Below, piece after piece: positions 1 through 64,000 of a stretch of DNA of 64,000 nt (position 1 is its first letter; each line of letters starts with the position of its first letter). The position numbers were made by a program, and so were the translations under genes. The notes under the pieces were generated by a model. The model searched no databases. It saw nothing but the letters and a program-made list of their open reading frames with translations, and had not been told where the DNA came from. The DNA comes from Lachnospiraceae bacterium (GTDB taxonomy: Bacteria > Bacillota > Clostridia > Lachnospirales > Lachnospiraceae). Where the stretch lies: positions 1 to 64,000 of the forward strand of contig SVFJ01000004.1 of assembly GCA_015056925.1 (NCBI GenBank), given 5' to 3'.

Positions 1-944
1 CGAAGGGCTAAGATAATATTGTGCTGAATCTCTAAGTTCTGTGGGTCTGCAAGGTTCTCAATCTGGAAGAACTTCTCAACCTTGGCAACACCCTCTGTTG
101 TCAGGTTAATAATCTTGTCCTTCTCATTAACAACGAAGTCTCCTGACTCCTCCTGCTCGATACCCATAATGATATCAAGCTTAGACATATCCTCTACATC
201 CGCACCACGCTTTAACTGTCTTGCAAGGATATCGCAAACCTCATAAAGCTTAGTAGACTTACCACTTTGTCCTGAAATAATAAGCGGTGTTCTTGCCTCA
301 TCGATTAAAACGGAGTCAACCTCATCGATAAGGGCATAGTTTAAATCTCTTAAAACAAGCTGTTCCTTATAAATCACCATATTATCTCTAAGGTAATCGA
401 AACCAAGCTCATTGTTTGTAACATAAGTTATATCGCAGGCATATGCCTCTCTACGCTCATCCGGCTTCATGTGATTCAATACCACACCAACCTTAAGACC
501 AAGGAACTCATGCACCTGTCCCATCCATGTCGCATCTCGCTTTGCAAGGTAATCATTAACTGTCACGACATGTACGCCCTTGCCTGTCAATGCATTCAAA
601 TAAGAAGGAAGTAACGCTGTCTGTGTCTTACCTTCACCCGTCTTCATCTCGGCAATACGCCCCTGATGCAGGATAATACCACCAATTAACTGTACTCTAT
701 AATGCTCCTGATTCAGAACACGCTTTGTCGCTTCTCGAACGACCGCATATGCCTCCGGTAAAATAGAATCCAATGACTCTCCATCCGCGTAGCGCTTCTT
801 AAATATAGCTGTCTTAGCGCGAAGCTCATCATCCGAAAGCTTACCCATTTCCTCTCTGTAACCTTCAATCTTGCGTACGATAGGCTCGATTCTCTTTAAC
901 TCTCTCTCGCTGTGTGTTCCAAACACCTTCTCAAATACATTCAT
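1..944 (-). CDS. secA: SecA preprotein translocase ATPase, N-terminal part
   Basis: This is the motor ATPase that drives secreted proteins through SecYEG at the inner face of the membrane. The first 314 residues lie in the window and the rest runs off the left edge. The start [15 protein letters not shown] is typical of SecA. Walker A is visible as [11 protein letters not shown] near residue 105, and the DEAD-type box as [15 protein letters not shown] near residue 210. GGAG sits 7 bases before the ATG at 944. It is transcribed away from ptb-buk, with a hairpin-rich repeat between them. Identity is certain; only truncation by the window limits the call. Confidence 0.97.
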
Positions 945-1059
945 ACAATACTCCATCCCTACTGAAAAACAGCAGCTATCATATTTCATTTAGAAAAATT
1001 CATTCTTCATTGTAGCAGATTCCTCCTATAAATGCAATTATCAGAAAGTTAACAATTTA

Positions 1060-1238
1060 TGTACACGACAGTTTAGTCATGCGAATATAAAATTGCAAAA
1101 TATGCTTGCATAATTTTGCGGTTTTATGTTTGCATGAGCTGAGCGCCAATATATGAGCAAAGGTAGTTGCAACGCAACGGAAAGTACCGCAGGTACGGCT
1201 TTGCGAATATGTTGGTGTCTAAACTGTCATTGTGTACA
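1060..1238. repeat. Hairpin-rich MITE-like element, family 1, copy C
   Basis: The ends are inverted repeats: TGTACACGACAGTTTAG at 1060-1076 and the complement of TGTACACAATGACAGTTTAG at 1219-1238. Inside are a GCAAAATATGC/GCATAATTTTGC hairpin (about 1094-1119) and a larger stem GAGCAAAG/CTTTGCGAAT enclosing two small hairpins (TTGCAACGCAA and GTACCGCAGGTAC). The order of modules, including an ATGCGAATATA segment near the left end, matches the elements at 44688-44836 and 56226-56375, although the terminal repeats differ. There is no coding capacity. The ptb promoter starts 8 bases beyond its right end. Confidence 0.7.
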
Positions 1239-1245
1239 TATCTCC

Positions 1246-1274
1246 TTGACCTTATTATGGGAAAGTGTTATTAT
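1246..1274 (+). promoter_or_regulatory. Probable sigma-A promoter of ptb-buk
   Basis: TTGACC (1246-1251) and TATTAT (1269-1274) are separated by 17 bases, close to the vegetative consensus. Transcription would start near 1281, about 60 bases before the ptb ATG. A small hairpin GGGCGTTTTGCCC follows in the leader. Confidence 0.65.
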
Positions 1275-1342
1275 TTTAACAAGGGCGTTTTGCCCATAAG
1301 AATTATATAGTTAAATTTTTGTAGAAATTCGAGGTGTTTCAA

Positions 1343-2257
1343 ATGACAAAAGGTTTTGACGATTTATTGAAGAAGGTATCTGAGTGCAGCAAGAAGACTG
1401 TTGCCGTAGCTGTTGCAGAGGACGCTCCTGTATTAGAGGCTATCAAGGCTGCTAAGGAGCAGGGCATTGCAGATGCCATTTTAGTAGGTAACAAGGCGAA
1501 GATGGAAGAAATCGCCGCTACATTGAATATGGATTTATCTCAATATGAGGTTATTAATGAAGAAGATAATATCCAGGCCGCATTAAAAGCAGTTAGCTTA
1601 GTTCATGACGGCAAGGCTGATATGTATATGAAGGGATTAATTGATACCAAGAACTTCTTAAAGAGCGTTCTTGATAAGGAAGTTGGTCTTCGTACAGGAA
1701 AGCCTTTATCACACGTATGCGTATTTGAGGTTAAGGGTGTTGATCATTTATTATTCTTAACTGACGTTGCATTCATGACATATCCTACATTAGAAGATAA
1801 AGTTGCAATTATCGAGAACACTGTTGAGGTTTGCCACGCTTGTGGAATCAATGAGCCAAAGGTAGCTCCAATCGCAGCTGTAGAGGTTGTAAACCCTAAG
1901 ATGCCTTGTACAGTAGATGCTGCTGAGCTTGTTAAGATGAATGAGGAAGGCAAGATTACAGGCTGTATCGTAGATGGTCCTTTATCTATGGATATGGCAA
2001 TTGATAAGGAAGCTGCTTCTCATAAGGGTGGCGCAGGAAGAAAGATTGCAGGTGATGCAGATGTTCTTCTCTTCCCAGATATTCATGCGGGTAACCTTGT
2101 ATATAAGGTATTAACACATTTATGCGAAATGAAGAACGGATGTATCTTAACAGGTACTGCTGCACCGGTTATCTTAACCTCACGTTCTGACTCATTTGAG
2201 ACAAAGATTAACTCTATTGCACTTGCTGCTGTCGTTGCAGAGTCAATGAAGCACTAA
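1343..2257 (+). CDS. ptb: Phosphate butyryltransferase
   Basis: It converts butyryl-CoA and phosphate to butyryl phosphate and CoA, the first step of the kinase route to butyrate. The 304-residue protein has the Pta/Ptb fold signatures, including MYMKGLIDTKNFLKSVLD, a CIVDGPLSMDMAID segment and the late ADVLLFPDIHAGNLVYK motif. A GTG at 1334 is in frame but lies inside the GAGGTG ribosome binding site; the ATG at 1343 has the right spacing. Butyrate kinase follows 35 bases downstream, which favours a butyryl over an acetyl substrate. Branched acyl-CoA could also be used. Confidence 0.93.
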   Translation: MTKGFDDLLKKVSECSKKTVAVAVAEDAPVLEAIKAAKEQGIADAILVGNKAKMEEIAATLNMDLSQYEVINEEDNIQAALKAVSLVHDGKADMYMKGLIDTKNFLKSVLDKEVGLRTGKPLSHVCVFEVKGVDHLLFLTDVAFMTYPTLEDKVAIIENTVEVCHACGINEPKVAPIAAVEVVNPKMPCTVDAAELVKMNEEGKITGCIVDGPLSMDMAIDKEAASHKGGAGRKIAGDADVLLFPDIHAGNLVYKVLTHLCEMKNGCILTGTAAPVILTSRSDSFETKINSIALAAVVAESMKH

Positions 2258-2292
2258 TTTAATAAACAAACATTTATAGGAGGTATGTGAAC

Positions 2293-3360
2293 ATGGCAAT
2301 CAAAAGTTTGATTATCAATCCGGGCTCCACTTCAACCAAAATCGGTGTGTTTGAAGATGAAACCTTATTATTCGAAGAAACACTTAGACATACAACTGAG
2401 GAAATCGCTCAGTATGCTTCTATCGTAGACCAGAAGGATTTCAGAAAAGAAGTTATTCTTGCTATTTTAAAGGAAAAGAATTTTGATTTGAAGTCTCTTC
2501 AGGTTGTTGTTGGACGCGGCGGTATGTTAAAGCCAATCCCTGGTGGTACATACGCTGTAACAGATGCATTATTAGAGGACCTTCGCATCGGCGTTTCAGG
2601 ACAGCATGCATCAAATCTCGGTGGTATTCTTGCTCGTGAAATCGGCGATGAGCTTGGTATTCCTTCTTACATCGTTGACCCTGTAGTTGTTGACGAGTTG
2701 ATGCCTGTTTCAAGAGTATCAGGTGTTCCTGAATTACCTAGAAAGAGTATTTTCCATGCATTAAATCAAAAGGCTGTTGCTAAGAGATATGCTAAGGAAT
2801 CCGGTAAAGCTTACGAGGATTTGAACTTAATCGTTGTTCATATGGGTGGCGGTGTATCTGTTGGTGCTCATAAGAATGGTAAGATTGTTGATGTCAATAA
2901 TGCTTTAGATGGAGAAGGTGCTTTCTCTCCGGAAAGAGCCGGTGCTGTTCCTGCAGGTGATTTGGTTAAGATGTGCTTCTCCGGAAAGTATACAGAGAAG
3001 GAAATCTACAAGAAATTAGTAGGTAACGGTGGTTTCAATGCTTATCTTGGTACTAACGATGCTCGTGAGGTATTAAAGCGCACAGAGGCGGGTGATGCCG
3101 AAGCAGCTCTCGTATTTGAGGCATTCTTCCATCAGGTATCTAAGGATATCGGTGCCATGGCTACTGTATTACAGGGTAAGATTGACGCTATCATCTTAAC
3201 CGGTGGTATCGCTTATGGTCAGAAGGTATGCGAAGAGATTCAGAAGCGTTGCGGATGGATTGCAAACTTTGTAATATACCCTGGTGAAGATGAGTTACTT
3301 GCACTTACTCAGGGAGCGCTTCGTGTATTAAATGGCGAAGAAGAGGCTATGAAGTATTAA
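2293..3360 (+). CDS. buk: Butyrate kinase
   Basis: It transfers phosphate from butyryl phosphate to ADP, giving butyrate and ATP. The 355-residue acetokinase-family protein starts [16 protein letters not shown] (phosphate-binding) and contains [13 protein letters not shown] and [16 protein letters not shown], which are Buk signatures. The GTG at 2287 is too close to AGGAGG (2279-2284); the ATG at 2293 is spaced 8 bases from it. It is the second gene of ptb-buk and is followed by a strong terminator. A role on branched-chain acyl phosphates cannot be excluded. Confidence 0.95.
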
Positions 3361-3374
3361 TTCCATGATATTTT

Positions 3375-3409
3375 AAGGGTGGTTCACTTTTATATGAACC
3401 ACCCTTTTT
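3375..3409 (+). terminator. Rho-independent terminator of ptb-buk
   Basis: AAGGGTGGTTCA (3375-3386) pairs perfectly with TGAACCACCCTT (3395-3406) across an 8-base loop and ends in a T run. It also separates the plus-strand operon from the convergent antiporter gene. Confidence 0.93.
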
Positions 3410-3420
3410 GTCTTGTAAAA

Positions 3421-4365
3421 TTAAATTAACAAATTCACAAAATATACTGCATATACAACTAAGAATACAATTCCGCCCCAACGCTTCAACTTCTTTTCCT
3501 TATTCAAAGCAAATACAAAGAGCAATACAACTGCTATAATTGCCACTACATTGTCAAATAAGTAATCAGATATGTATGCGATTGGATGAATCACTGCTGT
3601 TGAACCTAATACAAATAAAATATTGAAAAGGTTAGAACCTACAATATTACCTACTGCAATGTCCGTCTCCTTCTTAGAAGCTGCTACACATGAGGTTACA
3701 AGCTCCGGAAGTGATGTACCAAACGCTACAATGGTAAGACCGATTAATCTTTCACTCATACCAAAGAACTTAGCAAGCTCTGTGGCAGCATCTACTGTCA
3801 CATCTGAACCTATTACAATACAAGCGCCACCACCAAGAATCAAAAGTAAAAGCTTCCAAATCTTATCATCTTCATCAGCACCCTCTACTTCTTCTGCCTC
3901 TGACGGACTCTTCTTGGTTAAAACAATCATATATACAATATAAATTGCAAGCAATGCCCAGAAAATCAAGCCATCTACACGACTAATCTGCGAACCAATC
4001 TGACCGCATACAAGCATTAATACGGATACACCGATTGTAAACGGAATATCAATCTTCATACATGTATTCTTCACTGCAAGCGGGTAAATGATGGAAGCAA
4101 TACCCAAGATTAAGAATACATTCATAATGTTACTTCCTAATACATTACTCACCGCCAAATCAACACTTCCCTGTAATGCAGCACTGATACTTACCGCTGC
4201 CTCCGGTGCACTTGTACCGAATGCTACAATCGTAAGACCGATGACAATACGAGGAATACCAAACTTGTCTGCAAGCTTAGACGCTCCATCTACAAACCAG
4301 TCTGCACCCTTCATCAGCATCACAAAGCCGACTACCAATAAAACTACCTGTAATAAAATATCCAT
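3421..4365 (-). CDS. Calcium/sodium-type antiporter (CaCA family, YrbG-like)
   Basis: This is a 314-residue integral membrane cation exchanger. It has the two inverted alpha-repeats of the family: IVIGLTIVAFGTSAPEAAVS near residue 40 and LIGLTIVAFGTSLPELVTS near residue 205, each followed by a GSNIMN or GSNLFN element. An acidic loop (EEVEGADEDDK) sits between the halves. AGGAGG precedes the ATG at 4365. The gene lies directly behind a manganese-type riboswitch, so Mn or Ca export is likely; the family alone does not settle the ion. Confidence 0.88.
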   Translation of the reverse strand: MDILLQVVLLVVGFVMLMKGADWFVDGASKLADKFGIPRIVIGLTIVAFGTSAPEAAVSISAALQGSVDLAVSNVLGSNIMNVFLILGIASIIYPLAVKNTCMKIDIPFTIGVSVLMLVCGQIGSQISRVDGLIFWALLAIYIVYMIVLTKKSPSEAEEVEGADEDDKIWKLLLLILGGGACIVIGSDVTVDAATELAKFFGMSERLIGLTIVAFGTSLPELVTSCVAASKKETDIAVGNIVGSNLFNILFVLGSTAVIHPIAYISDYLFDNVVAIIAVVLLFVFALNKEKKLKRWGGIVFLVVYAVYFVNLLI

Positions 4366-4393
4366 AATGTCCTCCTTAGTGGGAATGGCATAG

Positions 4394-4430
4394 AAAAAGA
4401 CTTTTGACGTATTTATTACGTCAAAAGTCT
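4394..4430 (-). terminator. Riboswitch-controlled intrinsic terminator
   Basis: On the minus strand AGACTTTTGACGT (4430-4418) pairs with ACGTCAAAAGTCT (4410-4398), followed by a T run. The 5' arm contains the CTTTT that would close helix P1 of the aptamer upstream, so terminator and closed aptamer are mutually exclusive. Confidence 0.85.
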
Positions 4431-4520
4431 CGTACTCTCAATTCATATCTTTGAAAGATGTGTAACCACGAAGCTATGCCTCGGGGTATGTTGATTACAC
4501 ATAGCCAACTACTCCCTTTT
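4422..4520 (-). promoter_or_regulatory. yybP-ykoY-type manganese riboswitch aptamer
   Basis: Read on the minus strand, the leader starts AAAAGGGAGTAG, has a TGTGTAA/TTACACA helix around CAACATACCCCGAGG, then a short ATCTTTCAAAGAT hairpin with ATATGA, and ends GTACGAGACTTTT. These match the order and conserved blocks of the yybP-ykoY class, which binds Mn2+. The first AAAAG can pair with the last CTTTT to close P1. Because that CTTTT is also the start of the terminator stem, ligand binding should favour read-through, an ON switch. The controlled gene is the antiporter at 3421-4365. Confidence 0.82.
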
Positions 4521-4595
4521 GTTATTAAAAGTGTAGCACACTGTATAATCTGATGTCAATTTAATCTTTACCAAATCTTAACTACCTAATGATAA

Positions 4596-5744
4596 TTAGA
4601 AGATTCGTCTAACCGCAAGTATCTTCTTATAGCTTGCATTATTCGATACAATAATACCTGTCTTGCTGGTACTTGCGTGAACAATCTTACCATCACCAAT
4701 GTACAATGCAACGTGACCTGAGTAACAAATAATATCACCCGGCTGTGCATTCTGAATACCGCCTACATCATATCCACACTTTCTCTGAGCAGATGATGAA
4801 TGTGGAAGATTTACGCCAAAGTTCTTATAAACACTCATAACAAATCCTGAACAGTCCGCACCATTTGTTAAGCTTGTGCCTCCCCATACATATGGATTAC
4901 CAACAAACTGTAATGCATAATCGATAACTGCCTTACCCATCTCACTACCAGCTGTAGATGCCATAGTATTCTGTGCTGCCTGAACATTTGCTTCATTATT
5001 TGCCTTCTGCTGCTGTGCTGCAAGCTTCGCCTGCGCCGCCTTACGGGCTGCCTCTCGCTCCTTAGCCTCAGCTGCAAGTCTTGCTTCCTCTTCCTCCTTA
5101 GACTCTGCATGGACAAAGTCTGTTCTCAAAGTAACGTAATCCCTTGAAACATATCCATCACCCTCTTCGATGGAAATCTTAACCCATCCATCAAGCTCCT
5201 CTACTACCAGAAGCTCTTCCTCCAACGGTACAAGTCCCAATACCTTAGAGTCTGTGTTAGGCTCCTTACGAACCTTCAATGTCGTAGTATTAACAATAGC
5301 AAAGGTAGTACCTACTGACTTAGCCAGTGTCTGTGCGTCCTCACCGGTCACACAGTACTCACCCTTTACATATCCGGTACACTTACCTGAGGTAATCTTA
5401 TACCAGCCATCAACCTCTTCTATCAATTCACCTACCGAATCATCATAAAGCTTACCAACAATCTCTCCTTCTTCACTTGGCATGCTTCTGACATTCACAT
5501 AGTTATTCACCTGTGCAATTACGAGATTGGTAAAATCCTGCTCATCCTGTACAACAGTCTCTTCCGCTGCCACAGCCTCTGCCACAGCAACCTCCTCGAT
5601 AATCTCTACATCATCATATAAATCTGTCGCAGAAAATCCTGCGCTCATCTTAACTGTACTAGCACTTACTGAAGTTGCGGGAACGCCAGCCATACATACA
5701 CCTGCTAATATGCAAGCGATGATACGTACGCCTCTCTTCTTCAT
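4596..5744 (-). CDS. Secreted NlpC/P60 peptidoglycan endopeptidase with two SH3b domains
   Basis: This is probably a cell-wall hydrolase cutting D-Glu-diaminopimelate bonds in stem peptides. The 382-residue protein has a signal peptide (residues 1-28, ending near SVSA), two bacterial SH3 domains (about 73-135 and 147-207), a charged alanine-rich helical linker (215-260) and a C-terminal NlpC/P60 domain. The catalytic set is Cys298 in GADCSGF, His344 in SGHVALY and His356 in VHAS. GGAGG sits 7 bases before the ATG at 5744; an ATG at 5747 is a close alternative. It stands alone behind its own promoter. Confidence 0.92.
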   Translation of the reverse strand: MKKRGVRIIACILAGVCMAGVPATSVSASTVKMSAGFSATDLYDDVEIIEEVAVAEAVAAEETVVQDEQDFTNLVIAQVNNYVNVRSMPSEEGEIVGKLYDDSVGELIEEVDGWYKITSGKCTGYVKGEYCVTGEDAQTLAKSVGTTFAIVNTTTLKVRKEPNTDSKVLGLVPLEEELLVVEELDGWVKISIEEGDGYVSRDYVTLRTDFVHAESKEEEEARLAAEAKEREAARKAAQAKLAAQQQKANNEANVQAAQNTMASTAGSEMGKAVIDYALQFVGNPYVWGGTSLTNGADCSGFVMSVYKNFGVNLPHSSSAQRKCGYDVGGIQNAQPGDIICYSGHVALYIGDGKIVHASTSKTGIIVSNNASYKKILAVRRIF

Positions 5745-5806
5745 CATTACTCCTCCAAATCCTTTTAAACCCTTAATTATTACAATTTTGTTACACTCCA
5801 TGTAAT

Positions 5807-5835
5807 AAATTATCATATTTTCGGTATTATGTCAA
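5807..5835 (-). promoter_or_regulatory. Probable sigma-A promoter of the NlpC/P60 gene
   Basis: On the minus strand TTGACA (5835-5830) and TAATTT (5812-5807) are 17 bases apart. Transcription would begin near 5800, giving a leader of about 55 bases. Confidence 0.6.
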
Positions 5836-5915
5836 GGTAAGGACTTATCCATATTTTACCATTGGGTTAAAAAATGAAGGAAACTTTTTATATATTTTTC
5901 ACAAAAATGTTAAAA

Positions 5916-6827
5916 TTATAAGCCAATAAAATAACTCTGCACGGCATTTACGGCGTTTGCACCATCAGCCACTGCTGTAATAATTTGTCTCATTGGCTTC
6001 TTGCGGATATCTCCTGCCGCATAAATACCGGCTACGGAAGTCTGGCAGGTCTCATCAGCTATGATATAGCCTTTTTCATCCATCTCTACAATTCCTTTTA
6101 ACAGGTCTGTATTCGGTATAATTCCTACTGCAATAAAGATACCGTTTACCTCAAGCTTGGAGGTTTGTCCACTAACTTTGTTACAAATCGTAACATTTTC
6201 CACCATATCCTCGCCGTTGATAGAGGTTACTTCGCTATTCCAAAGGATTTCTATATTATCTAATGCCATGAGTTTCTTCTGTAATGCATCTGCGGCACGA
6301 AGTGTATCTCTTCTGTGCACAAGGTATACCTTCTTACAGATACCTGCGAGGAAAATAGCATCTTCTACAGCTACATCACCACCGCCTACTACAACTACTG
6401 TGCGGTTTCTGAAGAATGCACCGTCACAGGTTGCGCAGTAGGATACACCCATTCCTGCAAGCTGCATTTCCCCCGGTACACCAAGCATGGCATGGGTAGC
6501 ACCCGTTGCAAGGATGACTGCCTTAGCTTCATAGTCACCGCTTGTGGTGTGTACGCATTTTACATCGCCTTTATCCTCAATTGCTTCTACCTCAGTGGTC
6601 ATAAACGGAACTCCGAAACGGTCTGCATGTGCTCTGAATGTATCGCTTAATTCGCTTCCGCTCATACCGGGAAGTCCAAGATAATTATCTACTTCATAGG
6701 TTGTTAATACTTGTCCACCGCTTACAGGGCTTCTATCGATTACTGCAAGCTCCATGCCTGCTCTGGCTCCATATATGGCTGCACCCATTCCTGCCGGGCC
6801 TGAGCCGATTACTAATAAGTCGTACAT
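5916..6827 (-). CDS. trxB: Thioredoxin reductase
   Basis: This FAD/NADPH disulfide reductase recycles thioredoxin in the cytoplasm. The 303-residue protein has the FAD site VIGSGPAGMGAAIYGARAG at the N-terminus, the redox pair in YCATCDGAFF near residue 135, the NADPH fold VVVVGGGDVAVEDAIFL, and the C-terminal FAD motif GIYAAGDIRKKPMRQI. AAGGAGA precedes the ATG at 6827; upstream in-frame starts overlap the SDR gene and lack a site. It is 13 bases downstream of that gene and likely co-transcribed with it. Confidence 0.95.
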   Translation of the reverse strand: MYDLLVIGSGPAGMGAAIYGARAGMELAVIDRSPVSGGQVLTTYEVDNYLGLPGMSGSELSDTFRAHADRFGVPFMTTEVEAIEDKGDVKCVHTTSGDYEAKAVILATGATHAMLGVPGEMQLAGMGVSYCATCDGAFFRNRTVVVVGGGDVAVEDAIFLAGICKKVYLVHRRDTLRAADALQKKLMALDNIEILWNSEVTSINGEDMVENVTICNKVSGQTSKLEVNGIFIAVGIIPNTDLLKGIVEMDEKGYIIADETCQTSVAGIYAAGDIRKKPMRQIITAVADGANAVNAVQSYFIGL

Positions 6828-6840
6828 ATTATTTCTCCTT

Positions 6841-7560
6841 TTATATCCAACCACCATCAAGGGTGATAATCTGTCCTGTTAAATAAGTGTTTTCTGTGCA
6901 CAGCTGTAATGCCAGATGGGCTACTTCTTCGGGACGTCCGATACGGTCTGCCGGAATCTCTTCTATCAGAGTAGCCATGTCTTCTTCGTCAAAGCAACGG
7001 TTCATGTCTGTGTCGATGACACCGCATGCAATGGCATTGACCTGAATATTGCTTGGTGCAAGCTCTTTGGCAAGTGCCTTGGTAAAGGAATTCACTCCGC
7101 CCTTTGATGCTGAGTAAGCAACCTCCATGGATGCGCCTACATTGCCCCACACCGAGGAAATATTAATAATCTTCCCTGATTGTCTGCTTACCATACCCGG
7201 AATTGCATTTTTGCAGGTAAGGAAACAGCCGTTAAGATTTGTACCGATGACTTTGTTCCACTCATCATAGGTCATATCTGATAATAGACCGATATGCGCG
7301 ATACCTGCATTATTGATAAGAACATCGAGGGTGTCGATGTCTTGAAACATTTTCTGAACCTCTGTCTCATTATCTATGGAAAAGCTATAGGTCCTGCATG
7401 TGATTCCGAACTCCTGTGTGAGTTTGTCTGCATACCACACCAGTCTTTCCTTATTCTGATGACAGGTCAGATATAAATCATAGCCTGCCTTGGCAAACTC
7501 ACTTGCGATGGCTGCGCCGATTCCTCGTGAAGCGCCTGTGATTAGTGCTTTCTTTCTCAT
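6841..7560 (-). CDS. SDR-family reductase (FabG/YmfI-like)
   Basis: This is an NAD(P)H-dependent short-chain dehydrogenase of 239 residues. It has the cofactor motif TGASRGIGAAIA at the N-terminus, NNAG near residue 88, the catalytic Ser in NISSVWG, and Tyr-x3-Lys in AYSASKGG. Firmicutes relatives include FabG and the EF-P 5-aminopentanone reductase YmfI. No fatty-acid genes are nearby, and a YmfI-type role is possible but not shown. It lies 14 bases after the dihydrouridine synthase gene and 13 before trxB. Confidence 0.85.
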   Translation of the reverse strand: MRKKALITGASRGIGAAIASEFAKAGYDLYLTCHQNKERLVWYADKLTQEFGITCRTYSFSIDNETEVQKMFQDIDTLDVLINNAGIAHIGLLSDMTYDEWNKVIGTNLNGCFLTCKNAIPGMVSRQSGKIINISSVWGNVGASMEVAYSASKGGVNSFTKALAKELAPSNIQVNAIACGVIDTDMNRCFDEEDMATLIEEIPADRIGRPEEVAHLALQLCTENTYLTGQIITLDGGWI

Positions 7561-7574
7561 CTTGCATTCCTCTC

Positions 7575-8537
7575 TTATAATATAATCCTTCTCTCTCCCT
7601 GTTCTACAAGGTCGAGGTCTCGGAAGACGGCTCTGACTGCGGCTTCATAAGGGGCAGATTTGTCTGCCTTACGAATAGCTTTGGCGTACTTATCTGCGTC
7701 CTTAAATGACTTTATCATATAGAACCAAAGCTCCTTCATACGAAACATAGCGTTGCGGTCTTCGCCCATCATGATGCGGTAATTCTCATAGATTTCATCG
7801 TGAAAGCTTTGAAGTGTGGCTTTGTCTAATGTGCGTTCCTTCTTATACTCTAATAACAACGCCGGATTAATCAGTAAACCTCTGCCTATCATGCAATTCT
7901 CTAATGTAGGGAACTGCTGCTGTAGGGCTTCTATATCCTGCTGTAAAAAGATATCACCATTATAGCTTAGCTTCATATCCGTCGTCGCAAATGCCTGCGC
8001 AAAGGTCTCCCGATTTGGCTTGTTCTTATAGAAATCCTGACGTACTCTTGGGTGAATGATTAATTCCTCTATGGGAAACTTCTCATAAACCTTCTGAATG
8101 TCCTCCCACTCCTTGGGACTGTCAAATCCAATGCGAGTCTTTACCGAAATCTTCATTGTGCACTTTTCAAAAATGCCGTCTAAAAATCGTTCCAGCTTCT
8201 GCGGGTCAATCAGCATCCCTGCACCCTTGCTCTTGCTTGTCACAGTGCCGGAAGGACAGCCTGCATTCAGATTCACCTCCGTGTAACCCATTGCCTCAAT
8301 ATCCTTGGCAGTACTCAGGAAATCATCTACCGATGCCGTCAGAATCTGCGGTATCAAATGAATCCCCTCATTATTCTCAGGGAGCAAATCTCTTCGCTCT
8401 TTGCTGTTCAAGGTCTTGTCCTGATGAGGTGACACAAAGGGTGCATAGTAGGTATCTACTCCACCAAAATGACGCACAAATGCATTTCTAAATATATGTG
8501 TTGTAACCCCTTCGAGCGGGGCAAGTTCAAAGTTCAT
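7575..8537 (-). CDS. tRNA-dihydrouridine synthase
   Basis: This FMN enzyme reduces uridines in tRNA D-loops. The 320-residue TIM-barrel protein begins APLEGVTTHIFRNAF and has the catalytic Cys in NLNAGCPSGTVTSK near residue 95. Family motifs follow: KTRIGFDSPKEW, HPRVRQDFYKNKP, SYNGDIF and MIGRGLLINP. It sits between the deoxyinosine glycosylase gene and the SDR gene on the same strand. The Dus subgroup and exact target uridine cannot be told from sequence alone. Confidence 0.92.
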   Translation of the reverse strand: MNFELAPLEGVTTHIFRNAFVRHFGGVDTYYAPFVSPHQDKTLNSKERRDLLPENNEGIHLIPQILTASVDDFLSTAKDIEAMGYTEVNLNAGCPSGTVTSKSKGAGMLIDPQKLERFLDGIFEKCTMKISVKTRIGFDSPKEWEDIQKVYEKFPIEELIIHPRVRQDFYKNKPNRETFAQAFATTDMKLSYNGDIFLQQDIEALQQQFPTLENCMIGRGLLINPALLLEYKKERTLDKATLQSFHDEIYENYRIMMGEDRNAMFRMKELWFYMIKSFKDADKYAKAIRKADKSAPYEAAVRAVFRDLDLVEQGERRIIL

Positions 8538-8599
8538 AAGTATTCTCCTAATCTGTATCGATTGGTTTCTTACAGAATAGCATATTTACATAAAATATG

Positions 8600-9106
8600 C
8601 TATTGCTTACCATGAATTGTTTCGCCCCAAACCTTGATTAGTGTATCCGTAGAACTTGCTGCATTGGCAGGGCTTGTAGATGGTAACACTTCTGCCGTAA
8701 TTGGGAATGCCAGATTAGGCTCGATATACTTACGATACAGCTTTCCTGCGGTCTGTCCGTTTAGGAAAATCTTCGTTATCTGTGTTTTTTTCACCAAGCC
8801 TGCAATGTCTGCAGGGACTACGTTACGAATACTGCTGTCGCTGGAGCCTATAATGTCACAGCTATCTATCACATCCCATATCGCTATGTCATTTGTTAAG
8901 AGCATTGCCTTTTTCTCTTCTATGGTGTGTGGCATGGGACAATTGCAAATCGTTGCCATTACCTGCCAGAAACGATTCCTCGGATGACCGTAATAAAAGC
9001 CTTCTTCTCTGGACTTTACCGACGGAAAGCTACCTAATATGAGTATCTTGGAATGCTCGTCGTATACGGGTTGAAATGTATGTGTAATATGCTGATATTC
9101 GCCCAT
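8600..9106 (-). CDS. DNA-deoxyinosine glycosylase (uracil-DNA glycosylase superfamily)
   Basis: This probable base-excision enzyme removes hypoxanthine from DNA. The 168-residue protein has the superfamily motif LILGSFPSVKSREEGFYYGH near residue 25, followed by PRNRFWQVM, and a C-terminal PSTSPANAASS loop like the second active-site motif. The arrangement is that of the hypoxanthine-DNA glycosylase group rather than classical Mug. It is upstream of the dihydrouridine synthase gene with a 62-base gap. Confidence 0.82.
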   Translation of the reverse strand: MGEYQHITHTFQPVYDEHSKILILGSFPSVKSREEGFYYGHPRNRFWQVMATICNCPMPHTIEEKKAMLLTNDIAIWDVIDSCDIIGSSDSSIRNVVPADIAGLVKKTQITKIFLNGQTAGKLYRKYIEPNLAFPITAEVLPSTSPANAASSTDTLIKVWGETIHGKQ

Positions 9107-9222
9107 GTGTATCTCCTTACTATTTCGCTTTTCTCTATGGATAGTTTTTCATAAAATGAGAGTATTGTCAAAGCCTTACTGATTCGATAAACTGAAAGAA
9201 ATGAATGATTAAGGGGGAGCTT

Positions 9223-10563
9223 ATGAGTTTAGTATTCGATAATACCAAATATGAAATTAAATCTTTAGCGCATAATGGAATCCATATGATTTATCGCGCC
9301 TTCACACACATTCCCTATGCGGAAAATCCTATTGCACCGGACTGGCAATGTCTTAGTATTTACGTTCCCGAAGCATATTATGAGGAGGGAGCGTCCATCA
9401 ACGGATACACCCTTACAACAGCACCTATTTTCTTCCCAAATGCTGTGGGAGGCTATAAGCCCGGCAAGGAATGTGAACCGGAAATATGGGAAGATGGCAG
9501 AGCCAACTCTATATTCCATGCACTTGCTCACGGCTATGTGGTAGTGTCTGCGGGACTTCGCGGAAGGGGTATGCAGGATAAAGCAGGCAAATACATTGGC
9601 TGTGCACCGGCTGTCATTTGTGATTTGAAGGCAGTTGTGCGATATCTAAGATTTAATAAGGAACGCATTGCCGGAAATGTGGAGCGAATCATTTCCAATG
9701 GCACCAGTGCCGGAGGCGCTATCTCTTCTCTACTTGGTAGTACCGGAAATCATCCTGACTACGAGCCCTATTTAAAAGCCATGGGGGCTGCTGATGCCAA
9801 GGACCATATCTTTGCCGCATCCTGCTACTGCCCGATTACCAACCTTGACCATGCCGATATGGCGTATGAATGGGAATTTGCAAAATGCGGGACCAAAACA
9901 CCTGAGCGTGAATCTATTTCTAAGGAGCTACAGGCTATGTTTCCTGCCTATGTGAATGGACTTGGATTGAAGGATGAGCTTGGCAATGCTTTGACACTGA
10001 ATACAGATGGAACAGGGACTTTTGCTGACTATGTGAAGAAACAGGTGATTATGACTTGCGAGCTGGAACTTAATAAGGGGACTGACTTGTCTTCGTATGA
10101 CTGGATTACGATTGCAGACGGTAAAATTGCGGGTATTGATTTTACAAAGTATATCTTCTACCGCACTCGCATGAAGGAGGCTCCTGCCTTTGACAATATC
10201 AAGATGGGAACACCTGAAAATGAGCTGTTTGGAAATGCGGATATCTTCTATAGACACTTTACCGAGTTTGGTCTTAAGCATAGTGAAGTGAGTGGCGAGC
10301 TTGCCGAAGAGATGCAAGTTAAGATGATGAATCCAATGAACTATATTGATGATACAGATGCTACCAAGGCACAGTACTTCCGCATCCGTCATGGCGCGAT
10401 TGACAGAGATACTTCTCTTGCTATCCCTGTGATGCTGGCAACCAAGCTAAGAAATCAGGGTATCGAGACTGACCTTGCCCTTCCATGGGGTGTACCACAT
10501 GCAGGGGATTATGATTTGGATGAATTGTTTGCGTGGGTGGATAAAGTGTGTGCAGAGCCGTAG
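9223..10563 (+). CDS. Tannase-like alpha/beta hydrolase (subtype B)
   Basis: This is a likely cytoplasmic esterase of 446 residues. It carries the nucleophile motif SNGTSAGGAISS near residue 160 and a late LPWGVPHAGDYD with the probable catalytic His. The large insertion between them (about 195-400) and the overall layout resemble bacterial tannase of the Lactobacillus type, which splits galloyl esters. There is no signal peptide. GGGGGAG is 5 bases before the ATG at 9223; an ATG at 9205 lies upstream of that site. Substrate is inferred; a general ester hydrolase is the alternative. Confidence 0.7.
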   Translation: MSLVFDNTKYEIKSLAHNGIHMIYRAFTHIPYAENPIAPDWQCLSIYVPEAYYEEGASINGYTLTTAPIFFPNAVGGYKPGKECEPEIWEDGRANSIFHALAHGYVVVSAGLRGRGMQDKAGKYIGCAPAVICDLKAVVRYLRFNKERIAGNVERIISNGTSAGGAISSLLGSTGNHPDYEPYLKAMGAADAKDHIFAASCYCPITNLDHADMAYEWEFAKCGTKTPERESISKELQAMFPAYVNGLGLKDELGNALTLNTDGTGTFADYVKKQVIMTCELELNKGTDLSSYDWITIADGKIAGIDFTKYIFYRTRMKEAPAFDNIKMGTPENELFGNADIFYRHFTEFGLKHSEVSGELAEEMQVKMMNPMNYIDDTDATKAQYFRIRHGAIDRDTSLAIPVMLATKLRNQGIETDLALPWGVPHAGDYDLDELFAWVDKVCAEP

Positions 10564-10575
10564 GCTCTGCATATT

Positions 10576-10600
10576 AGCCCAACCAGCCGTTGGGCTTCAT
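10576..10600. terminator. Bidirectional hairpin terminator
   Basis: AGCCCAAC (10576-10583) pairs with GTTGGGCT (10589-10596) with a 5-base loop. It lies between the convergent esterase gene and the small gene at 10606. The T run is weak on both sides. A second hairpin GCAGAGCC/GGCTCTGC spans the esterase stop codon. Confidence 0.6.
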
Positions 10601-10605
10601 TTATA

Positions 10606-10815
10606 TCAATATTCCTTTTGAATCTCATCCACTCCATATATGGTTTTGAACAAAGCAAGGTCCTTGCCATTCTTGATGAGCATAATCTCTTCAAATTTAC
10701 CCGTGTGGATATCCTTAAAGCCTGCCACCTGTTCTCCCGTGCATATGCTACACTTTATAACGGGAATTTGATTTTCTTTGCTGTAGGATTTTTTTGGGGG
10801 CTTTTTGAAAAACAT
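10606..10815 (-). CDS. Small conserved hypothetical protein (69 aa)
   Basis: This short basic protein starts MFFKKPPKKSYSKENQIPVI and has a CSIC pair at about residues 23-26 followed by TGEQVAGFKDIHTGKFEE. The CxxC pair hints at metal or thiol chemistry, but only one pair is present. AAAGGATGATTCC gives a good ribosome binding site. I recall similar short proteins in Lachnospiraceae with no reliable function. It faces the esterase gene. Confidence 0.7.
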   Translation of the reverse strand: MFFKKPPKKSYSKENQIPVIKCSICTGEQVAGFKDIHTGKFEEIMLIKNGKDLALFKTIYGVDEIQKEY

Positions 10816-11049
10816 GGAATCATCCTTTCTTTTGCACTTGTCTGTGACATCGTATCTCTGCCAATTCTTGCAAGAGCATATTCTTCAATTTAATGCCAAT
10901 ATCCTTACTGATAAGCTTGTAGACCGTCTATCACTTTCACCTATGTTCTGTATGCATGGAAAACCAATGTCTATGGTGCCTTCAGTGAAGGAGTTTGTGT
11001 TGAGATTGGAGTAGGTTAGAAATTGCGTCATTACGCACTCGTTTTATAT
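10816..11049. other. Non-coding gap before the helicase island
   Basis: I see no supported gene in these 234 bases. A short plus-strand reading frame exists but has no ribosome binding site and no recognisable sequence. It may be decayed coding DNA at the left edge of the AT-rich accessory stretch. Confidence 0.4.
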
Positions 11050-14000
11050 CTATAGATTCTCATGCCTTTCAAGTTCCTGAATAATCTGCCGTAATAAAGT
11101 ATCTGTCATAGTTTCTGAATAGTGTAACCCATTATATGTTGGATGTAAAACAGGATATTTTCCTTTTGTTTGTAAAATAAATTGTTTCTCTATAAGCCAT
11201 TCTATGACATATTTTATATATTCACGTTTCACCTTTGATAACTTACCATATTCCACAACAAAATTAAGATTTGCTTTTTCTATTTTTTCCTGCTTTGCTC
11301 CTCTAAGAACATCAATCAATACAGTAGTGCCATAAAAATTTTTTTCACTAATATGATTTAAACATGACAATATTGTATATATCTGTTCGTTCATACTTTG
11401 TAAATCATATTTACTCTTTTTAGTACTAATCTGTCTTTTATCAATCTCTGGATAACGTTGTTCTCTTTCTACTTTCACTTTTGGAGACTCAAATACAACA
11501 TCCTTTATTTCCTCATGCAATGCTTCTTCTAACCAATCATATTTCATGAGCTTATAATACTGTATTTTTGAGATTGAGTTCTTACATCCAGTTCCACGAG
11601 TATCATAATTTGTGCATCCCAAAAATCTATCATCTTTGCCTGTTTTTTTAATAATTAGATATCCATCTTGACATTTATCACACTGCATAATAGACATTTT
11701 TCCACCAGATATATCATTCGTCATGAAACTACATAGCTCTGGCTCATTTGTACACATATACAACTTCAACCCATAAGCCTTTTTGTAACGCAACTGTAAC
11801 GGAAATCCACATAAAGGACAAGACTTTTTACCAAGTTGAATGGGTTCTTCTTCGCTCCATTCTCCTCGCAAAACAACATTTTTATAATCATGTTTTAATT
11901 CCAAAAGAAACTCTGATGGATTCTTCTCAGGTGCAATAAAGTACACCCTATTCTTAGTTCTCGTCATTGCAACATAGAAAAGTCTTCTTTCTTCTGCATA
12001 ATCAATAGAATGATCTTCCTTTATTACAAATGATAAAACTGGATCATCTTCAATTTTAGAAGGAAATCCATAGGTCTCATTACGCCCATTCACTACTATT
12101 ACATTATCATACCCTAACCCTTTAGAAGAATGTGCCGTCATAAATGTAATATCAAGCTTAGGATATTTTACTGAACGTATTTTCCCCGTCTTGGTAACAT
12201 ATTCAAATAATCCCGATTTCTCCAACTTATCTCCATCAAAACCAAATCGTCCTAATAACAATATATTACCAATCTGAGTCTTTCCTTCTCTATTACCATA
12301 CTCAAGAATCTGTTCTAGCGCCACTTCTACAGCATGTGCTATTGCATAATTAGCACCACTTCTATTATCTTCATCAGCTTTTTTCCAAGCTGAGTCATAG
12401 GTATAAATAATAACTGGATCTATTATATTCTTTGGTGAAAGCAAACGTTTTCTTAGCTGAGAAGTATTTTTTTGCACAAAATTACCCGCAATATCTATTA
12501 CTTCTTGCGAATTGCGATAAGTTTTCACAATCTTAAGTAGCTTTGCATATCCCATTTTTGCCTCAAACTGTGTAAACAACGTAATATCCGAACCACTAAA
12601 TGCATATATAGATTGCCAATCATCCCCGACTGCTATTATTTTGGCCTTAGTTGCTTCCGAAAGTGCTTTGGTTAAATCAAATCTCTGTCTTGATATATCT
12701 TGATATTCATCAACAATAATATATTTAAACCCTAAATCAATTTGATTTTCTTTTGCTTCACGCAAAATTCTTGCCGATTCATTAATCATATCTTGAAAAT
12801 CAATAGCTTTATTTTCTTCTAACCATCTTTCATATTGCAAAAAACATTCTTTACATATCGACAGGAATAATCTACTTCTAACGTTTTCTGTAGAACGATA
12901 CATTCTATCAAAGTCTTCTGCAGTGTATCCGTTGGTCTTAAAATTATTTATAAATCTGCAAATCAGAAATACTAATTTACGAATATATTTATTTTCCTCT
13001 GTAGATATTATTTTTTGTAACACTTCTTGACTTGACCTAGGATTCAATACAAAACCTGAATTCTCCAATTCCTCTTTTAAATGTTCTATTAATGTACGTT
13101 TATCTTTATATGCAGAAAATGTATACAAAAGCTTTGTGCCATGAGTACGATGAAACTGTACCTTATATTTTACTACTTTTTTGTACGTTTCTAATTGATC
13201 TTCACTATATAAAAAATTCTCCCCCTCTTCTGTTATTCCAAAATGCTCGATATATGCATTTCTATCACCTTGACTTATTAAAAAATCAGGTGTATATGGT
13301 TTTCTTGAACCTTCTAAATTGTACGGATATACTGTTTCATACTTATAATCAATATTATTTAAATATAAATAATTAGCAATTTCCACTTCTTGGTGTGACC
13401 GTAATAACTCATTTTGTATTGTCACACATTTTTTAGAACGTTTATCAATTATTTCTTCTTTTATTTCATTCAAATCACTTCTTAATGTAGCATATCCCGT
13501 CTTAGAAATCGATTGAAAGAAATCGTTTAATTCACTCCCATTAAAAGGGGCATCAAAATAAGACGCAAAAAACAAAACAAGATTATCAACAACTTTTGGA
13601 TTATGCAAAATCGTATTTTTTAAATAATCAACTATACACATATACAATTTATGATCATCTACAATATTCAAATTTTGCGATGATTGCTTATGCAAAATAG
13701 CATTCCCCGTTGAATGAAACGTAGCTATCGGACAATCAATACCTAAATCTTTATTTATTTTTTCTTTTAGTTCATTCACTGCTTTATTTGTAAATGATAT
13801 AACCAAAATCTCAGATGGATCAACATTTTTCTTGTCTACTAAATACCTCACTTTCGCTGCTACGGTTGTTGTCTTCCCTGCACCAGCACCTGCTATTACA
13901 AGAGTATAGTCTTCGTCCGACAACACCACCTGTCTCTGATCTTCATCAAGCATTATATCAGGATCCACATCTTTAAGAATATTATCCAGATATTTTTTTT

Positions 14001-14352
14001 CCTCTATCATTTTTTCAGCAATAAACTTGTTATTATACTGCTCAATCTGATTATCAATATCTTCATACTGCTGTATAGTTGTTTTAATTAGTTCTTCTGC
14101 AGCACCATTATTACGACAAAAATCCGATAATAAATTATTACTACTAAGTGTTCTTACAAACTTTACTACCTCTTCATAGTTTCTCACCAAAGACACATAT
14201 TCACTTCTTGCCACATAATGAGTCCCTGCAAAAAGATTATCCAATACTTCTCGTAATTGTAAAATATTTTTATACTCCTCTGATATGCAAATCTGAATAT
14301 TGGTTACTTCTATATTTTTTTCTTTCCCAAATATTTTTTTCCAAAAACCCAT
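11050..14352 (-). CDS. UvrD/Rep-type SF1 helicase with nuclease-like insertion, zinc ribbons and RQC domain
   Basis: This 1100-residue protein has Walker A GAGAGKTTT at about 154-163, a VDEYQD Walker B, VGDDWQSIYAFSG (motif III), FMTAHSSKGLGYDNVIV (V) and VAMTRTKNRVYF (VI). Between motifs Ia and II, near 318-372, lies a nuclease-like block with EVEIANYL, YTPDFLI and YIEHFGI, resembling PD-(D/E)xK enzymes. Two cysteine clusters follow the helicase (CPLCGF and CDKC), like topoisomerase zinc ribbons. The tail (about 985-1080) resembles the RQC winged helix. The ATG at 14352 is preferred; the site GGTGAAG is weak. A role in repair or defence is inference. Confidence 0.85.
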   Translation of the reverse strand: MGFWKKIFGKEKNIEVTNIQICISEEYKNILQLREVLDNLFAGTHYVARSEYVSLVRNYEEVVKFVRTLSSNNLLSDFCRNNGAAEELIKTTIQQYEDIDNQIEQYNNKFIAEKMIEEKKYLDNILKDVDPDIMLDEDQRQVVLSDEDYTLVIAGAGAGKTTTVAAKVRYLVDKKNVDPSEILVISFTNKAVNELKEKINKDLGIDCPIATFHSTGNAILHKQSSQNLNIVDDHKLYMCIVDYLKNTILHNPKVVDNLVLFFASYFDAPFNGSELNDFFQSISKTGYATLRSDLNEIKEEIIDKRSKKCVTIQNELLRSHQEVEIANYLYLNNIDYKYETVYPYNLEGSRKPYTPDFLISQGDRNAYIEHFGITEEGENFLYSEDQLETYKKVVKYKVQFHRTHGTKLLYTFSAYKDKRTLIEHLKEELENSGFVLNPRSSQEVLQKIISTEENKYIRKLVFLICRFINNFKTNGYTAEDFDRMYRSTENVRSRLFLSICKECFLQYERWLEENKAIDFQDMINESARILREAKENQIDLGFKYIIVDEYQDISRQRFDLTKALSEATKAKIIAVGDDWQSIYAFSGSDITLFTQFEAKMGYAKLLKIVKTYRNSQEVIDIAGNFVQKNTSQLRKRLLSPKNIIDPVIIYTYDSAWKKADEDNRSGANYAIAHAVEVALEQILEYGNREGKTQIGNILLLGRFGFDGDKLEKSGLFEYVTKTGKIRSVKYPKLDITFMTAHSSKGLGYDNVIVVNGRNETYGFPSKIEDDPVLSFVIKEDHSIDYAEERRLFYVAMTRTKNRVYFIAPEKNPSEFLLELKHDYKNVVLRGEWSEEEPIQLGKKSCPLCGFPLQLRYKKAYGLKLYMCTNEPELCSFMTNDISGGKMSIMQCDKCQDGYLIIKKTGKDDRFLGCTNYDTRGTGCKNSISKIQYYKLMKYDWLEEALHEEIKDVVFESPKVKVEREQRYPEIDKRQISTKKSKYDLQSMNEQIYTILSCLNHISEKNFYGTTVLIDVLRGAKQEKIEKANLNFVVEYGKLSKVKREYIKYVIEWLIEKQFILQTKGKYPVLHPTYNGLHYSETMTDTLLRQIIQELERHENL

Positions 14353-14488
14353 TATCTTCACCCATATAATATTATCATTTGTAGCTACTGTACATATTAT
14401 CAAAAAATTTCTCACATCTCAATGTTTTAGCACCTTTTTGCCTTAAGAATCTTGAGAACCCAAATTTCATGTTATCATTATAAATATG

Positions 14489-14524
14489 AGAAACCTCCTG
14501 CGCACCTTGCGCAAGGAGGTTTCT
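14489..14524 (-). terminator. Hairpin terminator after the 196-aa membrane protein gene
   Basis: AGAAACCTCC (14489-14498) and GGAGGTTTCT (14515-14524) form a long stem extended by TGCGC/GCGCA with one bulge. It lies downstream of the minus-strand gene ending at 14556. The T tract is interrupted, so efficiency may be modest. Confidence 0.7.
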
Positions 14525-14555
14525 TAATCATTTAAATAAAATTCCGTTAAATAGT

Positions 14556-15146
14556 TTACCTAAACACCTTATATTGATAATAAATATGCAAATCGTCCTC
14601 TCGTCTGTACTCTATTCCAGCATTTATGAAAGCTTCTTCCATTGCATCAAATATCGCAATCTTCGTTTTATTTTGCCATTCCGTCAGTGTAAATATATCT
14701 GTATCATTTGCAATCAACTCGGCTTTAGTCTCTAGAGCTGAAGCTATTGCTTCCTTATATGCTTCATAATACTCGTCGACTTCTATCTTCCTTGTTTCTT
14801 CTGCTAACGTCTGTAATTCACTTGCAGTCAAAGTATAATCAAGCTTTGCGCTATACTCTTCTAATGCAACCATAGCTCTATGAAAACCTTCACCGTTCCT
14901 ATTATAACTATATCCATAAGTCAATATTTCTTGCTCTAATACCTTAAATGCTGATTGTTCTGTACTTAAACCATTCGCATTAGCATTCGAAGTCGTACCC
15001 AGTAATCGCACTCTATCAATTATAGACGCCGCAACAACTATAATTAAAAAAAGCACCAACACAACCGCAAACTTCTTATTCTGCTTTCCTCCCTGTTGAT
15101 TTCCATAATAAGAATTCCAATTCTTTTGTACATCTGTTTCCCTCAT
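14556..15146 (-). CDS. Membrane-anchored hypothetical protein (196 aa)
   Basis: I do not recognise a family. A short hydrophilic N-terminus (MRETDVQKNWNSYYG) is followed by one strong membrane segment at about 27-45 (VVLVLFLIIVVAASII). An extracellular alpha-helical domain of about 145 residues is rich in Glu, Ala and Tyr. AGGAGA is 9 bases before the ATG at 15146; an ATG 24 bases further upstream lacks a site. It lies in the AT-rich stretch between the helicase and the HTH gene pair, with its own downstream hairpin. Confidence 0.7.
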   Translation of the reverse strand: MRETDVQKNWNSYYGNQQGGKQNKKFAVVLVLFLIIVVAASIIDRVRLLGTTSNANANGLSTEQSAFKVLEQEILTYGYSYNRNGEGFHRAMVALEEYSAKLDYTLTASELQTLAEETRKIEVDEYYEAYKEAIASALETKAELIANDTDIFTLTEWQNKTKIAIFDAMEEAFINAGIEYRREDDLHIYYQYKVFR

Positions 15147-15253
15147 ATTTTCCGTTCTCCTACTATTCATGATTGGCTCAATTGTAAAATCATTATAACT
15201 TTATGTCAATCAGTACCTTTATCTCATTATTTCCTCCCAAGTAAGTACAAATC

Positions 15254-15280
15254 TAAAAATGCTTCCACTCAGGAAGCATT
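15254..15280 (-). terminator. Terminator of the 15317-16418 gene pair
   Basis: On the minus strand AATGCTTCC (15280-15272) pairs with GGAAGCATT (15267-15259) and runs into TTTTT. It sits about 37 bases after the stop at 15317. Confidence 0.85.
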
Positions 15281-15316
15281 CTTTAGGATCTTAACATGAG
15301 TAAATAATTAATAATT

Positions 15317-15748
15317 TTACATTTTTTGAGCATAAATGCTCCACAATTTATCCCTAACATTATCAATATCTTTTTTAGTAATGTTAGCTGACAATCCATT
15401 ATTATCTATAAGCATATCTAACTCTCTATCTGTAAAAGAACAAAGTTTAACCAAAACAGAATACTGAAAATCTTTATAATAGGGCTTTATATTACCGTCA
15501 GCTAAATAAAATTTTTTTGCAACTTTTTTCATTTCAGATGCTGTTGCACTTTTTAATCCTAATTCGTTGATAAGAAATTGATTAAAAGACTTATAACCAT
15601 ATCGGCTTTCTGCTCTATTGACCATTAATAATTTAATTTCTGATAACGAATCACAAAAATGTGTACTCAATCCTGGTTTCCCCTCATTTTGCAATTTCTT
15701 AACCAGTGCTCTTACTTCTGCGGCAGAAAGCGTCATTTCACTACTCAT
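15317..15748 (-). CDS. Hypothetical DNA-binding-like protein (143 aa)
   Basis: I do not recognise this protein with certainty. It is all-helical and basic, with a central segment YKSFNQFLINELGLKSATAS followed by EMKKVAKKFYL and a C-terminal ITKKDIDNVRDKL. That pattern resembles HTH-containing plasmid or phage proteins. Its start overlaps the end of the upstream HTH gene by 8 bases, so the two are translationally coupled. A terminator follows. It could be a partner or co-regulator of that protein. Confidence 0.65.
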   Translation of the reverse strand: MSSEMTLSAAEVRALVKKLQNEGKPGLSTHFCDSLSEIKLLMVNRAESRYGYKSFNQFLINELGLKSATASEMKKVAKKFYLADGNIKPYYKDFQYSVLVKLCSFTDRELDMLIDNNGLSANITKKDIDNVRDKLWSIYAQKM

Positions 15749-16418
15749 TTATATCTACCTCCTCTTCTCCATCAAAAATGTGATGAATAATATAATATTC
15801 CGTAAATTCTTTTGTCAACATACCCAGTATATAATCATTAGGTTCAGACTTACCATAATACCAGTTTTCTATAGTTCTAACAGGTATTCCAAATTTCCTT
15901 GATATTTCTGCATGATTCATTCTTGATAGACCCGTTATCTTCTCGAAAGTAATCCATAGTCCGTAAAAGTCTACCCAATCTTCCAGTTCATCACCTTCCA
16001 TAGTATCATTGAAAAGTATATAATGAAATTCCTCATCATTTTTATATTTATTTTTTAATTCCTTCAATTTAGTTTTAGCGTCATAATATGTATCATAATA
16101 ATCTATTATTTCTCCGCTATCTATATCTTTTATTCCGAAACCATGATATATCCATCTGCATTCATAGTATCCTCCATAATTAGAATTTACTTTCTTCCCT
16201 TTTTCATCTGAATCAGCAATAATAACTTTAAGTTCTATTAACGGAATTTCTACATTTGATATAATTGATTCCCTTATTATCTTTTTGGATTTTTTTTCTT
16301 CACCAATTGTATCCCAAAGACTCTTGGCTTTATTAAGTGCTTCAACATACGAATCGCAAGAAATTATTTTTTTTGTTTTCTCTTCATTATTTGTCAGTTC
16401 TACAAACCACCTTAACAT
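15741..16418 (-). CDS. Protein with C-terminal helix-turn-helix (225 aa), probable autoregulator
   Basis: The first 160 residues are acidic and unrecognised. The C-terminus contains a clear HTH, MNHAEISRKFGIPVRTIENW followed by YYGKSEPNDYILGML, of a type seen in Xre-like and antitoxin-like proteins. AGAGG is 8 bases before the ATG at 16418; the GTG and ATG just upstream are too close to it. A promoter with an inverted repeat across its spacer lies directly upstream, suggesting self-repression. It overlaps the 143-residue gene downstream. Function as a regulator is inference. Confidence 0.72.
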   Translation of the reverse strand: MLRWFVELTNNEEKTKKIISCDSYVEALNKAKSLWDTIGEEKKSKKIIRESIISNVEIPLIELKVIIADSDEKGKKVNSNYGGYYECRWIYHGFGIKDIDSGEIIDYYDTYYDAKTKLKELKNKYKNDEEFHYILFNDTMEGDELEDWVDFYGLWITFEKITGLSRMNHAEISRKFGIPVRTIENWYYGKSEPNDYILGMLTKEFTEYYIIHHIFDGEEEVDINE

Positions 16419-16438
16419 CCTCATCACCTCTGGTTGTA

Positions 16439-16467
16439 ATTTACCACATTTTTGTGGACTATGTCAA
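16439..16467 (-). promoter_or_regulatory. Promoter with overlapping operator for the HTH gene pair
   Basis: On the minus strand TTGACA (16467-16462) and GTAAAT (16444-16439) are 17 bases apart. The perfect inverted repeat CCACA-N4-TGTGG (16444-16457) occupies most of the spacer. An ACAAAAATGT sequence occurs once in the spacer, and a CAAAAATGT copy lies just upstream of the -35. This is a typical layout for repression by a small HTH protein. Confidence 0.65.
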
Positions 16468-16601
16468 CATTTTTGTTTTTTCATTACTTGATAACATACT
16501 ACCAACCAGTAAACCACCAGTTCTATGAACCATGATTTTTGCTCTTTCAAACTCACTATGCTACTATTATCTAAATAAATTGCTCAAAGGAGATTAACTA
16601 T

Positions 16602-17165
16602 ATGAAAAAATACTTAAAAAATCCATTCGAATCTATTTTAGGAACAAGCAAGAAAAGCAAAACCACTTTTGATATTGCATGTATACTTACAAGTATCACG
16701 CTTTCTATTTTAGCTTTCAACTACGATATCTCATCTTTTGAATGCAAATGTATCTTAGGTGTCGCTACAATTTTTGCAACAACATGGATTATTTCTCATA
16801 ACAAAGAATTCTATGCCGCTATTTTTTTTGCTGAAATATACTACTTATTACTTCTTTGCTCATTACTATTTTTTTGTATTGACTTATACCTATCTCTTAG
16901 TTATCTCAATAACTATGGGAAATTAATATGCATATTATTAATAAGTTTTTCTGTTTTTATCGGTTCCATTTATTTAATTTCAAGATTACGTATCATCATC
17001 TCACTAATACATAAGATATTTAAAACATCAACAATACGCCTTACACATTCTATCAGATTATTCATTAATAAATTAGGCACGCTAATCAAAAATATTACTA
17101 TGTTATTTCTTTCAATTAACGAACTCTTAATTGCCATCAAAACAATCAAGAAAAACATTTCCTAG
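16602..17165 (+). CDS. Hypothetical membrane protein (187 aa)
   Basis: I do not recognise a family. The protein is AT-rich in codon use and hydrophobic. It has probably four membrane segments, at about 23-43, 48-65, 70-97 and 106-128, followed by a basic amphipathic tail of about 60 residues. AAAGGAG is 8 bases before the ATG. It is divergent from the HTH gene and shares the AT-rich accessory stretch. Confidence 0.65.
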   Translation: MKKYLKNPFESILGTSKKSKTTFDIACILTSITLSILAFNYDISSFECKCILGVATIFATTWIISHNKEFYAAIFFAEIYYLLLLCSLLFFCIDLYLSLSYLNNYGKLICILLISFSVFIGSIYLISRLRIIISLIHKIFKTSTIRLTHSIRLFINKLGTLIKNITMLFLSINELLIAIKTIKKNIS

Positions 17166-17217
17166 CACCAAATATCTGAAATAACAATCACCACCCCAAA
17201 CTTCTCTTTACAATAAT

Positions 17218-17249
17218 AGTACCCACACCACAAATGCGGTGCGGGTACT
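17218..17249. terminator. Bidirectional hairpin between convergent genes
   Basis: AGTACCCACACC and GGTGCGGGTACT form a 12-position stem with one mismatch. It lies between the membrane protein gene and the end of the GH127 gene. Neither side has a long T run. Confidence 0.65.
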
Positions 17250-17270
17250 TCCACTTGTTTTATTCTCTTT

Positions 17271-20200
17271 TTACTTCTTCTTCACAACACTTATCTTCTC
17301 AAAGATTCCACCGGCGTATCCATTGCCTGATGCCTCGAAGGTAATCGTAATCTTATCCTTACCCTCTACCATTTTGGCCGGTATCTCATAGTATACGTCA
17401 TAGAAGTTGTCCGGATTTACATTTTCAAGTACTACTTCCTCTAATACTTCGCCGTCTACGAGGAGAGTGAAGCTTCTGCCTGCGTCACCGCTGAAGTATT
17501 TCACCTTAATGTAGTTGGTGACTGTGTTATCTACTGCCATGTCGTAGCTAAAGTACCCGCCAGCCTCAGCGTGACGATAGTTGAGTCCCTTGTGCATACC
17601 TGTTCCTGATAGGTCTGCCTGCATATTGTGTGAGAACTCATACTGGTCATTTGCTACAGGTAAGCTGTCTATAACTGTGTAAATATCCTCTTCTCCGCTA
17701 TCTGCCACGGTTGATGCATCAGCCAGGTCGAAGTAGATACCATATCTGTTCTGATACTGCTGATAATGCGGTGTAAATACGATATCTCTATCTGTATTTT
17801 TTAATGTGAACTCTAATTTTTCACCTGTTCTTACAAGATTCTCTGTGATATTTCCTAACCAGTCAGCGATTGTGCCGTCTGTAATCGTAATGACATCATT
17901 TACCTCTACCTCAAGTGTCGGAATAGTTACATTGACACCTGTTGTGCCTGTCATCATGTCCTCGTTGCCAAGATTTCCACTTAAGACAACCGGACCATAT
18001 TTGAATGCCACCACGTTCTCATTATCCGGTAGGTTATAAGCTACTACCTCCATCGGCATGGTATACTCGATGACATCGCCTTTGTTCCATGTATTGTCAA
18101 GACGAATAAAGCCATTAACTGCCTCTGCTGCCACCTCTGTACCATTAATCATTACAGTTGGCTTACCTGCGCACCAGTCAGGCACGCGAAGCACGATATC
18201 TGCCTGGGTTGTATTACCATTGATTGTTCCTACTATGAATCTTGTTGTATCAGTATTTGGAATATCTGTCTCCTGTGTTAATACAAGGTTCAGTGCCTCA
18301 CTGGTTACCTTTGATGAGGTATATCTGATGACATACACACCAGCTTCATCTTTGTAATAAATACTGTCATTTAACTTAGAGAAATTCTCCATACCTGAGC
18401 CTGTGCAGCACCAGAAATGTGATACTGCCGAGCTGTATACCTTAAAGAAACCGGTTGCCATTGGCTGGAAATAGGTGGTCATACCTGTCTCAGGGTTCTG
18501 TGATGACAGAATCGCATTGATAAAGGTATTTTCATAATAATCTACATACTTACGATTTCCCGTAATCTTGAAAAGCTCTCTGGAAAGCTTAAGCATGTTA
18601 TAAGTGTTACAAGTCTCACAGTTACAGTTGGTTCTTTCTGCATCCAGTACATTTGGCTCACCGAAATGCTCCCACTCACTGTTACCGCCTGTGATGTAAG
18701 TGTGGTTATTTACTACGATTTCCCAGAAATTCTCTGCTACCTGTAAGTAGTACTCCTCGCCAAGTGCCATATATCTGTTCAGGGCACCGATAATCTTTGG
18801 AATCGTTGTATTGGCATGCTTGCCGTTTAACACATCCTGTCCGTTATAAAGGGCATCAAAGAGTGTTATTTCGTCAAAGCTATGTGCTGCTGCCAAATGC
18901 TTCTCTGACTTTGTATGCTTATACAATTGATATAAGCAGTCATTCATTCCGCCATACTCAACATTTAATACTGTTGCCTGTGTTGCCGCAGACCATGTGG
19001 AGGTTCTGGAATATACCCAGTCGCCAAGCTTAGATGCAACTTCTAGCGACTTCTCATTTCCAGCGTTCTCATAGGCATCGATAAGTCCTGCCATGACCTT
19101 ATGCATGGTGTACCACGGTACCCATGTTCCTGCTGTGTTACCCTTCTCTATCTGGAGATAGTGACTCTCCGGGATGGCGGCAAGATAGCCTGTCTCCGGA
19201 TTCTGACACTGCGCCAGACCGTCTACAACTTCATTTACAATTGCAAGTAATTCTTCATCGCCTGTTGTGGCATATGCCTGCGATACCGCTGTCAGGTAAT
19301 GACCAAGGGTGTGTCCCTTGATTGCTGAGTTCTCCCAGCCACCGTATAATGTTGCATCTGACTCGATACCTGCAATATCATAGAAGCCCTTTAATAATCT
19401 GTCTGCCTCTAATAATTTTAAGTAATCAATCTCCTTATCAAAGGCATTGGTTTCATAATCATTTCTAAGCTCTACTTCGCTTAACAGGAAATCCTCTAAA
19501 TTCTCAAATGCCGGCATTGCCTCTACACATACCTCAAAGCTCTTTGTCTTAGTGTTCTTGGCATAGCTAATCTCGGCAGTCAATGTTACCACAGTATCAC
19601 TTTCGCCTGCCGCCGGTCTTGTTACTACACCCTCTGCACTTAGTACCGCTTCATTGGATGAACTCCATGTAATGACACTTCCTGATGCTCCCATACTTGG
19701 AAGTGTAATATTATTCTTCACAGATGTGATAGACATCTGAAGGTTCTCATAGTCATTCTCTACTACCTGTGCACCGTCAAACTCTGCACCATAGCGTGTG
19801 TAAATGGTTACGATATCTGTAGGAGTAAGTGCCTCATTATATATCTCAATCTCATCCATTGCCATTCTTGCAAATCCTCCATTATATCCCGGCGAGTTGA
19901 AGCCGATATACTTGTTGCTCTTCTCATCTACATGAATCTCTGACCGGTTGTTAATATACTGCACATTCTGGGCGATACCATTTCTGTAAATGGCACAGGT
20001 ATGTGTCTCTGAATCATAGGTCACTGCAATATGTACCCACTCATTCTTTGGGAAGAAGGCCTCTCTGCTGCATGACACAAAAATTTCCATCGGCTGTCCC
20101 GCTGACTTACCTACGGAAAGCTTCAATGGTGTATTGTTATCAAGACAGGATAAATACCACCCATCTCCCTGATAGTTTCCGCTTGGCTTGAACCATGTAA

Positions 20201-20615
20201 TAATATGTTCTCCCGCAAGCGTTGTATCTGCCATTATCCATGCAGAAAAGGTCAGCTTGGATGGCTGTAGCTCTCCTGATGTACCAAGGTCAAGATAAGT
20301 GCTCCCGTCAAAGTAAAGTGCCTTACCACTTACCCCAGCCACATATACTGCATCTTTATTGGCTGTTGCATGCAGTCCGTTTCCTGAATTATCATCCGTA
20401 TTGTCTTCAAAAGATAAGCCTACCACCTTAGACGTTGCAAATGCTTCCGCCTTTGGTACTTCTTCTGTCACCACAACGGTTGTTTCCTCTACTGTGCTTT
20501 CCATTGTCGTTTGTTCCTCCTGTTTCATTGTTTCTTCCGGCTTCTTAGCCTTACCGCATCCTGCCACAGCTACCAAAACACTTAGAAGCACTGTTACAAG
20601 AGCGATACATTTCAT
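17271..20615 (-). CDS. GH127-family glycoside hydrolase lipoprotein (beta-L-arabinofuranosidase type)
   Basis: This 1114-residue surface lipoprotein has a signal peptide with lipobox VAVAGC at about residue 20. A LamG-like lectin domain follows (about 60-280), then an atrophied Ig-like domain (about 290-375) and the GH127 catalytic region (about 380-960). A C-terminal carbohydrate-binding-like domain completes it. The zinc/catalytic set of GH127 is visible: CNCETCNTYN (Glu and Cys ligands) and HFWCCTGSG (two Cys, one the nucleophile). GTG at 20636 is in frame, but the ATG at 20615 follows AGGAGAGG. It likely trims arabinose from plant polymers outside the cell. Confidence 0.9.
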   Translation of the reverse strand: MKCIALVTVLLSVLVAVAGCGKAKKPEETMKQEEQTTMESTVEETTVVVTEEVPKAEAFATSKVVGLSFEDNTDDNSGNGLHATANKDAVYVAGVSGKALYFDGSTYLDLGTSGELQPSKLTFSAWIMADTTLAGEHIITWFKPSGNYQGDGWYLSCLDNNTPLKLSVGKSAGQPMEIFVSCSREAFFPKNEWVHIAVTYDSETHTCAIYRNGIAQNVQYINNRSEIHVDEKSNKYIGFNSPGYNGGFARMAMDEIEIYNEALTPTDIVTIYTRYGAEFDGAQVVENDYENLQMSITSVKNNITLPSMGASGSVITWSSSNEAVLSAEGVVTRPAAGESDTVVTLTAEISYAKNTKTKSFEVCVEAMPAFENLEDFLLSEVELRNDYETNAFDKEIDYLKLLEADRLLKGFYDIAGIESDATLYGGWENSAIKGHTLGHYLTAVSQAYATTGDEELLAIVNEVVDGLAQCQNPETGYLAAIPESHYLQIEKGNTAGTWVPWYTMHKVMAGLIDAYENAGNEKSLEVASKLGDWVYSRTSTWSAATQATVLNVEYGGMNDCLYQLYKHTKSEKHLAAAHSFDEITLFDALYNGQDVLNGKHANTTIPKIIGALNRYMALGEEYYLQVAENFWEIVVNNHTYITGGNSEWEHFGEPNVLDAERTNCNCETCNTYNMLKLSRELFKITGNRKYVDYYENTFINAILSSQNPETGMTTYFQPMATGFFKVYSSAVSHFWCCTGSGMENFSKLNDSIYYKDEAGVYVIRYTSSKVTSEALNLVLTQETDIPNTDTTRFIVGTINGNTTQADIVLRVPDWCAGKPTVMINGTEVAAEAVNGFIRLDNTWNKGDVIEYTMPMEVVAYNLPDNENVVAFKYGPVVLSGNLGNEDMMTGTTGVNVTIPTLEVEVNDVITITDGTIADWLGNITENLVRTGEKLEFTLKNTDRDIVFTPHYQQYQNRYGIYFDLADASTVADSGEEDIYTVIDSLPVANDQYEFSHNMQADLSGTGMHKGLNYRHAEAGGYFSYDMAVDNTVTNYIKVKYFSGDAGRSFTLLVDGEVLEEVVLENVNPDNFYDVYYEIPAKMVEGKDKITITFEASGNGYAGGIFEKISVVKKK

Positions 20616-20897
20616 ACGTACATTTCCTCTCCTCACTTATATAACCTCCCTTATGCCCGTTTGCGGGACTTTCTGCCTTTAGCATACCCTTTCAGGAACA
20701 CAAAAGTAAATTCTTATACATTCGAATAAGTGTGAAAAGTTCAGATATTGAAAATCAAATGGTTTTACACCTATTTCTTATCTTTTTATTTATTTTTCTA
20801 CATTTTAAAGTCCTTTTGTTCTTTTTTGCAGTTGATAAACATGTTATACTTAATCTACAAATAATGTAAATCGTTAGAAAAGGTGTGATTTTGTTAT

Positions 20898-21749
20898 ATG
20901 AAGCTATTTAAATTCAACTCTGCCACTCCATTTCAATACAATTTTGCCGGGAAGTTTACTTCACCCAATTCCGAGTGGATGCATCTGACCAGACAACTCT
21001 ATGATTTTGAACTTTTTGTAGTAACTGAGGGTGTATTATATATTGCTGCCAATGATTCTGAATATGTCATTGAAAAGGGGCATTATCTTTTGATGCCTCC
21101 AACCTTGAAGCAGCATGGCTACAAGTCCGGGGACTGCGCCTTCTACTGGGCGCATTTCTATCCCAACAGCGCTTATGATATCCTAGAGCCGGATACCCAG
21201 TCCGTGGAGCACGACTCTATCTCCATTACGATACCTGAGTATGGAGAGCTACAGTCCATTGAGCGAATGGTAGTTCTGATGAAGCAGCTTCAGGATTCAG
21301 ACCGCCGTTATGGTATGCGCTGTCTGAACAATTTCAATATCTCTGCCATTTTATCTGAGCTGAGTGCCCAGTCCTACATAGACCGCAGATATCATAATTC
21401 TGATAACAGCAGCCAGCTTTATAATGATATCGTGGATTATATTACGCTGAACATCTGTACCAATCTGAAGGTTGCGGATATTGCGGATTATTTTGGCTAC
21501 AATGAGAAATACCTGACTACCTACTTCCGCAAATGGTCCAAGGTTTCCATCAAGCAATTTATCATGCAAACAAAGATGGACCACGCAAAGGCTGAGCTTA
21601 CGGAGACCAATCACTCAGTCTCCCAGATTGGCTACAATATCGGCTATGGCGACCCGCATAACTTCACCAATGCATTTAAAAAAGTCACCGGACTTACGCC
21701 CAGTGACTATCGTGACAGCTATTCAAAGCGTCGATTATTTCATCAGTAA
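20898..21749 (+). CDS. AraC-family transcriptional regulator
   Basis: The 283-residue protein has an N-terminal cupin-like sensing domain (about 20-110, LLMPPTLKQHGYKSG) and a C-terminal double HTH (about 185-280). The HTH contains VADIADYFGYNEKYLTTYFR and a late ISQIGYNIGYGDPHNFTNAF-type second helix pair. AAAAGGTGTG gives the ribosome binding site. It is divergent from the GH127 gene with 280 bases between, so it probably senses a sugar and controls that gene. Its stop directly abuts the end of the convergent nadE. Confidence 0.9.
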   Translation: MKLFKFNSATPFQYNFAGKFTSPNSEWMHLTRQLYDFELFVVTEGVLYIAANDSEYVIEKGHYLLMPPTLKQHGYKSGDCAFYWAHFYPNSAYDILEPDTQSVEHDSISITIPEYGELQSIERMVVLMKQLQDSDRRYGMRCLNNFNISAILSELSAQSYIDRRYHNSDNSSQLYNDIVDYITLNICTNLKVADIADYFGYNEKYLTTYFRKWSKVSIKQFIMQTKMDHAKAELTETNHSVSQIGYNIGYGDPHNFTNAFKKVTGLTPSDYRDSYSKRRLFHQ

Positions 21750-22490
21750 TTATTCCGGTTGATAAGGGAAGACCGGCATCAGCTCCAGCTTGAAGCGGCT
21801 TCTCTTATACATCGTATCTATCTTATTCTTAATTGCTTCATCTTCGCATACGCCTGTACGGATATACTTGTCCAGTGTGGCATAAGTAAAGCCAAGATTA
21901 TCCTCGTCTGTCTTGCCACACAATCCGTCAATCGGTGTCTTATTTACAAGATTTTCAGGTAAACCTAATACTGCACCAATCTCAATAACCTCCGCAACGG
22001 TCAAAAGTGACAACGGACTGAAATCGCCTGCCGCGTCACCATATCTGGTTGAATAGCCTACCCAATCCTCTGACAGATTACAGGTATTCACTACTCTTCC
22101 GTTATGGCTCTGGCTCACCGCATACAGAGTTGACATACGGATTCGAGGCGGAAGGTTGATTCTGCTCTGGTCAGACTCAGGAATCCCTGCCTTCTTTAGT
22201 TCCTCTTCGATTCCCTGTACTGCCTTCAAAATATTAATCTCATAGCTCTTGATTCCAAGGTGCTCCACAAGCTGTCTTGCACAATCTATATCGTGCTGCT
22301 CTCCCTTTGGCATCAAAACTCCAATTACTCTGTCTTTTCCTAATGCCTCCACACACAAAGCAGCTGCTACTGAGCTGTCCTTTCCACCCGAAATACCAAT
22401 TACTGCGTTACAATCTGCGCCGTTCTTTGCGAAAAAATCTCGAATCCACGCAACACAATCATCCTTAACCTTCTTTGCATCAAAACTCAT
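21750..22490 (-). CDS. nadE: NAD+ synthase
   Basis: It converts deamido-NAD to NAD+ with ATP and ammonia. The 246-residue protein has the PP-loop GISGGKDSSVAAALCVEALG near residue 28 and the family motifs NTCNLSEDWVGYSTRYGDAA, FSPLSLLTVAEV and GLCGKTDEDNLGFTY. It has no nitrilase domain, so it is the ammonia-dependent short form. It is divergent from dpaA and convergent with the AraC gene; their ends abut at 21749/21750. Confidence 0.94.
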   Translation of the reverse strand: MSFDAKKVKDDCVAWIRDFFAKNGADCNAVIGISGGKDSSVAAALCVEALGKDRVIGVLMPKGEQHDIDCARQLVEHLGIKSYEINILKAVQGIEEELKKAGIPESDQSRINLPPRIRMSTLYAVSQSHNGRVVNTCNLSEDWVGYSTRYGDAAGDFSPLSLLTVAEVIEIGAVLGLPENLVNKTPIDGLCGKTDEDNLGFTYATLDKYIRTGVCEDEAIKNKIDTMYKRSRFKLELMPVFPYQPE

Positions 22491-22564
22491 AATATACGCT
22501 CCTCCTTCTCATTCTTATCTATTAAAATAGTCTTAATTGGCATAGTCTGTCAAGCCTATTTCCT

Positions 22565-22592
22565 CACCATGCGTATTTTTCTGCATATAATA
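22565..22592 (+). promoter_or_regulatory. Possible sigma-K-type promoter of dpaAB-asnB
   Basis: CATATAATA at 22584-22592 matches the sigma-K -10 pattern CATAnnnTA, and an AC at 22566-22567 lies 16 bases upstream. In Bacillus the equivalent genes are made in the mother cell under sigma-K. The motif is short, so this is suggestive only. Transcription would start near 22600, just before the dpaA ATG. Confidence 0.45.
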
Positions 22593-22624
22593 AAGAAAAA
22601 TTGCATTTAGTAAGGAATCCCTCA

Positions 22625-23485
22625 ATGAAATGTTCGCAGTATGATTATGCCGTAATCGGCGGGGATATGCGACAGGTATATCTGGCAGAGCAGCTTGCGC
22701 TCCTTCCCGGCCGTATTATTTATTATGCTCTTGAGAAAACTCCCGACAGATGCACAAAAGCCACTTCTTTGGAAAATGCAATCCGCTCCTGCGACTGCGT
22801 AATTGGTCCGATTCCGCTTTGTCAGAACGGCTCCTTTTTGAAGCAGACTGTATCAGAGAATGATTTTACACTTGATTTTATACTCAATATTATGAAGCCG
22901 GGGCAAACTTTTTATGCGGGTTGTATCCCCGAAAGCTTTCTAAAAGGCGCAAAAGAAAAAGGCATATATGCCTACGACCTGATGCAAAACAACACACTTG
23001 CCATCTACAATACACTTGCCACTGCTGAGGGTGCTATCTGCGAGGCAATTCTGAGAAGTCCTCGTAATCTGCACCACAGCAAATGTGCAGTTCTTGGCTA
23101 TGGACGCTGTGGACGTACATTAACCAAATATCTGCGTGGTATGTCCTGCCATGTATCCGTCTACTCTACCGAAGAAGAAGAACGCTGTTGGGCCGATATC
23201 GTTGCCGATTATGCTCTGCCACTTGATGATTTCGGCGAGAGAGGCAATGAATTTGACTTTATTTTCAATACCATACCTGCCCTTGTCCTTACCGACAAAC
23301 AGCTTCGAAAATTGAAATCCTCTGTTACAATTATTGACATTGCATCAGCACCGGGCGGTATTGATTATGAAGCTGCTGCCCGTTTAGGCGTAAATGCTTC
23401 CCTTTGCCTTGCGCTTCCCGGAAAATACTCTCCCGAGTCCTGCGCTACAGCCATCAAAAAAATAATAACCATGAATAAAATATAG
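22625..23485 (+). CDS. dpaA: Dipicolinate synthase subunit A
   Basis: With DpaB it makes dipicolinic acid, the calcium-binding core compound of endospores, in the mother cell. The 286-residue protein starts with the family segment YAVIGGDMRQVYLAEQL and has a Rossmann motif AVLGYGRCGRTLTKYLRG near residue 155, followed by FDFIFNTIPALV and SAPGGIDYEAA. An in-frame ATG at 22601 lacks a ribosome binding site; AAGGA precedes 22625. dpaB follows 11 bases later, making this a spore-formation operon. Confidence 0.93.
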   Translation: MKCSQYDYAVIGGDMRQVYLAEQLALLPGRIIYYALEKTPDRCTKATSLENAIRSCDCVIGPIPLCQNGSFLKQTVSENDFTLDFILNIMKPGQTFYAGCIPESFLKGAKEKGIYAYDLMQNNTLAIYNTLATAEGAICEAILRSPRNLHHSKCAVLGYGRCGRTLTKYLRGMSCHVSVYSTEEEERCWADIVADYALPLDDFGERGNEFDFIFNTIPALVLTDKQLRKLKSSVTIIDIASAPGGIDYEAAARLGVNASLCLALPGKYSPESCATAIKKIITMNKI

Positions 23486-23496
23486 GAGTGATTACT

Positions 23497-24075
23497 TTGT
23501 CATTATCAGGAAAACATATCGGAATCGCATTTACAGGTTCCTTCTGTACCTTCAAGAGTGCATTTATCGAATTACAAAAGCTACTGGATGAGGGTGCAAC
23601 TGTCCAGACCATCTTTTCCTACAATGCTACATCCGTTAGCAGCCGCTTTGGAAAGGCAGAAGACTTTGTATCAAAAGCCGAGAAGCTAACAGGACTCAAA
23701 CCCATTCTTACCATACCTGACGCAGAGCCTATTGGCCCTCAGAACAATCTTGATATTCTTGTGCTCTTTCCCTGCACAGGTAACACCATTGCCAAGCTTG
23801 CCAACGGCATTACCGACACTCCGACTTTGATGGCTGCCAAGGCGCATCTTCGTAACAATAAACCGCTTTTGATTTCTATTTCCACCAACGACGCTCTCGG
23901 CATGAATATGAAAAATATTGGTCTTCTGATGAACACCAAAAACATATATTTTATTCCTTTTGGGCAAGATAATCCTGAGAAGAAACCCAATTCCATGATT
24001 GCACACACCAAGCTCCTCATACCTTCTATTGAAGCCGCCTTAGAGGGCAGACAATATCAGCCTGTCATTCTTTAG
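23497..24075 (+). CDS. dpaB: Dipicolinate synthase subunit B
   Basis: This 192-residue flavoprotein-fold subunit pairs with DpaA. It begins SLSGKHIGIAFTGSFCTF and has LVLFPCTGNTIAKLANGITD, typical of the SpoVFB/DpaB group. The best start is TTG at 23497, 8 bases after AGGAG; a GTG at 23488 is in frame but overlaps that site. It lies between dpaA and asnB on the plus strand. Confidence 0.93.
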   Translation: MSLSGKHIGIAFTGSFCTFKSAFIELQKLLDEGATVQTIFSYNATSVSSRFGKAEDFVSKAEKLTGLKPILTIPDAEPIGPQNNLDILVLFPCTGNTIAKLANGITDTPTLMAAKAHLRNNKPLLISISTNDALGMNMKNIGLLMNTKNIYFIPFGQDNPEKKPNSMIAHTKLLIPSIEAALEGRQYQPVIL

Positions 24076-24117
24076 TACCGTATTGATACTCATTAATATG
24101 AAAAAGGAGAACAAATC

Positions 24118-25968
24118 ATGTGTGGTATTGCAGGATTTTTTAATCCCAACAAGAACTATAAAACAGAAGAAGCCAAATGGCGTCATATTTTAGAAGAAAT
24201 GAATGAAGCACAGAAAAGGCGCGGACCTGACGGTAGGGGAAGCTACTTGGATTCCTCCTGTGGTCTTGCACACGTACGTCTTGCAATTATTGATTTGAAG
24301 ACAGGTGCACAGCCCCTTATAAAAAACTGTGGCGGAACAGAATATGCTATTGTATTTAATGGTGAAATCTACAATATGAAGGAACTAAAGGCAGAGCTTA
24401 TAGACGAAGGCGCCCATTTTCGTACCAACAGCGATACGGAAGTTATTCTCGAGGGCTATCTGTTACATGGGCAGGATTTTATCAAAAAACTAAATGGTAT
24501 CTTTGCCATTGCCATCCGGGACACGGTTCATGGAAAACTCTTTTTATTCCGTGACAGACTGGGCGTCAAACCTCTCTTCTATACCTTTGTAGGAGATACC
24601 CTGGTATTTGCCTCTGAGCTTAAGGGACTATTTGCATATCCCGATGTGAAGCCTGTCTTGGATAGAGACGGACTATGTGAAATCTTCGCACTCGGTCCTG
24701 CCAAATCTTACGGAAAGGGTGTCTTTAAGAATATTCTCGAGGTGTTACCGGGTCAGTATATTGCGTATGGTTCAAATAGCTGTTCTAAAGACTTCTATTG
24801 GCAGTTAGAAAGCCGTCCTCACGAGGATTCCATGGAGGAAACCATAGAGAAAACTGCTTGGCTTGTACAGGACTCCGTAGAGAAGCAAATGCTTTCGGAT
24901 ATTCCTATCAGTACCTTTTTATCCGGTGGTGTAGACAGCAGTCTGGTTACTGCCATCTGCGCCGATAAACTGCGCAAGGAAGGCCGTGTATTAAATTCCT
25001 TTTCTTTTGATTTTAAGGATAATGACCGTTACTTTCAGGCAAACTCCTTTCAGCCAAGTCAGGACCGCCCTTTTGTAGATAAAATGGTAGCATTTAGCGG
25101 TACAAATCACTACTATCTGGAATGTACCAATCAGGACCAGTACGACTGCCTTTTCAAAGCTGTAGATGCCAGAGACCTGCCATGTATGGCTGATGTAGAA
25201 TCCTCCATGCTCTACTTTTGTTCACAGGTAAGGGATATTAATAAAGTAACTTTGACAGGCGAATGTGCAGATGAAATCTTCGGCGGTTATCCTTGGTTTC
25301 ACAGCAAGGAAGCCTTTGAAACGCCTGCCTTTCCATGGTCAAGAGACATGGCACCACGTCAGGTACTTTTGGATGATAATTTGATTCATGCCCTTCATAT
25401 GGAGGAATATGCCCGTGCCGCTTATGAGAAGACCATCTCCGAAACACCGCTTCTTGCAGAAGATTCTCCTACTGAGAAGCGTCGTCGTGAGATTGCTTAC
25501 CTTAATCTACGTTGGTTCATGGTAACTCTCCTAGACCGTATGGACCGCACCAGCATGTATAACGGTCTGGAAGCTCGTGTGCCTCTTGCCGACCACCGCA
25601 TCTTAGAGTATGTATTTAATGTTCCTTGGGAAATGAAATGTCCTGATGGCATTGTAAAGGGACTGCTTCGCTACGCTAGTGAACGTTTTCTGCCTCACGA
25701 TGTCCTATGGCGTAAGAAAAGTCCATATCCCAAGACCTATGACCCTGCCTATGAGAAATTACTGGCTGATAATTTAAAGGAAGTGCTTGCCGATGCAAAT
25801 TCGCCTATTAGAGCTTTGCTTGATACCAAGAAGGTTCATGCCTTTGTAGATAGTCCTTCTGACTATGGCAAGCCTTGGTATGGACAGCTGATGGCAGGTC
25901 CTCAGATGCTGGCTTATATGTTACAGGTGGAGTATTGGTTGAGGAAGTATCGGATTAAGATTGTGTAA
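24118..25968 (+). CDS. asnB: Glutamine-hydrolysing asparagine synthetase
   Basis: It makes asparagine from aspartate, ATP and glutamine. The 616-residue protein has Cys2 as the amidotransferase nucleophile (MCGIAGFF), RRGPDGRG and AIVFNGEIYN in the glutaminase half. The synthetase PP-loop FLSGGVDSSLVTAIC is near residue 265, followed by LTGECADEIFGGYPW. AAAGGAG precedes the ATG. It follows dpaB by 42 bases and shares its terminator. Cell-envelope amidating AsnB paralogs exist in Firmicutes, so a sporulation-linked role is possible. Confidence 0.92.
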   Translation: MCGIAGFFNPNKNYKTEEAKWRHILEEMNEAQKRRGPDGRGSYLDSSCGLAHVRLAIIDLKTGAQPLIKNCGGTEYAIVFNGEIYNMKELKAELIDEGAHFRTNSDTEVILEGYLLHGQDFIKKLNGIFAIAIRDTVHGKLFLFRDRLGVKPLFYTFVGDTLVFASELKGLFAYPDVKPVLDRDGLCEIFALGPAKSYGKGVFKNILEVLPGQYIAYGSNSCSKDFYWQLESRPHEDSMEETIEKTAWLVQDSVEKQMLSDIPISTFLSGGVDSSLVTAICADKLRKEGRVLNSFSFDFKDNDRYFQANSFQPSQDRPFVDKMVAFSGTNHYYLECTNQDQYDCLFKAVDARDLPCMADVESSMLYFCSQVRDINKVTLTGECADEIFGGYPWFHSKEAFETPAFPWSRDMAPRQVLLDDNLIHALHMEEYARAAYEKTISETPLLAEDSPTEKRRREIAYLNLRWFMVTLLDRMDRTSMYNGLEARVPLADHRILEYVFNVPWEMKCPDGIVKGLLRYASERFLPHDVLWRKKSPYPKTYDPAYEKLLADNLKEVLADANSPIRALLDTKKVHAFVDSPSDYGKPWYGQLMAGPQMLAYMLQVEYWLRKYRIKIV

Positions 25969-25975
25969 TGGTTTT

Positions 25976-26018
25976 AGTTCGGTCGCAACCGAGTCGGTGG
26001 TGACCGAACTATTTTTTT
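25976..26018 (+). terminator. Terminator of dpaAB-asnB
   Basis: AGTTCGGTC (25976-25984) pairs with GACCGAACT (26002-26010), followed by ATTTTTTT. Confidence 0.9.
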
Positions 26019-26047
26019 GTTTACAAGTATATTTTAATAAATTATAA

Positions 26048-26105
26048 TATATGCAAAAAGCATATATTATCTTTGCATATATAAGATATATACTTTTTGC
26101 ATATA
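26048..26105. repeat. Cluster of TGCATATA inverted repeats, possible operator
   Basis: TATATGCAAAAAG (26048-26060) and CTTTTTGCATATA (26093-26105) are perfect inverted copies, with a third partial copy TTTGCATATATAA at 26072-26084. The cluster is 78 bases upstream of the HTH/ankyrin-like gene and could be its binding site or promoter region. Confidence 0.5.
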
Positions 26106-26182
26106 CATTTTGGGGGATAGTAATATAACCCACATTAAAATATCATATTTACAGATAACATTTCGCATAGGAGGAATATATA

Positions 26183-27385
26183 ATGTTCATAGTAGAAAAT
26201 GACAAAAAAATCGGATTATACCTCTCAGAATTAATTACGCAAAAATTCAAATCTGGAAGGCAGTTTTGCAAGGCGTATATCGAACTAACAGGAGTTGAAG
26301 CCGATGATGTGAGTATACAAAAAATGGCAAATCGACTTTCACAAATCAAAAACGGTAATAAATCAATCCAACTCAAGGACCTACAGTACTTTACCCAGCT
26401 CTTAGACGTAACATGTGAACAAATATTAAGCGCTGGAAATTATTTTGTGCCTGATAATGGACGCGTTACCAATTATCAAATATCATTTACCAAAGATGAG
26501 CATTTGTGGGAGCAGTACATTCATAGGGATGATGACCTCATTCTTAACGCCGATGAATACAATAAAACAGTAATTGATTATGCCTTGGAATTCAAAAACT
26601 ATGATTTTCTCAAATATTTAATGGATAATAACTATATTTGGTTTGATAGTGATAATAAAGAGGATTATGCTTTCAGCTTTGGTGCCGGAACTAGCATTGA
26701 AAGAAAAAAGCCTTATGAAACCGATATCTTAAATTCAAGATTAGCAACTCGTGATCAGTTAAGACGTCAAATGATTTCTTTAGCAATCGAAAATGAAGAT
26801 TGGGATATGCTGACAAAGCTTCGAGCCAGGGAAATCCCTCCGCTTTATTTAACCAATTATTGGCCTAGCAACCCTGAAGAGTTTGACGACTACTATGATG
26901 AAAATCTGATTATGCATATCACAACCTCTAACAAATCAGTATTGGACTATTTTTCGGAAGAGTTCACGATTATAAGTAAATTTAATCACGAAAATCACTA
27001 TATGTTTCCGTATATAAGTAATCTACTTGAACAGCTAATAAAGAAAAAGCATTCCTATACTGAAATTATATTAAATCGTTGCATCACACATAATCAAAAT
27101 GCTTACACAAAAATAAACAAACTCATTAGTAAGACTATCAAATATTATGAAAAAGAATACCCTCATTATCCTAAGGATATGATTCTAAAAATGTCATTAG
27201 AGTATTTCTACTTTCATAATAACGGATTCATTATAAGTATCTATGACCCAGTCTCTAGAGATACAGTTATCACAAACATTATTTCCATTAATGCTCAGTC
27301 TCAAAACGCTGATGTCAACCGCCTTATTGATACACTAAATGCTTCATATAACCAAATTATTAACATGAGACCAAGAAAGGGGTAA
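26183..27385 (+). CDS. HTH protein with ankyrin-like helical C-terminus (400 aa), unknown function
   Basis: I do not recognise a named family. The first 85 residues resemble an Xre-type HTH: FKSGRQFCKAYIELTG, MANRLSQIKNGNKSIQLKDL and LLDVTCEQIL. The rest is all-helical with ankyrin-like phrases such as NKTVIDYALEFKNYDFLKYL. AGGAGG precedes the ATG. A 58-residue acidic gene begins 4 bases after its stop, so the two are almost certainly co-expressed. Inverted repeats at 26048-26105 may be its operator. It could sense something through the helical repeats; this is inference. Confidence 0.75.
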   Translation: MFIVENDKKIGLYLSELITQKFKSGRQFCKAYIELTGVEADDVSIQKMANRLSQIKNGNKSIQLKDLQYFTQLLDVTCEQILSAGNYFVPDNGRVTNYQISFTKDEHLWEQYIHRDDDLILNADEYNKTVIDYALEFKNYDFLKYLMDNNYIWFDSDNKEDYAFSFGAGTSIERKKPYETDILNSRLATRDQLRRQMISLAIENEDWDMLTKLRAREIPPLYLTNYWPSNPEEFDDYYDENLIMHITTSNKSVLDYFSEEFTIISKFNHENHYMFPYISNLLEQLIKKKHSYTEIILNRCITHNQNAYTKINKLISKTIKYYEKEYPHYPKDMILKMSLEYFYFHNNGFIISIYDPVSRDTVITNIISINAQSQNADVNRLIDTLNASYNQIINMRPRKG

Positions 27386-27389
27386 GAAT

Positions 27390-27566
27390 ATGGGACAAAA
27401 TACTTTCGATTATAGCGATGGAGATTGCCTATTCTCCATTTCTGACAACATGGCAATGGATTCAGATGGAAACACTTATATGCGCCTATCGGACAACACC
27501 GCCATGGACTTTGATTCAGGAAATATACATTTCACATCTACTTGGAGTTCTAATGATGATGAATAA
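27390..27566 (+). CDS. Small acidic protein with internal SDN-AMD repeat (58 aa)
   Basis: Translation gives MGQNTFDYSDGDCLFSISDN followed by MAMDSDGNTYMRLSDNTAMD and an acidic end SSNDDE. The unit SDNxAMDxDxGN occurs twice (about residues 18-28 and 34-44). GGGG ahead of the ATG, the 4-base distance from the HTH gene stop, and a terminator directly after the stop all support a real gene. It carries one cysteine and has a strong negative charge. I do not know a function. A partner, inhibitor or signal for the upstream protein is possible. Confidence 0.8.
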   Translation: MGQNTFDYSDGDCLFSISDNMAMDSDGNTYMRLSDNTAMDFDSGNIHFTSTWSSNDDE

Positions 27567-27575
27567 ACCACAACA

Positions 27576-27610
27576 AAAAACCCTAAAGCATAATGCTTTA
27601 GGGTTTTTAA
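27576..27610. terminator. Bidirectional terminator between the 58-aa gene and rpsI
   Basis: AAAAACCCTAAAGCA (27576-27590) pairs perfectly with TGCTTTAGGGTTTTT (27594-27608). A/T runs on both sides allow it to act in both directions. Confidence 0.95.
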
Positions 27611-27645
27611 GCTGCTGTTTATGTTTATCAAATCTTTTAAAGAAA

Positions 27646-28050
27646 TTATCTCTTGCTGAACTGAGGTGCTCTACGAGCTGCCTTGAGACCGTATTTCTTA
27701 CGCTCCTTCATACGAGGATCACGTGTTAAGAAGCCTTCCTTCTTAAGAACTGGTCTGTAATCTGCATCTACCTGTAATAAAGCTCTAGAGATACCATGTC
27801 TGATAGCTCCAGCCTGTCCTGTATAACCACCACCACATACGTTAACAAGTACATCAAACTTCTCAACTGTATCTGTAGCTACTAATGGCTGACGAACGAT
27901 TGTCTTTAATGTCTCTAAACCAAAGAACTCGTCGATTGTTCTCTTATTGATTGTAATGTTACCTGTTCCAGGTACTAAATATACTCTAGCGATAGCTTTT
28001 TTTCTTCTACCTGTACCATAATATCTTGAAGCATTTGCTGCCTTAGCCAT
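27646..28050 (-). CDS. rpsI: 30S ribosomal protein S9
   Basis: This small-subunit head protein reaches the P-site tRNA with its C-terminal Arg. The 134-residue protein starts with an [22 protein letters not shown] block, and has [31 protein letters not shown] and the end RAPQFSKR typical of S9. It follows rplM by 30 bases with AAAGGAGG before the ATG, and is the last gene of the minus-strand block, ending at a shared terminator. Confidence 0.97.
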
Positions 28051-28080
28051 TTTTATATCCTCCTTTATATGTCCCTTTGA

Positions 28081-28509
28081 TTAAAATGTTAATACCTCAG
28101 GCTTCTGAGCTGCATGATTGTGCTCTGATCCTGCGTATACGAACAACTTCTTGTACATTTCTCTTCCTAAAGGTCCCTTTGGAAGCATTCCCTTAACAGC
28201 TAACTCGATAACCTGCTCTGGCTTCTTGTTTAACTTCTCTCTTAAAGTAGCTTCTTTCATACCACCAACGTAATCTGAGTGATGGTAGTAAATCTTCTGA
28301 TCCATCTTCTTACCAGTAACCTTAATCTTCTCAGCGTTGATTACGATAACATAATCACCTGTATCGATATGTGGTGTGAAGATTGCCTTATTCTTTCCTC
28401 TTAAAACCTTAGCAACTTCTGATGCTAAACGTCCTAATGTCATGCCTGTAGCGTCTACTACATACCATTTTCTATCAATTGTAGCTGGACTAGCCATAAA
28501 TGTTTTCAT
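28081..28509 (-). CDS. rplM: 50S ribosomal protein L13
   Basis: This is an early-assembly 23S rRNA binder. The 142-residue protein has [45 protein letters not shown] and the late [19 protein letters not shown] block, all diagnostic. GGAGG precedes the ATG. It is co-transcribed with rpsI from a promoter at 28732-28760 with a long leader that may carry autoregulation. Confidence 0.97.
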
Positions 28510-28727
28510 CGTGTTACCTCCATAAAATAAGTCTTAGACTTTCCTATCATTGGTTCTCCCTGTCTGAATCACGTCAATACGGAATGTCCGGCCGTACCTA
28601 GTTAACTCACAGAGTGACCACCAAACGTCGTCACGCTTTGCGAAACGACTTATTGGACTACATTGACAACACGCTATAACTGTGCATCGGGGCTTTTGAT
28701 ACCAGCTATCCACACGTCGCCATACTA
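28510..28727 (-). promoter_or_regulatory. Long rplM leader, possible L13-type regulatory RNA
   Basis: The predicted transcript has an untranslated leader of about 215 nt. It contains a GTGAC/GTCAC hairpin around GACGTTTGGTG (about 28607-28639) and GC-rich segments. L13 leaders that bind their own product are known in Firmicutes. I cannot fold the whole region by eye, so the class is unproven. Confidence 0.4.
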
Positions 28728-28731
28728 AAAT

Positions 28732-28760
28732 AGTATATTATACGATTTCTCGGATGTCAA
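28732..28760 (-). promoter_or_regulatory. Sigma-A promoter of rplM-rpsI
   Basis: TTGACA (28760-28755) and TATACT (28737-28732) on the minus strand are separated by 17 bases, nearly the consensus. It lies just after the truA stop codon. Confidence 0.8.
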
Positions 28761-28807
28761 TTACTTTTTTACAAATATTGTATAATATATTTTATGATTT
28801 ATCCACA

Positions 28808-29569
28808 TCACTTCGTAATTTCCGGAATTCCATCCACATACTTGTACCTCACCAAGGTTAATCCGCAAGCAGGTGCTGTAGGCCCTGCCTTGGTTCTGTC
28901 CAAGGCACCTAAAATGTCCGGTATATCCTCCGGCTCCATATTACCACGTCCCACTTCCATAAGCGTTCCCGCAATAATACGAACCATATTATATAAGAAG
29001 CCTGAGCCTGTTACACGAATGATAATCAGATTATCCTGCTTCTCTACCGTAAGTTCATAAATTTCCCTTACCGTTGTCTCCGCAACAGTATTCACACTGC
29101 AAAAGCTCTTAAAATCATGCTCACCTACCAAATACTTAGCTGCTCTCTGCATCCGTTCCACATCAAGCGGCACATAAGTAAAATGAGAATATAGTCTCAT
29201 CACCGGCTGTGGAAATTCACAGTTCAATATCTTATATTCATAGGTCTTTTGACTGTTCTGTTTGCGTGGATGAAAATCCGGAGGAACCTCCCTTGATGCC
29301 TGTATCCGGATATCTTGCGGCAGTCTCTGATTCAAAGCATAAGAAACCTTCTCTCCCGGCATCCTTGCATTGGTATCAAATACCGCAATATTTCCCAGCG
29401 CATGTACTCCTGTATCTGTTCTGGACGCACCAATTACCTTAATCTCTTCCTTGAACAAGTCTGTCAGCGCCTCATTTAACACAGACTCAACAGTCACTAC
29501 ATTGGGCTGTAACTGCCAGCCATGATAATTTGTACCGTCATATGCCACGGTAAGCATTACACGCTTCAT
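28808..29569 (-). CDS. truA: tRNA pseudouridine(38-40) synthase
   Basis: It isomerises uridines 38-40 in tRNA anticodon arms. The 253-residue protein has YDGTNYHGWQLQPN at the N-terminus, the catalytic Asp in GASRTDTGVHALGN near residue 55, and FLYNMVRIIAGTL near residue 200. No AGGAGG is seen before the ATG. Instead a structured repeat occupies the 90 bases up to the ecfT stop, with GGAAAGG 14-20 bases upstream. A 4-codon frame in the repeat overlaps the truA start as GAATGA. Confidence 0.94.
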   Translation of the reverse strand: MKRVMLTVAYDGTNYHGWQLQPNVVTVESVLNEALTDLFKEEIKVIGASRTDTGVHALGNIAVFDTNARMPGEKVSYALNQRLPQDIRIQASREVPPDFHPRKQNSQKTYEYKILNCEFPQPVMRLYSHFTYVPLDVERMQRAAKYLVGEHDFKSFCSVNTVAETTVREIYELTVEKQDNLIIIRVTGSGFLYNMVRIIAGTLMEVGRGNMEPEDIPDILGALDRTKAGPTAPACGLTLVRYKYVDGIPEITK

Positions 29570-29571
29570 TC

Positions 29572-29666
29572 AATAACCATACCTTTCCAAAACCTGCATA
29601 CTTTGGACCGTAGGTACAAGATTTGCAACGCAAACTTAGTTTGCATGTGAAATTTATTTCACATTA
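29572..29666 (-). repeat. Structured leader repeat, family 2, copy 1 (before truA)
   Basis: Read on the minus strand it begins TAATGTGAAATAAATTTCAC (a hairpin whose TGA is the ecfT stop), then GCAAACTAAGTTTGC, then the core hairpin TTG-U-ACC-UAC-GGU-C-CAA, and ends GGAAAGGTATGGTTATTG just before the truA ATG. It aligns with copies at 44480-44558 and 63680-63757; the core stem ACC/GGU replaces GCC/GGC of copy 2 by paired changes. Confidence 0.75.
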
Positions 29667-30468
29667 TACCTGCAAGCTTTCCTGCCATCACACCAACTAC
29701 CAGATAACATACCACAAATCCATATGCCACAAAGTCACGCTTTTCATAATGAAGAGGCTTCATCTTGGTACGAAACTCTCCGCCACGATAGCATCTTGCC
29801 TCCATCGCCATGGCAAGGTCATCGGCACGTCTGAATGCCGATATAAAGAGCGGCACCAATAACGGAACCATATTCTTGGCGCGCTTTAATATATTTCCGC
29901 TTTCAAAATCAGCACATCTTGCCATCTGTGCCTTCATAATCTTATCTGTTTCTTCCATGAGAATCGGTATAAATCGTAGTGCAATAGACATCATCATGGC
30001 AATCTCATGTACCGGTACATGAATCTTCTTCAATGGTCCCAGCATCTTCTCCAAGCCGTCTGTCAACTGATTTGGTGTAGTTGTTAATGTCATGACCGAT
30101 GAACCAATAATCAGAAATGAAAGTCTGATTGCCATGAGTCCTGCCAGCTTGGCACCCTCCTTGGTAATGGTCAGCACCCAAAAGGATACCAGAGGTTCAC
30201 CCGGCGTCAAAAACAGATTAAAAACTACTGTAATCAACAGCAGAAAAATAATTGCCTTCATACCTCTTACCATGAATTTGAACGGCACCTTAGATAACTT
30301 AATCACAACAGCCAAAAACGCAGCTGCTACCAAATATCCTGCGATACCGTCAAATACAAATAACGATATAATAAATATGATAGTTGTTGCCAGCTTTACT
30401 CTGGGGTCCAGTCTATGTATTACCGAATCCGCATGATAATATTGTCCTAACGTAATATCTCTGAGCAT
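29659..30468 (-). CDS. ecfT: ECF transporter transmembrane protein EcfT
   Basis: This is the scaffold membrane subunit of group II energy-coupling-factor vitamin and metal importers. The 269-residue protein starts MLRDITLGQYYHADSVIHRL and has several membrane helices. The two coupling motifs appear as MARCADFES (about 170) and MAMEARCYRG (about 228), the Ala-Arg-Gly-like contacts with the ATPases. It follows ecfA2 in the usual A1-A2-T order. Its stop codon is provided by the repeat that precedes truA. Confidence 0.93.
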   Translation of the reverse strand: MLRDITLGQYYHADSVIHRLDPRVKLATTIIFIISLFVFDGIAGYLVAAAFLAVVIKLSKVPFKFMVRGMKAIIFLLLITVVFNLFLTPGEPLVSFWVLTITKEGAKLAGLMAIRLSFLIIGSSVMTLTTTPNQLTDGLEKMLGPLKKIHVPVHEIAMMMSIALRFIPILMEETDKIMKAQMARCADFESGNILKRAKNMVPLLVPLFISAFRRADDLAMAMEARCYRGGEFRTKMKPLHYEKRDFVAYGFVVCYLVVGVMAGKLAGIM

Positions 30469-30505
30469 TTTTAATCCTCGTAAATCTTTCTATTACATGT
30501 TCTGC

Positions 30506-31381
30506 TTAAAAGCCACTTCTCTTCGCCTTAACAAGCTTTGTAAAATATGACTTTATCTCTTCTTTAGCCTCGTCAATCGTGGTTACATCATCGCTGACAT
30601 CCATCCCCTTGTCCTGAAGGCTCTTCATAATATAAGTTACCTGTGGTGCCGCAAGACCAATCTCTTCAAGCTCAGCATAATGCCGGAATACTGCCCTCGG
30701 CTCGTCATCATACATCACACTGCCCTTATTCATAACAATGATTCTATCCACATACTTCGCCACATCATCCATACTATGAGACACCAGAATCACGGTAATT
30801 CCGGTCTCTTTCTTCAGCTTCGCAATTTGGTCTAATATCTCATCCCTGCCCTTCGGGTCCAAGCCTGCAGTCGGCTCATCCAAGATAAGATAATCCGGCT
30901 TCATGGCAAGCACTCCTGCGATTGCCACACGACGCTTCTCTCCACCTGATAAATCAAAGGGAGACTGATAGAAGTACTCATCCTTTAATCCTACCAGTTT
31001 CAATGCCTCATAAGCTCTCAGCTGTACTTCTTTCTCCGATAAGCCAAGATTCTTTGGTCCAAAGCAAACGTCCGTAAATACATCCGTTTCAAAAAGCTGA
31101 TGCTCAGGATACTGAAAGACCAGTCCTACCTTGCTTCGAAGCTTTCTTTTATTAAAATCCTTATCGTCAATATCCTCACCATTAAAATAAATCGCACCAC
31201 TGGTCGCCTTCATCAATCCATTGAGATGCTGTACCAATGTAGATTTCCCGGAGCCCGTATGACCAATCAGGCCAATAAACTGTCCGTCCGGAATCACTAA
31301 ATTAATATCTTTTAAGGCATGGACTGCCAATGGTGTATCTTCACCGTATATATGACTTACATGGTCTACTATGATTGGCAC
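30506..31381 (-). CDS. ecfA2: ECF transporter ATPase EcfA2
   Basis: This is the second ATPase of the ECF module, 291 residues. Walker A is GHTGSGKSTLVQHLNGL, the signature SGGEKRRVAIAGVLAM, and Walker B LILDEPTAGLDP. The start is GTG at 31381, 8 bases after GGAGG; ten further in-frame codons run back into the end of ecfA1, but no site supports them. It works with EcfA1 and EcfT to power several substrate-binding S-components, none of which is encoded here. Confidence 0.94.
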   Translation of the reverse strand: MPIIVDHVSHIYGEDTPLAVHALKDINLVIPDGQFIGLIGHTGSGKSTLVQHLNGLMKATSGAIYFNGEDIDDKDFNKRKLRSKVGLVFQYPEHQLFETDVFTDVCFGPKNLGLSEKEVQLRAYEALKLVGLKDEYFYQSPFDLSGGEKRRVAIAGVLAMKPDYLILDEPTAGLDPKGRDEILDQIAKLKKETGITVILVSHSMDDVAKYVDRIIVMNKGSVMYDDEPRAVFRHYAELEEIGLAAPQVTYIMKSLQDKGMDVSDDVTTIDEAKEEIKSYFTKLVKAKRSGF

Positions 31382-31397
31382 GACTTTTCCTCCATTA

Positions 31398-32261
31398 CTA
31401 CATAATCTCATCTATACATCTGTCAATTGCCTGTGCAAATTCTTCCTTTGTTAACAATCCCTCTGGAATTGGAAAACCTTCCTTACGAAGTTCATGCGCC
31501 AACAGAGTAACCTGCGGTACATCAAGACGCAGCTGCTTTAACCTATCCACCTGTGAAAATATCTCTCTGGGTGTTCCCTGCAGCTCTATTCTTCCCTTAT
31601 CCATTACAAACACCTTATCTGCATAGATAACCTCTTCCATATAATGCGTAATCAGGATAATTGTAATCTTCTCTACGTCATTCAACGCACGAATGGCACG
31701 AATAACCTCTTTTCTGCCCTTAGGGTCTAACATCGCTGTCGGCTCATCTAATATGATACACTTTGGATGCATTGCAATCACACCGGCAATAGAAACTCTC
31801 TGCTTCTGTCCGCCTGAAAGCTTATTGGGCGAATGCTTACGATACTCATACATTCCAACCGCCTTCAGGCTTTCCTCTACACGTTCCCATATCTGCTTGG
31901 TTTCTATCCCCATATTCTCCGGTCCAAAGCCTACATCCTCTTCCACAACCTGTCCGATAATCTGATTATCAGGATTCTGAAATACCATACCTGCGGTCTG
32001 TCTGATATCCCACAGATACTCCTCCTGTTGCGTATCCTTGCCATCTACCCACACAGTTCCTTCTGTCGGATAATGAATCGCATTCAAATGCTTTGCTAAG
32101 GTAGACTTTCCCGAGCCATTATGCCCTAAAATTGCAACAAAATCTCCTTGCTCAATATTGAGGCTAACATCATCAACGGCCTTTGTAATACCCTCTACGT
32201 TACCCTCTTCATCACGCCTGATATATTCAAATATTAAATCCTTAACCTTAATAATACTCAT
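31398..32261 (-). CDS. ecfA1: ECF transporter ATPase EcfA1
   Basis: This is the first ATPase of the ECF module, 287 residues. Walker A is [15 protein letters not shown], the signature [16 protein letters not shown], and Walker [14 protein letters not shown]. In many Firmicutes this gene follows rplQ directly. Here rplQ is 6.4 kb upstream, separated by a two-component system, two ABC exporters and a J-domain gene. The ribosome binding site is weak. Confidence 0.94.
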
Positions 32262-32323
32262 ATCCGCTGTTCCCTGTGTCCATTTCTATTCCTTGCTTTA
32301 TATCACCTATTTGGTGAGCTTCT

Positions 32324-32887
32324 TTACTTCCTGCTTTTGCGTTCTTCTTCTTCATTGAGCTTCTGCTGCATAAAAGCCTGATACACCTGCTTACGCACCT
32401 TGGCATCCTTGTCTTTTTTATCTTGCTCCATCTGGCGCTTAATAGTCTCAGCAAGCCATATTGCACGAATTTTGTTAAGTACTTCTTCCTCGCTGGTTTG
32501 AGGCTTTTCCTGCTTTTTCTTCGCTTCCTGTGCCTCTTTAAACCTCTTAACACGTTCTTCCTTCTCACGCTCTAATGCACGCTTACGTTCTTCCTGAAAT
32601 CTCTGCTGCTGTCTATGCTGTACCTTTGTCTTTGCATTCGTTTCAAAGATTCTGACAGGCCGTGTTGGCATAATCACCGGTGCCTGATACGGATGCTCCT
32701 GTAAATATTCATATGCTGCATGTATTCTAAGATAAATCTGATGTGTATTCTGATTCGGATTGGAATCCGGATGATACTGCTTTACCAGATTACGATACGC
32801 TCTCTTTACTTCCTCTTCACCTGCACTAAGACTCACCTGTAAAATATAGCATGCTTCTTCTCGTGAATAAATTCTGTCCCCTACCAT
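32324..32887 (-). CDS. J-domain protein (187 aa)
   Basis: This is a DnaJ-type co-chaperone that would stimulate a Hsp70. The J-domain spans about residues 6-70 with the HPD motif in KQYHPDSNPNQNTHQIYLRI. The remaining 115 residues are highly charged and helical (Glu, Lys, Arg, Gln) with coiled-coil character, lacking the zinc and substrate domains of DnaJ. The ATG at 32887 is chosen; a TTG nine bases upstream is possible. It precedes ecfA1 by 62 bases. Clients are unknown. Confidence 0.85.
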   Translation of the reverse strand: MVGDRIYSREEACYILQVSLSAGEEEVKRAYRNLVKQYHPDSNPNQNTHQIYLRIHAAYEYLQEHPYQAPVIMPTRPVRIFETNAKTKVQHRQQQRFQEERKRALEREKEERVKRFKEAQEAKKKQEKPQTSEEEVLNKIRAIWLAETIKRQMEQDKKDKDAKVRKQVYQAFMQQKLNEEEERKSRK

Positions 32888-33047
32888 AGTTTCCAACTCT
32901 TTCTTATTCTTCCAACCTTCGATTACACAAATAGTCTAGTCTATTATACATAATTCATTCAGTACATTCATGAATAATTACTATTATACTATATTTTATC
33001 CGATAAATTAATACAAGTACTTTTTATTCGGCATCTGCTCATACAAA

Positions 33048-33098
33048 GTAAAAGAAGCAACATTTTAGTACATGTACCTACAATGTCACTTCTTTTTG
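33048..33098 (-). terminator. Terminator of the ABC exporter operon
   Basis: On the minus strand AAAGAAGTGACATT (33095-33082) pairs with AATGTTGCTTCTTT (33064-33051) with one mismatch and runs into T residues. It follows the stop at 33112 and isolates the exporter genes from the J-domain gene. Confidence 0.85.
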
Positions 33099-33111
33099 TC
33101 TTACTAACTCT

Positions 33112-34959
33112 TTATTGGTAATAACTGGCCTGCGCTCCCCACAGCTGAGCATACAAACCGTCTTCCTTTTCTAATAATGCTTCATGACTTCCCATCTGCA
33201 CAATCTTACCACCATCAAACACCAATATATTCTTACAGAAACGGCAGCTGGACATTCTATGCGAAATATAAATCGCTGTCTTATCCTCTACCATTTCATC
33301 AAACTTCTCATAAATCTCAAGCTCAGCAATCGGGTCAAGTGCTGCTGTCGGCTCATCTAAAATAACTACAGGCGCATTACGATAAAGCGCTCTTGCAATC
33401 GCAAGCTTCTGCGCTTCTCCGCCTGAGATTTCCACGCCTTCATCATCCTGCTTATAGATAACAGTATCTATTCCTTTCTCCCAGCCTTGTACCTTTTCTT
33501 TCATGCCAGCCTGTTCCAGACAAGTCCAAACTCTATCAGCATCATACTCAACACCTGCTGCTACGTTCTGCGCTACAGAAAATGAGAATAGCTGAAAGTC
33601 CTGAAATACCACCCCAAACAGATTACGATACTCGTCATAATCATACTTGCGGATATCAATACCATTTAATAGGATTTCTCCCTCGGTTGGGTCATACAGG
33701 CGACAAAGCAGCTTGATAAATGTAGATTTTCCTGAACCATTCTTACCTACGATTGCCATTTTCTTTCCCACATGAATCTTGGCATTCACATTTTCCAGTA
33801 CCATTTCCTTGCTATTAGGATAATGAAAGGATACATTACGGAATTCTAACTCGTATTCATTATCTAAGCGCTTTTCTACAGGGAGTGTACCGTCGTATTT
33901 TTCATTTGGAAGGTCGAGGTATTCGACGTAGTTACTGAGATACTGACTAGTCATAATGAGCCAGCTCACAATATCTAATGTTTCACTAATGTTTTGATAT
34001 AACGCAACTGCAATTCCGACATACAGAGTAAGTTCTCCAATGGTGATTGCACCGCCTAATACCTTGAGTCCAACATATGTGTACCCTAATAGCTGACATA
34101 GTGTGAATGAAAGCTTTTCCTGTTGATTTACCCTCATGATACCTCTTGCTTGCTTCATCCAAATATCTGTCATGCATTCTTTTTCAATTGCCATTTTCTT
34201 GCGAAGCATTGGAAGCATATTATAGATGCGAACACTTTTACCCTTTGCATAATCATGTACATAAGAAATAAAATAACCAAATTTCCTGTTACTACGCACC
34301 CCATGTTCAAATCCTTCATTCTGGATTTTGCTAATCCTCTTTAGCAGAATATATAAATAATACATAATCCCTATGAACACAGCTATAACTACTAAATCTG
34401 TCCATACACTGTTCATAATACTGACCAGCGTGTCTGACAATCCTATATCATAGTTTAATTCAGCTCGAAACAACGGTGTTAACCAAAAGATAGAATATAC
34501 AATAACAAAAGTGCATCGGAAAATACTTGCTATATACTGACAATAGGAATTCAAACCACCCGAATAATATTCACCATCTTCAATCTGTTTTACCATATCC
34601 TGTGTTGCTGAATTTTCTAGCACCTGATAGTCCATGGTGATTGATTTCTCCGCCATGGATACCTTAATTCCATTCTCTACACGGCGTCTTTTTACAATGA
34701 GAACCTTATCAATTGCCCATTGAATCAATGACATTGACATATAGCATACTACTAATCCAATCGCTAGTGTAACAATCTTTTCCTCTGATTTCCCAACAGC
34801 AATCTCATTAATTACACATGCTGTCATGTAAATATTGAGGAATACTTTTGCCATTCTAATGGCCTCTTCCACCAACATAAGCAGCAGATAACTTGGACAT
34901 ACTTTGTATACCCACTTCAATATTCTGATATTTCTTTCCAATATACTATTAGCTTTCAT
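33112..34959 (-). CDS. ABC exporter half-transporter (permease-ATPase), second subunit
   Basis: This 615-residue membrane protein has six N-terminal membrane helices (about 20-310) and a C-terminal ATPase. Walker A is VGKNGSGKSTFIKLL, the Q-loop VVFQDFQLFSF, the signature SGGEAQKLAIAR, Walker B VVILDEPTAALDP and the H-loop YISHRMSS. The ATG at 34959 follows GGAGG and overlaps the stop of the upstream ABC gene by 11 bases, so they likely form a heterodimer. The cargo is unknown; the neighbouring AgrC/AgrA-like pair suggests peptides or drugs. Confidence 0.9.
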   Translation of the reverse strand: MKANSILERNIRILKWVYKVCPSYLLLMLVEEAIRMAKVFLNIYMTACVINEIAVGKSEEKIVTLAIGLVVCYMSMSLIQWAIDKVLIVKRRRVENGIKVSMAEKSITMDYQVLENSATQDMVKQIEDGEYYSGGLNSYCQYIASIFRCTFVIVYSIFWLTPLFRAELNYDIGLSDTLVSIMNSVWTDLVVIAVFIGIMYYLYILLKRISKIQNEGFEHGVRSNRKFGYFISYVHDYAKGKSVRIYNMLPMLRKKMAIEKECMTDIWMKQARGIMRVNQQEKLSFTLCQLLGYTYVGLKVLGGAITIGELTLYVGIAVALYQNISETLDIVSWLIMTSQYLSNYVEYLDLPNEKYDGTLPVEKRLDNEYELEFRNVSFHYPNSKEMVLENVNAKIHVGKKMAIVGKNGSGKSTFIKLLCRLYDPTEGEILLNGIDIRKYDYDEYRNLFGVVFQDFQLFSFSVAQNVAAGVEYDADRVWTCLEQAGMKEKVQGWEKGIDTVIYKQDDEGVEISGGEAQKLAIARALYRNAPVVILDEPTAALDPIAELEIYEKFDEMVEDKTAIYISHRMSSCRFCKNILVFDGGKIVQMGSHEALLEKEDGLYAQLWGAQASYYQ

Positions 34960-36802
34960 ATGCAGCCTCCATGTCGCCCTCTTTTGCATCTTCCTTATAG
35001 TAATGACTCTGCACTTCATAAATATGAGCATATCGTTGTCCGAGCTTCATGAGTTCTTCGTGACTACCTGACTCAATAATCTTTCCGTCCTCAAGAAAAA
35101 TAATTCTATCACAAAAACGTGTACTCGCCAGTCGATGTGAAATAAATAAACTAGTCTTATCCTCCGTCAGCTTATTATATTCCTCATACATTGCACTTTC
35201 TGCCAGTGGGTCAAGAGCAGCAGTTGGTTCGTCTAAGATTAAGAACGGTGCATCTTTATAGATACATCTTGCCAACATTAGTTTCTGCATTTCGCCGCCT
35301 GATAAACGAATTCCCTCATCATCAAATATGGGTGTAATATGTGTCAACTCTTTCTTATTCAAAGAGTTAATCTTATCATATAATCCAGCTTCCTTTATCG
35401 ACTTCCAGAATAGCTCTTGGTCTGCCTCGTCCTCTTCCCTTGCAGCCACTAAGCTTAACAGTGAAAACGCCTGCTCCTCTATGTCCTGAAATACAACCCC
35501 CAGCATTTTAAAATAACTTTCTATATTGTATTCCTGAATTGATACGCCATTTATCAGTATCTCACCTTCTTTAGGCTGATAGAAACCACAGAGAAGCTTT
35601 ACAAGTGTCGTCTTTCCTGCACCATTATTTCCTACCAGCGCAAGCTTTTCTCCTGCTCGTATATGTAAATTCACATGATCAAGTATCTTCTCTTCCTCAT
35701 TCTCATACCAAAAAGAAACATTTCTAAGTTCAATCTCTGGTGGATACTTTGAAACATCGGGTTCTATGCCTAATCCTCGCTTAAAAGCGTCTTTCAAGTC
35801 CAACATTTCACGTAAATCACATATCATTACATTGGAATCCATCATAGTGTTGTACGCATTCACAAATCCAAATAACCAATTAGAAAATTCACCAATAATT
35901 CCAAACATCAAGGTAAATGTCGCAAGTGTAATCTCGCCCTGAATCGCCAGATGAATTAGTATCACGTATGCCAATCCATCTCGTAATGCGACAAATATGG
36001 TATCTGATACAACCGGCAGATAATAATGCTTTTCCACTCTCTTCTGCCAAGCCACTCCCTTCTCCACATAGCTATGCAACAAATCCCCAAACCACTTTTC
36101 CATGCGATAAATACGTGCATCCTTACCTGCTACTATATCTTTTGCTTTATCAGACAAATACCAAAATTTACGATTCGCTTCGCTATCCTCTTCGCGAGTC
36201 TGTTTTACAAAATCTCTTGCAAATTTATTGCTATAAATATTGCATACCAGCATCAGAATTAAAACGATCAGGATACGAATGTCCACTGTTAAAATCGCTG
36301 CGCCATAGACAATTAATCCTATCGCATTGATTACTACATTCGTAAATTCCTTATATACTCTTTCAAGACCCTGCCAATTCCCGGATAAAGCCTGACTGGC
36401 TTTTCCTACTAGCTTTCGATTCTCATATCTTTCTACATTTTGATAGTCTGTTGTAAGAGCCTTCTCTATCAGTTTCCCCTCAAAGCTAAAGCATCTTGTA
36501 CACGTTCCATATATTCCCCAATACTGTCCCAGTCCTTGTTCTATATTGGCAACTATTCCTCTGATAAATACCACCACTCCGACTGCCAATAAAAAGAACT
36601 TTACACCTTTCTGTTGCTCTATTCCATGTACCGCAACCGCTGGAATCAGAACTTGTAGAAAATTCCCCATAAATACCGATGATATAAGCGCTACAAATGC
36701 AAGCCATGCCTTCCAACCATAGTCTTCATGAAGCTGCTTCATAATAAAACATAGATTACTTATGAATGAATATTTTGGTTTTACTTTCTTTTCCTTTCTC
36801 AC
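34949..36802 (-). CDS. ABC exporter half-transporter (permease-ATPase), first subunit
   Basis: This 617-residue permease-ATPase fusion has the membrane domain at about 35-330. Its ATPase motifs are Walker A VGNNGAGKTTLVKLLCG, signature SGGEMQKLMLARCIY, Walker B LILDEPTAALDP and H-loop FISHRLAS. The start is a GTG at 36802 after AGAGG, spaced 9 bases. It is 251 bases after the histidine kinase gene and overlaps the second subunit gene. The pair with a GHKL kinase and LytTR regulator looks like a signal-controlled exporter. Confidence 0.9.
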   Translation of the reverse strand: MRKEKKVKPKYSFISNLCFIMKQLHEDYGWKAWLAFVALISSVFMGNFLQVLIPAVAVHGIEQQKGVKFFLLAVGVVVFIRGIVANIEQGLGQYWGIYGTCTRCFSFEGKLIEKALTTDYQNVERYENRKLVGKASQALSGNWQGLERVYKEFTNVVINAIGLIVYGAAILTVDIRILIVLILMLVCNIYSNKFARDFVKQTREEDSEANRKFWYLSDKAKDIVAGKDARIYRMEKWFGDLLHSYVEKGVAWQKRVEKHYYLPVVSDTIFVALRDGLAYVILIHLAIQGEITLATFTLMFGIIGEFSNWLFGFVNAYNTMMDSNVMICDLREMLDLKDAFKRGLGIEPDVSKYPPEIELRNVSFWYENEEEKILDHVNLHIRAGEKLALVGNNGAGKTTLVKLLCGFYQPKEGEILINGVSIQEYNIESYFKMLGVVFQDIEEQAFSLLSLVAAREEDEADQELFWKSIKEAGLYDKINSLNKKELTHITPIFDDEGIRLSGGEMQKLMLARCIYKDAPFLILDEPTAALDPLAESAMYEEYNKLTEDKTSLFISHRLASTRFCDRIIFLEDGKIIESGSHEELMKLGQRYAHIYEVQSHYYKEDAKEGDMEAAYES

Positions 36803-36957
36803 TTCGTCAATCCTCTCCCCCTGGTTTTTATATGATACAATCTCAAAATCTTTCTCATTTATTCAAAAACACTACACATCACCACATTTAGTTCTGTCTG
36901 TACTATCATTTACTGAATGAGCACGAAAGTCATATTTCTTATAGGAAATCCATACAG

Positions 36958-36985
36958 AAATAAGCATACGTTTCCATATGCTTAT
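36958..36985 (-). terminator. Hairpin between the histidine kinase and exporter genes
   Basis: AATAAGCATA and TATGCTTATT form a 10-base stem around the CGTTTCC region. There is little T tract, so it may be an attenuator or a messenger-processing hairpin rather than a full terminator. Confidence 0.45.
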
Positions 36986-37053
36986 TCTAATATATCTCTA
37001 TTCTATTCGGTAAAAAATTTCCTAAAATGTAAAATTTCGTTCACGAAATACAT

Positions 37054-37791
37054 TTAACCTATCTCAAGTGGTAGCATAATCTCTGTCACAAATACGCCAG
37101 GTTCATTCTGACGATTAATATACCCACCATACTTTTCCACTGTCATATTAATTCGTTTTAGTCCATGTCCATGATTACCACGTTTACTGCTGATGTAATC
37201 CTTATCCAGTTTACGAATCACCTCATTAGTCGCATTGGAAACAGATATGTATAGTTGACTTTGACGAATACACATATAGATACGCAAGAACCTTCTTGGG
37301 CCTTCTTCCAACTTATCACATGCCTCTATGGCATTGTCCACAAGATTACCTAGTAGTACACACAAGTCTATTTGTGGAATGCTTATCTCGCTATTAAGCA
37401 CGGTATCACATTTAATATCGATACCATGTTTTTGGGCAAGACTAAGCTTACTGTTTAAAATCGCATCTACTCCGATATTACCTGTCTTATATTCGAAATC
37501 AATCCTATCCAGTTCATCATCCATCTTATCCACATATTCATTAGCTTCTGCAATCTGTCCTGCCTCTAAATGCGCCTTGATTGCCTGCATATGATTATGA
37601 TAATCATGTCGCCAGCCACGCATTGTCATATAGATGTCATTCATCTCTTCCATCTGTATGTTCAATACTTTATCCTGATACTCATAGAAATGTTTATCCT
37701 GCTGACGCTTTCTAACCAACACATAGACTATAAAAATCAATGTCACTAGCACCGCATAACCTACCAGTATTAATGTAATATTGTATTGCAT
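37054..37791 (-). CDS. GHKL-type sensor histidine kinase (AgrC-like), short sensor
   Basis: This 245-residue protein has a single N-terminal membrane helix (about 5-26), then the phospho-acceptor region GWRHDYHNHMQAIKAHLEAG and a GHKL ATPase domain with LGNLVDNAIEACDKL (N-box) and GNHGHGLKRI (G-box). It lacks the multi-helix AgrC-type sensor, so the signal may be sensed through the exporter or a very small domain. AGGAG precedes the ATG. It follows the LytTR response regulator by 94 bases. Confidence 0.88.
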   Translation of the reverse strand: MQYNITLILVGYAVLVTLIFIVYVLVRKRQQDKHFYEYQDKVLNIQMEEMNDIYMTMRGWRHDYHNHMQAIKAHLEAGQIAEANEYVDKMDDELDRIDFEYKTGNIGVDAILNSKLSLAQKHGIDIKCDTVLNSEISIPQIDLCVLLGNLVDNAIEACDKLEEGPRRFLRIYMCIRQSQLYISVSNATNEVIRKLDKDYISSKRGNHGHGLKRINMTVEKYGGYINRQNEPGVFVTEIMLPLEIG

Positions 37792-37885
37792 ATGCTTCTC
37801 CTATAGCTAAGTATCTCAAATTCTCTATTCTTACTAACACATTTGTTTGCTGCCTTTATATGATCCTGTGCAATGACATAGCTTG

Positions 37886-38617
37886 TTACATATATAATCT
37901 AATAAATGCCTGATTAAACTCATTATAGCAACTTCGACTAACTGCTAGCTTCTCTCCAGTCGTTAAGATACACTCTGTTCTTGAAATTGACTTCACATAT
38001 TCCAAATTCACAAGTTCTGAACGACTTGCCAGGACAAATCTATCATCCTTTAATTGTTTACGAATCCCCTTCATGGTTTCCTTAAAGGTATATTCTTTAG
38101 ACATATCCTCTGTACAAATCGTAATATAATGCCCTTGAACCCTTATCATCTTTATTAACGACTTTTCTATCTTGGTATATTCTCCTGCATAGTTAAAACA
38201 AAAGTAATCTCCCTTCGTTACTTGTGAGTGCTGCCCCGAACCATGAAGCTCTGTTTTCACAAAGTCCAGTGCCTCAGTTAACTCCTCATCTTTAATGGGT
38301 TTTAACAAGTAACGAATTGCTCCAACTTTATATCCGTCAAATACAGCATCCTTATCTCCTGTCACGAATATGATAGGCAGCTGACGGTCTCGTACCCGAA
38401 TCTTGGCAGCTAATTCCATACCATCCATTTTGCCCATACGGATATCTAATAGTATACAGTCAAACGGCAAACTCTGCTCATACTTAAACAAAAGCTCCTC
38501 CGCACTTTCAAAGCTCTCTAGCCTGCACACTTCTCCCGCCTGCTTACAATAATTATCTATTTTCTTCTTCAAATATTCTAATTGTATTGCTTCATCTTCG
38601 CAAATTCCAATGTACAT
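37886..38617 (-). CDS. LytTR-family response regulator
   Basis: The 243-residue protein has a receiver domain (1-120) with acidic pocket CEDE, phospho-acceptor Asp in CILLDIRMGKMDG (about 58), and the conserved Lys in LLKPIKDEE. A C-terminal LytTR DNA-binding domain follows (about 140-240) with VQGHYITICTE and LASRSELVNLEYVKSI. It is first in the regulator-kinase-exporter cluster, behind a promoter-like region with a 20-bp dyad. Confidence 0.9.
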   Translation of the reverse strand: MYIGICEDEAIQLEYLKKKIDNYCKQAGEVCRLESFESAEELLFKYEQSLPFDCILLDIRMGKMDGMELAAKIRVRDRQLPIIFVTGDKDAVFDGYKVGAIRYLLKPIKDEELTEALDFVKTELHGSGQHSQVTKGDYFCFNYAGEYTKIEKSLIKMIRVQGHYITICTEDMSKEYTFKETMKGIRKQLKDDRFVLASRSELVNLEYVKSISRTECILTTGEKLAVSRSCYNEFNQAFIRLYM

Positions 38618-38639
38618 ATATTGCCCTCTTTATTTTCTT

Positions 38640-38667
38640 ATATTATCGGATTAATCCTATAATGTAA
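38640..38667 (-). promoter_or_regulatory. Promoter-like region with 20-bp dyad upstream of the LytTR regulator
   Basis: TTATCGGATTAATCCTATAA (38643-38662) is an almost perfect palindrome. TTACAT (38667-38662) and TAATAT (38645-38640) on the minus strand lie 16 bases apart, so the dyad fills the spacer. It could be an operator or overlap the promoter. Confidence 0.5.
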
Positions 38668-38698
38668 GAAAACGCGTCCTTTTTCAAGAACGCGTTTC
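38668..38698 (-). terminator. Terminator after rplQ
   Basis: GAAACGCGTTC and GGACGCGTTTTC form a strong stem on the minus strand with a short T run. It closes the S10-spc-alpha block about 12 bases after the rplQ stop. Confidence 0.85.
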
Positions 38699-38709
38699 AA
38701 ATCATCTAA

Positions 38710-39246
38710 TTATACTAACTCAAGTACAACCTCTAATGCGCCGTCACCCTTACGCTGACCAATCTTGATGATTCTTGTGTAACCACCCTTACGGCTTGCA
38801 TACTTAGGTGCAACCTCATCAAATAACTTAGCTACAAGGTCGATTTCCTTAGTATTCTTCTTCTTTCCTGTGTTCTCTGTTGGAACCTCAGTTACAGAAT
38901 ATAATACCTTGAGCATCTGTCTTCTAGCGTGAAGTCTTGAAGGCATATCCTTCTTGATTTCCTTCTCTACTTCTTCGTAAACAGTAACCTTCTTACCATC
39001 TACAACTTCCTTCACTCTCTTGCCATCTTTGTCCTTCTTAGCTACCTTAGCAGTAACCTTAACTGTCTCGAAGTTATCCTTCTCCTTAACAGCTAATGCG
39101 ATAAGACCTTCAGCAATCTTCTGTACTTCCTTAGCCTTAGCTTCTGTTGTAACAATCTTTCCATGATATAAAAGATTTGTTACCTGATTTCTTAATAATG
39201 CTTTTCTCTGGCTAGATGTTCTGCCTAACTTTCTATAACCTGCCAT
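38710..39246 (-). CDS. rplQ: 50S ribosomal protein L17, long form
   Basis: This is a large-subunit protein near the peptide exit tunnel. The N-terminus [20 protein letters not shown] and the end [20 protein letters not shown] are typical. At 178 residues it is well above the usual 115-130. The excess is a Lys/Glu/Val-rich insertion at about 55-105, inside what is normally a short helix connection. Such insertions occur in Lachnospiraceae. GGAG sits 8 bases before the ATG at 39246; upstream in-frame starts lack a site. Confidence 0.96.
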
Positions 39247-39425
39247 AATTGGCTCCTTTCGTTCGAGGACGTACTTCTTTCTCGAATTAAGTACCCTCAT
39301 TAGTGGAACAAATGACAACGCACTTTGGACTTACTTATCAAATGTTAGTTAATAATTCCATTTCATGAGCACAAATGCGCACCCTTTGGATTTACCGCAT
39401 CTGCTATATAAATCAAGTCTGCAAT

Positions 39426-40391
39426 TTATTCATCCATTGGATTTAACTGAAGACCTAATTCCTTTAACTTAGCTAAAACTTCATCTAATGACTTACGTCC
39501 TAAGTTACGAACCTTCATCATATCCTCAGAAGTCTTATTTGTTAACTCTTCTACAGTGTTAATACCTGCTCTCTTCAAGCAGTTGTAAGAACGAACTGAT
39601 AACTCTAATTCGTCGATACTCATCTCAAGTACCTTCTCCTTCTCGTCATCTTCCTTCTCAATCATAACCTCTGCATTCTTTGCATTCTCAGAAAGATTAA
39701 TGAAAATCTTAAGATGCTCGCTTAAAACCTTAGCTGCAAGGCTAACTGCTTCATCCGGAGCAACTGTTGCATCAGTATATACATCTAATGTCAACTTATC
39801 ATAATCTGTACTCTGACCTACACGGGTATTTTCAACAGTAACGTTTACTCTTTCTACCGGAGTAAAGATAGAATCAACAGCGATTGTACCGATTGGTAAA
39901 TCATCACTCTTATTCTTGTCTGCGCTGATGTATCCTCTACCCTTCTTAATTGTAAGCTCCATGTAAAGCTTACTCTCTTTGCCACCATTAAGAGTAGCAA
40001 TTACCTGATCAGGATTCATAATTTCAACATCCTGGTCTACCTGGATATCGGATGCTCTAACTACACCTTCACCCACGAAATCAATAACAGCCTTCTTCTC
40101 TTCGTCAGAATCACTGCTATTCTTAATTGCCAGGCTCTTGAGATTCATAATGATCTCAGTAACATCTTCCTTTACTCCAGGAATAGAACTGAACTCATGT
40201 ACAACACCATCAATCTTTACCTGACTTACAGCTGCACCAGGTAAGGAAGCAAGCATAATTCTTCTTAATGAATTACCTAATGTAATACCGTAACCTCTTT
40301 CTAAAGGCTTAACAACAAATCTTCCATACCTTTTGTCTTCAGAGATTTCTGTCACTTCAATGTTTGGACTGTCAAAATCAAATGCCAGCAC
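39426..40391 (-). CDS. rpoA: RNA polymerase alpha subunit
   Basis: The alpha dimer nucleates polymerase assembly and contacts activators. The 321-residue protein has the N-terminal domain ([20 protein letters not shown]) and the C-terminal DNA-contact domain with [19 protein letters not shown] and [20 protein letters not shown] precedes the ATG. It lies between rpsD and rplQ as usual. Confidence 0.98.
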
Positions 40392-40433
40392 TGTAAATAC
40401 CCTCCTTTATGAATGTGATGTTTTTAACTACGA

Positions 40434-40466
40434 CAATAGAAAGTGCGCTAAGCGTACTTTCTATTG
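40434..40466. other. Strong hairpin between rpsD and rpoA
   Basis: CAATAGAAAGT (40434-40444) pairs perfectly with ACTTTCTATTG (40456-40466), extended inward by GCGC/GCGT. There is no T run directly after it on the minus strand, so a processing or attenuation role is more likely than termination. Confidence 0.6.
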
Positions 40467-40484
40467 CTATAAAAATCATTCTAA

Positions 40485-41078
40485 TTATTTAGAATATAAC
40501 TCGACGATAAGCATCTCGTCAACAGGAACATCGATTGCTTCTCTTGAAGGAAGCTCCTTAACTGTTCCCTTGAAGCTCTCCTGATTAACATCAACCCATT
40601 CAGGAACTAATCTACCGTTAGTAACTTCAGCGATATCCTTGAATCTCTGCATGCTTACAGACTTCTCTCTGATTTCGATTACGTCACCAGCGCTGATTAA
40701 GTATGAAGGAATGTTAACAATCTTGCCATTAACTAAAACATGCTTGTGGTCTACAACCTGTCTAGCTTCTTTTCTTGTTCTGGCAAAACCCATTCTGAAA
40801 ACTACGTTATCTAATCTTCTCTCAAGAAGAATCATAAGGTTCTCACCAGTCATACCCTTCATTCTATCTGCTCTCTCGTAATAGTTACGGAAAGGCTTCT
40901 CAAGAACGCCGTAGATGAACTTTGCTTTCTGCTTCTCTCTTAACTGAAGACCATACTCACTCATCTTCTTGCCAGCTCTTGGAGATTTTCTATTTGACTT
41001 CTTATCATATCCTAAGAATACAGGATCTAAATCAAGAGATCTGCATCTTTTAAGAACAGGGACTCTATTAACTGCCAT
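40485..41078 (-). CDS. rpsD: 30S ribosomal protein S4
   Basis: This primary 16S rRNA binder initiates small-subunit assembly and often represses its own operon. The 197-residue protein is the zinc-free variant: the N-terminus has only one Cys ([16 protein letters not shown]). The S4 RNA-binding domain is seen as [20 protein letters not shown]. It follows rpsK by 17 bases, inside the alpha operon. Confidence 0.97.
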
Positions 41079-41095
41079 GTTTTTATCCTCCTAAA

Positions 41096-41491
41096 TTAAA
41101 CTCTACGACGCTTTGGTGGACGACATCCGTTATGTGGAACAGGTGTTACATCCTTAATACTTGTTACTTCAAGACCACATGCCTGAAGAGCACGAATTGC
41201 TGCTTCTCTACCTGAACCAGGACCCTTTACCATTACATCTACAGATTTTAAACCATGAATTAAAGCTGCCTTTGTAGCTGTCTCAGCTGCCATCTGCGCT
41301 GCATATGGAGTAGATTTCTTTGAACCTCTAAATCCCAGACCACCTGCACTTGCCCATGAAAGAGCGTTTCCTTCAGTATCTGTTAATGTAACAATTGTAT
41401 TGTTAAAAGAAGACTGAATATGTGCCTGTCCGCGTTCAACGTTTTTCTTAACGCGCTTTTTTGTCACTTTCTTTGTAACTTTCTTAGCCAT
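41096..41491 (-). CDS. rpsK: 30S ribosomal protein S11
   Basis: This platform protein lies near the mRNA exit. The 131-residue protein has a basic N-terminal tail, [19 protein letters not shown], and the [14 protein letters not shown] and [18 protein letters not shown] blocks. It lies between rpsM and rpsD. Confidence 0.97.
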
Positions 41492-41573
41492 TTTAAACTA
41501 ACCTACTTTCTCATATAAACTTGTTTACCGTCATGCTTACATTGCATATCCGGCTCAGCTAATTATGCTGATA

Positions 41574-41942
41574 TTACTTCTTCTTATTTGCTACAGTTCT
41601 CTTAGGACCTTTTCTTGTTCTAGCGTTTGTCTTAGTCTTCTGACCACGAACAGGAAGTCCCTTTCTATGACGGATACCACGATAGCATCCAATCTCCTGC
41701 AATCTCTTGATGTTAAGTGCGATCTCTCTTCTCAAATCACCTTCTACAAGGTAGTTCTCATCGATTACTGCACTAATCTTCTTAACATCATCATCTGATA
41801 AATCTCTTACGCGGATATCAGGATCTACACCTGCATCTGCTAAGATCTTTGTTGCACTTACTCTACCAATTCCGTAGATGTAAGTCAAACCGATTTCTAC
41901 ACGTTTTTCTCTTGGTAAGTCAACACCAGCGATACGAGCCAT
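41574..41942 (-). CDS. rpsM: 30S ribosomal protein S13
   Basis: This head protein forms bridges to the large subunit. The 122-residue protein begins [20 protein letters not shown] and ends with a basic [15 protein letters not shown] tail. The true start is the ATG at 41942, after GGAGG; an ATG 15 bases upstream is the ribosome binding site itself. A 337-base leader precedes it. Confidence 0.97.
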
Positions 41943-42279
41943 GTTAAATTCCTCCATTTTGCTTCATGAAGACATCTTACGATTGCTTCACATATTAATA
42001 AGTAAACTAATTGATTGGGGCATTATCTACCCGATCGGATATTTATCCGATTTGTCCGATACTACATCGGTATCTGGTACTCCAGATGTAAGCAGGTATG
42101 TCTTGTTTTTCCTGCTTTGTTTCTTGCGAAACTTTTCTCGGTATCAAGAAGTAAACACACGACAAAATTCTAATTTATCTCTGTCATATATTTAATAGTA
42201 TCATTCCTTGACGGTGAGTAATGGAATATCATTACTCAGGAATATAATACTGTCAGCCGCTTCAATACAGTAGAGTTAA
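41943..42279 (-). promoter_or_regulatory. Structured leader upstream of rpsM (337 bases)
   Basis: No gene is present in this gap inside the ribosomal block. It contains a TGAGTAATG/CATTACTCA hairpin (42215-42238) and, on the minus strand, an ATCGGATAAATATCCGAT hairpin preceded by more ATCGG repeats. Structured leaders that bind S4 control alpha operons in other bacteria. This one is a candidate, but I cannot match it to a known class. Confidence 0.45.
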
Positions 42280-42393
42280 TTAACCCTGTCTCTGCTTGTG
42301 CTTAGGATTCTCACAGATTACCATGATACGTCCTTTTCTCTTGATAATTTTGCATTTTTCGCAAATAGGTTTTACTGATGATCTAACTTTCAT
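42280..42393 (-). CDS. rpmJ: 50S ribosomal protein L36
   Basis: This is the smallest large-subunit protein, 37 residues: [20 protein letters not shown] then [17 protein letters not shown]. The zinc ligands (CxxC, Cys, His) are all present, so this is the zinc form. GGAGGG precedes the ATG at 42393. It follows infA by 76 bases. Confidence 0.96.
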
Positions 42394-42469
42394 GTTAAAC
42401 CCTCCTTTCAAAAAGACCGTTTTACATTATAGCAGACAATTACAAGAATTGCAACCCCTATAATAATAT

Positions 42470-42688
42470 TTATTTATCACGCCAAATGATTCTTCCCTTA
42501 GATAAATCATATGGTGATAATTCTAAAGTAACTTTATCTCCAGGTAAGATACGAATGAAGTTCTGTCTTAACTTTCCACTGATGTGAGCAAGTACCTTAT
42601 GACCATTCTCTAACTCTACCTGAAACATTGTGTTTGGAAGCTTCTCTACTACTGTTCCTTCGATTTCAATAACATCTGACTTTGACAT
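42470..42688 (-). CDS. infA: Translation initiation factor IF-1
   Basis: This 72-residue S1-like OB-fold protein binds the ribosomal A site during initiation. It starts [20 protein letters not shown] and has [17 protein letters not shown] and the end GRIIWRDK. It lies between the KOW protein gene and rpmJ in normal Firmicutes order. Confidence 0.98.
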
Positions 42689-42710
42689 TTTTTCCTCACT
42701 TTCTGTCGTT

Positions 42711-42977
42711 CTACGACTTATCCATCATGTCTTTACAATACAATTTAATTGCTCTTTTTATAGTTTCATTGGTTACAGACTTATCAATAATGCTTTGCAC
42801 CATCGTATCATCAACATCTTTGATAATCTGTATATGCTTTTTGTTTTTCCTCTTAGGATTATCCAAGGTTCTAAACTTACCATCGGCAAGCCATACCCAA
42901 GTTTCATTTTCTTCTATTACAAAATACAACCTGCTCTTGTCATGTCCTGCAAGGGAATATGCTAAATATCCTACCAT
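42711..42977 (-). CDS. KOW-domain-like RNA-binding protein (88 aa)
   Basis: This small basic protein begins [20 protein letters not shown] and has [20 protein letters not shown], the pattern of the L14e-like KOW proteins found between map and infA in Clostridia. AGGAG is 7 bases before the ATG at 42977; an ATG at 42983 is too close. It follows map by 10 bases. It likely touches rRNA or ribosomes; its role is not established. Confidence 0.82.
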
Positions 42978-42987
42978 ATTCATTCTC

Positions 42988-43740
42988 CTATGAAAGAGTT
43001 AATATTTCCGGTTCGCCATCGGTTATTAATATTGTATTTTCATAATGTGCTGAAAGGGAACCATCATCGGAAACAACTGTCCAGTCGTCATCCATCCACG
43101 CAACATCGCATCTTCCCATGTTAATCATCGGTTCAACTGCAAGTGTCATACCTGCACGCAGCTTTAACCCTCTACGACGCTGTGCAAAGTTTGGTATCTG
43201 TGGGTCCTCATGCAACTGTGTTCCAATTCCATGTCCTACAAGGTCTCTTACGATTCCATATCCAAACTTTGAAATATATGCATCAATCGCATTGGAGATA
43301 TCATATAAATGATTACCATCCTTTGCCATCTTAATACCTTCGAAGAAGCTGTTTCTTGTCTCATCTATGAGTTTCTGTGCTTCCGGGCTAATCTTACCTA
43401 CGCCATAGGTTCTTGCAGCATCTGAGTGATATCCCTTGTAAATCAGACCTGCATCTAAGCTTACGATATCGCCCTCCTGCAAAATTCTGTCAGCTCGTGG
43501 AATACCATGAACAACCTCGTCGTTCACAGATACACAAATAGATGCCGGATATCCATTATAGTTAAGGAAGTTCGGAATACACCCATATCCTCTGATTAAC
43601 TTCTCACCTAATCTGTCAATCTCTAATGTAGACATACCAGGCTGAATTGCCTGACCAAGCTCATTATGAACCTTCTCTAACAGTCTACCTGCTTCTCTCA
43701 TCAAATCTATCTCTCTTGCAGATTTAATTGTTACAGCCAT
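42988..43740 (-). CDS. map: Methionine aminopeptidase, type I
   Basis: It removes N-terminal methionine from new proteins using two metal ions. All five ligands are visible in the 250-residue protein: Asp in VSLDAGLIY, Asp in SDAART, His in LVGHGIG, Glu in AVEPMINMG and Glu in YENTILIT. There is no N-terminal zinc extension. It follows adk by 93 bases. Confidence 0.97.
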   Translation of the reverse strand: MAVTIKSAREIDLMREAGRLLEKVHNELGQAIQPGMSTLEIDRLGEKLIRGYGCIPNFLNYNGYPASICVSVNDEVVHGIPRADRILQEGDIVSLDAGLIYKGYHSDAARTYGVGKISPEAQKLIDETRNSFFEGIKMAKDGNHLYDISNAIDAYISKFGYGIVRDLVGHGIGTQLHEDPQIPNFAQRRRGLKLRAGMTLAVEPMINMGRCDVAWMDDDWTVVSDDGSLSAHYENTILITDGEPEILTLS

Positions 43741-43833
43741 CTCTTATCCTCCTATATGAATTCTTACATATCATGAACATCATCCCATATGTATCACTTC
43801 ATATTATGAATCTTTCCACTTAACGGCTTATTC

Positions 43834-44475
43834 TTACTCAAGAATATCAACAATCGCCTGGAAGACATCCTTCATATCTACTGTTCCGTCTACAGTCTTA
43901 AGTACATTCTTAGCTGTATAGAAATCAATTAAAGGCTGTGTCTGCTTGTGGTAAACATCCAATCTGTTCTTAACAGTCTCCGGCTTGTCATCATCTCTTA
44001 AAATAAGCTCAGAACCACATGTATCACAGATACCCTCTGCCTTTGGCGGAATATGTACTAAATGATATGTTGCTCCACATGTAACACATGCTCTTCTGCC
44101 TGACATTCTTCTGACAATATTCTCATCAGGAACATCTACATTAATTGCATAATCAATCTTGTCTCCAAGCTCTGTTAACGCTTTATCTAAAACCTCTGCC
44201 TGTGGAATTGTTCTCGGGAATCCATCCAATACATAACCATTCTTACAGTCATCCTTTGCTACTCTGTCTAAAAGAATCTTTACGGTAAGCTCATCCGGAA
44301 CCAACTGACCCTGGTCCATATACTTCTTTGCTTCCATTCCAAGCTCTGTACCATTCTTAATATTTGCTCTGAAAATATCTCCTGTTGATACATGAGGAAT
44401 TGTATACTTCTCAGCAATCATCTTAGCCTGTGTACCTTTACCTGCGCCTGGTGCGCCTAACATAATAATCTTCAT
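43834..44475 (-). CDS. adk: Adenylate kinase, zinc-type LID
   Basis: It interconverts AMP, ADP and ATP. The 213-residue long form has the P-loop [14 protein letters not shown]-binding TGDIFRANI and DGFPRT, and a LID with four Cys (CVTCG and CDTCG) that bind zinc. The ATG is directly preceded by a family 2 repeat, which separates it by about 83 bases from an AGGAGG at 44559-44564. The gene is cut off from secY by 495 non-coding bases. Confidence 0.96.
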
Positions 44476-44479
44476 ATTT

Positions 44480-44558
44480 AATAACCATGCCTTTCCATTG
44501 CGTGCAAACTTTGGGCCGCAGGCACAAATTTGTGTGTGAAAATTTATTTTCGCACTAT
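44480..44558 (-). repeat. Structured leader repeat, family 2, copy 2 (before adk)
   Basis: On the minus strand it begins TAGTGCGAAAATAAATTTTC (hairpin closing on CAC), then the core hairpin TTTG-U-GCC-UGC-GGC-C-CAAA, and ends GGAAAGGCATGGTTATTAAA four bases before the adk ATG. The last 45 bases align closely with copy 1. An AGGAGG at 44559-44564 abuts its upstream end, as if the repeat had entered between a ribosome binding site and its start codon. Confidence 0.78.
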
Positions 44559-44621
44559 CCTCCTAGCCACTGTAGCTGCCTTGTCTTCTTTTGTTTGCTA
44601 TTCTCTTGCCATAGCACTCCA

Positions 44622-44655
44622 ATTATATTCTATATCCAATATCAAATATATGCAA
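44622..44655 (-). promoter_or_regulatory. Possible promoter for adk-map
   Basis: TTGCAT (44655-44650) and TAGAAT (44632-44627) on the minus strand are 17 bases apart, with TATAAT overlapping just downstream. It would restore transcription after the secY-adk gap. AT-richness makes chance matches likely. Confidence 0.45.
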
Positions 44656-44687
44656 TGCTACTTTTATCTATATTTTAAGATTTTGGT

Positions 44688-44836
44688 AATTATTCAGAGC
44701 CGTGCAAATTTATAGGTATATGCATGACAAGCTCGCTTGTTGATGCATATAGCTATAAATTGATAGGGCGAGAATCGCCCATTCGCAAAAGTAAAGCGTC
44801 ACAGACGCAATTTTGCGAATGTTGCTCTGAATAATC
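44688..44836. repeat. Hairpin-rich MITE-like element, family 1, copy A
   Basis: The ends AATTATTCAGAGC (44688-44700) and GCTCTGAATAATC (44824-44836) are inverted copies with one mismatch. Internal modules in order: TGCAAATTTATA, a TATGCAT/ATGCATA stem enclosing ACAAGC/GCTTGT, TATAAATT, a GGGCGAGAATCGCCC hairpin, and an 11-bp stem CATTCGCAAAA/TTTTGCGAATG enclosing GCGTC/GACGC. It is non-coding, 149 bp. It matches the 150-bp element at 56226-56375 in inverted orientation. Confidence 0.78.
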
Positions 44837-44882
44837 AGACCCAACTTCATTATTCTCTAAAGTTATATCCTATATAAACTAA

Positions 44883-44968
44883 AAGAACGTCCAAGAACGT
44901 CCTTATGCATCTTTACATATAATCATGGCAGAAGCAAAGCATACGCTTTGCTTCTGTTCCATGCATAT
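44883..44968 (-). terminator. Long hairpin downstream of secY
   Basis: CAGAAGCAAAGC (44929-44940) pairs with GCTTTGCTTCTG (44945-44956), extended outward by imperfect ATCATGG/CCATGCATATGAT pairing. A 10-bp tandem repeat AAGAACGTCC lies at 44883-44902. The stem is strong but has no clear T run, so it may stabilise the messenger end or terminate weakly. Confidence 0.5.
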
Positions 44969-44970
44969 GA

Positions 44971-46284
44971 TTAATCATTCAAAAAACCTTTGTAATTACG
45001 TACTAACATCTGAGATTCAATTTGCTTAATTGTCTCTAATACAACGCTTACAATAATGATTAAGCTTGTTCCACCGAATGAAACCTGAGCACCGAATACA
45101 CCATTAAAGAAGAATGGTACTACTGCGATAATCAAAAGTCCAATTGCTCCGATGAAAATAATAGCGTTTAATACCTTTGAAAGGTAATCGCTGGTTGGCT
45201 TACCAGGACGAATACCCGGAATGAAACCACCCTGCTTCTTCATATTGTTCGCAATCTCTAACGGATTGAATGTTAAAGATGTATAGAAATAAGCAAAGAA
45301 GATTACCAATAAGATGTATACTACCAAACCGATTGAATACTTCAAATCGCTTGGTTTACACCAGTTATCCTGATTTAAACCATTTAAAATGTGTGCCCAA
45401 ATACCCGTTCCCTGGTATCCAGCTAAGCTGGAAATAACAAGTGGGAACTGCATCAATGAAGATGCAAAGATAATCGGAATAACACCTGCTGTATTAACCT
45501 TCAATGGAAGGAAAGTTGACTGACCCCCAACCATCTTGTTCCCTTGAATCTTTTTTGCATACTGTACCGGAATCTTACGCTGTCCACCGTTTAAGATAAC
45601 AACGATTACAATCATAACTAAGATAATTGCAATGATTACTAAAGCAGCTACTACTGCTAATGCAATAGACTTACCCTTAATAAACTGCTCATATAAGTTA
45701 CCGAAATCATCCGGCATACGGGAAATAATATTGATAACAAGCACGATTGAAATACCGTTACCAACGCCCTTCTCCGTAATTCGCTCACCAATCCACATAA
45801 GGAACGCACTACCTGCAGTTAATGCAGCAATTACTGTGATTACATTCAGAGCATTATACTCTTCCAATAATCCCTGATTACCGAAACCAATTGCCATAGC
45901 AGCACTTTCTACAACTGCTAAGATAACTGTTACATAACGAGTCCAAGAAGCAATCTTCTTTCTTCCGTCCTCTCCTTCCTTCTGTAACTCTTCAAGCTTT
46001 GGAATAGCTATTGTTAAGAGCTGCATAATGATGGAAGATGTAATATACGGTGTTATGTTCAGAGCGAATACAGACATGTTCAAAAATGAACCGCCTGTAA
46101 ACGCATCAAAAAAGTTAAACGCACCGCCGGTCTGCTGAGCAAACCACTGCGCAAAATAGTTTCTGTCTACACCTGGTACCGGAAGCTGTGAACCGAAACG
46201 GATAACAACTAACATGAAGAAGGTAAACAGTAATTTACTTCTGATTTCTTTAATCTTAAACGCGTTCTTTAGTGTTGTAAACAT
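44971..46284 (-). CDS. secY: Preprotein translocase SecY
   Basis: This is the ten-helix membrane channel of the Sec pathway, 437 residues. It has FTFFMLVVIRFGSQLPVPGV near the N-terminus, LLTIAIPKLEELQKEGEDGR in loop 2, and the cytoplasmic GGFIPGIRPGKPTSDYL loop. Its ATG overlaps the rplO stop by one base (TAATG) after GAGGTGATC, so translation is coupled. SecA is encoded at the left edge of the window. Confidence 0.97.
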   Translation of the reverse strand: MFTTLKNAFKIKEIRSKLLFTFFMLVVIRFGSQLPVPGVDRNYFAQWFAQQTGGAFNFFDAFTGGSFLNMSVFALNITPYITSSIIMQLLTIAIPKLEELQKEGEDGRKKIASWTRYVTVILAVVESAAMAIGFGNQGLLEEYNALNVITVIAALTAGSAFLMWIGERITEKGVGNGISIVLVINIISRMPDDFGNLYEQFIKGKSIALAVVAALVIIAIILVMIVIVVILNGGQRKIPVQYAKKIQGNKMVGGQSTFLPLKVNTAGVIPIIFASSLMQFPLVISSLAGYQGTGIWAHILNGLNQDNWCKPSDLKYSIGLVVYILLVIFFAYFYTSLTFNPLEIANNMKKQGGFIPGIRPGKPTSDYLSKVLNAIIFIGAIGLLIIAVVPFFFNGVFGAQVSFGGTSLIIIVSVVLETIKQIESQMLVRNYKGFLND

Positions 46285-46724
46285 TAGATCACCTCTGCTG
46301 TTCCGCCAAGTGACTCAATCTTTTCTTTAGCTGATGCACTAATAGCATTAACCTGAACATTGAGCTTCTTAGTCAATTCTCCTCCTCCAAGAATCTTAAC
46401 TCCGTCTCTTGGATTCTTTACAATGCCGCTTTCAATTAATGTCTCTACAGTAACTGTAGCTCCATCTTCAAATCTCTCTAATGCTCCAAGGTTAATAGCC
46501 ACGATTTCCTGAGTATTTCTGTTCTTGAAACCTCTCTTAGGAAGACGTCTATATAATGGCATCTGTCCACCTTCGAAACCTGTTCTTGGTGCTCCAGAAC
46601 GTGCCTTCTGACCCTTGTGTCCCTTACCAGCAGTCTTACCATTACCTGAACCGTGTCCACGACCTCTTCTAAAATTATCACTCTGTTTAGAACCTTCTGC
46701 AGGTCTTAAATTAGATAATTCCAT
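46284..46724 (-). CDS. rplO: 50S ribosomal protein L15
   Basis: The 146-residue protein begins [14 protein letters not shown] and has the Gly/Arg-rich [20 protein letters not shown] region and the [15 protein letters not shown] block. It ends by overlapping secY by one base. It follows rpmD by 15 bases. Confidence 0.97.
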
Positions 46725-46739
46725 TCTGACACCTCCTTA

Positions 46740-46922
46740 TTATGCTTCTTCAACTTTTACTAAATGATTTACTTTACGAATCATACCTCTTGTTGCATCG
46801 TTATCAGGAAGTTCAACTGTCTTATGAAGCTTTGTTAAACCCATAGCCTCTACAGTAGCCTTGTTCTTTGGAACGGCACCAATTGTTGATTTAACTAAAG
46901 TAACTTTTAATGTTTTTGCCAT
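46740..46922 (-). CDS. rpmD: 50S ribosomal protein L30
   Basis: The 60-residue protein starts MAKTLKVTLVKSTIGAVPKN and has GLTKLHKTVELPD. The ATG at 46922 is 9 bases after AGGAGG; an ATG at 46928 is only 3 bases away from it. It lies between rpsE and rplO. Confidence 0.96.
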   Translation of the reverse strand: MAKTLKVTLVKSTIGAVPKNKATVEAMGLTKLHKTVELPDNDATRGMIRKVNHLVKVEEA

Positions 46923-46936
46923 CTTCATCTACCTCC

Positions 46937-47446
46937 TTAAGCCATAATCTCGTCGATAGATTTTCCACGATTTGCAGCAACCTCTTTCGGTGTCTTTAAC
47001 TGTGATAAGCCAGCGATTGTAGCTAATACAACGTTCTGCTTATTGTTAGAACCTAAAGACTTTGTACGGATGTTCTTGATACCTGCAAGCTCACATACGA
47101 TACGAGCAGGACCACCAGCGATGATACCAGTACCTTCGGGAGCCTTCTTTAATAAAACGCTTGAAGAACCGTAATTACCGATGTAATCATGTGTAACTGA
47201 TTTATTGTCATCTAACGCAATCTTAACAAGATTCTTGATTGCATCTTCTTTTCCTTTGCGGATAGCTTCTGGGATTTCTACGGCCTTACCTAAACCAGCA
47301 CCTACGTGACCATTTCCGTCACCTACTACTACTAAAGCGGTAAAACGCATGTTACGTCCACCCTTAACAGTCTTTGTTACACGCTTAAGCGCAACAACCT
47401 TATCTGTTAATTCAAGCTGACTTGCATCAATGATTGTACGTTTCAT
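46937..47446 (-). CDS. rpsE: 30S ribosomal protein S5
   Basis: This protein is involved in decoding accuracy and mRNA entry. The 169-residue protein has the double-stranded RNA-binding N-domain ([20 protein letters not shown]) and the C-domain with [19 protein letters not shown]. It follows rplR by 16 bases. Confidence 0.97.
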
Positions 47447-47462
47447 GTGATTTTCTCCCTTC

Positions 47463-47831
47463 CTAGAATACTAAGCCAGCTTCTCTTGCTGCCTCAGCTA
47501 ACGCTTCAATTTTTCCATGGTATAAAAAGCCGCCTCTATCAAAGACTACCTCAGTAATACCCTTTTCAATTGCTCTCTTAGCAATTACTGTTCCAACATA
47601 TGCTGCTGCTTCAACGTCGTTAGTTTTCTTTAATTCAGCCTTTACTTCCTTCTCAAGAGATGAAGCTGAAACTAATGTATTTCCAACTGTATCGTCAATA
47701 ATTTGAGCATACATATGATTATTGCTTCTGAAAACCGCTAAACGTGGTCTTTCAGCTGTACCGTTAACACGGTTACGTATTCTCATGTGCTTCTTAGCAC
47801 GTAATTCTGCTTTTGATTTCTTACTAACCAT
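47463..47831 (-). CDS. rplR: 50S ribosomal protein L18
   Basis: This 5S rRNA-binding protein has 122 residues: [35 protein letters not shown] and the end AREAGLVF. It follows rplF by 18 bases with GGAGGGC before the ATG. Confidence 0.97.
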
Positions 47832-47849
47832 TTTTTATGCCCTCCTTAC

Positions 47850-48392
47850 TTATTTCTTACCAGTCTTACCAACTTTACGTCTGATTGTCTCATCAGCATA
47901 CTTGATACCCTTGCCCTTATATGGCTCAGGTCTTCTCTTATCTCTGATTTCAGCTGCGAATTGGCCAACTTTTTCTTTATCAATACCCTTAACGATGATG
48001 ATGTTCTGTCCTTCAAGAACTGTCTCAACACCTTCCGGGTCAATCATCTCTACCGGATGAGAATATCCTAAAGATAATGTTAATGTCTTTCCAGCCTTAG
48101 CTGCCTTGTAACCAACACCGTTTACTTCAAGCTTCTTCTCGTAACCTGCAGTAACACCTACTACCATGTTGTTTACTAATGTTCTTGTAAGACCGTGTAA
48201 AGACTTCATCTTCTTTAAGTCGTTTGGTCTTGTTACTGTAACTTCTGAACCCTCTACCTTGATTTCCATCTCAGCCGGTAATACTCTCTCAAGTGTTCCC
48301 TTAGGACCCTTTACAGTCACTTTGTTATTTTCTGCAACTTCTACAGTTACGCCTGCAGGAATCGCGATTGGCATTCTTCCTATACGTGACAT
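47850..48392 (-). CDS. rplF: 50S ribosomal protein L6
   Basis: This two-domain 23S rRNA binder near the factor-binding site has 180 residues. It starts [19 protein letters not shown] and ends in the diagnostic [16 protein letters not shown] block. It lies between rpsH and rplR. Confidence 0.97.
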
Positions 48393-48461
48393 GCCCGTAC
48401 CTCCTATTATTTGAAATAATGGTTAGGTTGTGTTATCGAAGTGCTTCGTTAGGTAATCTGA

Positions 48462-48863
48462 TTACCAAACGAAAGCTAATACCTCGCCACCAACCTGAAG
48501 TTTTCTAGCTTCTTTATCTGTGATAACACCATGGTTTGTAGAAATGATAGCAATACCAAGTCCACCAAGAACCTTTGGTAATTCATCCTTACCTGCGTAA
48601 ATACGAAGACCAGGCTTAGAGATTCTCTTAATACCTGTGATAATCTTCTCATTCTTATCAGCACCGTACTTCAATGTGATATGAATTGTCTTGAAAACAC
48701 CATCTTCGATTACTTCGAATTTCTTAATATATCCTTCATCTAAAAGAATCTGTGCAATTGCTAATTTCATCTTTGATGCAGGAACATCTACTGTATCGTG
48801 CTTTGCAGTATTCGCATTACGAATTCTTGTAAGCATATCTGCAATTGGATCACTCATTGTCAT
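48462..48863 (-). CDS. rpsH: 30S ribosomal protein S8
   Basis: This is a central-domain 16S rRNA binder; in some bacteria it represses the spc operon. The 133-residue protein starts [20 protein letters not shown] and has [10 protein letters not shown] and [15 protein letters not shown]. It follows the S14 gene by 120 bases. Confidence 0.97.
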
Positions 48864-48983
48864 TTCAGTTTTTCCTCCTTATGGATTTATGTGACACAAA
48901 GTTTGTTGTTCGCTCGCTCAAGCAAGCTGAGCGAAACAAACTTATCTAATACTTAATATCATACACATAATGTGTACCGATTC

Positions 48984-49169
48984 TTACCAGCTAGCTTTCT
49001 TAACGCCTGGAATCTGACCCTTGTATGCTAACTCACGGAAGCAGATTCTGCAAATTCCATATTTTCTTAAGTAAGCATGTGGACGGCCACAAATTTTGCA
49101 ACGATTATACTCCTGAGTAGAGAACTTAGGCTTACGCTGCTGTTTGATTTTCATCGATGTTTTAGCCAT
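48984..49169 (-). CDS. rpsZ: 30S ribosomal protein S14, zinc type
   Basis: The 61-residue short form binds zinc with four Cys (CKICG and CRICF) around [10 protein letters not shown]. It lies between rplE and rpsH, the normal place for the primary S14 in Firmicutes. Confidence 0.97.
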
Positions 49170-49187
49170 GCGAATTTACCTCCTTAA

Positions 49188-49727
49188 TTATTTAGCGAAA
49201 GGCATGTTGAACTGTGTTAACAATTCACGTGCTTCTTCATCAGTGTTAGCAGTTGTAACGAAGATAATATCCATACCTCTTACCTTGTCAACCTTATCGT
49301 ACTCGATTTCAGGGAAGATAAGCTGCTCCTTGATACCAAGTGCATAGTTTCCTCTTCCGTCGAATGCGTTAGGATTAACACCTCTAAAGTCACGTACTCG
49401 AGGTAATGCAAGGTTTACAAGACGATCAAGGAACTCATACATCTGCTCTCCACGAAGAGTAACCTTACATCCGATTGCCATACCCTCACGAATCTTGAAG
49501 TTAGCAACGGCCTTCTTAGCCTTTGTTGTAACAACCTTCTGACCTGTAATAGTCTCAAGATCCTTAACGGCTGACTCTAATGACTTCGCATTATCTTTAG
49601 CCTCACCTACGCCCATGTTGATAACAATCTTATCGAGCTTTGGTACTTCCATGACATTTTTATATCCAAACTTCTTGATCATAGCATCTACGATCTCGTT
49701 TTTATACATTTCTTTAAGTCTACTCAC
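49188..49727 (-). CDS. rplE: 50S ribosomal protein L5
   Basis: This 5S rRNA partner contacts P-site tRNA. The 179-residue protein has [35 protein letters not shown] and [18 protein letters not shown]. It follows rplX by 24 bases. Confidence 0.97.
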
Positions 49728-49751
49728 CTGTCTAGACCTCCTTCCTTAGAA

Positions 49752-50057
49752 TTAATCAATCACTTCACCTGTTGCCTTAGCGAAACGTACCTTCTTATCT
49801 CCATCCATCTTAAATCCGACTCTGGTAGCCTTTCCCTTGTGAACGTACATTACGTTAGAACTATCAATAGGAGCTTCTTTCTGAATAATTCCACCATTCT
49901 GGTTTGCAGCAGAAGGTTTAGCGTGCTTTGTAACCATATTTACGCCTTCAACTAATACCTTGTTGTTCTTTGTATCTACGGATAACACTTTGCCTTCTTT
50001 ATCTTTATCCTTACCAGCGATAACCTTTACAGTATCGCCCTTCTTAATTTTTAACAT
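49752..50057 (-). CDS. rplX: 50S ribosomal protein L24
   Basis: This KOW-domain assembly initiator has 101 residues. It starts [20 protein letters not shown] and has [16 protein letters not shown] and [14 protein letters not shown]. It follows rplN by 13 bases. Confidence 0.97.
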
Positions 50058-50070
50058 TCAAGACACCTCC

Positions 50071-50439
50071 TTATAATACTTCTGGAGCTAAGGAAACGAT
50101 CTTCATAAACTGTTTCTCACGAAGCTCTCTTGCTACCGGTCCAAAAATACGAGTTCCTCTTGGAGTCTTGTCGTCTTTAATGATAACGGCAGCGTTCTCA
50201 TCAAATTTAATATAAGAACCGTCTTTACGACGTGCGCCCTTTACAGAACGTACAACTACAGCTTTTACTACATCGCCTTTTTTTACAACGCCGCCTGGTG
50301 TTGCATCTTTAACGCTAGCAACGATTACATCGCCAATATTTGCATATCTTCTTGTAGAACCGCCCATAACCCTGATGCAAAGTAACTCTTTAGCACCAGT
50401 ATTATCAGCGACTTTAAGTCTGCTTTCCTGTTGTATCAT
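50071..50439 (-). CDS. rplN: 50S ribosomal protein L14
   Basis: The 122-residue protein starts [20 protein letters not shown] and has [20 protein letters not shown] and [14 protein letters not shown]. It sits at the subunit interface. It lies 61 bases after rpsQ. Confidence 0.98.
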
Positions 50440-50500
50440 GCTAAATCTCCTTCCAAATCACATCTTGTGATTTTAATTACTATATCGTAATCTAAAATAC

Positions 50501-50761
50501 TTATTTTGCTCTTTCGATAATCTCAACAAGTCTCCATCTCTTATCCTTTGATAAAGGTCTTGTCTCCATTACCTTAACTGTATCGCCAATGTTGCACTTG
50601 TTTTCTTCATCATGTGCCTTTAATTTGTAAGTTCTCTTAACGATTTTGTTGTAAAGAGGATGCTTAACATGATCTTCAACAGCAACTACGATAGTCTTCT
50701 GCATCTTATTGCTAACAACTTTGCCTGTACGTGTTTTTCTCAAATTTCTTTCCACGATCAT
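50501..50761 (-). CDS. rpsQ: 30S ribosomal protein S17
   Basis: The 86-residue OB-fold protein has [20 protein letters not shown] and [22 protein letters not shown] precedes the ATG. It follows rpmC by 11 bases. Confidence 0.97.
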
Positions 50762-50772
50762 CGTCCTCCTAC

Positions 50773-50973
50773 TTAATTCTTATTAGCAGCCATTACAGTC
50801 TGAATTCTAGCGATATTCTTTCTTACCTCTTTAATTCTTGCTGTATTATCTAACTGGTTAGTTGCATTCTGAAATCTCAAATTGAAAAGTTCTTTCTTTG
50901 CAGCCACTAATTCCTGAGATAAATCTGCAGCTGATTTTGCTCTTAAATCTTCTACATACTTATTAGTTTTCAT
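50773..50973 (-). CDS. rpmC: 50S ribosomal protein L29
   Basis: The 66-residue two-helix protein lies at the exit tunnel, near docking sites for trigger factor and SRP. It has [20 protein letters not shown] and NIARIQTVM. Its ATG lies inside the end of rplP (11-base overlap), so the two are translationally coupled. Confidence 0.96.
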
Positions 50974-51400
50974 TTACTGCACCGCCTTCCAAATCTGCCT
51001 TTGAAACAATCTTACACTTACAAGGAAGCTTGTGTGTTGCAAGACGTAAAGCTTCTCTAGCTACATCTTCAGCTACTCCGCTGATTTCGAACATAACACG
51101 ACCTGGCTTAACTACTGCTACCCAGTACTCAAGTGTTCCCTTACCGGAACCCATACGTGTTTCTGCTGGTTTTGCTGTTACTGGTTTATCTGGGAAGATC
51201 TTAATCCAAACCTTACCACCACGCTTGATATGACGTGTCATAGCGATACGGGCTGCTTCAATCTGGTTTGATCTAATCCAGCAAGGCTCCATTGCTACAA
51301 TACCGAACTCACCGTAAGTAATTGTATTACCTCTCTGTGCTTTACCTGTCATTGTACCACGGAACTGTTTACGACGTTTTACTCTCTTTGGCATTAACAT
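50963..51400 (-). CDS. rplP: 50S ribosomal protein L16
   Basis: This protein contacts the aminoacyl-tRNA site. The 145-residue protein starts [15 protein letters not shown] and has [19 protein letters not shown] and [16 protein letters not shown]. The start overlaps the rpsC stop by one base (TAATG). Confidence 0.97.
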
Positions 51401-52056
51401 TATTTATCGCTCCCTTCCTTGTTTCCTTTAGTAGGAAGTACTTCGCCCTTGTAGATCCATACCTTTACGCCTAACTTACCGTAAGTTGTATCTGCCTCTG
51501 CGAATCCATAATCAATATCTGCTCTAAGTGTCTGAAGAGGAATTGTACCCTCGCTGTAGAACTCTGTACGAGCCATTTCTGCTCCACCAAGACGTCCTGA
51601 AACAGCAGTCTTAATTCCAAGTGCTCCAGCCTTCATAGTTCTACCCATGCAAGACTTCATAGCTCTTCTGAAAGCTACACGGTTCTCAAGCTGTAATGCA
51701 ATATTCTCAGCTACTAACTGTGCATCTCTATCCGGTCTCTTAATCTCCTTGATGTCAACAAGAACATTCTTACCTGTTAACTTCTGAAGTTCTTTCTTTG
51801 TTACCTCGATTTCAGCACCGCCCTTACCGATAACAACGCCCGGCTTAGCTGTGAAAACGATAACCTTTACTCTATCAGATGCTCTTTCGATTTCAATCTT
51901 AGATACACCTGCATTAAATAATTTCTTCTTTAAGTACTTTCTGATGTTGTAGTCTTCTACTAAATAATCAGCGAACTCAGCATCAGCATACCATTTAGAA
52001 TCCCAATCTTTAATAACGCCGACTCTTATGCCGTGAGGATTAACTTTCTGTCCCAT
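51400..52056 (-). CDS. rpsC: 30S ribosomal protein S3
   Basis: This mRNA-entry protein has a KH domain. The 218-residue protein starts [20 protein letters not shown] and has [20 protein letters not shown] (the KH GxxG loop). The ATG at 52056 follows AGGAGG; an in-frame start 24 bases upstream overlaps rplV and has no site. Confidence 0.97.
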
Positions 52057-52066
52057 CTTCTTCCTC

Positions 52067-52465
52067 CTATCTCTCGTCAAGCACGATTGTGATATGGCTC
52101 ATTCTCTTCTCGATTCTATAAGCTCTACCCTGTGCTCTCGGTCTTACTCTCTTCATTGTAGGTCCCTTATCTGCATAACATGCTGCAATATAAAGGTTTT
52201 CTGCATTCATACCATTGTTATTCTCAGCATTTGCAATAGCTGACTCAAGTAACTTCTTGATAATGCTTGAAGCATATCTTGGGTTGTACTGTAAAAGTGC
52301 TAATGCGCTCTGAACATCTTTACCTCTGATGGCATCCAATACAAAGCAAGCTTTCTGAACAGATACTCTAGCGTAAGAGAGCTTTGCTGATGGTCTGGTG
52401 TCTCTATTTTCTAAATTTCTTTTTCTTTTATAACTAGTTCTGCTGTATTTCTTCTTTTCAGCCAT
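52067..52465 (-). CDS. rplV: 50S ribosomal protein L22
   Basis: This 132-residue protein lines the exit tunnel; its hairpin contains [18 protein letters not shown]. The N-terminus is [25 protein letters not shown] precedes the ATG at 52465; 34 upstream in-frame codons overlap rpsS and are not used. Confidence 0.97.
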
Positions 52466-52484
52466 GGTTGAACCTCCTTTCAAA

Positions 52485-52766
52485 TTATCTAACTCTTGAC
52501 TTCTTCTCGTCTTTACCATGTCCTCTATAAGTTCTGGTTGCAACGAATTCACCAAGCTTGTGTCCAACCATATCTTCTGTTACATATACAGGCACATGTT
52601 TTCTTCCGTCATGAACTGCAATTGTATGACCAACGAATGCTGGGAAAATTGTAGAACGACGTGACCATGTCTTAATTACTGATTTATTACCAGCCGCATT
52701 CATAGCATCTACTTTCTTAAGTAAGCTTGCATCTGCGAATGGACCCTTTTTTAATGATCTAGCCAT
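52485..52766 (-). CDS. rpsS: 30S ribosomal protein S19
   Basis: The 93-residue head protein has [39 protein letters not shown] and [20 protein letters not shown]. It lies between rplB and rplV. Confidence 0.98.
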
Positions 52767-52817
52767 TAGGTTTGTTCCTCCTTATTATCGATAACTGTTG
52801 CATCAAACAATCAATGA

Positions 52818-53660
52818 TTATTTGATAGCCTTTCCATCTCTTCTTCTTACGATTAACTTGTTAGAAGCCTTCTTGCTCTTTCTTGTCTTAAGACCAAGTG
52901 CTGGCTTGCCCCATGGTGTAGATGGGCCCGGACGACCGATACCAGTCTTACCTTCACCACCACCGTGTGGATGGTCATTAGGGTTCATAACAGAACCACG
53001 AACTGTAGGTCTGATACCCATGTGACGCTTACGACCAGCTTTACCGATATTGATAAGGTTGTGATCACCGTTTCCTACAACACCGATTGATGCTCTACAA
53101 ACGATTGGAACCATTCTCATCTCGCCTGAAGGTAATCTAAGTGTTGCATATTTTCCTTCTTTCGCCATTAACTGTGCGCTGTTACCTGCTGAACGTACTA
53201 ACTGTCCGCCCTTACCAGGATATAATTCAACGTTGTGTACCATTGTACCAACTGGAATCTCAGAAAGTGGTAAGCAGTTACCTACTCTTACTTCTGCCTC
53301 TGGTCCGTTCATAACCTTCATTCCATCTGTTAATCCTTCCGGAGCAAGGATGTATGCCTTCTGACCATCTTCATAGCAGATTAAAGCGATATTTGCTGTT
53401 CTGTTTGGATCGTACTCGATACCGATAACCTTTGCAGCGATACCATCTTTATTTCTCTTGAAGTCGATAATTCTATACTTCTGTCTATGTCCACCACCGT
53501 GGTGTCTAACTGTAATCTTACCCTGATTGTTACGACCTGCATTCTTCTTCTGTGATGTACAAAGAGACTTTTCTGGAGTTGTCTTTGTAATCTCTGAGAA
53601 ATCTGAACCAGTCATATTTCTTCTGGAAGGTGTATATGGGTTATATGTCTTAATTCCCAT
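52818..53660 (-). CDS. rplB: 50S ribosomal protein L2
   Basis: It is essential for subunit association and peptidyl transfer. The 280-residue protein has [20 protein letters not shown], an OB fold and SH3-like barrel, and the conserved [19 protein letters not shown] loop near residue 228. It follows rplW by 72 bases. Confidence 0.98.
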
Positions 53661-53732
53661 TGTTATATCTCCTTTTCTATTTTATTATCACACTTGTCTG
53701 TGTATAGTTACTTCGCCGCTAGCGGCTACTTC

Positions 53733-54032
53733 TTACAGTCCTGAGAAAATCTCAATATCCTTGCTATCCTCTGTTAACTGTACGATTGCTTTCTTAGTCT
53801 TAACAGTCTTACCTGTTACAGCACCACGTCTCTTGTTCTTGCCGTCCATGTTCATTGTGTTAACCTTCTTAACCTTGGTTCCCTCGAACATCTTCTCAAC
53901 AGCTTCCTTAATCTGAGACTTGTTAGCCTCTGTATGAACTAAGAATGTATACTTCTTCTCGCCCATTCCAGCCATACTCTTCTCAGTGATAACTGGTTTG
54001 AGGATTACATCATAATACTTAATATCTGCCAT
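53733..54032 (-). CDS. rplW: 50S ribosomal protein L23
   Basis: This exit-tunnel protein docks trigger factor and SRP. The 99-residue protein has [15 protein letters not shown] and [20 protein letters not shown]. Its ATG overlaps the rplD stop by one base. Confidence 0.97.
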
Positions 54033-54652
54033 TATGCGTACACCTCCTCGATAGTCTTAACAGCATCCTTTGTAAGAACTACTGTGCCACCCTTCATAAC
54101 GTCATAAACATTAATTGTATTTGTTAATGCTGTCTGTACGTTTGGAAGATTCTTTGCTGACTTAACAACCTTCTCATCATTCTCATTAAGAACAACGTAA
54201 GCCTTTGTAAGCTGTAAGTTCTCCATAACCTTAACGAACTGCTTTGTCTTAATCTCATCGAACTTTAACTCGTCGATAACGATTAACTTATTCTCCTGAA
54301 CTCTGCTTGTTAATGCGGACTTGAGAGCTGCTCTCTTCTCCTTCTTATTAAGCTTGAAAGAATAATCTCTTGGAACCGGAGCGAATACAACACCGCCTCC
54401 TGTCCACTGTGGAGCTCTTGTAGAACCCTGTCTTGCATGACCAGTTCCCTTCTGTCTCCAAGGTTTTCTTCCGCCACCAGATACTTCAGAACGTGTCTTA
54501 GCCTTCTGTGTACCCTGACGATTGTTTGCAAGCTGCTGTACTACTGCCATGTGTACTAAGTGCTCATTCACTTCTACACCAAAGACAGCGTCGCTTAAGT
54601 TGATCTTCTCAACTTCCTTGCCTTCCATATTATAAACAGATACTTGTGCCAT
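54032..54652 (-). CDS. rplD: 50S ribosomal protein L4
   Basis: This tunnel-wall protein represses its own operon in enterobacteria. The 206-residue protein has [20 protein letters not shown] and the extended loop [19 protein letters not shown]. It lies between rplC and rplW. Confidence 0.97.
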
Positions 54653-54677
54653 CTGATTGGTCCTCCTTTCGTCCTAA

Positions 54678-55361
54678 TTAAGCATTAACCTTAACGGTTT
54701 CTTTGATTGTTACTAAAGCTTTCTTAGGTCCTGGTACTGCACCTTTAACCAAAAGTAAGTTCTTCTCTGCGTCTACTCTTACAACCTCAAGATTCTGAAC
54801 TGTTACCTTTACGCAACCCATATGACCTGGCATGCCCTTACCCTTGAATACTCTACTTGGTGAAGAACAAGCGCCGTTTGAACCCTGATGACGATGGAAC
54901 TTAGAACCATGTGCCATAGGTCCTCTGTGCTGACCATGTCTCTTAATTGCGCCCTGGAATCCTTTTCCCTTAGAAATTGCAGATGCGTCTACTTTATCTC
55001 CAGCTGCAAAAATGTCAGCCTTGATTTCTGTTCCTAATGCATACTCTTCTGCATTCTCAAACTTGAACTCTCTTAAATATCTCTTTGAAGAAACTCCAGC
55101 CTTCTCGAAGTGTCCCTTCAAAGCCTTGTTAACGCCGTGTCTGTGGATAACTTCCTTCTTTCCACCCTTATCCTTGTTAACAATCTTATCCTTCTTGTCT
55201 ACAAAACCTACCTGAACAGCTTTGTATCCATCATTCTCCTCTGTCTTAACCTGAGTTACTACACAAGGACCTGCCTGAAGAACAGTTACAGGAATTAATG
55301 TACCGTCTTCATTGAAGATTTGAGTCATTCCGACTTTTGTAGCTAATATAGCCTTTTTCAT
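54678..55361 (-). CDS. rplC: 50S ribosomal protein L3
   Basis: This early assembly protein has a loop that reaches the peptidyl transferase centre. The 227-residue protein starts [20 protein letters not shown] and has [20 protein letters not shown] and [18 protein letters not shown]. It follows rpsJ by 97 bases. Confidence 0.98.
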
Positions 55362-55458
55362 TCTTTTCTACCTCCATTATATTTTCTACTACAGCGGCCT
55401 AGTCACAAGGACTATGCATACTAGCTAGTAGAGGTTTACTTTGTTAATACATCGAATC

Positions 55459-55776
55459 TTACTTATTCTTCATCTTGATATCGATGTGAACACCAGCTGG
55501 CATCTCTAATCTCTGTAATGCATCTACAGTCTTAGGATTTGGTGTAATAATGTCGATGAGTCTCTTATGAGTTCTCTGCTCGAACTGCTCTCTAGAGTCT
55601 TTGTACTTGTGTACGGCTCTTAAGATAGTAACAACTTCCTTCTTAGTAGGAAGAGGTACCGGTCCGCTCACCTGTGATCCGTTCTTCTTAACTGTTTCGA
55701 TGATTTTTTTAGCAGATGCATCAACTAACTGATGATCATAAGCCTTTAATGTAATTCTCATTACCTGACTTGCCAT
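55459..55776 (-). CDS. rpsJ: 30S ribosomal protein S10
   Basis: This is the first gene of the S10 operon; S10 (NusE) also serves in antitermination. The 105-residue protein has [40 protein letters not shown] and [29 protein letters not shown] precedes the ATG. A leader of about 270 bases runs back to a strong promoter. Confidence 0.98.
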
Positions 55777-56046
55777 AAAAAAAGTCGCCTCCTTTTCGCA
55801 CTTTTACTTCATAAGTACGACAAGCGGTGACTGTACACTCTCCCGTGTGTGTCATGCATACAACACCAAGGCAAGGACACAGTCCCATCCCTATTGTCTG
55901 CATTCCATTCACGTCGTTTCTACACTACGTAGACTATCTGTTTTGTACAGTGACTTGTCGCCAGTTTCCTAACTTGACATTCGCTCCGCGGAAAACCTAC
56001 CATAATGGTAGCAACCTCACGTTTCATCGCTATCATGCCACAGCAA
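55777..56046 (-). promoter_or_regulatory. S10 operon leader
   Basis: The untranslated leader of about 270 nt contains several hairpins, for example CTACCATTATGGTAG (about 56002-56017) and TCTACGTAGTGTAGA (about 55920-55935). It has no gene. Feedback control of the operon through this RNA is plausible but no known class could be assigned by eye. Confidence 0.5.
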
Positions 56047-56051
56047 TTAGT

Positions 56052-56080
56052 AGTATATCTTATAGTGGTATTATTTGCAA
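56052..56080 (-). promoter_or_regulatory. Sigma-A promoter of the S10-spc-alpha block
   Basis: TTGCAA (56080-56075) and TATACT (56057-56052) on the minus strand are 17 bases apart. Transcription would begin near 56046. Confidence 0.78.
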
Positions 56081-56225
56081 GATATTTTTATGTATTTTTT
56101 TAGATACAATCCTGTCCCACTATTTCCTACTTATCCTCGTCTATTTTAATAGGAAATAAAAGCATCTGTCAAGAAAATCCTTTTCTATCACTTTTAATAA
56201 TGTTATAATGCTTTCATGATTAAAC

Positions 56226-56375
56226 AACTATTCAGAGCCCTCATTCGCAAAACCGCTACTTCGTAGCTTTTCTTTTGCTCATGTGGGCTTCTCACCATAT
56301 GAATTTATAAATACAGACTTCTGTAAGCTTAGCTTGCTCCGTCTGTTATATAAATTCGCATGGTTCTGAATAGTT
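56226..56375. repeat. Hairpin-rich MITE-like element, family 1, copy B
   Basis: The ends AACTATTCAGAGCC (56226-56239) and GGTTCTGAATAGTT (56362-56375) are inverted copies with one mismatch. In reverse it shows the same modules as the element at 44688-44836: TGCGAATTTATA, an ACAGAC/GTCTGT stem around an AAGC repeat, TTTATAAATTCATA, GGTGAGAAGCCC, and a GCAAAA/TTTTGC stem enclosing GCTAC/GTAGC. It is 150 bp, non-coding, between the S10 promoter and the divergent methyltransferase gene. Confidence 0.78.
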
Positions 56376-56414
56376 ACATTATTATAATATTGAAGCTATT
56401 CAAAGGAGATTGAT

Positions 56415-57275
56415 ATGTGGTTAGCTGATAACTGGAAAGATTATGAAGTAATAGATACGTCAAGCGGCGAGAAGCTGGAGCGCTGGGGTGATTACCTTTT
56501 GGTAAGACCGGACCCTCAGGTTATTTGGAACACGCCAAAGACTGCTGCCGGATGGCGCAAGAAGAACGGACATTATCACAGAAGTGCCAAGGGTGGCGGT
56601 GAATGGGAATTTTTTAATCTGCCTCAGGAATGGAGCATTCATTACAGAGAACTCACCTTTAACCTGAAGCCTTTTAGTTTTAAGCACACAGGACTTTTCC
56701 CTGAGCAGGCAACTAACTGGGACTGGTTCTCAGAACTGATTCGTAATGCCGGACGTCCTATCAAGGTATTGAATCTGTTTGCCTATACCGGTGGTGCTAC
56801 ACTAAGTGCCGCCAAAGCAGGTGCCTCTGTTACACACGTAGATGCCTCTAAGGGTATGGTTGCATGGGCTAAGGAGAATGCTGTTTCCTCAGGATTACAG
56901 GATGCCCCCATCCGATGGCTGGTTGATGACTGTGTAAAGTTTGTGGAGCGTGAAATCCGTCGCGGCAATAAATATGATGCCATTATTATGGACCCTCCTT
57001 CTTACGGAAGAGGACCTAAGGGCGAGATTTGGAAAATCGAAGAGGCAATTTATCCTTTCGTAGAACTGACTACTCAGATTCTTTCAGATAATCCTTTATT
57101 CTTCCTTATCAACTCTTATACCACCGGATTACAGCCTGCAGTATTGACTTACATGATGCAGACAGCCATTGTACCCAAATTTGGCGGTAAGGTAGAAGCT
57201 TCCGAAATCGGACTTCCTGTATCAGGCAACGGACTGGTTCTTCCTTGCGGAGCAAGCGGTCGTTGGACAAAATAA
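56415..57275 (+). CDS. Class I SAM-dependent rRNA methyltransferase-like protein (RlmI/COG1092 type)
   Basis: The 286-residue protein has an N-terminal beta-rich substrate part and a Rossmann methyltransferase domain. SAM motif I is LNLFAYTGGATLSAAKAGA near residue 120, the acidic post-I motif VTHVDASKGMVAWA, and the catalytic IIMDPPSYGRGPKGE. Relatives methylate cytosine in 23S rRNA, but the PUA domain of RlmI is absent, so the target is uncertain. AAAGGAG precedes the ATG. It is divergent from the S10 operon. Confidence 0.87.
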   Translation: MWLADNWKDYEVIDTSSGEKLERWGDYLLVRPDPQVIWNTPKTAAGWRKKNGHYHRSAKGGGEWEFFNLPQEWSIHYRELTFNLKPFSFKHTGLFPEQATNWDWFSELIRNAGRPIKVLNLFAYTGGATLSAAKAGASVTHVDASKGMVAWAKENAVSSGLQDAPIRWLVDDCVKFVEREIRRGNKYDAIIMDPPSYGRGPKGEIWKIEEAIYPFVELTTQILSDNPLFFLINSYTTGLQPAVLTYMMQTAIVPKFGGKVEASEIGLPVSGNGLVLPCGASGRWTK

Positions 57276-57285
57276 TGCATACAAA

Positions 57286-57325
57286 AAAGCTGACATGCAC
57301 ATGAAGACATGTCAGCTTTCTTCTT
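57286..57325. terminator. Bidirectional terminator
   Basis: AAAGCTGACATG (57286-57297) pairs perfectly with CATGTCAGCTTT (57308-57319), with A and T runs on both sides. It serves the methyltransferase gene and the convergent small membrane protein gene. Confidence 0.92.
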
Positions 57326-57327
57326 AT

Positions 57328-57693
57328 TTAATAATACATATATGGTCCCATCTCAGCCATGATGGATGCAAAAGCCGCGAAAAATACAATCGTCAAAATA
57401 ATGCTAAGTACAACTGAAATTAACATCCATACAAGTTCTGCCTTAAAGATGTTCGACTTACTCTTCTTACCATTACCAAATGCCCATACAAACATCATTA
57501 CCAAACCAACAATCGGAATACACATAATAAGCTTTGTCAGCATCCAATCACCAAATGTAATCGGTTCCTCTAAATCTCCGCTATATGCCTGCTGAACCCT
57601 TGCAAAATCCTGACTAGGCTGCTGATATCCATATGGCTGCTGCTCCTGTGAGTATCCCTGATAAGACTGCTCCTGATTAAAATTGTTATCCAT
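57328..57693 (-). CDS. Small membrane protein with Gln/Tyr-rich N-terminus (121 aa)
   Basis: I recognise no specific function. The first 45 residues are hydrophilic and rich in Gln, Tyr and Ser (QEQSYQGYSQEQQPYGYQQP). Two membrane helices follow at about 50-70 (MCIPIVGLVMMFVWAFG) and 82-112 (ELVWMLISVVLSIILTIVFF). A short positive loop GKKSKSN joins them. Similar proteins are common in Lachnospiraceae. It ends at the shared terminator. Confidence 0.78.
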   Translation of the reverse strand: MDNNFNQEQSYQGYSQEQQPYGYQQPSQDFARVQQAYSGDLEEPITFGDWMLTKLIMCIPIVGLVMMFVWAFGNGKKSKSNIFKAELVWMLISVVLSIILTIVFFAAFASIMAEMGPYMYY

Positions 57694-57787
57694 TGTTACT
57701 CTCCCTCTGAAATAAAAATTATTGCATTATAATCATACAACTATTTTCGTCAAGCAGCAACATATTTTTATGTTAACTCATATTTTT

Positions 57788-59461
57788 TTATTCCATATGA
57801 CAAATAACATCTCTAATTTGTAAAATTTTGGAAGGAGCAACCGAGATTTCATCAATTCCCATCTCTACAAGCTGCTTCGTCATCTGCACATCTGCTCCCA
57901 GCTCACCGCAGATTCCAACCTCTATATCTGCCTCATGTGCATTGGCAGCTACAAGCTCAATCATCCTCAACACCGCCAAGTGGTACGGATTATAAAATGC
58001 ATCCAACTCCGCATTCTGTCTGTCTATCGCTAATGTATACTGTGTCAGGTCGTTGGTTCCGATGCTAAAGAAATCAACCTCCAAAGCAAGCTCCTTACTA
58101 ATCATAACAGCCGCCGGTGTCTCTATCATAACCCCCAGCTTGACCTCTCCATACACTATTCCTTGTGCTTCCAACTCTCTTTGCGCAATATCTAATAATT
58201 TCTTTACATCCAGAACTTCATCTACCGAAATAATCATCGGCACCAGAATCTTTACTCTTCCATATGCCGCCGCCCGCAAAATAGCACGCAGTTGACACCG
58301 GAACATATCTCTGCGCTTTAAGCAGATTCGAATCGCCCGGTACCCAAGTGCCGGATTCCGTTCAGGCTTCAGTCCCATATAATCCACCGTCTTATCCGCT
58401 CCGATATCAAGCGTTCTGATTACAACCGTTTTGCCCTGCATAGACTCCACTACATATTTATATAGAAGAAACTGCTCATCTTCGGTAGGGTAATCCTCGC
58501 GATTCATATATAGAAATTCGGTTCGAAACAGTCCGATACCCTCTGCATCGTTTTCTATTGCTTCATCCACATCCTGTTTGCCTGCAATGTTAGCGTAAAG
58601 CTTAACCACTTTTCCCTGCTTCGTTCTGGTTTCTCTTCCCTTGAGACTTTCCAATTGCTCCCTTCGCTGCCTTGCTGCATTGTTCTGAACCTCTAACAAC
58701 TCCAAGGTCATTTCATCCGGCTCAATGTATATCTTACCGTTTACCCCATCCACTGCTGCCAGCTTGCCATTCCATTCAGGTCGAATCTCTATCCCCGATA
58801 CCGCAGGAATATTCATAGCCCGTGCCAGAATCGCCGCATGGGAATTCTTAGACCCCTCCGTAGAAACAAGAGCCTTTACACTTTCCTTATCCAACTGCAT
58901 TGTCTGCCCCGGAGTCAGCTCCCTTGCGAGCACAATTCTGTCATCTCCATGTCCGTCTGCCTTAATGCTGCATTCCGAAGTTATTGTCTGTGTTACTCCC
59001 CTACGATTAGAAACTGCACTTTCCGCTAAAACGTCTATTAATATAGAAAGAACTCTGTCTGTCACATCCTTTACATCCTGACTTCTTTCACGCATATACT
59101 CGTCTCCAAGACATCTAAGCTTCTCCGAATACCACTGCCCCGTGCTGTACACGGCATATTCTGCGTTGGTTCGCCTATTCTCTATCCAATCCCTTACTGA
59201 TGTATGATACTCTTCATCACGCAAAAACATCTTCTGCGCCTCAAAAACCAATGCCTTCTCTCCACCAAGCTCCTGCAATGCCTTTTCATACAAATCCTGT
59301 AATTGCACGGTCGCAAGAGCACACGCCTTTTCATATCGTTTCCACTCATCTGCAACATCCTGGGCACGAATATAGGTAACCGCAATCTGCCTCTCCTCAT
59401 GAATCTCTATTCTACCTATTGCTATCCCGGCGACCAAGCATTTTCCCTGAATACACTCCAA
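57788..59461 (-). CDS. ptsI: Phosphoenolpyruvate-protein phosphotransferase (PTS enzyme I)
   Basis: It passes phosphate from PEP to HPr to drive sugar uptake. The 557-residue protein has the phospho-His in STEGSKNSHAAILARAMNIP (about 190) and the PEP-binding barrel motifs GIGLFRTEFLYMNREDYPTE, RTLDIGADKTVDYM and FFSIGTNDLTQYTLAIDRQN, plus VGICGELGAD. The usual GG-T-S-H context is altered to GSKNSH, keeping the His. The start is TTG after GGAGGG. No ptsH is next to it; it follows a lipoprotein gene by 25 bases. Confidence 0.95.
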   Translation of the reverse strand: MECIQGKCLVAGIAIGRIEIHEERQIAVTYIRAQDVADEWKRYEKACALATVQLQDLYEKALQELGGEKALVFEAQKMFLRDEEYHTSVRDWIENRRTNAEYAVYSTGQWYSEKLRCLGDEYMRERSQDVKDVTDRVLSILIDVLAESAVSNRRGVTQTITSECSIKADGHGDDRIVLARELTPGQTMQLDKESVKALVSTEGSKNSHAAILARAMNIPAVSGIEIRPEWNGKLAAVDGVNGKIYIEPDEMTLELLEVQNNAARQRREQLESLKGRETRTKQGKVVKLYANIAGKQDVDEAIENDAEGIGLFRTEFLYMNREDYPTEDEQFLLYKYVVESMQGKTVVIRTLDIGADKTVDYMGLKPERNPALGYRAIRICLKRRDMFRCQLRAILRAAAYGRVKILVPMIISVDEVLDVKKLLDIAQRELEAQGIVYGEVKLGVMIETPAAVMISKELALEVDFFSIGTNDLTQYTLAIDRQNAELDAFYNPYHLAVLRMIELVAANAHEADIEVGICGELGADVQMTKQLVEMGIDEISVAPSKILQIRDVICHME

Positions 59462-59486
59462 TGCAATCCCTCCGTTCTCTTACACT

Positions 59487-61115
59487 TTACTCACAGGCAC
59501 TATTCTCATATGCATAATCCCGAATATTCCACTGCCCCTCTCCCTGATAGCCAAGCTCTGCTACCAGATAGCCTTCACTATATATCGGCATGAGCATATC
59601 CTCTGTATATACCTGAAATAATGTCCGCAATACCACTCTATCATCTATAAACTCATAATAAATATGATTACCGACGCCATATTTCTCCGAAAGCTCGGAC
59701 GAAACCTCCGGATACACTGCAACTACTTCATCCTTTATCACCAGTGCCAATCCCTGCTCTGTGTCTTGATATGTGAACAAATCGTCAAGTCTCTGATACC
59801 AGTCATACTGCAATTCAAAAACATACCACTTGCCATCCGACGCCTTATCCACCATCCAAAGGTCATTCATATAGACACCTGTTCCATGCTTGGTTAGTGT
59901 TATCAATGCCAACTCCCGAATGCCGTCACCGTCAAAATCGCTCTCAAGCGCCTGTGGCTGCACGCCATAATTAGATGTAAAATACCCATCCACTTGGACA
60001 AAAGAACCATCGCAGGTTTCTATCATCATTCTGCTGTCAATATGTGTACCATAGACTGCAAAAGACTCTGTTTCCTGTATCTGAAACACCTGATAGTAAT
60101 GCTTCTCCGAATCCCATTTTGCCCAATAGTCATCAGCCCAACGCTCCCAATTCTTCGAAAAATCCGGTAGCATTCCACCTAAAACCTCATGCTCTTCCGG
60201 GCTTGGTACATATTCTTCACCTACAATACTTGGATTATCCCAGCTTTCTCTTGATATCGTAGAAGCATGAAATGCCTCCTGTGTCCAAGGAAGCTTCTCC
60301 AAATCAACCGTAGCCAGATATTCTGCACCATCCAGCACCTCGGTCTCAAGCTTGGTAAACGTTCTATCCTCAAGTGCATAGTGATATCTTACCGTAGCAG
60401 AACCATCCGCCATCTCTACCGGTGCTATCACCTCTATGGTCGCATCCGAAAGTACATTCTTAACACCTGTCACACCTTCCAGCAGTTCCCACGATGAGGT
60501 ATCACCAAAGCCGATAATCCGACCATCTGCCACGCCATCCTTGGAAAAATTAAGAAACACTGCAAATTCTTTTGCATTCTCAATCCCTGCAAGCCTTTCC
60601 CCACGAAACAGGATATTCTGCTCCAAAAGTTCAACATATCCGCCTGCATTCACATGCCAGGCACTTCCTTTTATACCGTCTTGTGTCTTCTCACCTGCTA
60701 CAACAATCGCAGTATCATACAGATTCTTCCCTTCATATGCAAAGGTTAAGAAATCTACGGCACCATTATTTTTCACATTCTCAAGCAAAGTCTGTGTATA
60801 AGTATTCTCTCCCCATACTCCTATCAGCTCACTCACAGACCACTTCTTTAACTCCTTACGACTCTCCTCCAAAGCCTGACTAAGCTCATCCCTGGCAGCT
60901 TCCATCTCAGACTCTGTAATCACAGAATGCCCCGTCTGCTGTGTGTTACTCTCCTCATCACTACCAACAACAACCTGCGACTCCTCTACCCGCATAGCAC
61001 TCTCAGTCTCATCTATAGCAGACTCAACACCACATGCTGTAAGTGTTGCTCCCACTACAACGCAGGCAGCCACAACAGCCTGCTTCTTCCCTGCTTTCCA
61101 CACTATTCTCTTCAT
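59487..61115 (-). CDS. Lipoprotein of unknown function with FG-GAP-like motif (542 aa)
   Basis: It has a signal peptide with lipobox LTACG near residues 26-29, so it should be anchored outside the membrane. A glutamate/serine-rich linker follows, then beta-rich domains. One segment, SDFDGDGIRELALITLTKHG (about 400), resembles calcium-binding FG-GAP repeats. I recognise no enzyme. AGAGGATAA precedes the ATG. It follows the M56 protease gene by 34 bases and precedes ptsI, suggesting it is controlled by the BlaI-like repressor. Confidence 0.75.
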   Translation of the reverse strand: MKRIVWKAGKKQAVVAACVVVGATLTACGVESAIDETESAMRVEESQVVVGSDEESNTQQTGHSVITESEMEAARDELSQALEESRKELKKWSVSELIGVWGENTYTQTLLENVKNNGAVDFLTFAYEGKNLYDTAIVVAGEKTQDGIKGSAWHVNAGGYVELLEQNILFRGERLAGIENAKEFAVFLNFSKDGVADGRIIGFGDTSSWELLEGVTGVKNVLSDATIEVIAPVEMADGSATVRYHYALEDRTFTKLETEVLDGAEYLATVDLEKLPWTQEAFHASTISRESWDNPSIVGEEYVPSPEEHEVLGGMLPDFSKNWERWADDYWAKWDSEKHYYQVFQIQETESFAVYGTHIDSRMMIETCDGSFVQVDGYFTSNYGVQPQALESDFDGDGIRELALITLTKHGTGVYMNDLWMVDKASDGKWYVFELQYDWYQRLDDLFTYQDTEQGLALVIKDEVVAVYPEVSSELSEKYGVGNHIYYEFIDDRVVLRTLFQVYTEDMLMPIYSEGYLVAELGYQGEGQWNIRDYAYENSACE

Positions 61116-61149
61116 CTATTATCCTCTGACTTAACTTCATAATTATTTG

Positions 61150-63666
61150 TTATCTCTTTACGAAGCGAACAGACTTTGCAAGTGCAATCGCATCCTCCTT
61201 CGTAAAGTTTTCCTGATTAAGATACACTGTATAAACTATCTCACTATCAGGCTCCCCAAAGAACACATACCAATATCTAGAGAAACACTGCTCCTCTAAT
61301 GCATCTGGATACTTCTCCTTATACTCCTCCCACTCAGGAATCGTAAACGAATCAAAGATTGCTTCACACAGCATCGCCTGCATGTCGCAGCCCTCTATAT
61401 ATTCTCCTTCCGACTCTATCTCGGCATGATTCATCCTCCACCACACCTTCGATAATCTTCCATCTTCAAAGATTAGCATTGGCTCATACGGACTTTCCAC
61501 TATGCCAACGCCTCCCAAAGCATACCAAGCCTCGGGACACCATTCTCCATGTACTGTTTCCGGATAGTCTCCGTACATCAAACATCCGCTAAATATATCA
61601 TTGTTATATATCTGATAGTTACCCAACGTAACACCCTCAGGCAACTCTAAGGTCATATATTCTCCAATATCGTATCGTCTTTCAAGGAACTCCATAATAT
61701 CTGCCTTCCCGGCACGATACCCACTCTCTGCACGATATAGCATCAAACCATCATCTGATGCCAACTCACACAAATAAATATCATCCAGTCCATTAGCAAC
61801 CTTACCATACTCTGCTGCCGTCTCCGGTTTCCAGTAAGAAACCTGCATACGGTACTGCTTCTCCTCATACGACATCTCGCAAAAATATGCCCAAGTCAAA
61901 GAGTTCCCCATCTGTTCCTTACTAAAATTACTATAACACAAACTATCCTCTTCTACCAGTCCCTGAAATACATCCTCGATATTTCCGCCGTTGCAAATGG
62001 CAATTAATGTCTCCATTGTAAACTCTTTAGACGAACTCTCAACCTCACCTTCCAGCCTTGGACGAGGAGTATTCTCTCTAAATAGGTATATACAACTTTC
62101 CAGTTTACCAGGCTCTCTTACAACCCATGAACTATCCATCAACGTACCACTTCCAGTCGTCAGGTATCCATATGCATTTTCACCTACTTTTGCACAGTAC
62201 ACACTCTGATACGATGTACAATCATGCTCTACATAATCAATTCTTCTAAGTAATCCCTCAAAGAATGTAACATCCTTCAAAATCTCAGGCGAATCCCACA
62301 GTGACGCATTCTCAAAATCATATATCTGCTTCCATAAAGTATTCTCTTCTACATCATATATGTAAAGCTCATCGCTCATCTGAGGATGCATATAAACCTT
62401 TAATCCATCTGCCGTTGCACGCATCTGGCAATAGTAATCCCCCTGGGTATATTGACAGCCAATCGGCTCCAAGGCTACCTGATGAAGCATTCTCAACTCC
62501 TTTAAATCAAACACATATAATCCATTATAATCGCGACAAATCAAACGCATATCGTCTACATACACCAACTCTATGCCATCTACTCCACAAATCATATCCT
62601 CTGTAACAACTGCTTCGACAATCTCTATCTGCTGTGGCTCAGAATATGCAATCTCCTCCGCCTTTGTATCTGCACTTTCCTCTCTCTTTGTCATAAATAC
62701 TGCCGTCAGCGCAATGCACACCAAAATAACAACAATCGCAACTACCTGCATTGTCTTCTTATTCGTCAAAATATTCTTAATTCTCTGCTTGGTATCTACC
62801 TCTCCAAATGCAAGAGGCACTCCGAGCTTATAGCTTCTTTGACTTCTTCCCGCAGAAATCCATAAAAGTGTACCCGCATATGCCTTCTTTGACTCATCTC
62901 CAAGTCTTTTCACCGTCTCTTCATCACATGCCATTTCCATGTCGCGCTCTAATAAGATAAAAGCTACCCATGCCAACGGATTGAACCAATGTACGCCAAC
63001 AATCAAAAATGCAATCAACTTCTTAATCGGGTCTCTTCTCATAATATGCGTCTGCTCATGCGCTAATACATAGCTTCTGTGCTCTGCATCCATACTCGTC
63101 GGAAGATAAATATGCGGTCTGATGACACCAAAGACCATAGGCAGTTCAATATCTTCTGCCAGATAAATATTGTCCCGTTCACAAATACTGCAAATAAGGT
63201 ATTTTCTCAGCTTCAAAGATGAAATCAGCATATAACAAAGTACCGCTGTAACTCCAATCACCCATATAGCAAACAAAGAAAGACCAACAAGATTCTGTGC
63301 AGAATACCATCTTTCCTCACTGATATCCTCAATGAAAACAATAGACTCCTGCTTTGTTTGTGCAATCCCACTTCCCTCGTAATGTCCAACAGGTTCTCTC
63401 TTATCGGGTATTGCTGCCGGAAAATCGCTCTGCGGATGCACCTTCTCCTGATACTGTGAAATGACTGACTCCGCTCTCCAGAAGCCAACCGGACTGCTGA
63501 TTTTCCATGGAAATACCATAAAAAAGAACGGAATCATCCATAACAGCATAATATACTTCTGTGGTACCTGTCCCTTTATCAATAATGCTCTGACTGCACA
63601 TATAACCAATATAATCACTGCTGCCTGCATACTCATTGTACCAAGCCCAATTAAAAATCCTTCCAT
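61150..63666 (-). CDS. BlaR1/MecR1-type M56 membrane metalloprotease sensor
   Basis: This membrane protease would cut a BlaI-type repressor after sensing a signal. The 838-residue protein has N-terminal helices at about 13-30 and 36-52, another at 128-150, the zinc motif AHEQTHI (His203, Glu204, His207) and the downstream ACDEE ligand. A further membrane helix lies near 305-330. The large outer domain (about 330-838) is not penicillin-binding-like and lacks an STxK, so the ligand is not obviously a beta-lactam. ATG 63666 follows GGAG; a GTG at 63753 after AAGGAG would add 29 residues encoded by a repeat. Confidence 0.88.
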   Translation of the reverse strand: MEGFLIGLGTMSMQAAVIILVICAVRALLIKGQVPQKYIMLLWMIPFFFMVFPWKISSPVGFWRAESVISQYQEKVHPQSDFPAAIPDKREPVGHYEGSGIAQTKQESIVFIEDISEERWYSAQNLVGLSLFAIWVIGVTAVLCYMLISSLKLRKYLICSICERDNIYLAEDIELPMVFGVIRPHIYLPTSMDAEHRSYVLAHEQTHIMRRDPIKKLIAFLIVGVHWFNPLAWVAFILLERDMEMACDEETVKRLGDESKKAYAGTLLWISAGRSQRSYKLGVPLAFGEVDTKQRIKNILTNKKTMQVVAIVVILVCIALTAVFMTKREESADTKAEEIAYSEPQQIEIVEAVVTEDMICGVDGIELVYVDDMRLICRDYNGLYVFDLKELRMLHQVALEPIGCQYTQGDYYCQMRATADGLKVYMHPQMSDELYIYDVEENTLWKQIYDFENASLWDSPEILKDVTFFEGLLRRIDYVEHDCTSYQSVYCAKVGENAYGYLTTGSGTLMDSSWVVREPGKLESCIYLFRENTPRPRLEGEVESSSKEFTMETLIAICNGGNIEDVFQGLVEEDSLCYSNFSKEQMGNSLTWAYFCEMSYEEKQYRMQVSYWKPETAAEYGKVANGLDDIYLCELASDDGLMLYRAESGYRAGKADIMEFLERRYDIGEYMTLELPEGVTLGNYQIYNNDIFSGCLMYGDYPETVHGEWCPEAWYALGGVGIVESPYEPMLIFEDGRLSKVWWRMNHAEIESEGEYIEGCDMQAMLCEAIFDSFTIPEWEEYKEKYPDALEEQCFSRYWYVFFGEPDSEIVYTVYLNQENFTKEDAIALAKSVRFVKR

Positions 63667-63679
63667 TTCAATCTCCATT

Positions 63680-63757
63680 CTTGCTGCAACCCGGAAATTT
63701 GGGCGCAAGCACAAATTTCTGTGTAAAAAATCTTCCATATATGGATTTTTCACACTA
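63680..63757 (-). repeat. Structured leader repeat, family 2, copy 3 (before the M56 gene)
   Basis: On the minus strand it begins TAGTGTGAAAAATCC, forms a long stem closing on GATTTTTTACAC, and then the core hairpin AAATTTG-U-GC-UUGC-GC-C-CAAATTT. The beginning and core align with copies 1 and 2, while the GGAAAGG-ATGG tail is absent or diverged. It lies between an AAGGAG overlapping the blaI-type stop and the M56 coding start. Confidence 0.68.
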
Positions 63758-63765
63758 CACTCTCC

Positions 63766-64000
63766 TTACTTGCTTTGGTCTATAATTCTCTGCAACTCTT
63801 CTATATCCTGCGCGCTTAACTTCCGATGCGACGTAAATGCTGCCACAAACTTCGGCAGCGAACCCTCAAAGGTATCCTCTACAAAAAGCTCACTTCTCTT
63901 TGCCAGAAACTCCTCCTTACTTACCAATGAGCTCACTACTCCGTTCTCATTCTGAAACAGTTCTCTTTCACACACTCTATGTAAAATGGTGTAGGTTGTG
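63766..64000 (-). CDS. BlaI/MecI-type transcriptional repressor, C-terminal part
   Basis: About 78 C-terminal residues are in the window; the start lies beyond the right edge. The sequence TYTILHRVCERELFQNENG is the end of the winged-helix HTH, followed by the dimerisation tail ending LSAQDIEELQRIIDQSK. In these systems the repressor is cleaved when the membrane sensor is activated. Its stop overlaps the AAGGAG used for the downstream M56 gene. Confidence 0.88.
   Translation of the reverse strand, partial: TTYTILHRVCERELFQNENGVVSSLVSKEEFLAKRSELFVEDTFEGSLPKFVAAFTSHRKLSAQDIEELQRIIDQSK

Follow-up and report, generated by a model that had tools for sequence, protein, structure and literature searches.

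Short structured repeats that stand directly before the start codons of unrelated genes in a Lachnospiraceae genome are best explained, with a probability of about 0.77, as copies of a non-autonomous mobile element that enters the gap between the Shine-Dalgarno (SD) sequence and the start codon and supplies a new SD. In some genomes a first hairpin, a core hairpin and the element's own SD stand between an older SD and the start, and in others the corresponding place is without them; the element points in the direction of the gene. The window, by which we mean the whole stretch of 64,000 nucleotides analysed (bases 1-64000 of contig C172 in an assembly of 3.50 Mb and 183 contigs), holds three copies; the contig carries another, the fourth, a short way beyond this stretch (C172:72338).

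All three copies are on the minus strand. Copy 1 consists of hairpin 1 (29645..29664; ATGTGAAATAAATTTCACAT, read from the sequence and folding as a hairpin), an optional hairpin 2 (29630..29644; GCAAACTAAGTTTGC, with an equivalent module in other long copies), the core hairpin (29596..29626; assigned by model match and core covariation) and the built-in SD motif (29572..29587; GAAAGGTATGGTTATT), and the gene behind it is truA (28808..29569, minus strand, ATG at 29569; PF01416). Copy 2 lies 3' of an old SD, AGGAGG (44559..44564), which belongs to the string ctAGGAGGAT that immediately precedes adk in the element-free genomes G020 and G023; then come hairpin 1 (44534..44555; GTGCGAAAATAAATTTTCACAC, one mismatch, read from the sequence), the core hairpin (44504..44533; model match), the built-in SD motif (44480..44495; GAAAGGCATGGTTATT) and adk (43834..44475, minus strand, ATG at 44475; PF00406). 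Copy 3 has a possible old SD, GGAGA, on its 5' side (63761..63765; read from the filled site only), a long hairpin 1 (63721..63755; read from the sequence, folding as a hairpin, with CCATATATGG inside), a shortened core (63695..63720; weak model match and sister copies) and a built-in SD of a second type, AATGGAG (63673..63679; read from the sequence, with a similar right end in loci L111, L142, L149 and L153), before the gene of an M56 peptidase (61150..63666, minus strand; PF05569), whose start is taken as the ATG after this SD. Its right end extends beyond 63680, with ATGGAG at 63678-63673 standing 6 nt before the ATG at 63666. Copy 3 is a member of a divergent subfamily (E = 0.0019 in the model search of its own genome) and has two near-identical sisters there, C27:34277 and C162:12326.

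The first-pass annotation had described these elements as one family leading into the starts of truA, adk and the M56 peptidase gene, with inner core stems of ACC/GGU, GCC/GGC and GC/GC, and both descriptions hold; its three places were correct, and its boundaries were moved, so that hairpin 1 of copy 1 starts at 29664 and copy 3 runs past 63680. A direct-repeat scan of the window (at least 28 nt) did not detect the copies, which are too diverged, and single-sequence folding z-scores for the three (-1.71, 0.12 and -2.60) are weak evidence by themselves.

In the window's own genome, a two-part pattern gave 5 matches versus 0 for the reversed-pattern control. A covariance-model search of the genome and its relatives, as proposed in the first-pass annotation, was carried out with a model of 10 copies; it returned 39 places in the own genome at E < 0.005, the weaker of which often match by the SD part only, and a patchy occurrence in relatives. 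Hairpin 1 was present by rule in 30 of the 52 own-genome places examined, some of the others again matching the SD part only. Because the 10-copy model contains the SD, genome contigs were scanned separately with the core 30-mer alone, which yielded 59 more copies (hereafter core-only copies) in 35 assemblies, mostly labelled Lachnospiraceae; the remaining labels are mostly genera that we take to be members of that family, and one assembly labelled Anaerolineaceae may be misbinned. At least one copy (L141) is present in a cultured strain, Kineothrix alysoides KNHs209. Model R1, whose outer stem is one column off, served for searching only. Within the genus, 28 of 36 genomes (the own genome included) had 1 to 31 matches at E <= 0.001, copy number in this single genus thus ranging from 0 to 31, and none of 24 genomes from other families matched at the same threshold. 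G000, G020 and G023 are rich in the element, and the genomes of the genus that are free of it are G003, G005, G007, G011, G016, G019, G026 and G033. Across the family, stricter filters and a threshold of E <= 1e-6 left matches in 12 of 299 genomes, which represent 11 of 298 genera. The plasmid records searched gave no match, the phage records searched gave one contig with a match (MT838376.1), and three further patterns in viral contigs gave locus L218 again or no match.

Read 5' to 3', the family plan is hairpin 1, an optional hairpin 2, the core hairpin, the element's own SD, a few bases and the start codon. The core hairpin, which contains a U/C mismatch and one unpaired G, reads GCAAA-UUUG-U-GCC-UGC-GGC-C-CAAA-G-UUUGC. 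In most copies the core is followed by GAAAGGCATGGTTATT, usually three bases and then the start codon, whereas copy 3 ends in AATGGAG, the other type. All 57 of the core-only copies that could be tested have a hairpin of 8 bp or more right next to the core, versus 278 of 2282 random positions; this hairpin is free of mismatches in 51 of the 57, with 28 different 5' arms, a few of them misassigned. The 108 copies that were chosen because their hairpin 1 is clear contain 48 distinct pairs of outer arms, 28 of them perfectly complementary; in folding predictions for 93 of these copies, the hairpin part is more stable than shuffles (median z -3.8). The covariation check suggested in the first-pass annotation was made on a larger alignment, with counts from 39 hand-picked rows with a core of standard length, and the core hairpin was found to covary: pairing holds in 83.8% of cells, compared with 19.7-53.6% for slid versions, and 12 cells are changed on both sides versus 3.8 in shuffles (reached in 0/500), as are 6 pairs versus 2.9 (5/500). 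Further standard pair types in the core were not above shuffles (190/500). Two other readings were discarded: the start of a group II intron (GUGYG), since the stem varies with compensation, and an in-frame leader peptide (ATG GTT ATT NNN ATG), since other spacings and CAAGG variants exist.

A same-strand open reading frame of at least 60 amino acids lies behind 50 of the 59 core-only copies, and in 45 of these 50 the start is found 26-29 nt after the core (26, 27, 28 and 29 nt in 5, 19, 12 and 9 copies, respectively); among the other nine, one is cut by a contig end and eight have start codons with frames of at most 42 amino acids. With a stricter start test (the first start of a frame of at least 80 amino acids within -60 to +50 nt), 42 of 59 copies qualified, versus 273 of 2801 random same-strand positions and 10 of 59 on the opposite strand, so that the bias in orientation and in position relative to start codons, which the first-pass annotation had pointed out, was upheld in tests designed to refute it. 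On the other side of the element, 66 of 108 copies have an SD word (AGGA, GGAG, GAGG or AAGG) in the 12 nt before hairpin 1, mostly ending 3-8 nt away, and the other 42 have none there; the next four intervals farther upstream contain such words in 13, 14 and 10 of 108 and in 14 of 107 copies. This count started from 150 records (59 core-only, 52 own-genome and 39 others), from which 42 without a clear hairpin 1 were dropped; a few of the 108 kept are doubtful by eye, and L102, L110 and L156, from one assembly, have common upstream sequence and are not independent.

Filled and empty versions of the same site were compared at several loci. The closest pair comes from a mobile contig with three recombinase-like genes (L250, identical to L218), which carries the element, and its sisters L251 and L252, which are empty. 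The left flanks of L250 and L252 match at 1499 of 1500 bases and their right flanks at 1496 of 1500. The filled L250 has 83 nt between GGAGAGGA and ATGG, and the empty L251 and L252 have 9 nt, GAATGTAAA. The filled version in this pair lacks about five bases of the old spacer: if the TAAA common to filled and empty versions belongs to the host, 79 bases took the place of five. Hairpins and SD motif differ together, and this one near-identical filled/empty pair contains no target duplication. That bases were replaced and that copies lie at varying distances from the old SD suggests a mover other than a strict-site transposase. As a separate observation, a recombinase-like protein is common to L109 and L218.

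For comparison between species, adk was located in 31 and truA in 37 of 38 genomes, and among the 30 examined for each gene the site is filled only in the window's own genome. In G020 and G023 adk reads ctAGGAGGATGAGT(A/T)ATG, and in the window ctAGGAGGAT-element-ATG, the element sitting between AGGAGGAT and ATG. A further 21 genes (of 32 prepared) were queried in four relatives, and a homologue was present for 18, among them C27:41412, whose start is not comparable. By eye, these comparisons turned up an element in no more than two places: two relatives have a variant of it at C131:1712 (the G020 site is empty after GAGGATGAGGAGTAA), and G001 has one at a paralogue. Near-identical flanks occur in one pair only and the adk comparison is between species; the case for mobility rests chiefly on that pair and on between-species sequence comparisons. 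A mobile element was one of the readings offered in the first-pass annotation, and it is well supported by the filled and empty sites, the patchy occurrence, the fixed orientation and position, and the older SD upstream.

The 16S rRNA gene ends in GGATCACCTCCTTTCT in two relatives (the own assembly does not contain exactly this pattern), with the mature 3' end at the position that we presume for it. With this tail, the right end of the element is predicted to form three paired blocks, of 7, 3 and 3 pairs, with an energy of -11.6 kcal/mol; the predicted values for the displaced adk SD, for AATGGAGG and for AGAAAGG alone are -12.3, -12.5 and -7.8 kcal/mol, respectively. The gain from GGU is not clear-cut, because a control right end in which CC replaces GG reaches -10.2 kcal/mol through other pairing.

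The elements might instead be a cis-regulatory leader RNA, in which GUGCCU of the core would have two alternative partners, one inside the core hairpin and the other the new SD, and a signal would switch translation. We consider this improbable. A conserved structured leader before unrelated genes speaks for it, and 87.2% of cells allow the SD-hiding helix and 83.6% another alternative (CCUGC with GCAGG). However, neither covaries beyond shuffles: 50 and 70 of 500 shuffles reach the paired share and the score of the SD-hiding helix, and 460 and 482 of 500 reach the values of the CCUGC/GCAGG helix. Moreover, in predictions for 93 of the 108 copies the SD is open with a mean probability of 0.67 with the real hairpins versus 0.57 with shuffled ones, and is more open with the real hairpins in 66 of 93 (p about 1e-5). 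The SD-hiding switch was rejected on these two grounds, and the leader position is also not conserved between species at adk and truA, nor does Rfam 15 give a match at the elements. For the RNA acting in translation or messenger stability that the first-pass annotation had proposed, this leaves weak support: the element does carry a ribosome-binding site, but the covariation and openness results count against a helix that hides it.

It is quite improbable that the SD motif is native and the hairpins alone move, inserting just upstream of it, with the match at the boundary being secondary. The motif is common without hairpins in genomes of the genus, where 30 of 38 carry GAAAGGYAWGGTTATT-N1-5-ATG, with 120 occurrences in all when element copies are counted too (reversed control 0); by eye, 18 of 20 such sites fetched have no core upstream, the other two being a full copy (L334) and a partial one (L340), and in G029 23 of 68 GAAAGG sites stand 13 nt before a start. 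At three genes (C44:31210, C10 and C172:72338) relatives have the SD motif but not the hairpins, and here the hairpins alone could have come or gone. Yet the empty adk sites of G020 and G023 and the empty L251 and L252 are without the motif, so hairpins and motif differ together, and in L111, L142, L149 and L153 another SD type is joined to a canonical core. The motif may be a native type of ribosome-binding site, a remnant of old insertions, or both.

An IS200/IS605-type (Y1) transposase or a REP/RAYT system, still present or since lost, might have produced the elements by acting on the ends of hairpins. Such an origin would suit the hairpins at the left end and inside, the imperfect core with its fixed mismatch and bulge, the fixed orientation and the lack of visible terminal inverted repeats and of a target duplication in L250/L252, and a link is possible in G023, G032 and G001, which have both elements and a Y1 gene; nevertheless it is very improbable, given that the Y1 transposase (PF01797), found in 20 of 38 genomes of the genus, is absent from the element-rich G000 (96.6% complete) and G020 yet present in 4 of 8 element-free ones (G003, G007, G011 and G016), and that no fixed short target was seen by eye beside hairpin 1. 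None of the recurring neighbour genes of the copies was recognised by eye as a transposase, and neither a gene-carrying longer version nor an autonomous relative with matching ends was seen upstream of the 13 copies without a clear hairpin 1 or among the recurring neighbours.

Under the preferred reading, a mobile element that brings its own SD, the structured part would be the feature recognised by the moving machinery, as DNA or as RNA. The insertion would be tolerated since the new SD takes over initiation; the hairpins would fold on themselves and leave this SD open, and may later decay while the SD stays. More speculatively, and on balance rather unlikely, the family may represent a class of mobile elements that targets the translation start, with SD-guided insertion, perhaps through an RNA step, and with a new ribosome-binding site guaranteed, which would let it spread before essential genes such as adk; an RNA step comes to mind because the right end of the element is predicted to pair with the 3' end of 16S rRNA. 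Mobile DNA usually avoids or breaks genes. If the preferred reading is true, the insertions of this family fall in the handful of bases where a gene is most sensitive, even in essential genes, and the built-in ribosome-binding site repairs the damage. It would then show how selfish DNA can be nearly harmless and how translation signals spread between genes, would explain leaders that look regulatory without being so, and would point to insertion machinery that reads SD sites.

We place the element among the small non-autonomous mobile repeats, as a variant form: filled and empty sites show its mobility, but terminal repeats, a target duplication and, in G000 and G020, a Y1 gene were looked for and not found. 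Searches of the literature, with most subscription journals lying outside their range, gave no description that we recognised as such an element. The pneumococcal repeats BOX, RUP and SPRITE are small interspersed repeats of the MITE kind according to the available part of PMC3049150, and as described there they are, like the present element, short, structured, non-coding and present in many copies, and they are transcribed with neighbouring genes, as the present element probably is; BOX also resembles it in its variable number of inner modules. MITEs have terminal inverted repeats and target duplications by the same partial account, and neither was seen here: in alignments by eye, the left end is an arm of hairpin 1 and the right end is the SD motif. 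The fixed placement between SD and start is particular to the present element, in that the available part of PMC3049150 describes none for BOX, RUP or SPRITE. The REP/BIME repeats of RAYT transposases are likewise small palindromes in many copies (available part of PMC3733652), but the present element joins two hairpins and an SD of its own in a fixed unit that has a single orientation and a position at start codons, and unlike in REP/RAYT systems the Y1 gene is absent from G000 and G020. A pairing with the 16S tail that exceeds the core SD is a feature which the right end of the present element has in common with the extended SD motifs of Staphylococcus aureus (PMC13009471). These motifs are no mobile element, and the text of PMC13009471 contains none of the words bulge, AGAAAGG and Clostridi.

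Exact matches to GAAAGGYAWGGTTATT, the Shine-Dalgarno motif built into the right end of the element, numbered 120 across 30 of the 38 genomes of the genus, element copies included, and many starts that lack the hairpins (hairpin 1 and the core) carry the motif, for instance loci L323-L333; G029 is among the genomes concerned. The motif lies three bases before the ATG in most cases, and a number of short blocks within it are able to base-pair with the 16S tail.

By eye, the element was recognized at the same gene in two species at two pairs of loci: L141 and C94:6147, and L150 and C44:31210, where the C numbers denote contigs of G000, the window's own genome. The relatives checked for these two G000 genes were without hairpins, and we read the same-gene elements as repeated insertion or loss.

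The unit itself varied. The core of seven G000 copies (C170:2090, C159:7146, C177:8745, C131:1712, C131:2809, C27:41412 and C118:33866) has a hairpin like GATGCTAAAGCATC inserted between CCTGCACAA and TTTGCAGG. Three copies in assembly JAITWD01 (L102, L110 and L156) share an additional upstream hairpin and TGCATGGGGATT, and the unit may therefore be longer in that genome.

On the mobile contig IMGVR_UViG_3300035498_001876 (L218), the element lies between two of three large, consecutive recombinase-like ORFs, which were recognized by eye. MT838376.1 (L219), labelled Bacteriophage sp., has a copy at the record start before an ORF judged yidC-like by eye, and looks like bacterial DNA. A canonical copy is present on SHOH01000012.1 (L117), whose Anaerolineaceae label is possibly the result of misbinning.

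Upstream of adk, many relatives (e.g., L163, L164, L168 and L171) have a recurrent pair, TTGAATTGAG..TAT and ATTGAATTGAA..TAT, perhaps promoters or another repeat. The RNA at window positions 55955-56035 (minus strand) is an already known family, the S10-Clostridia ribosomal protein leader RF03136, matched at 94.5 bits.
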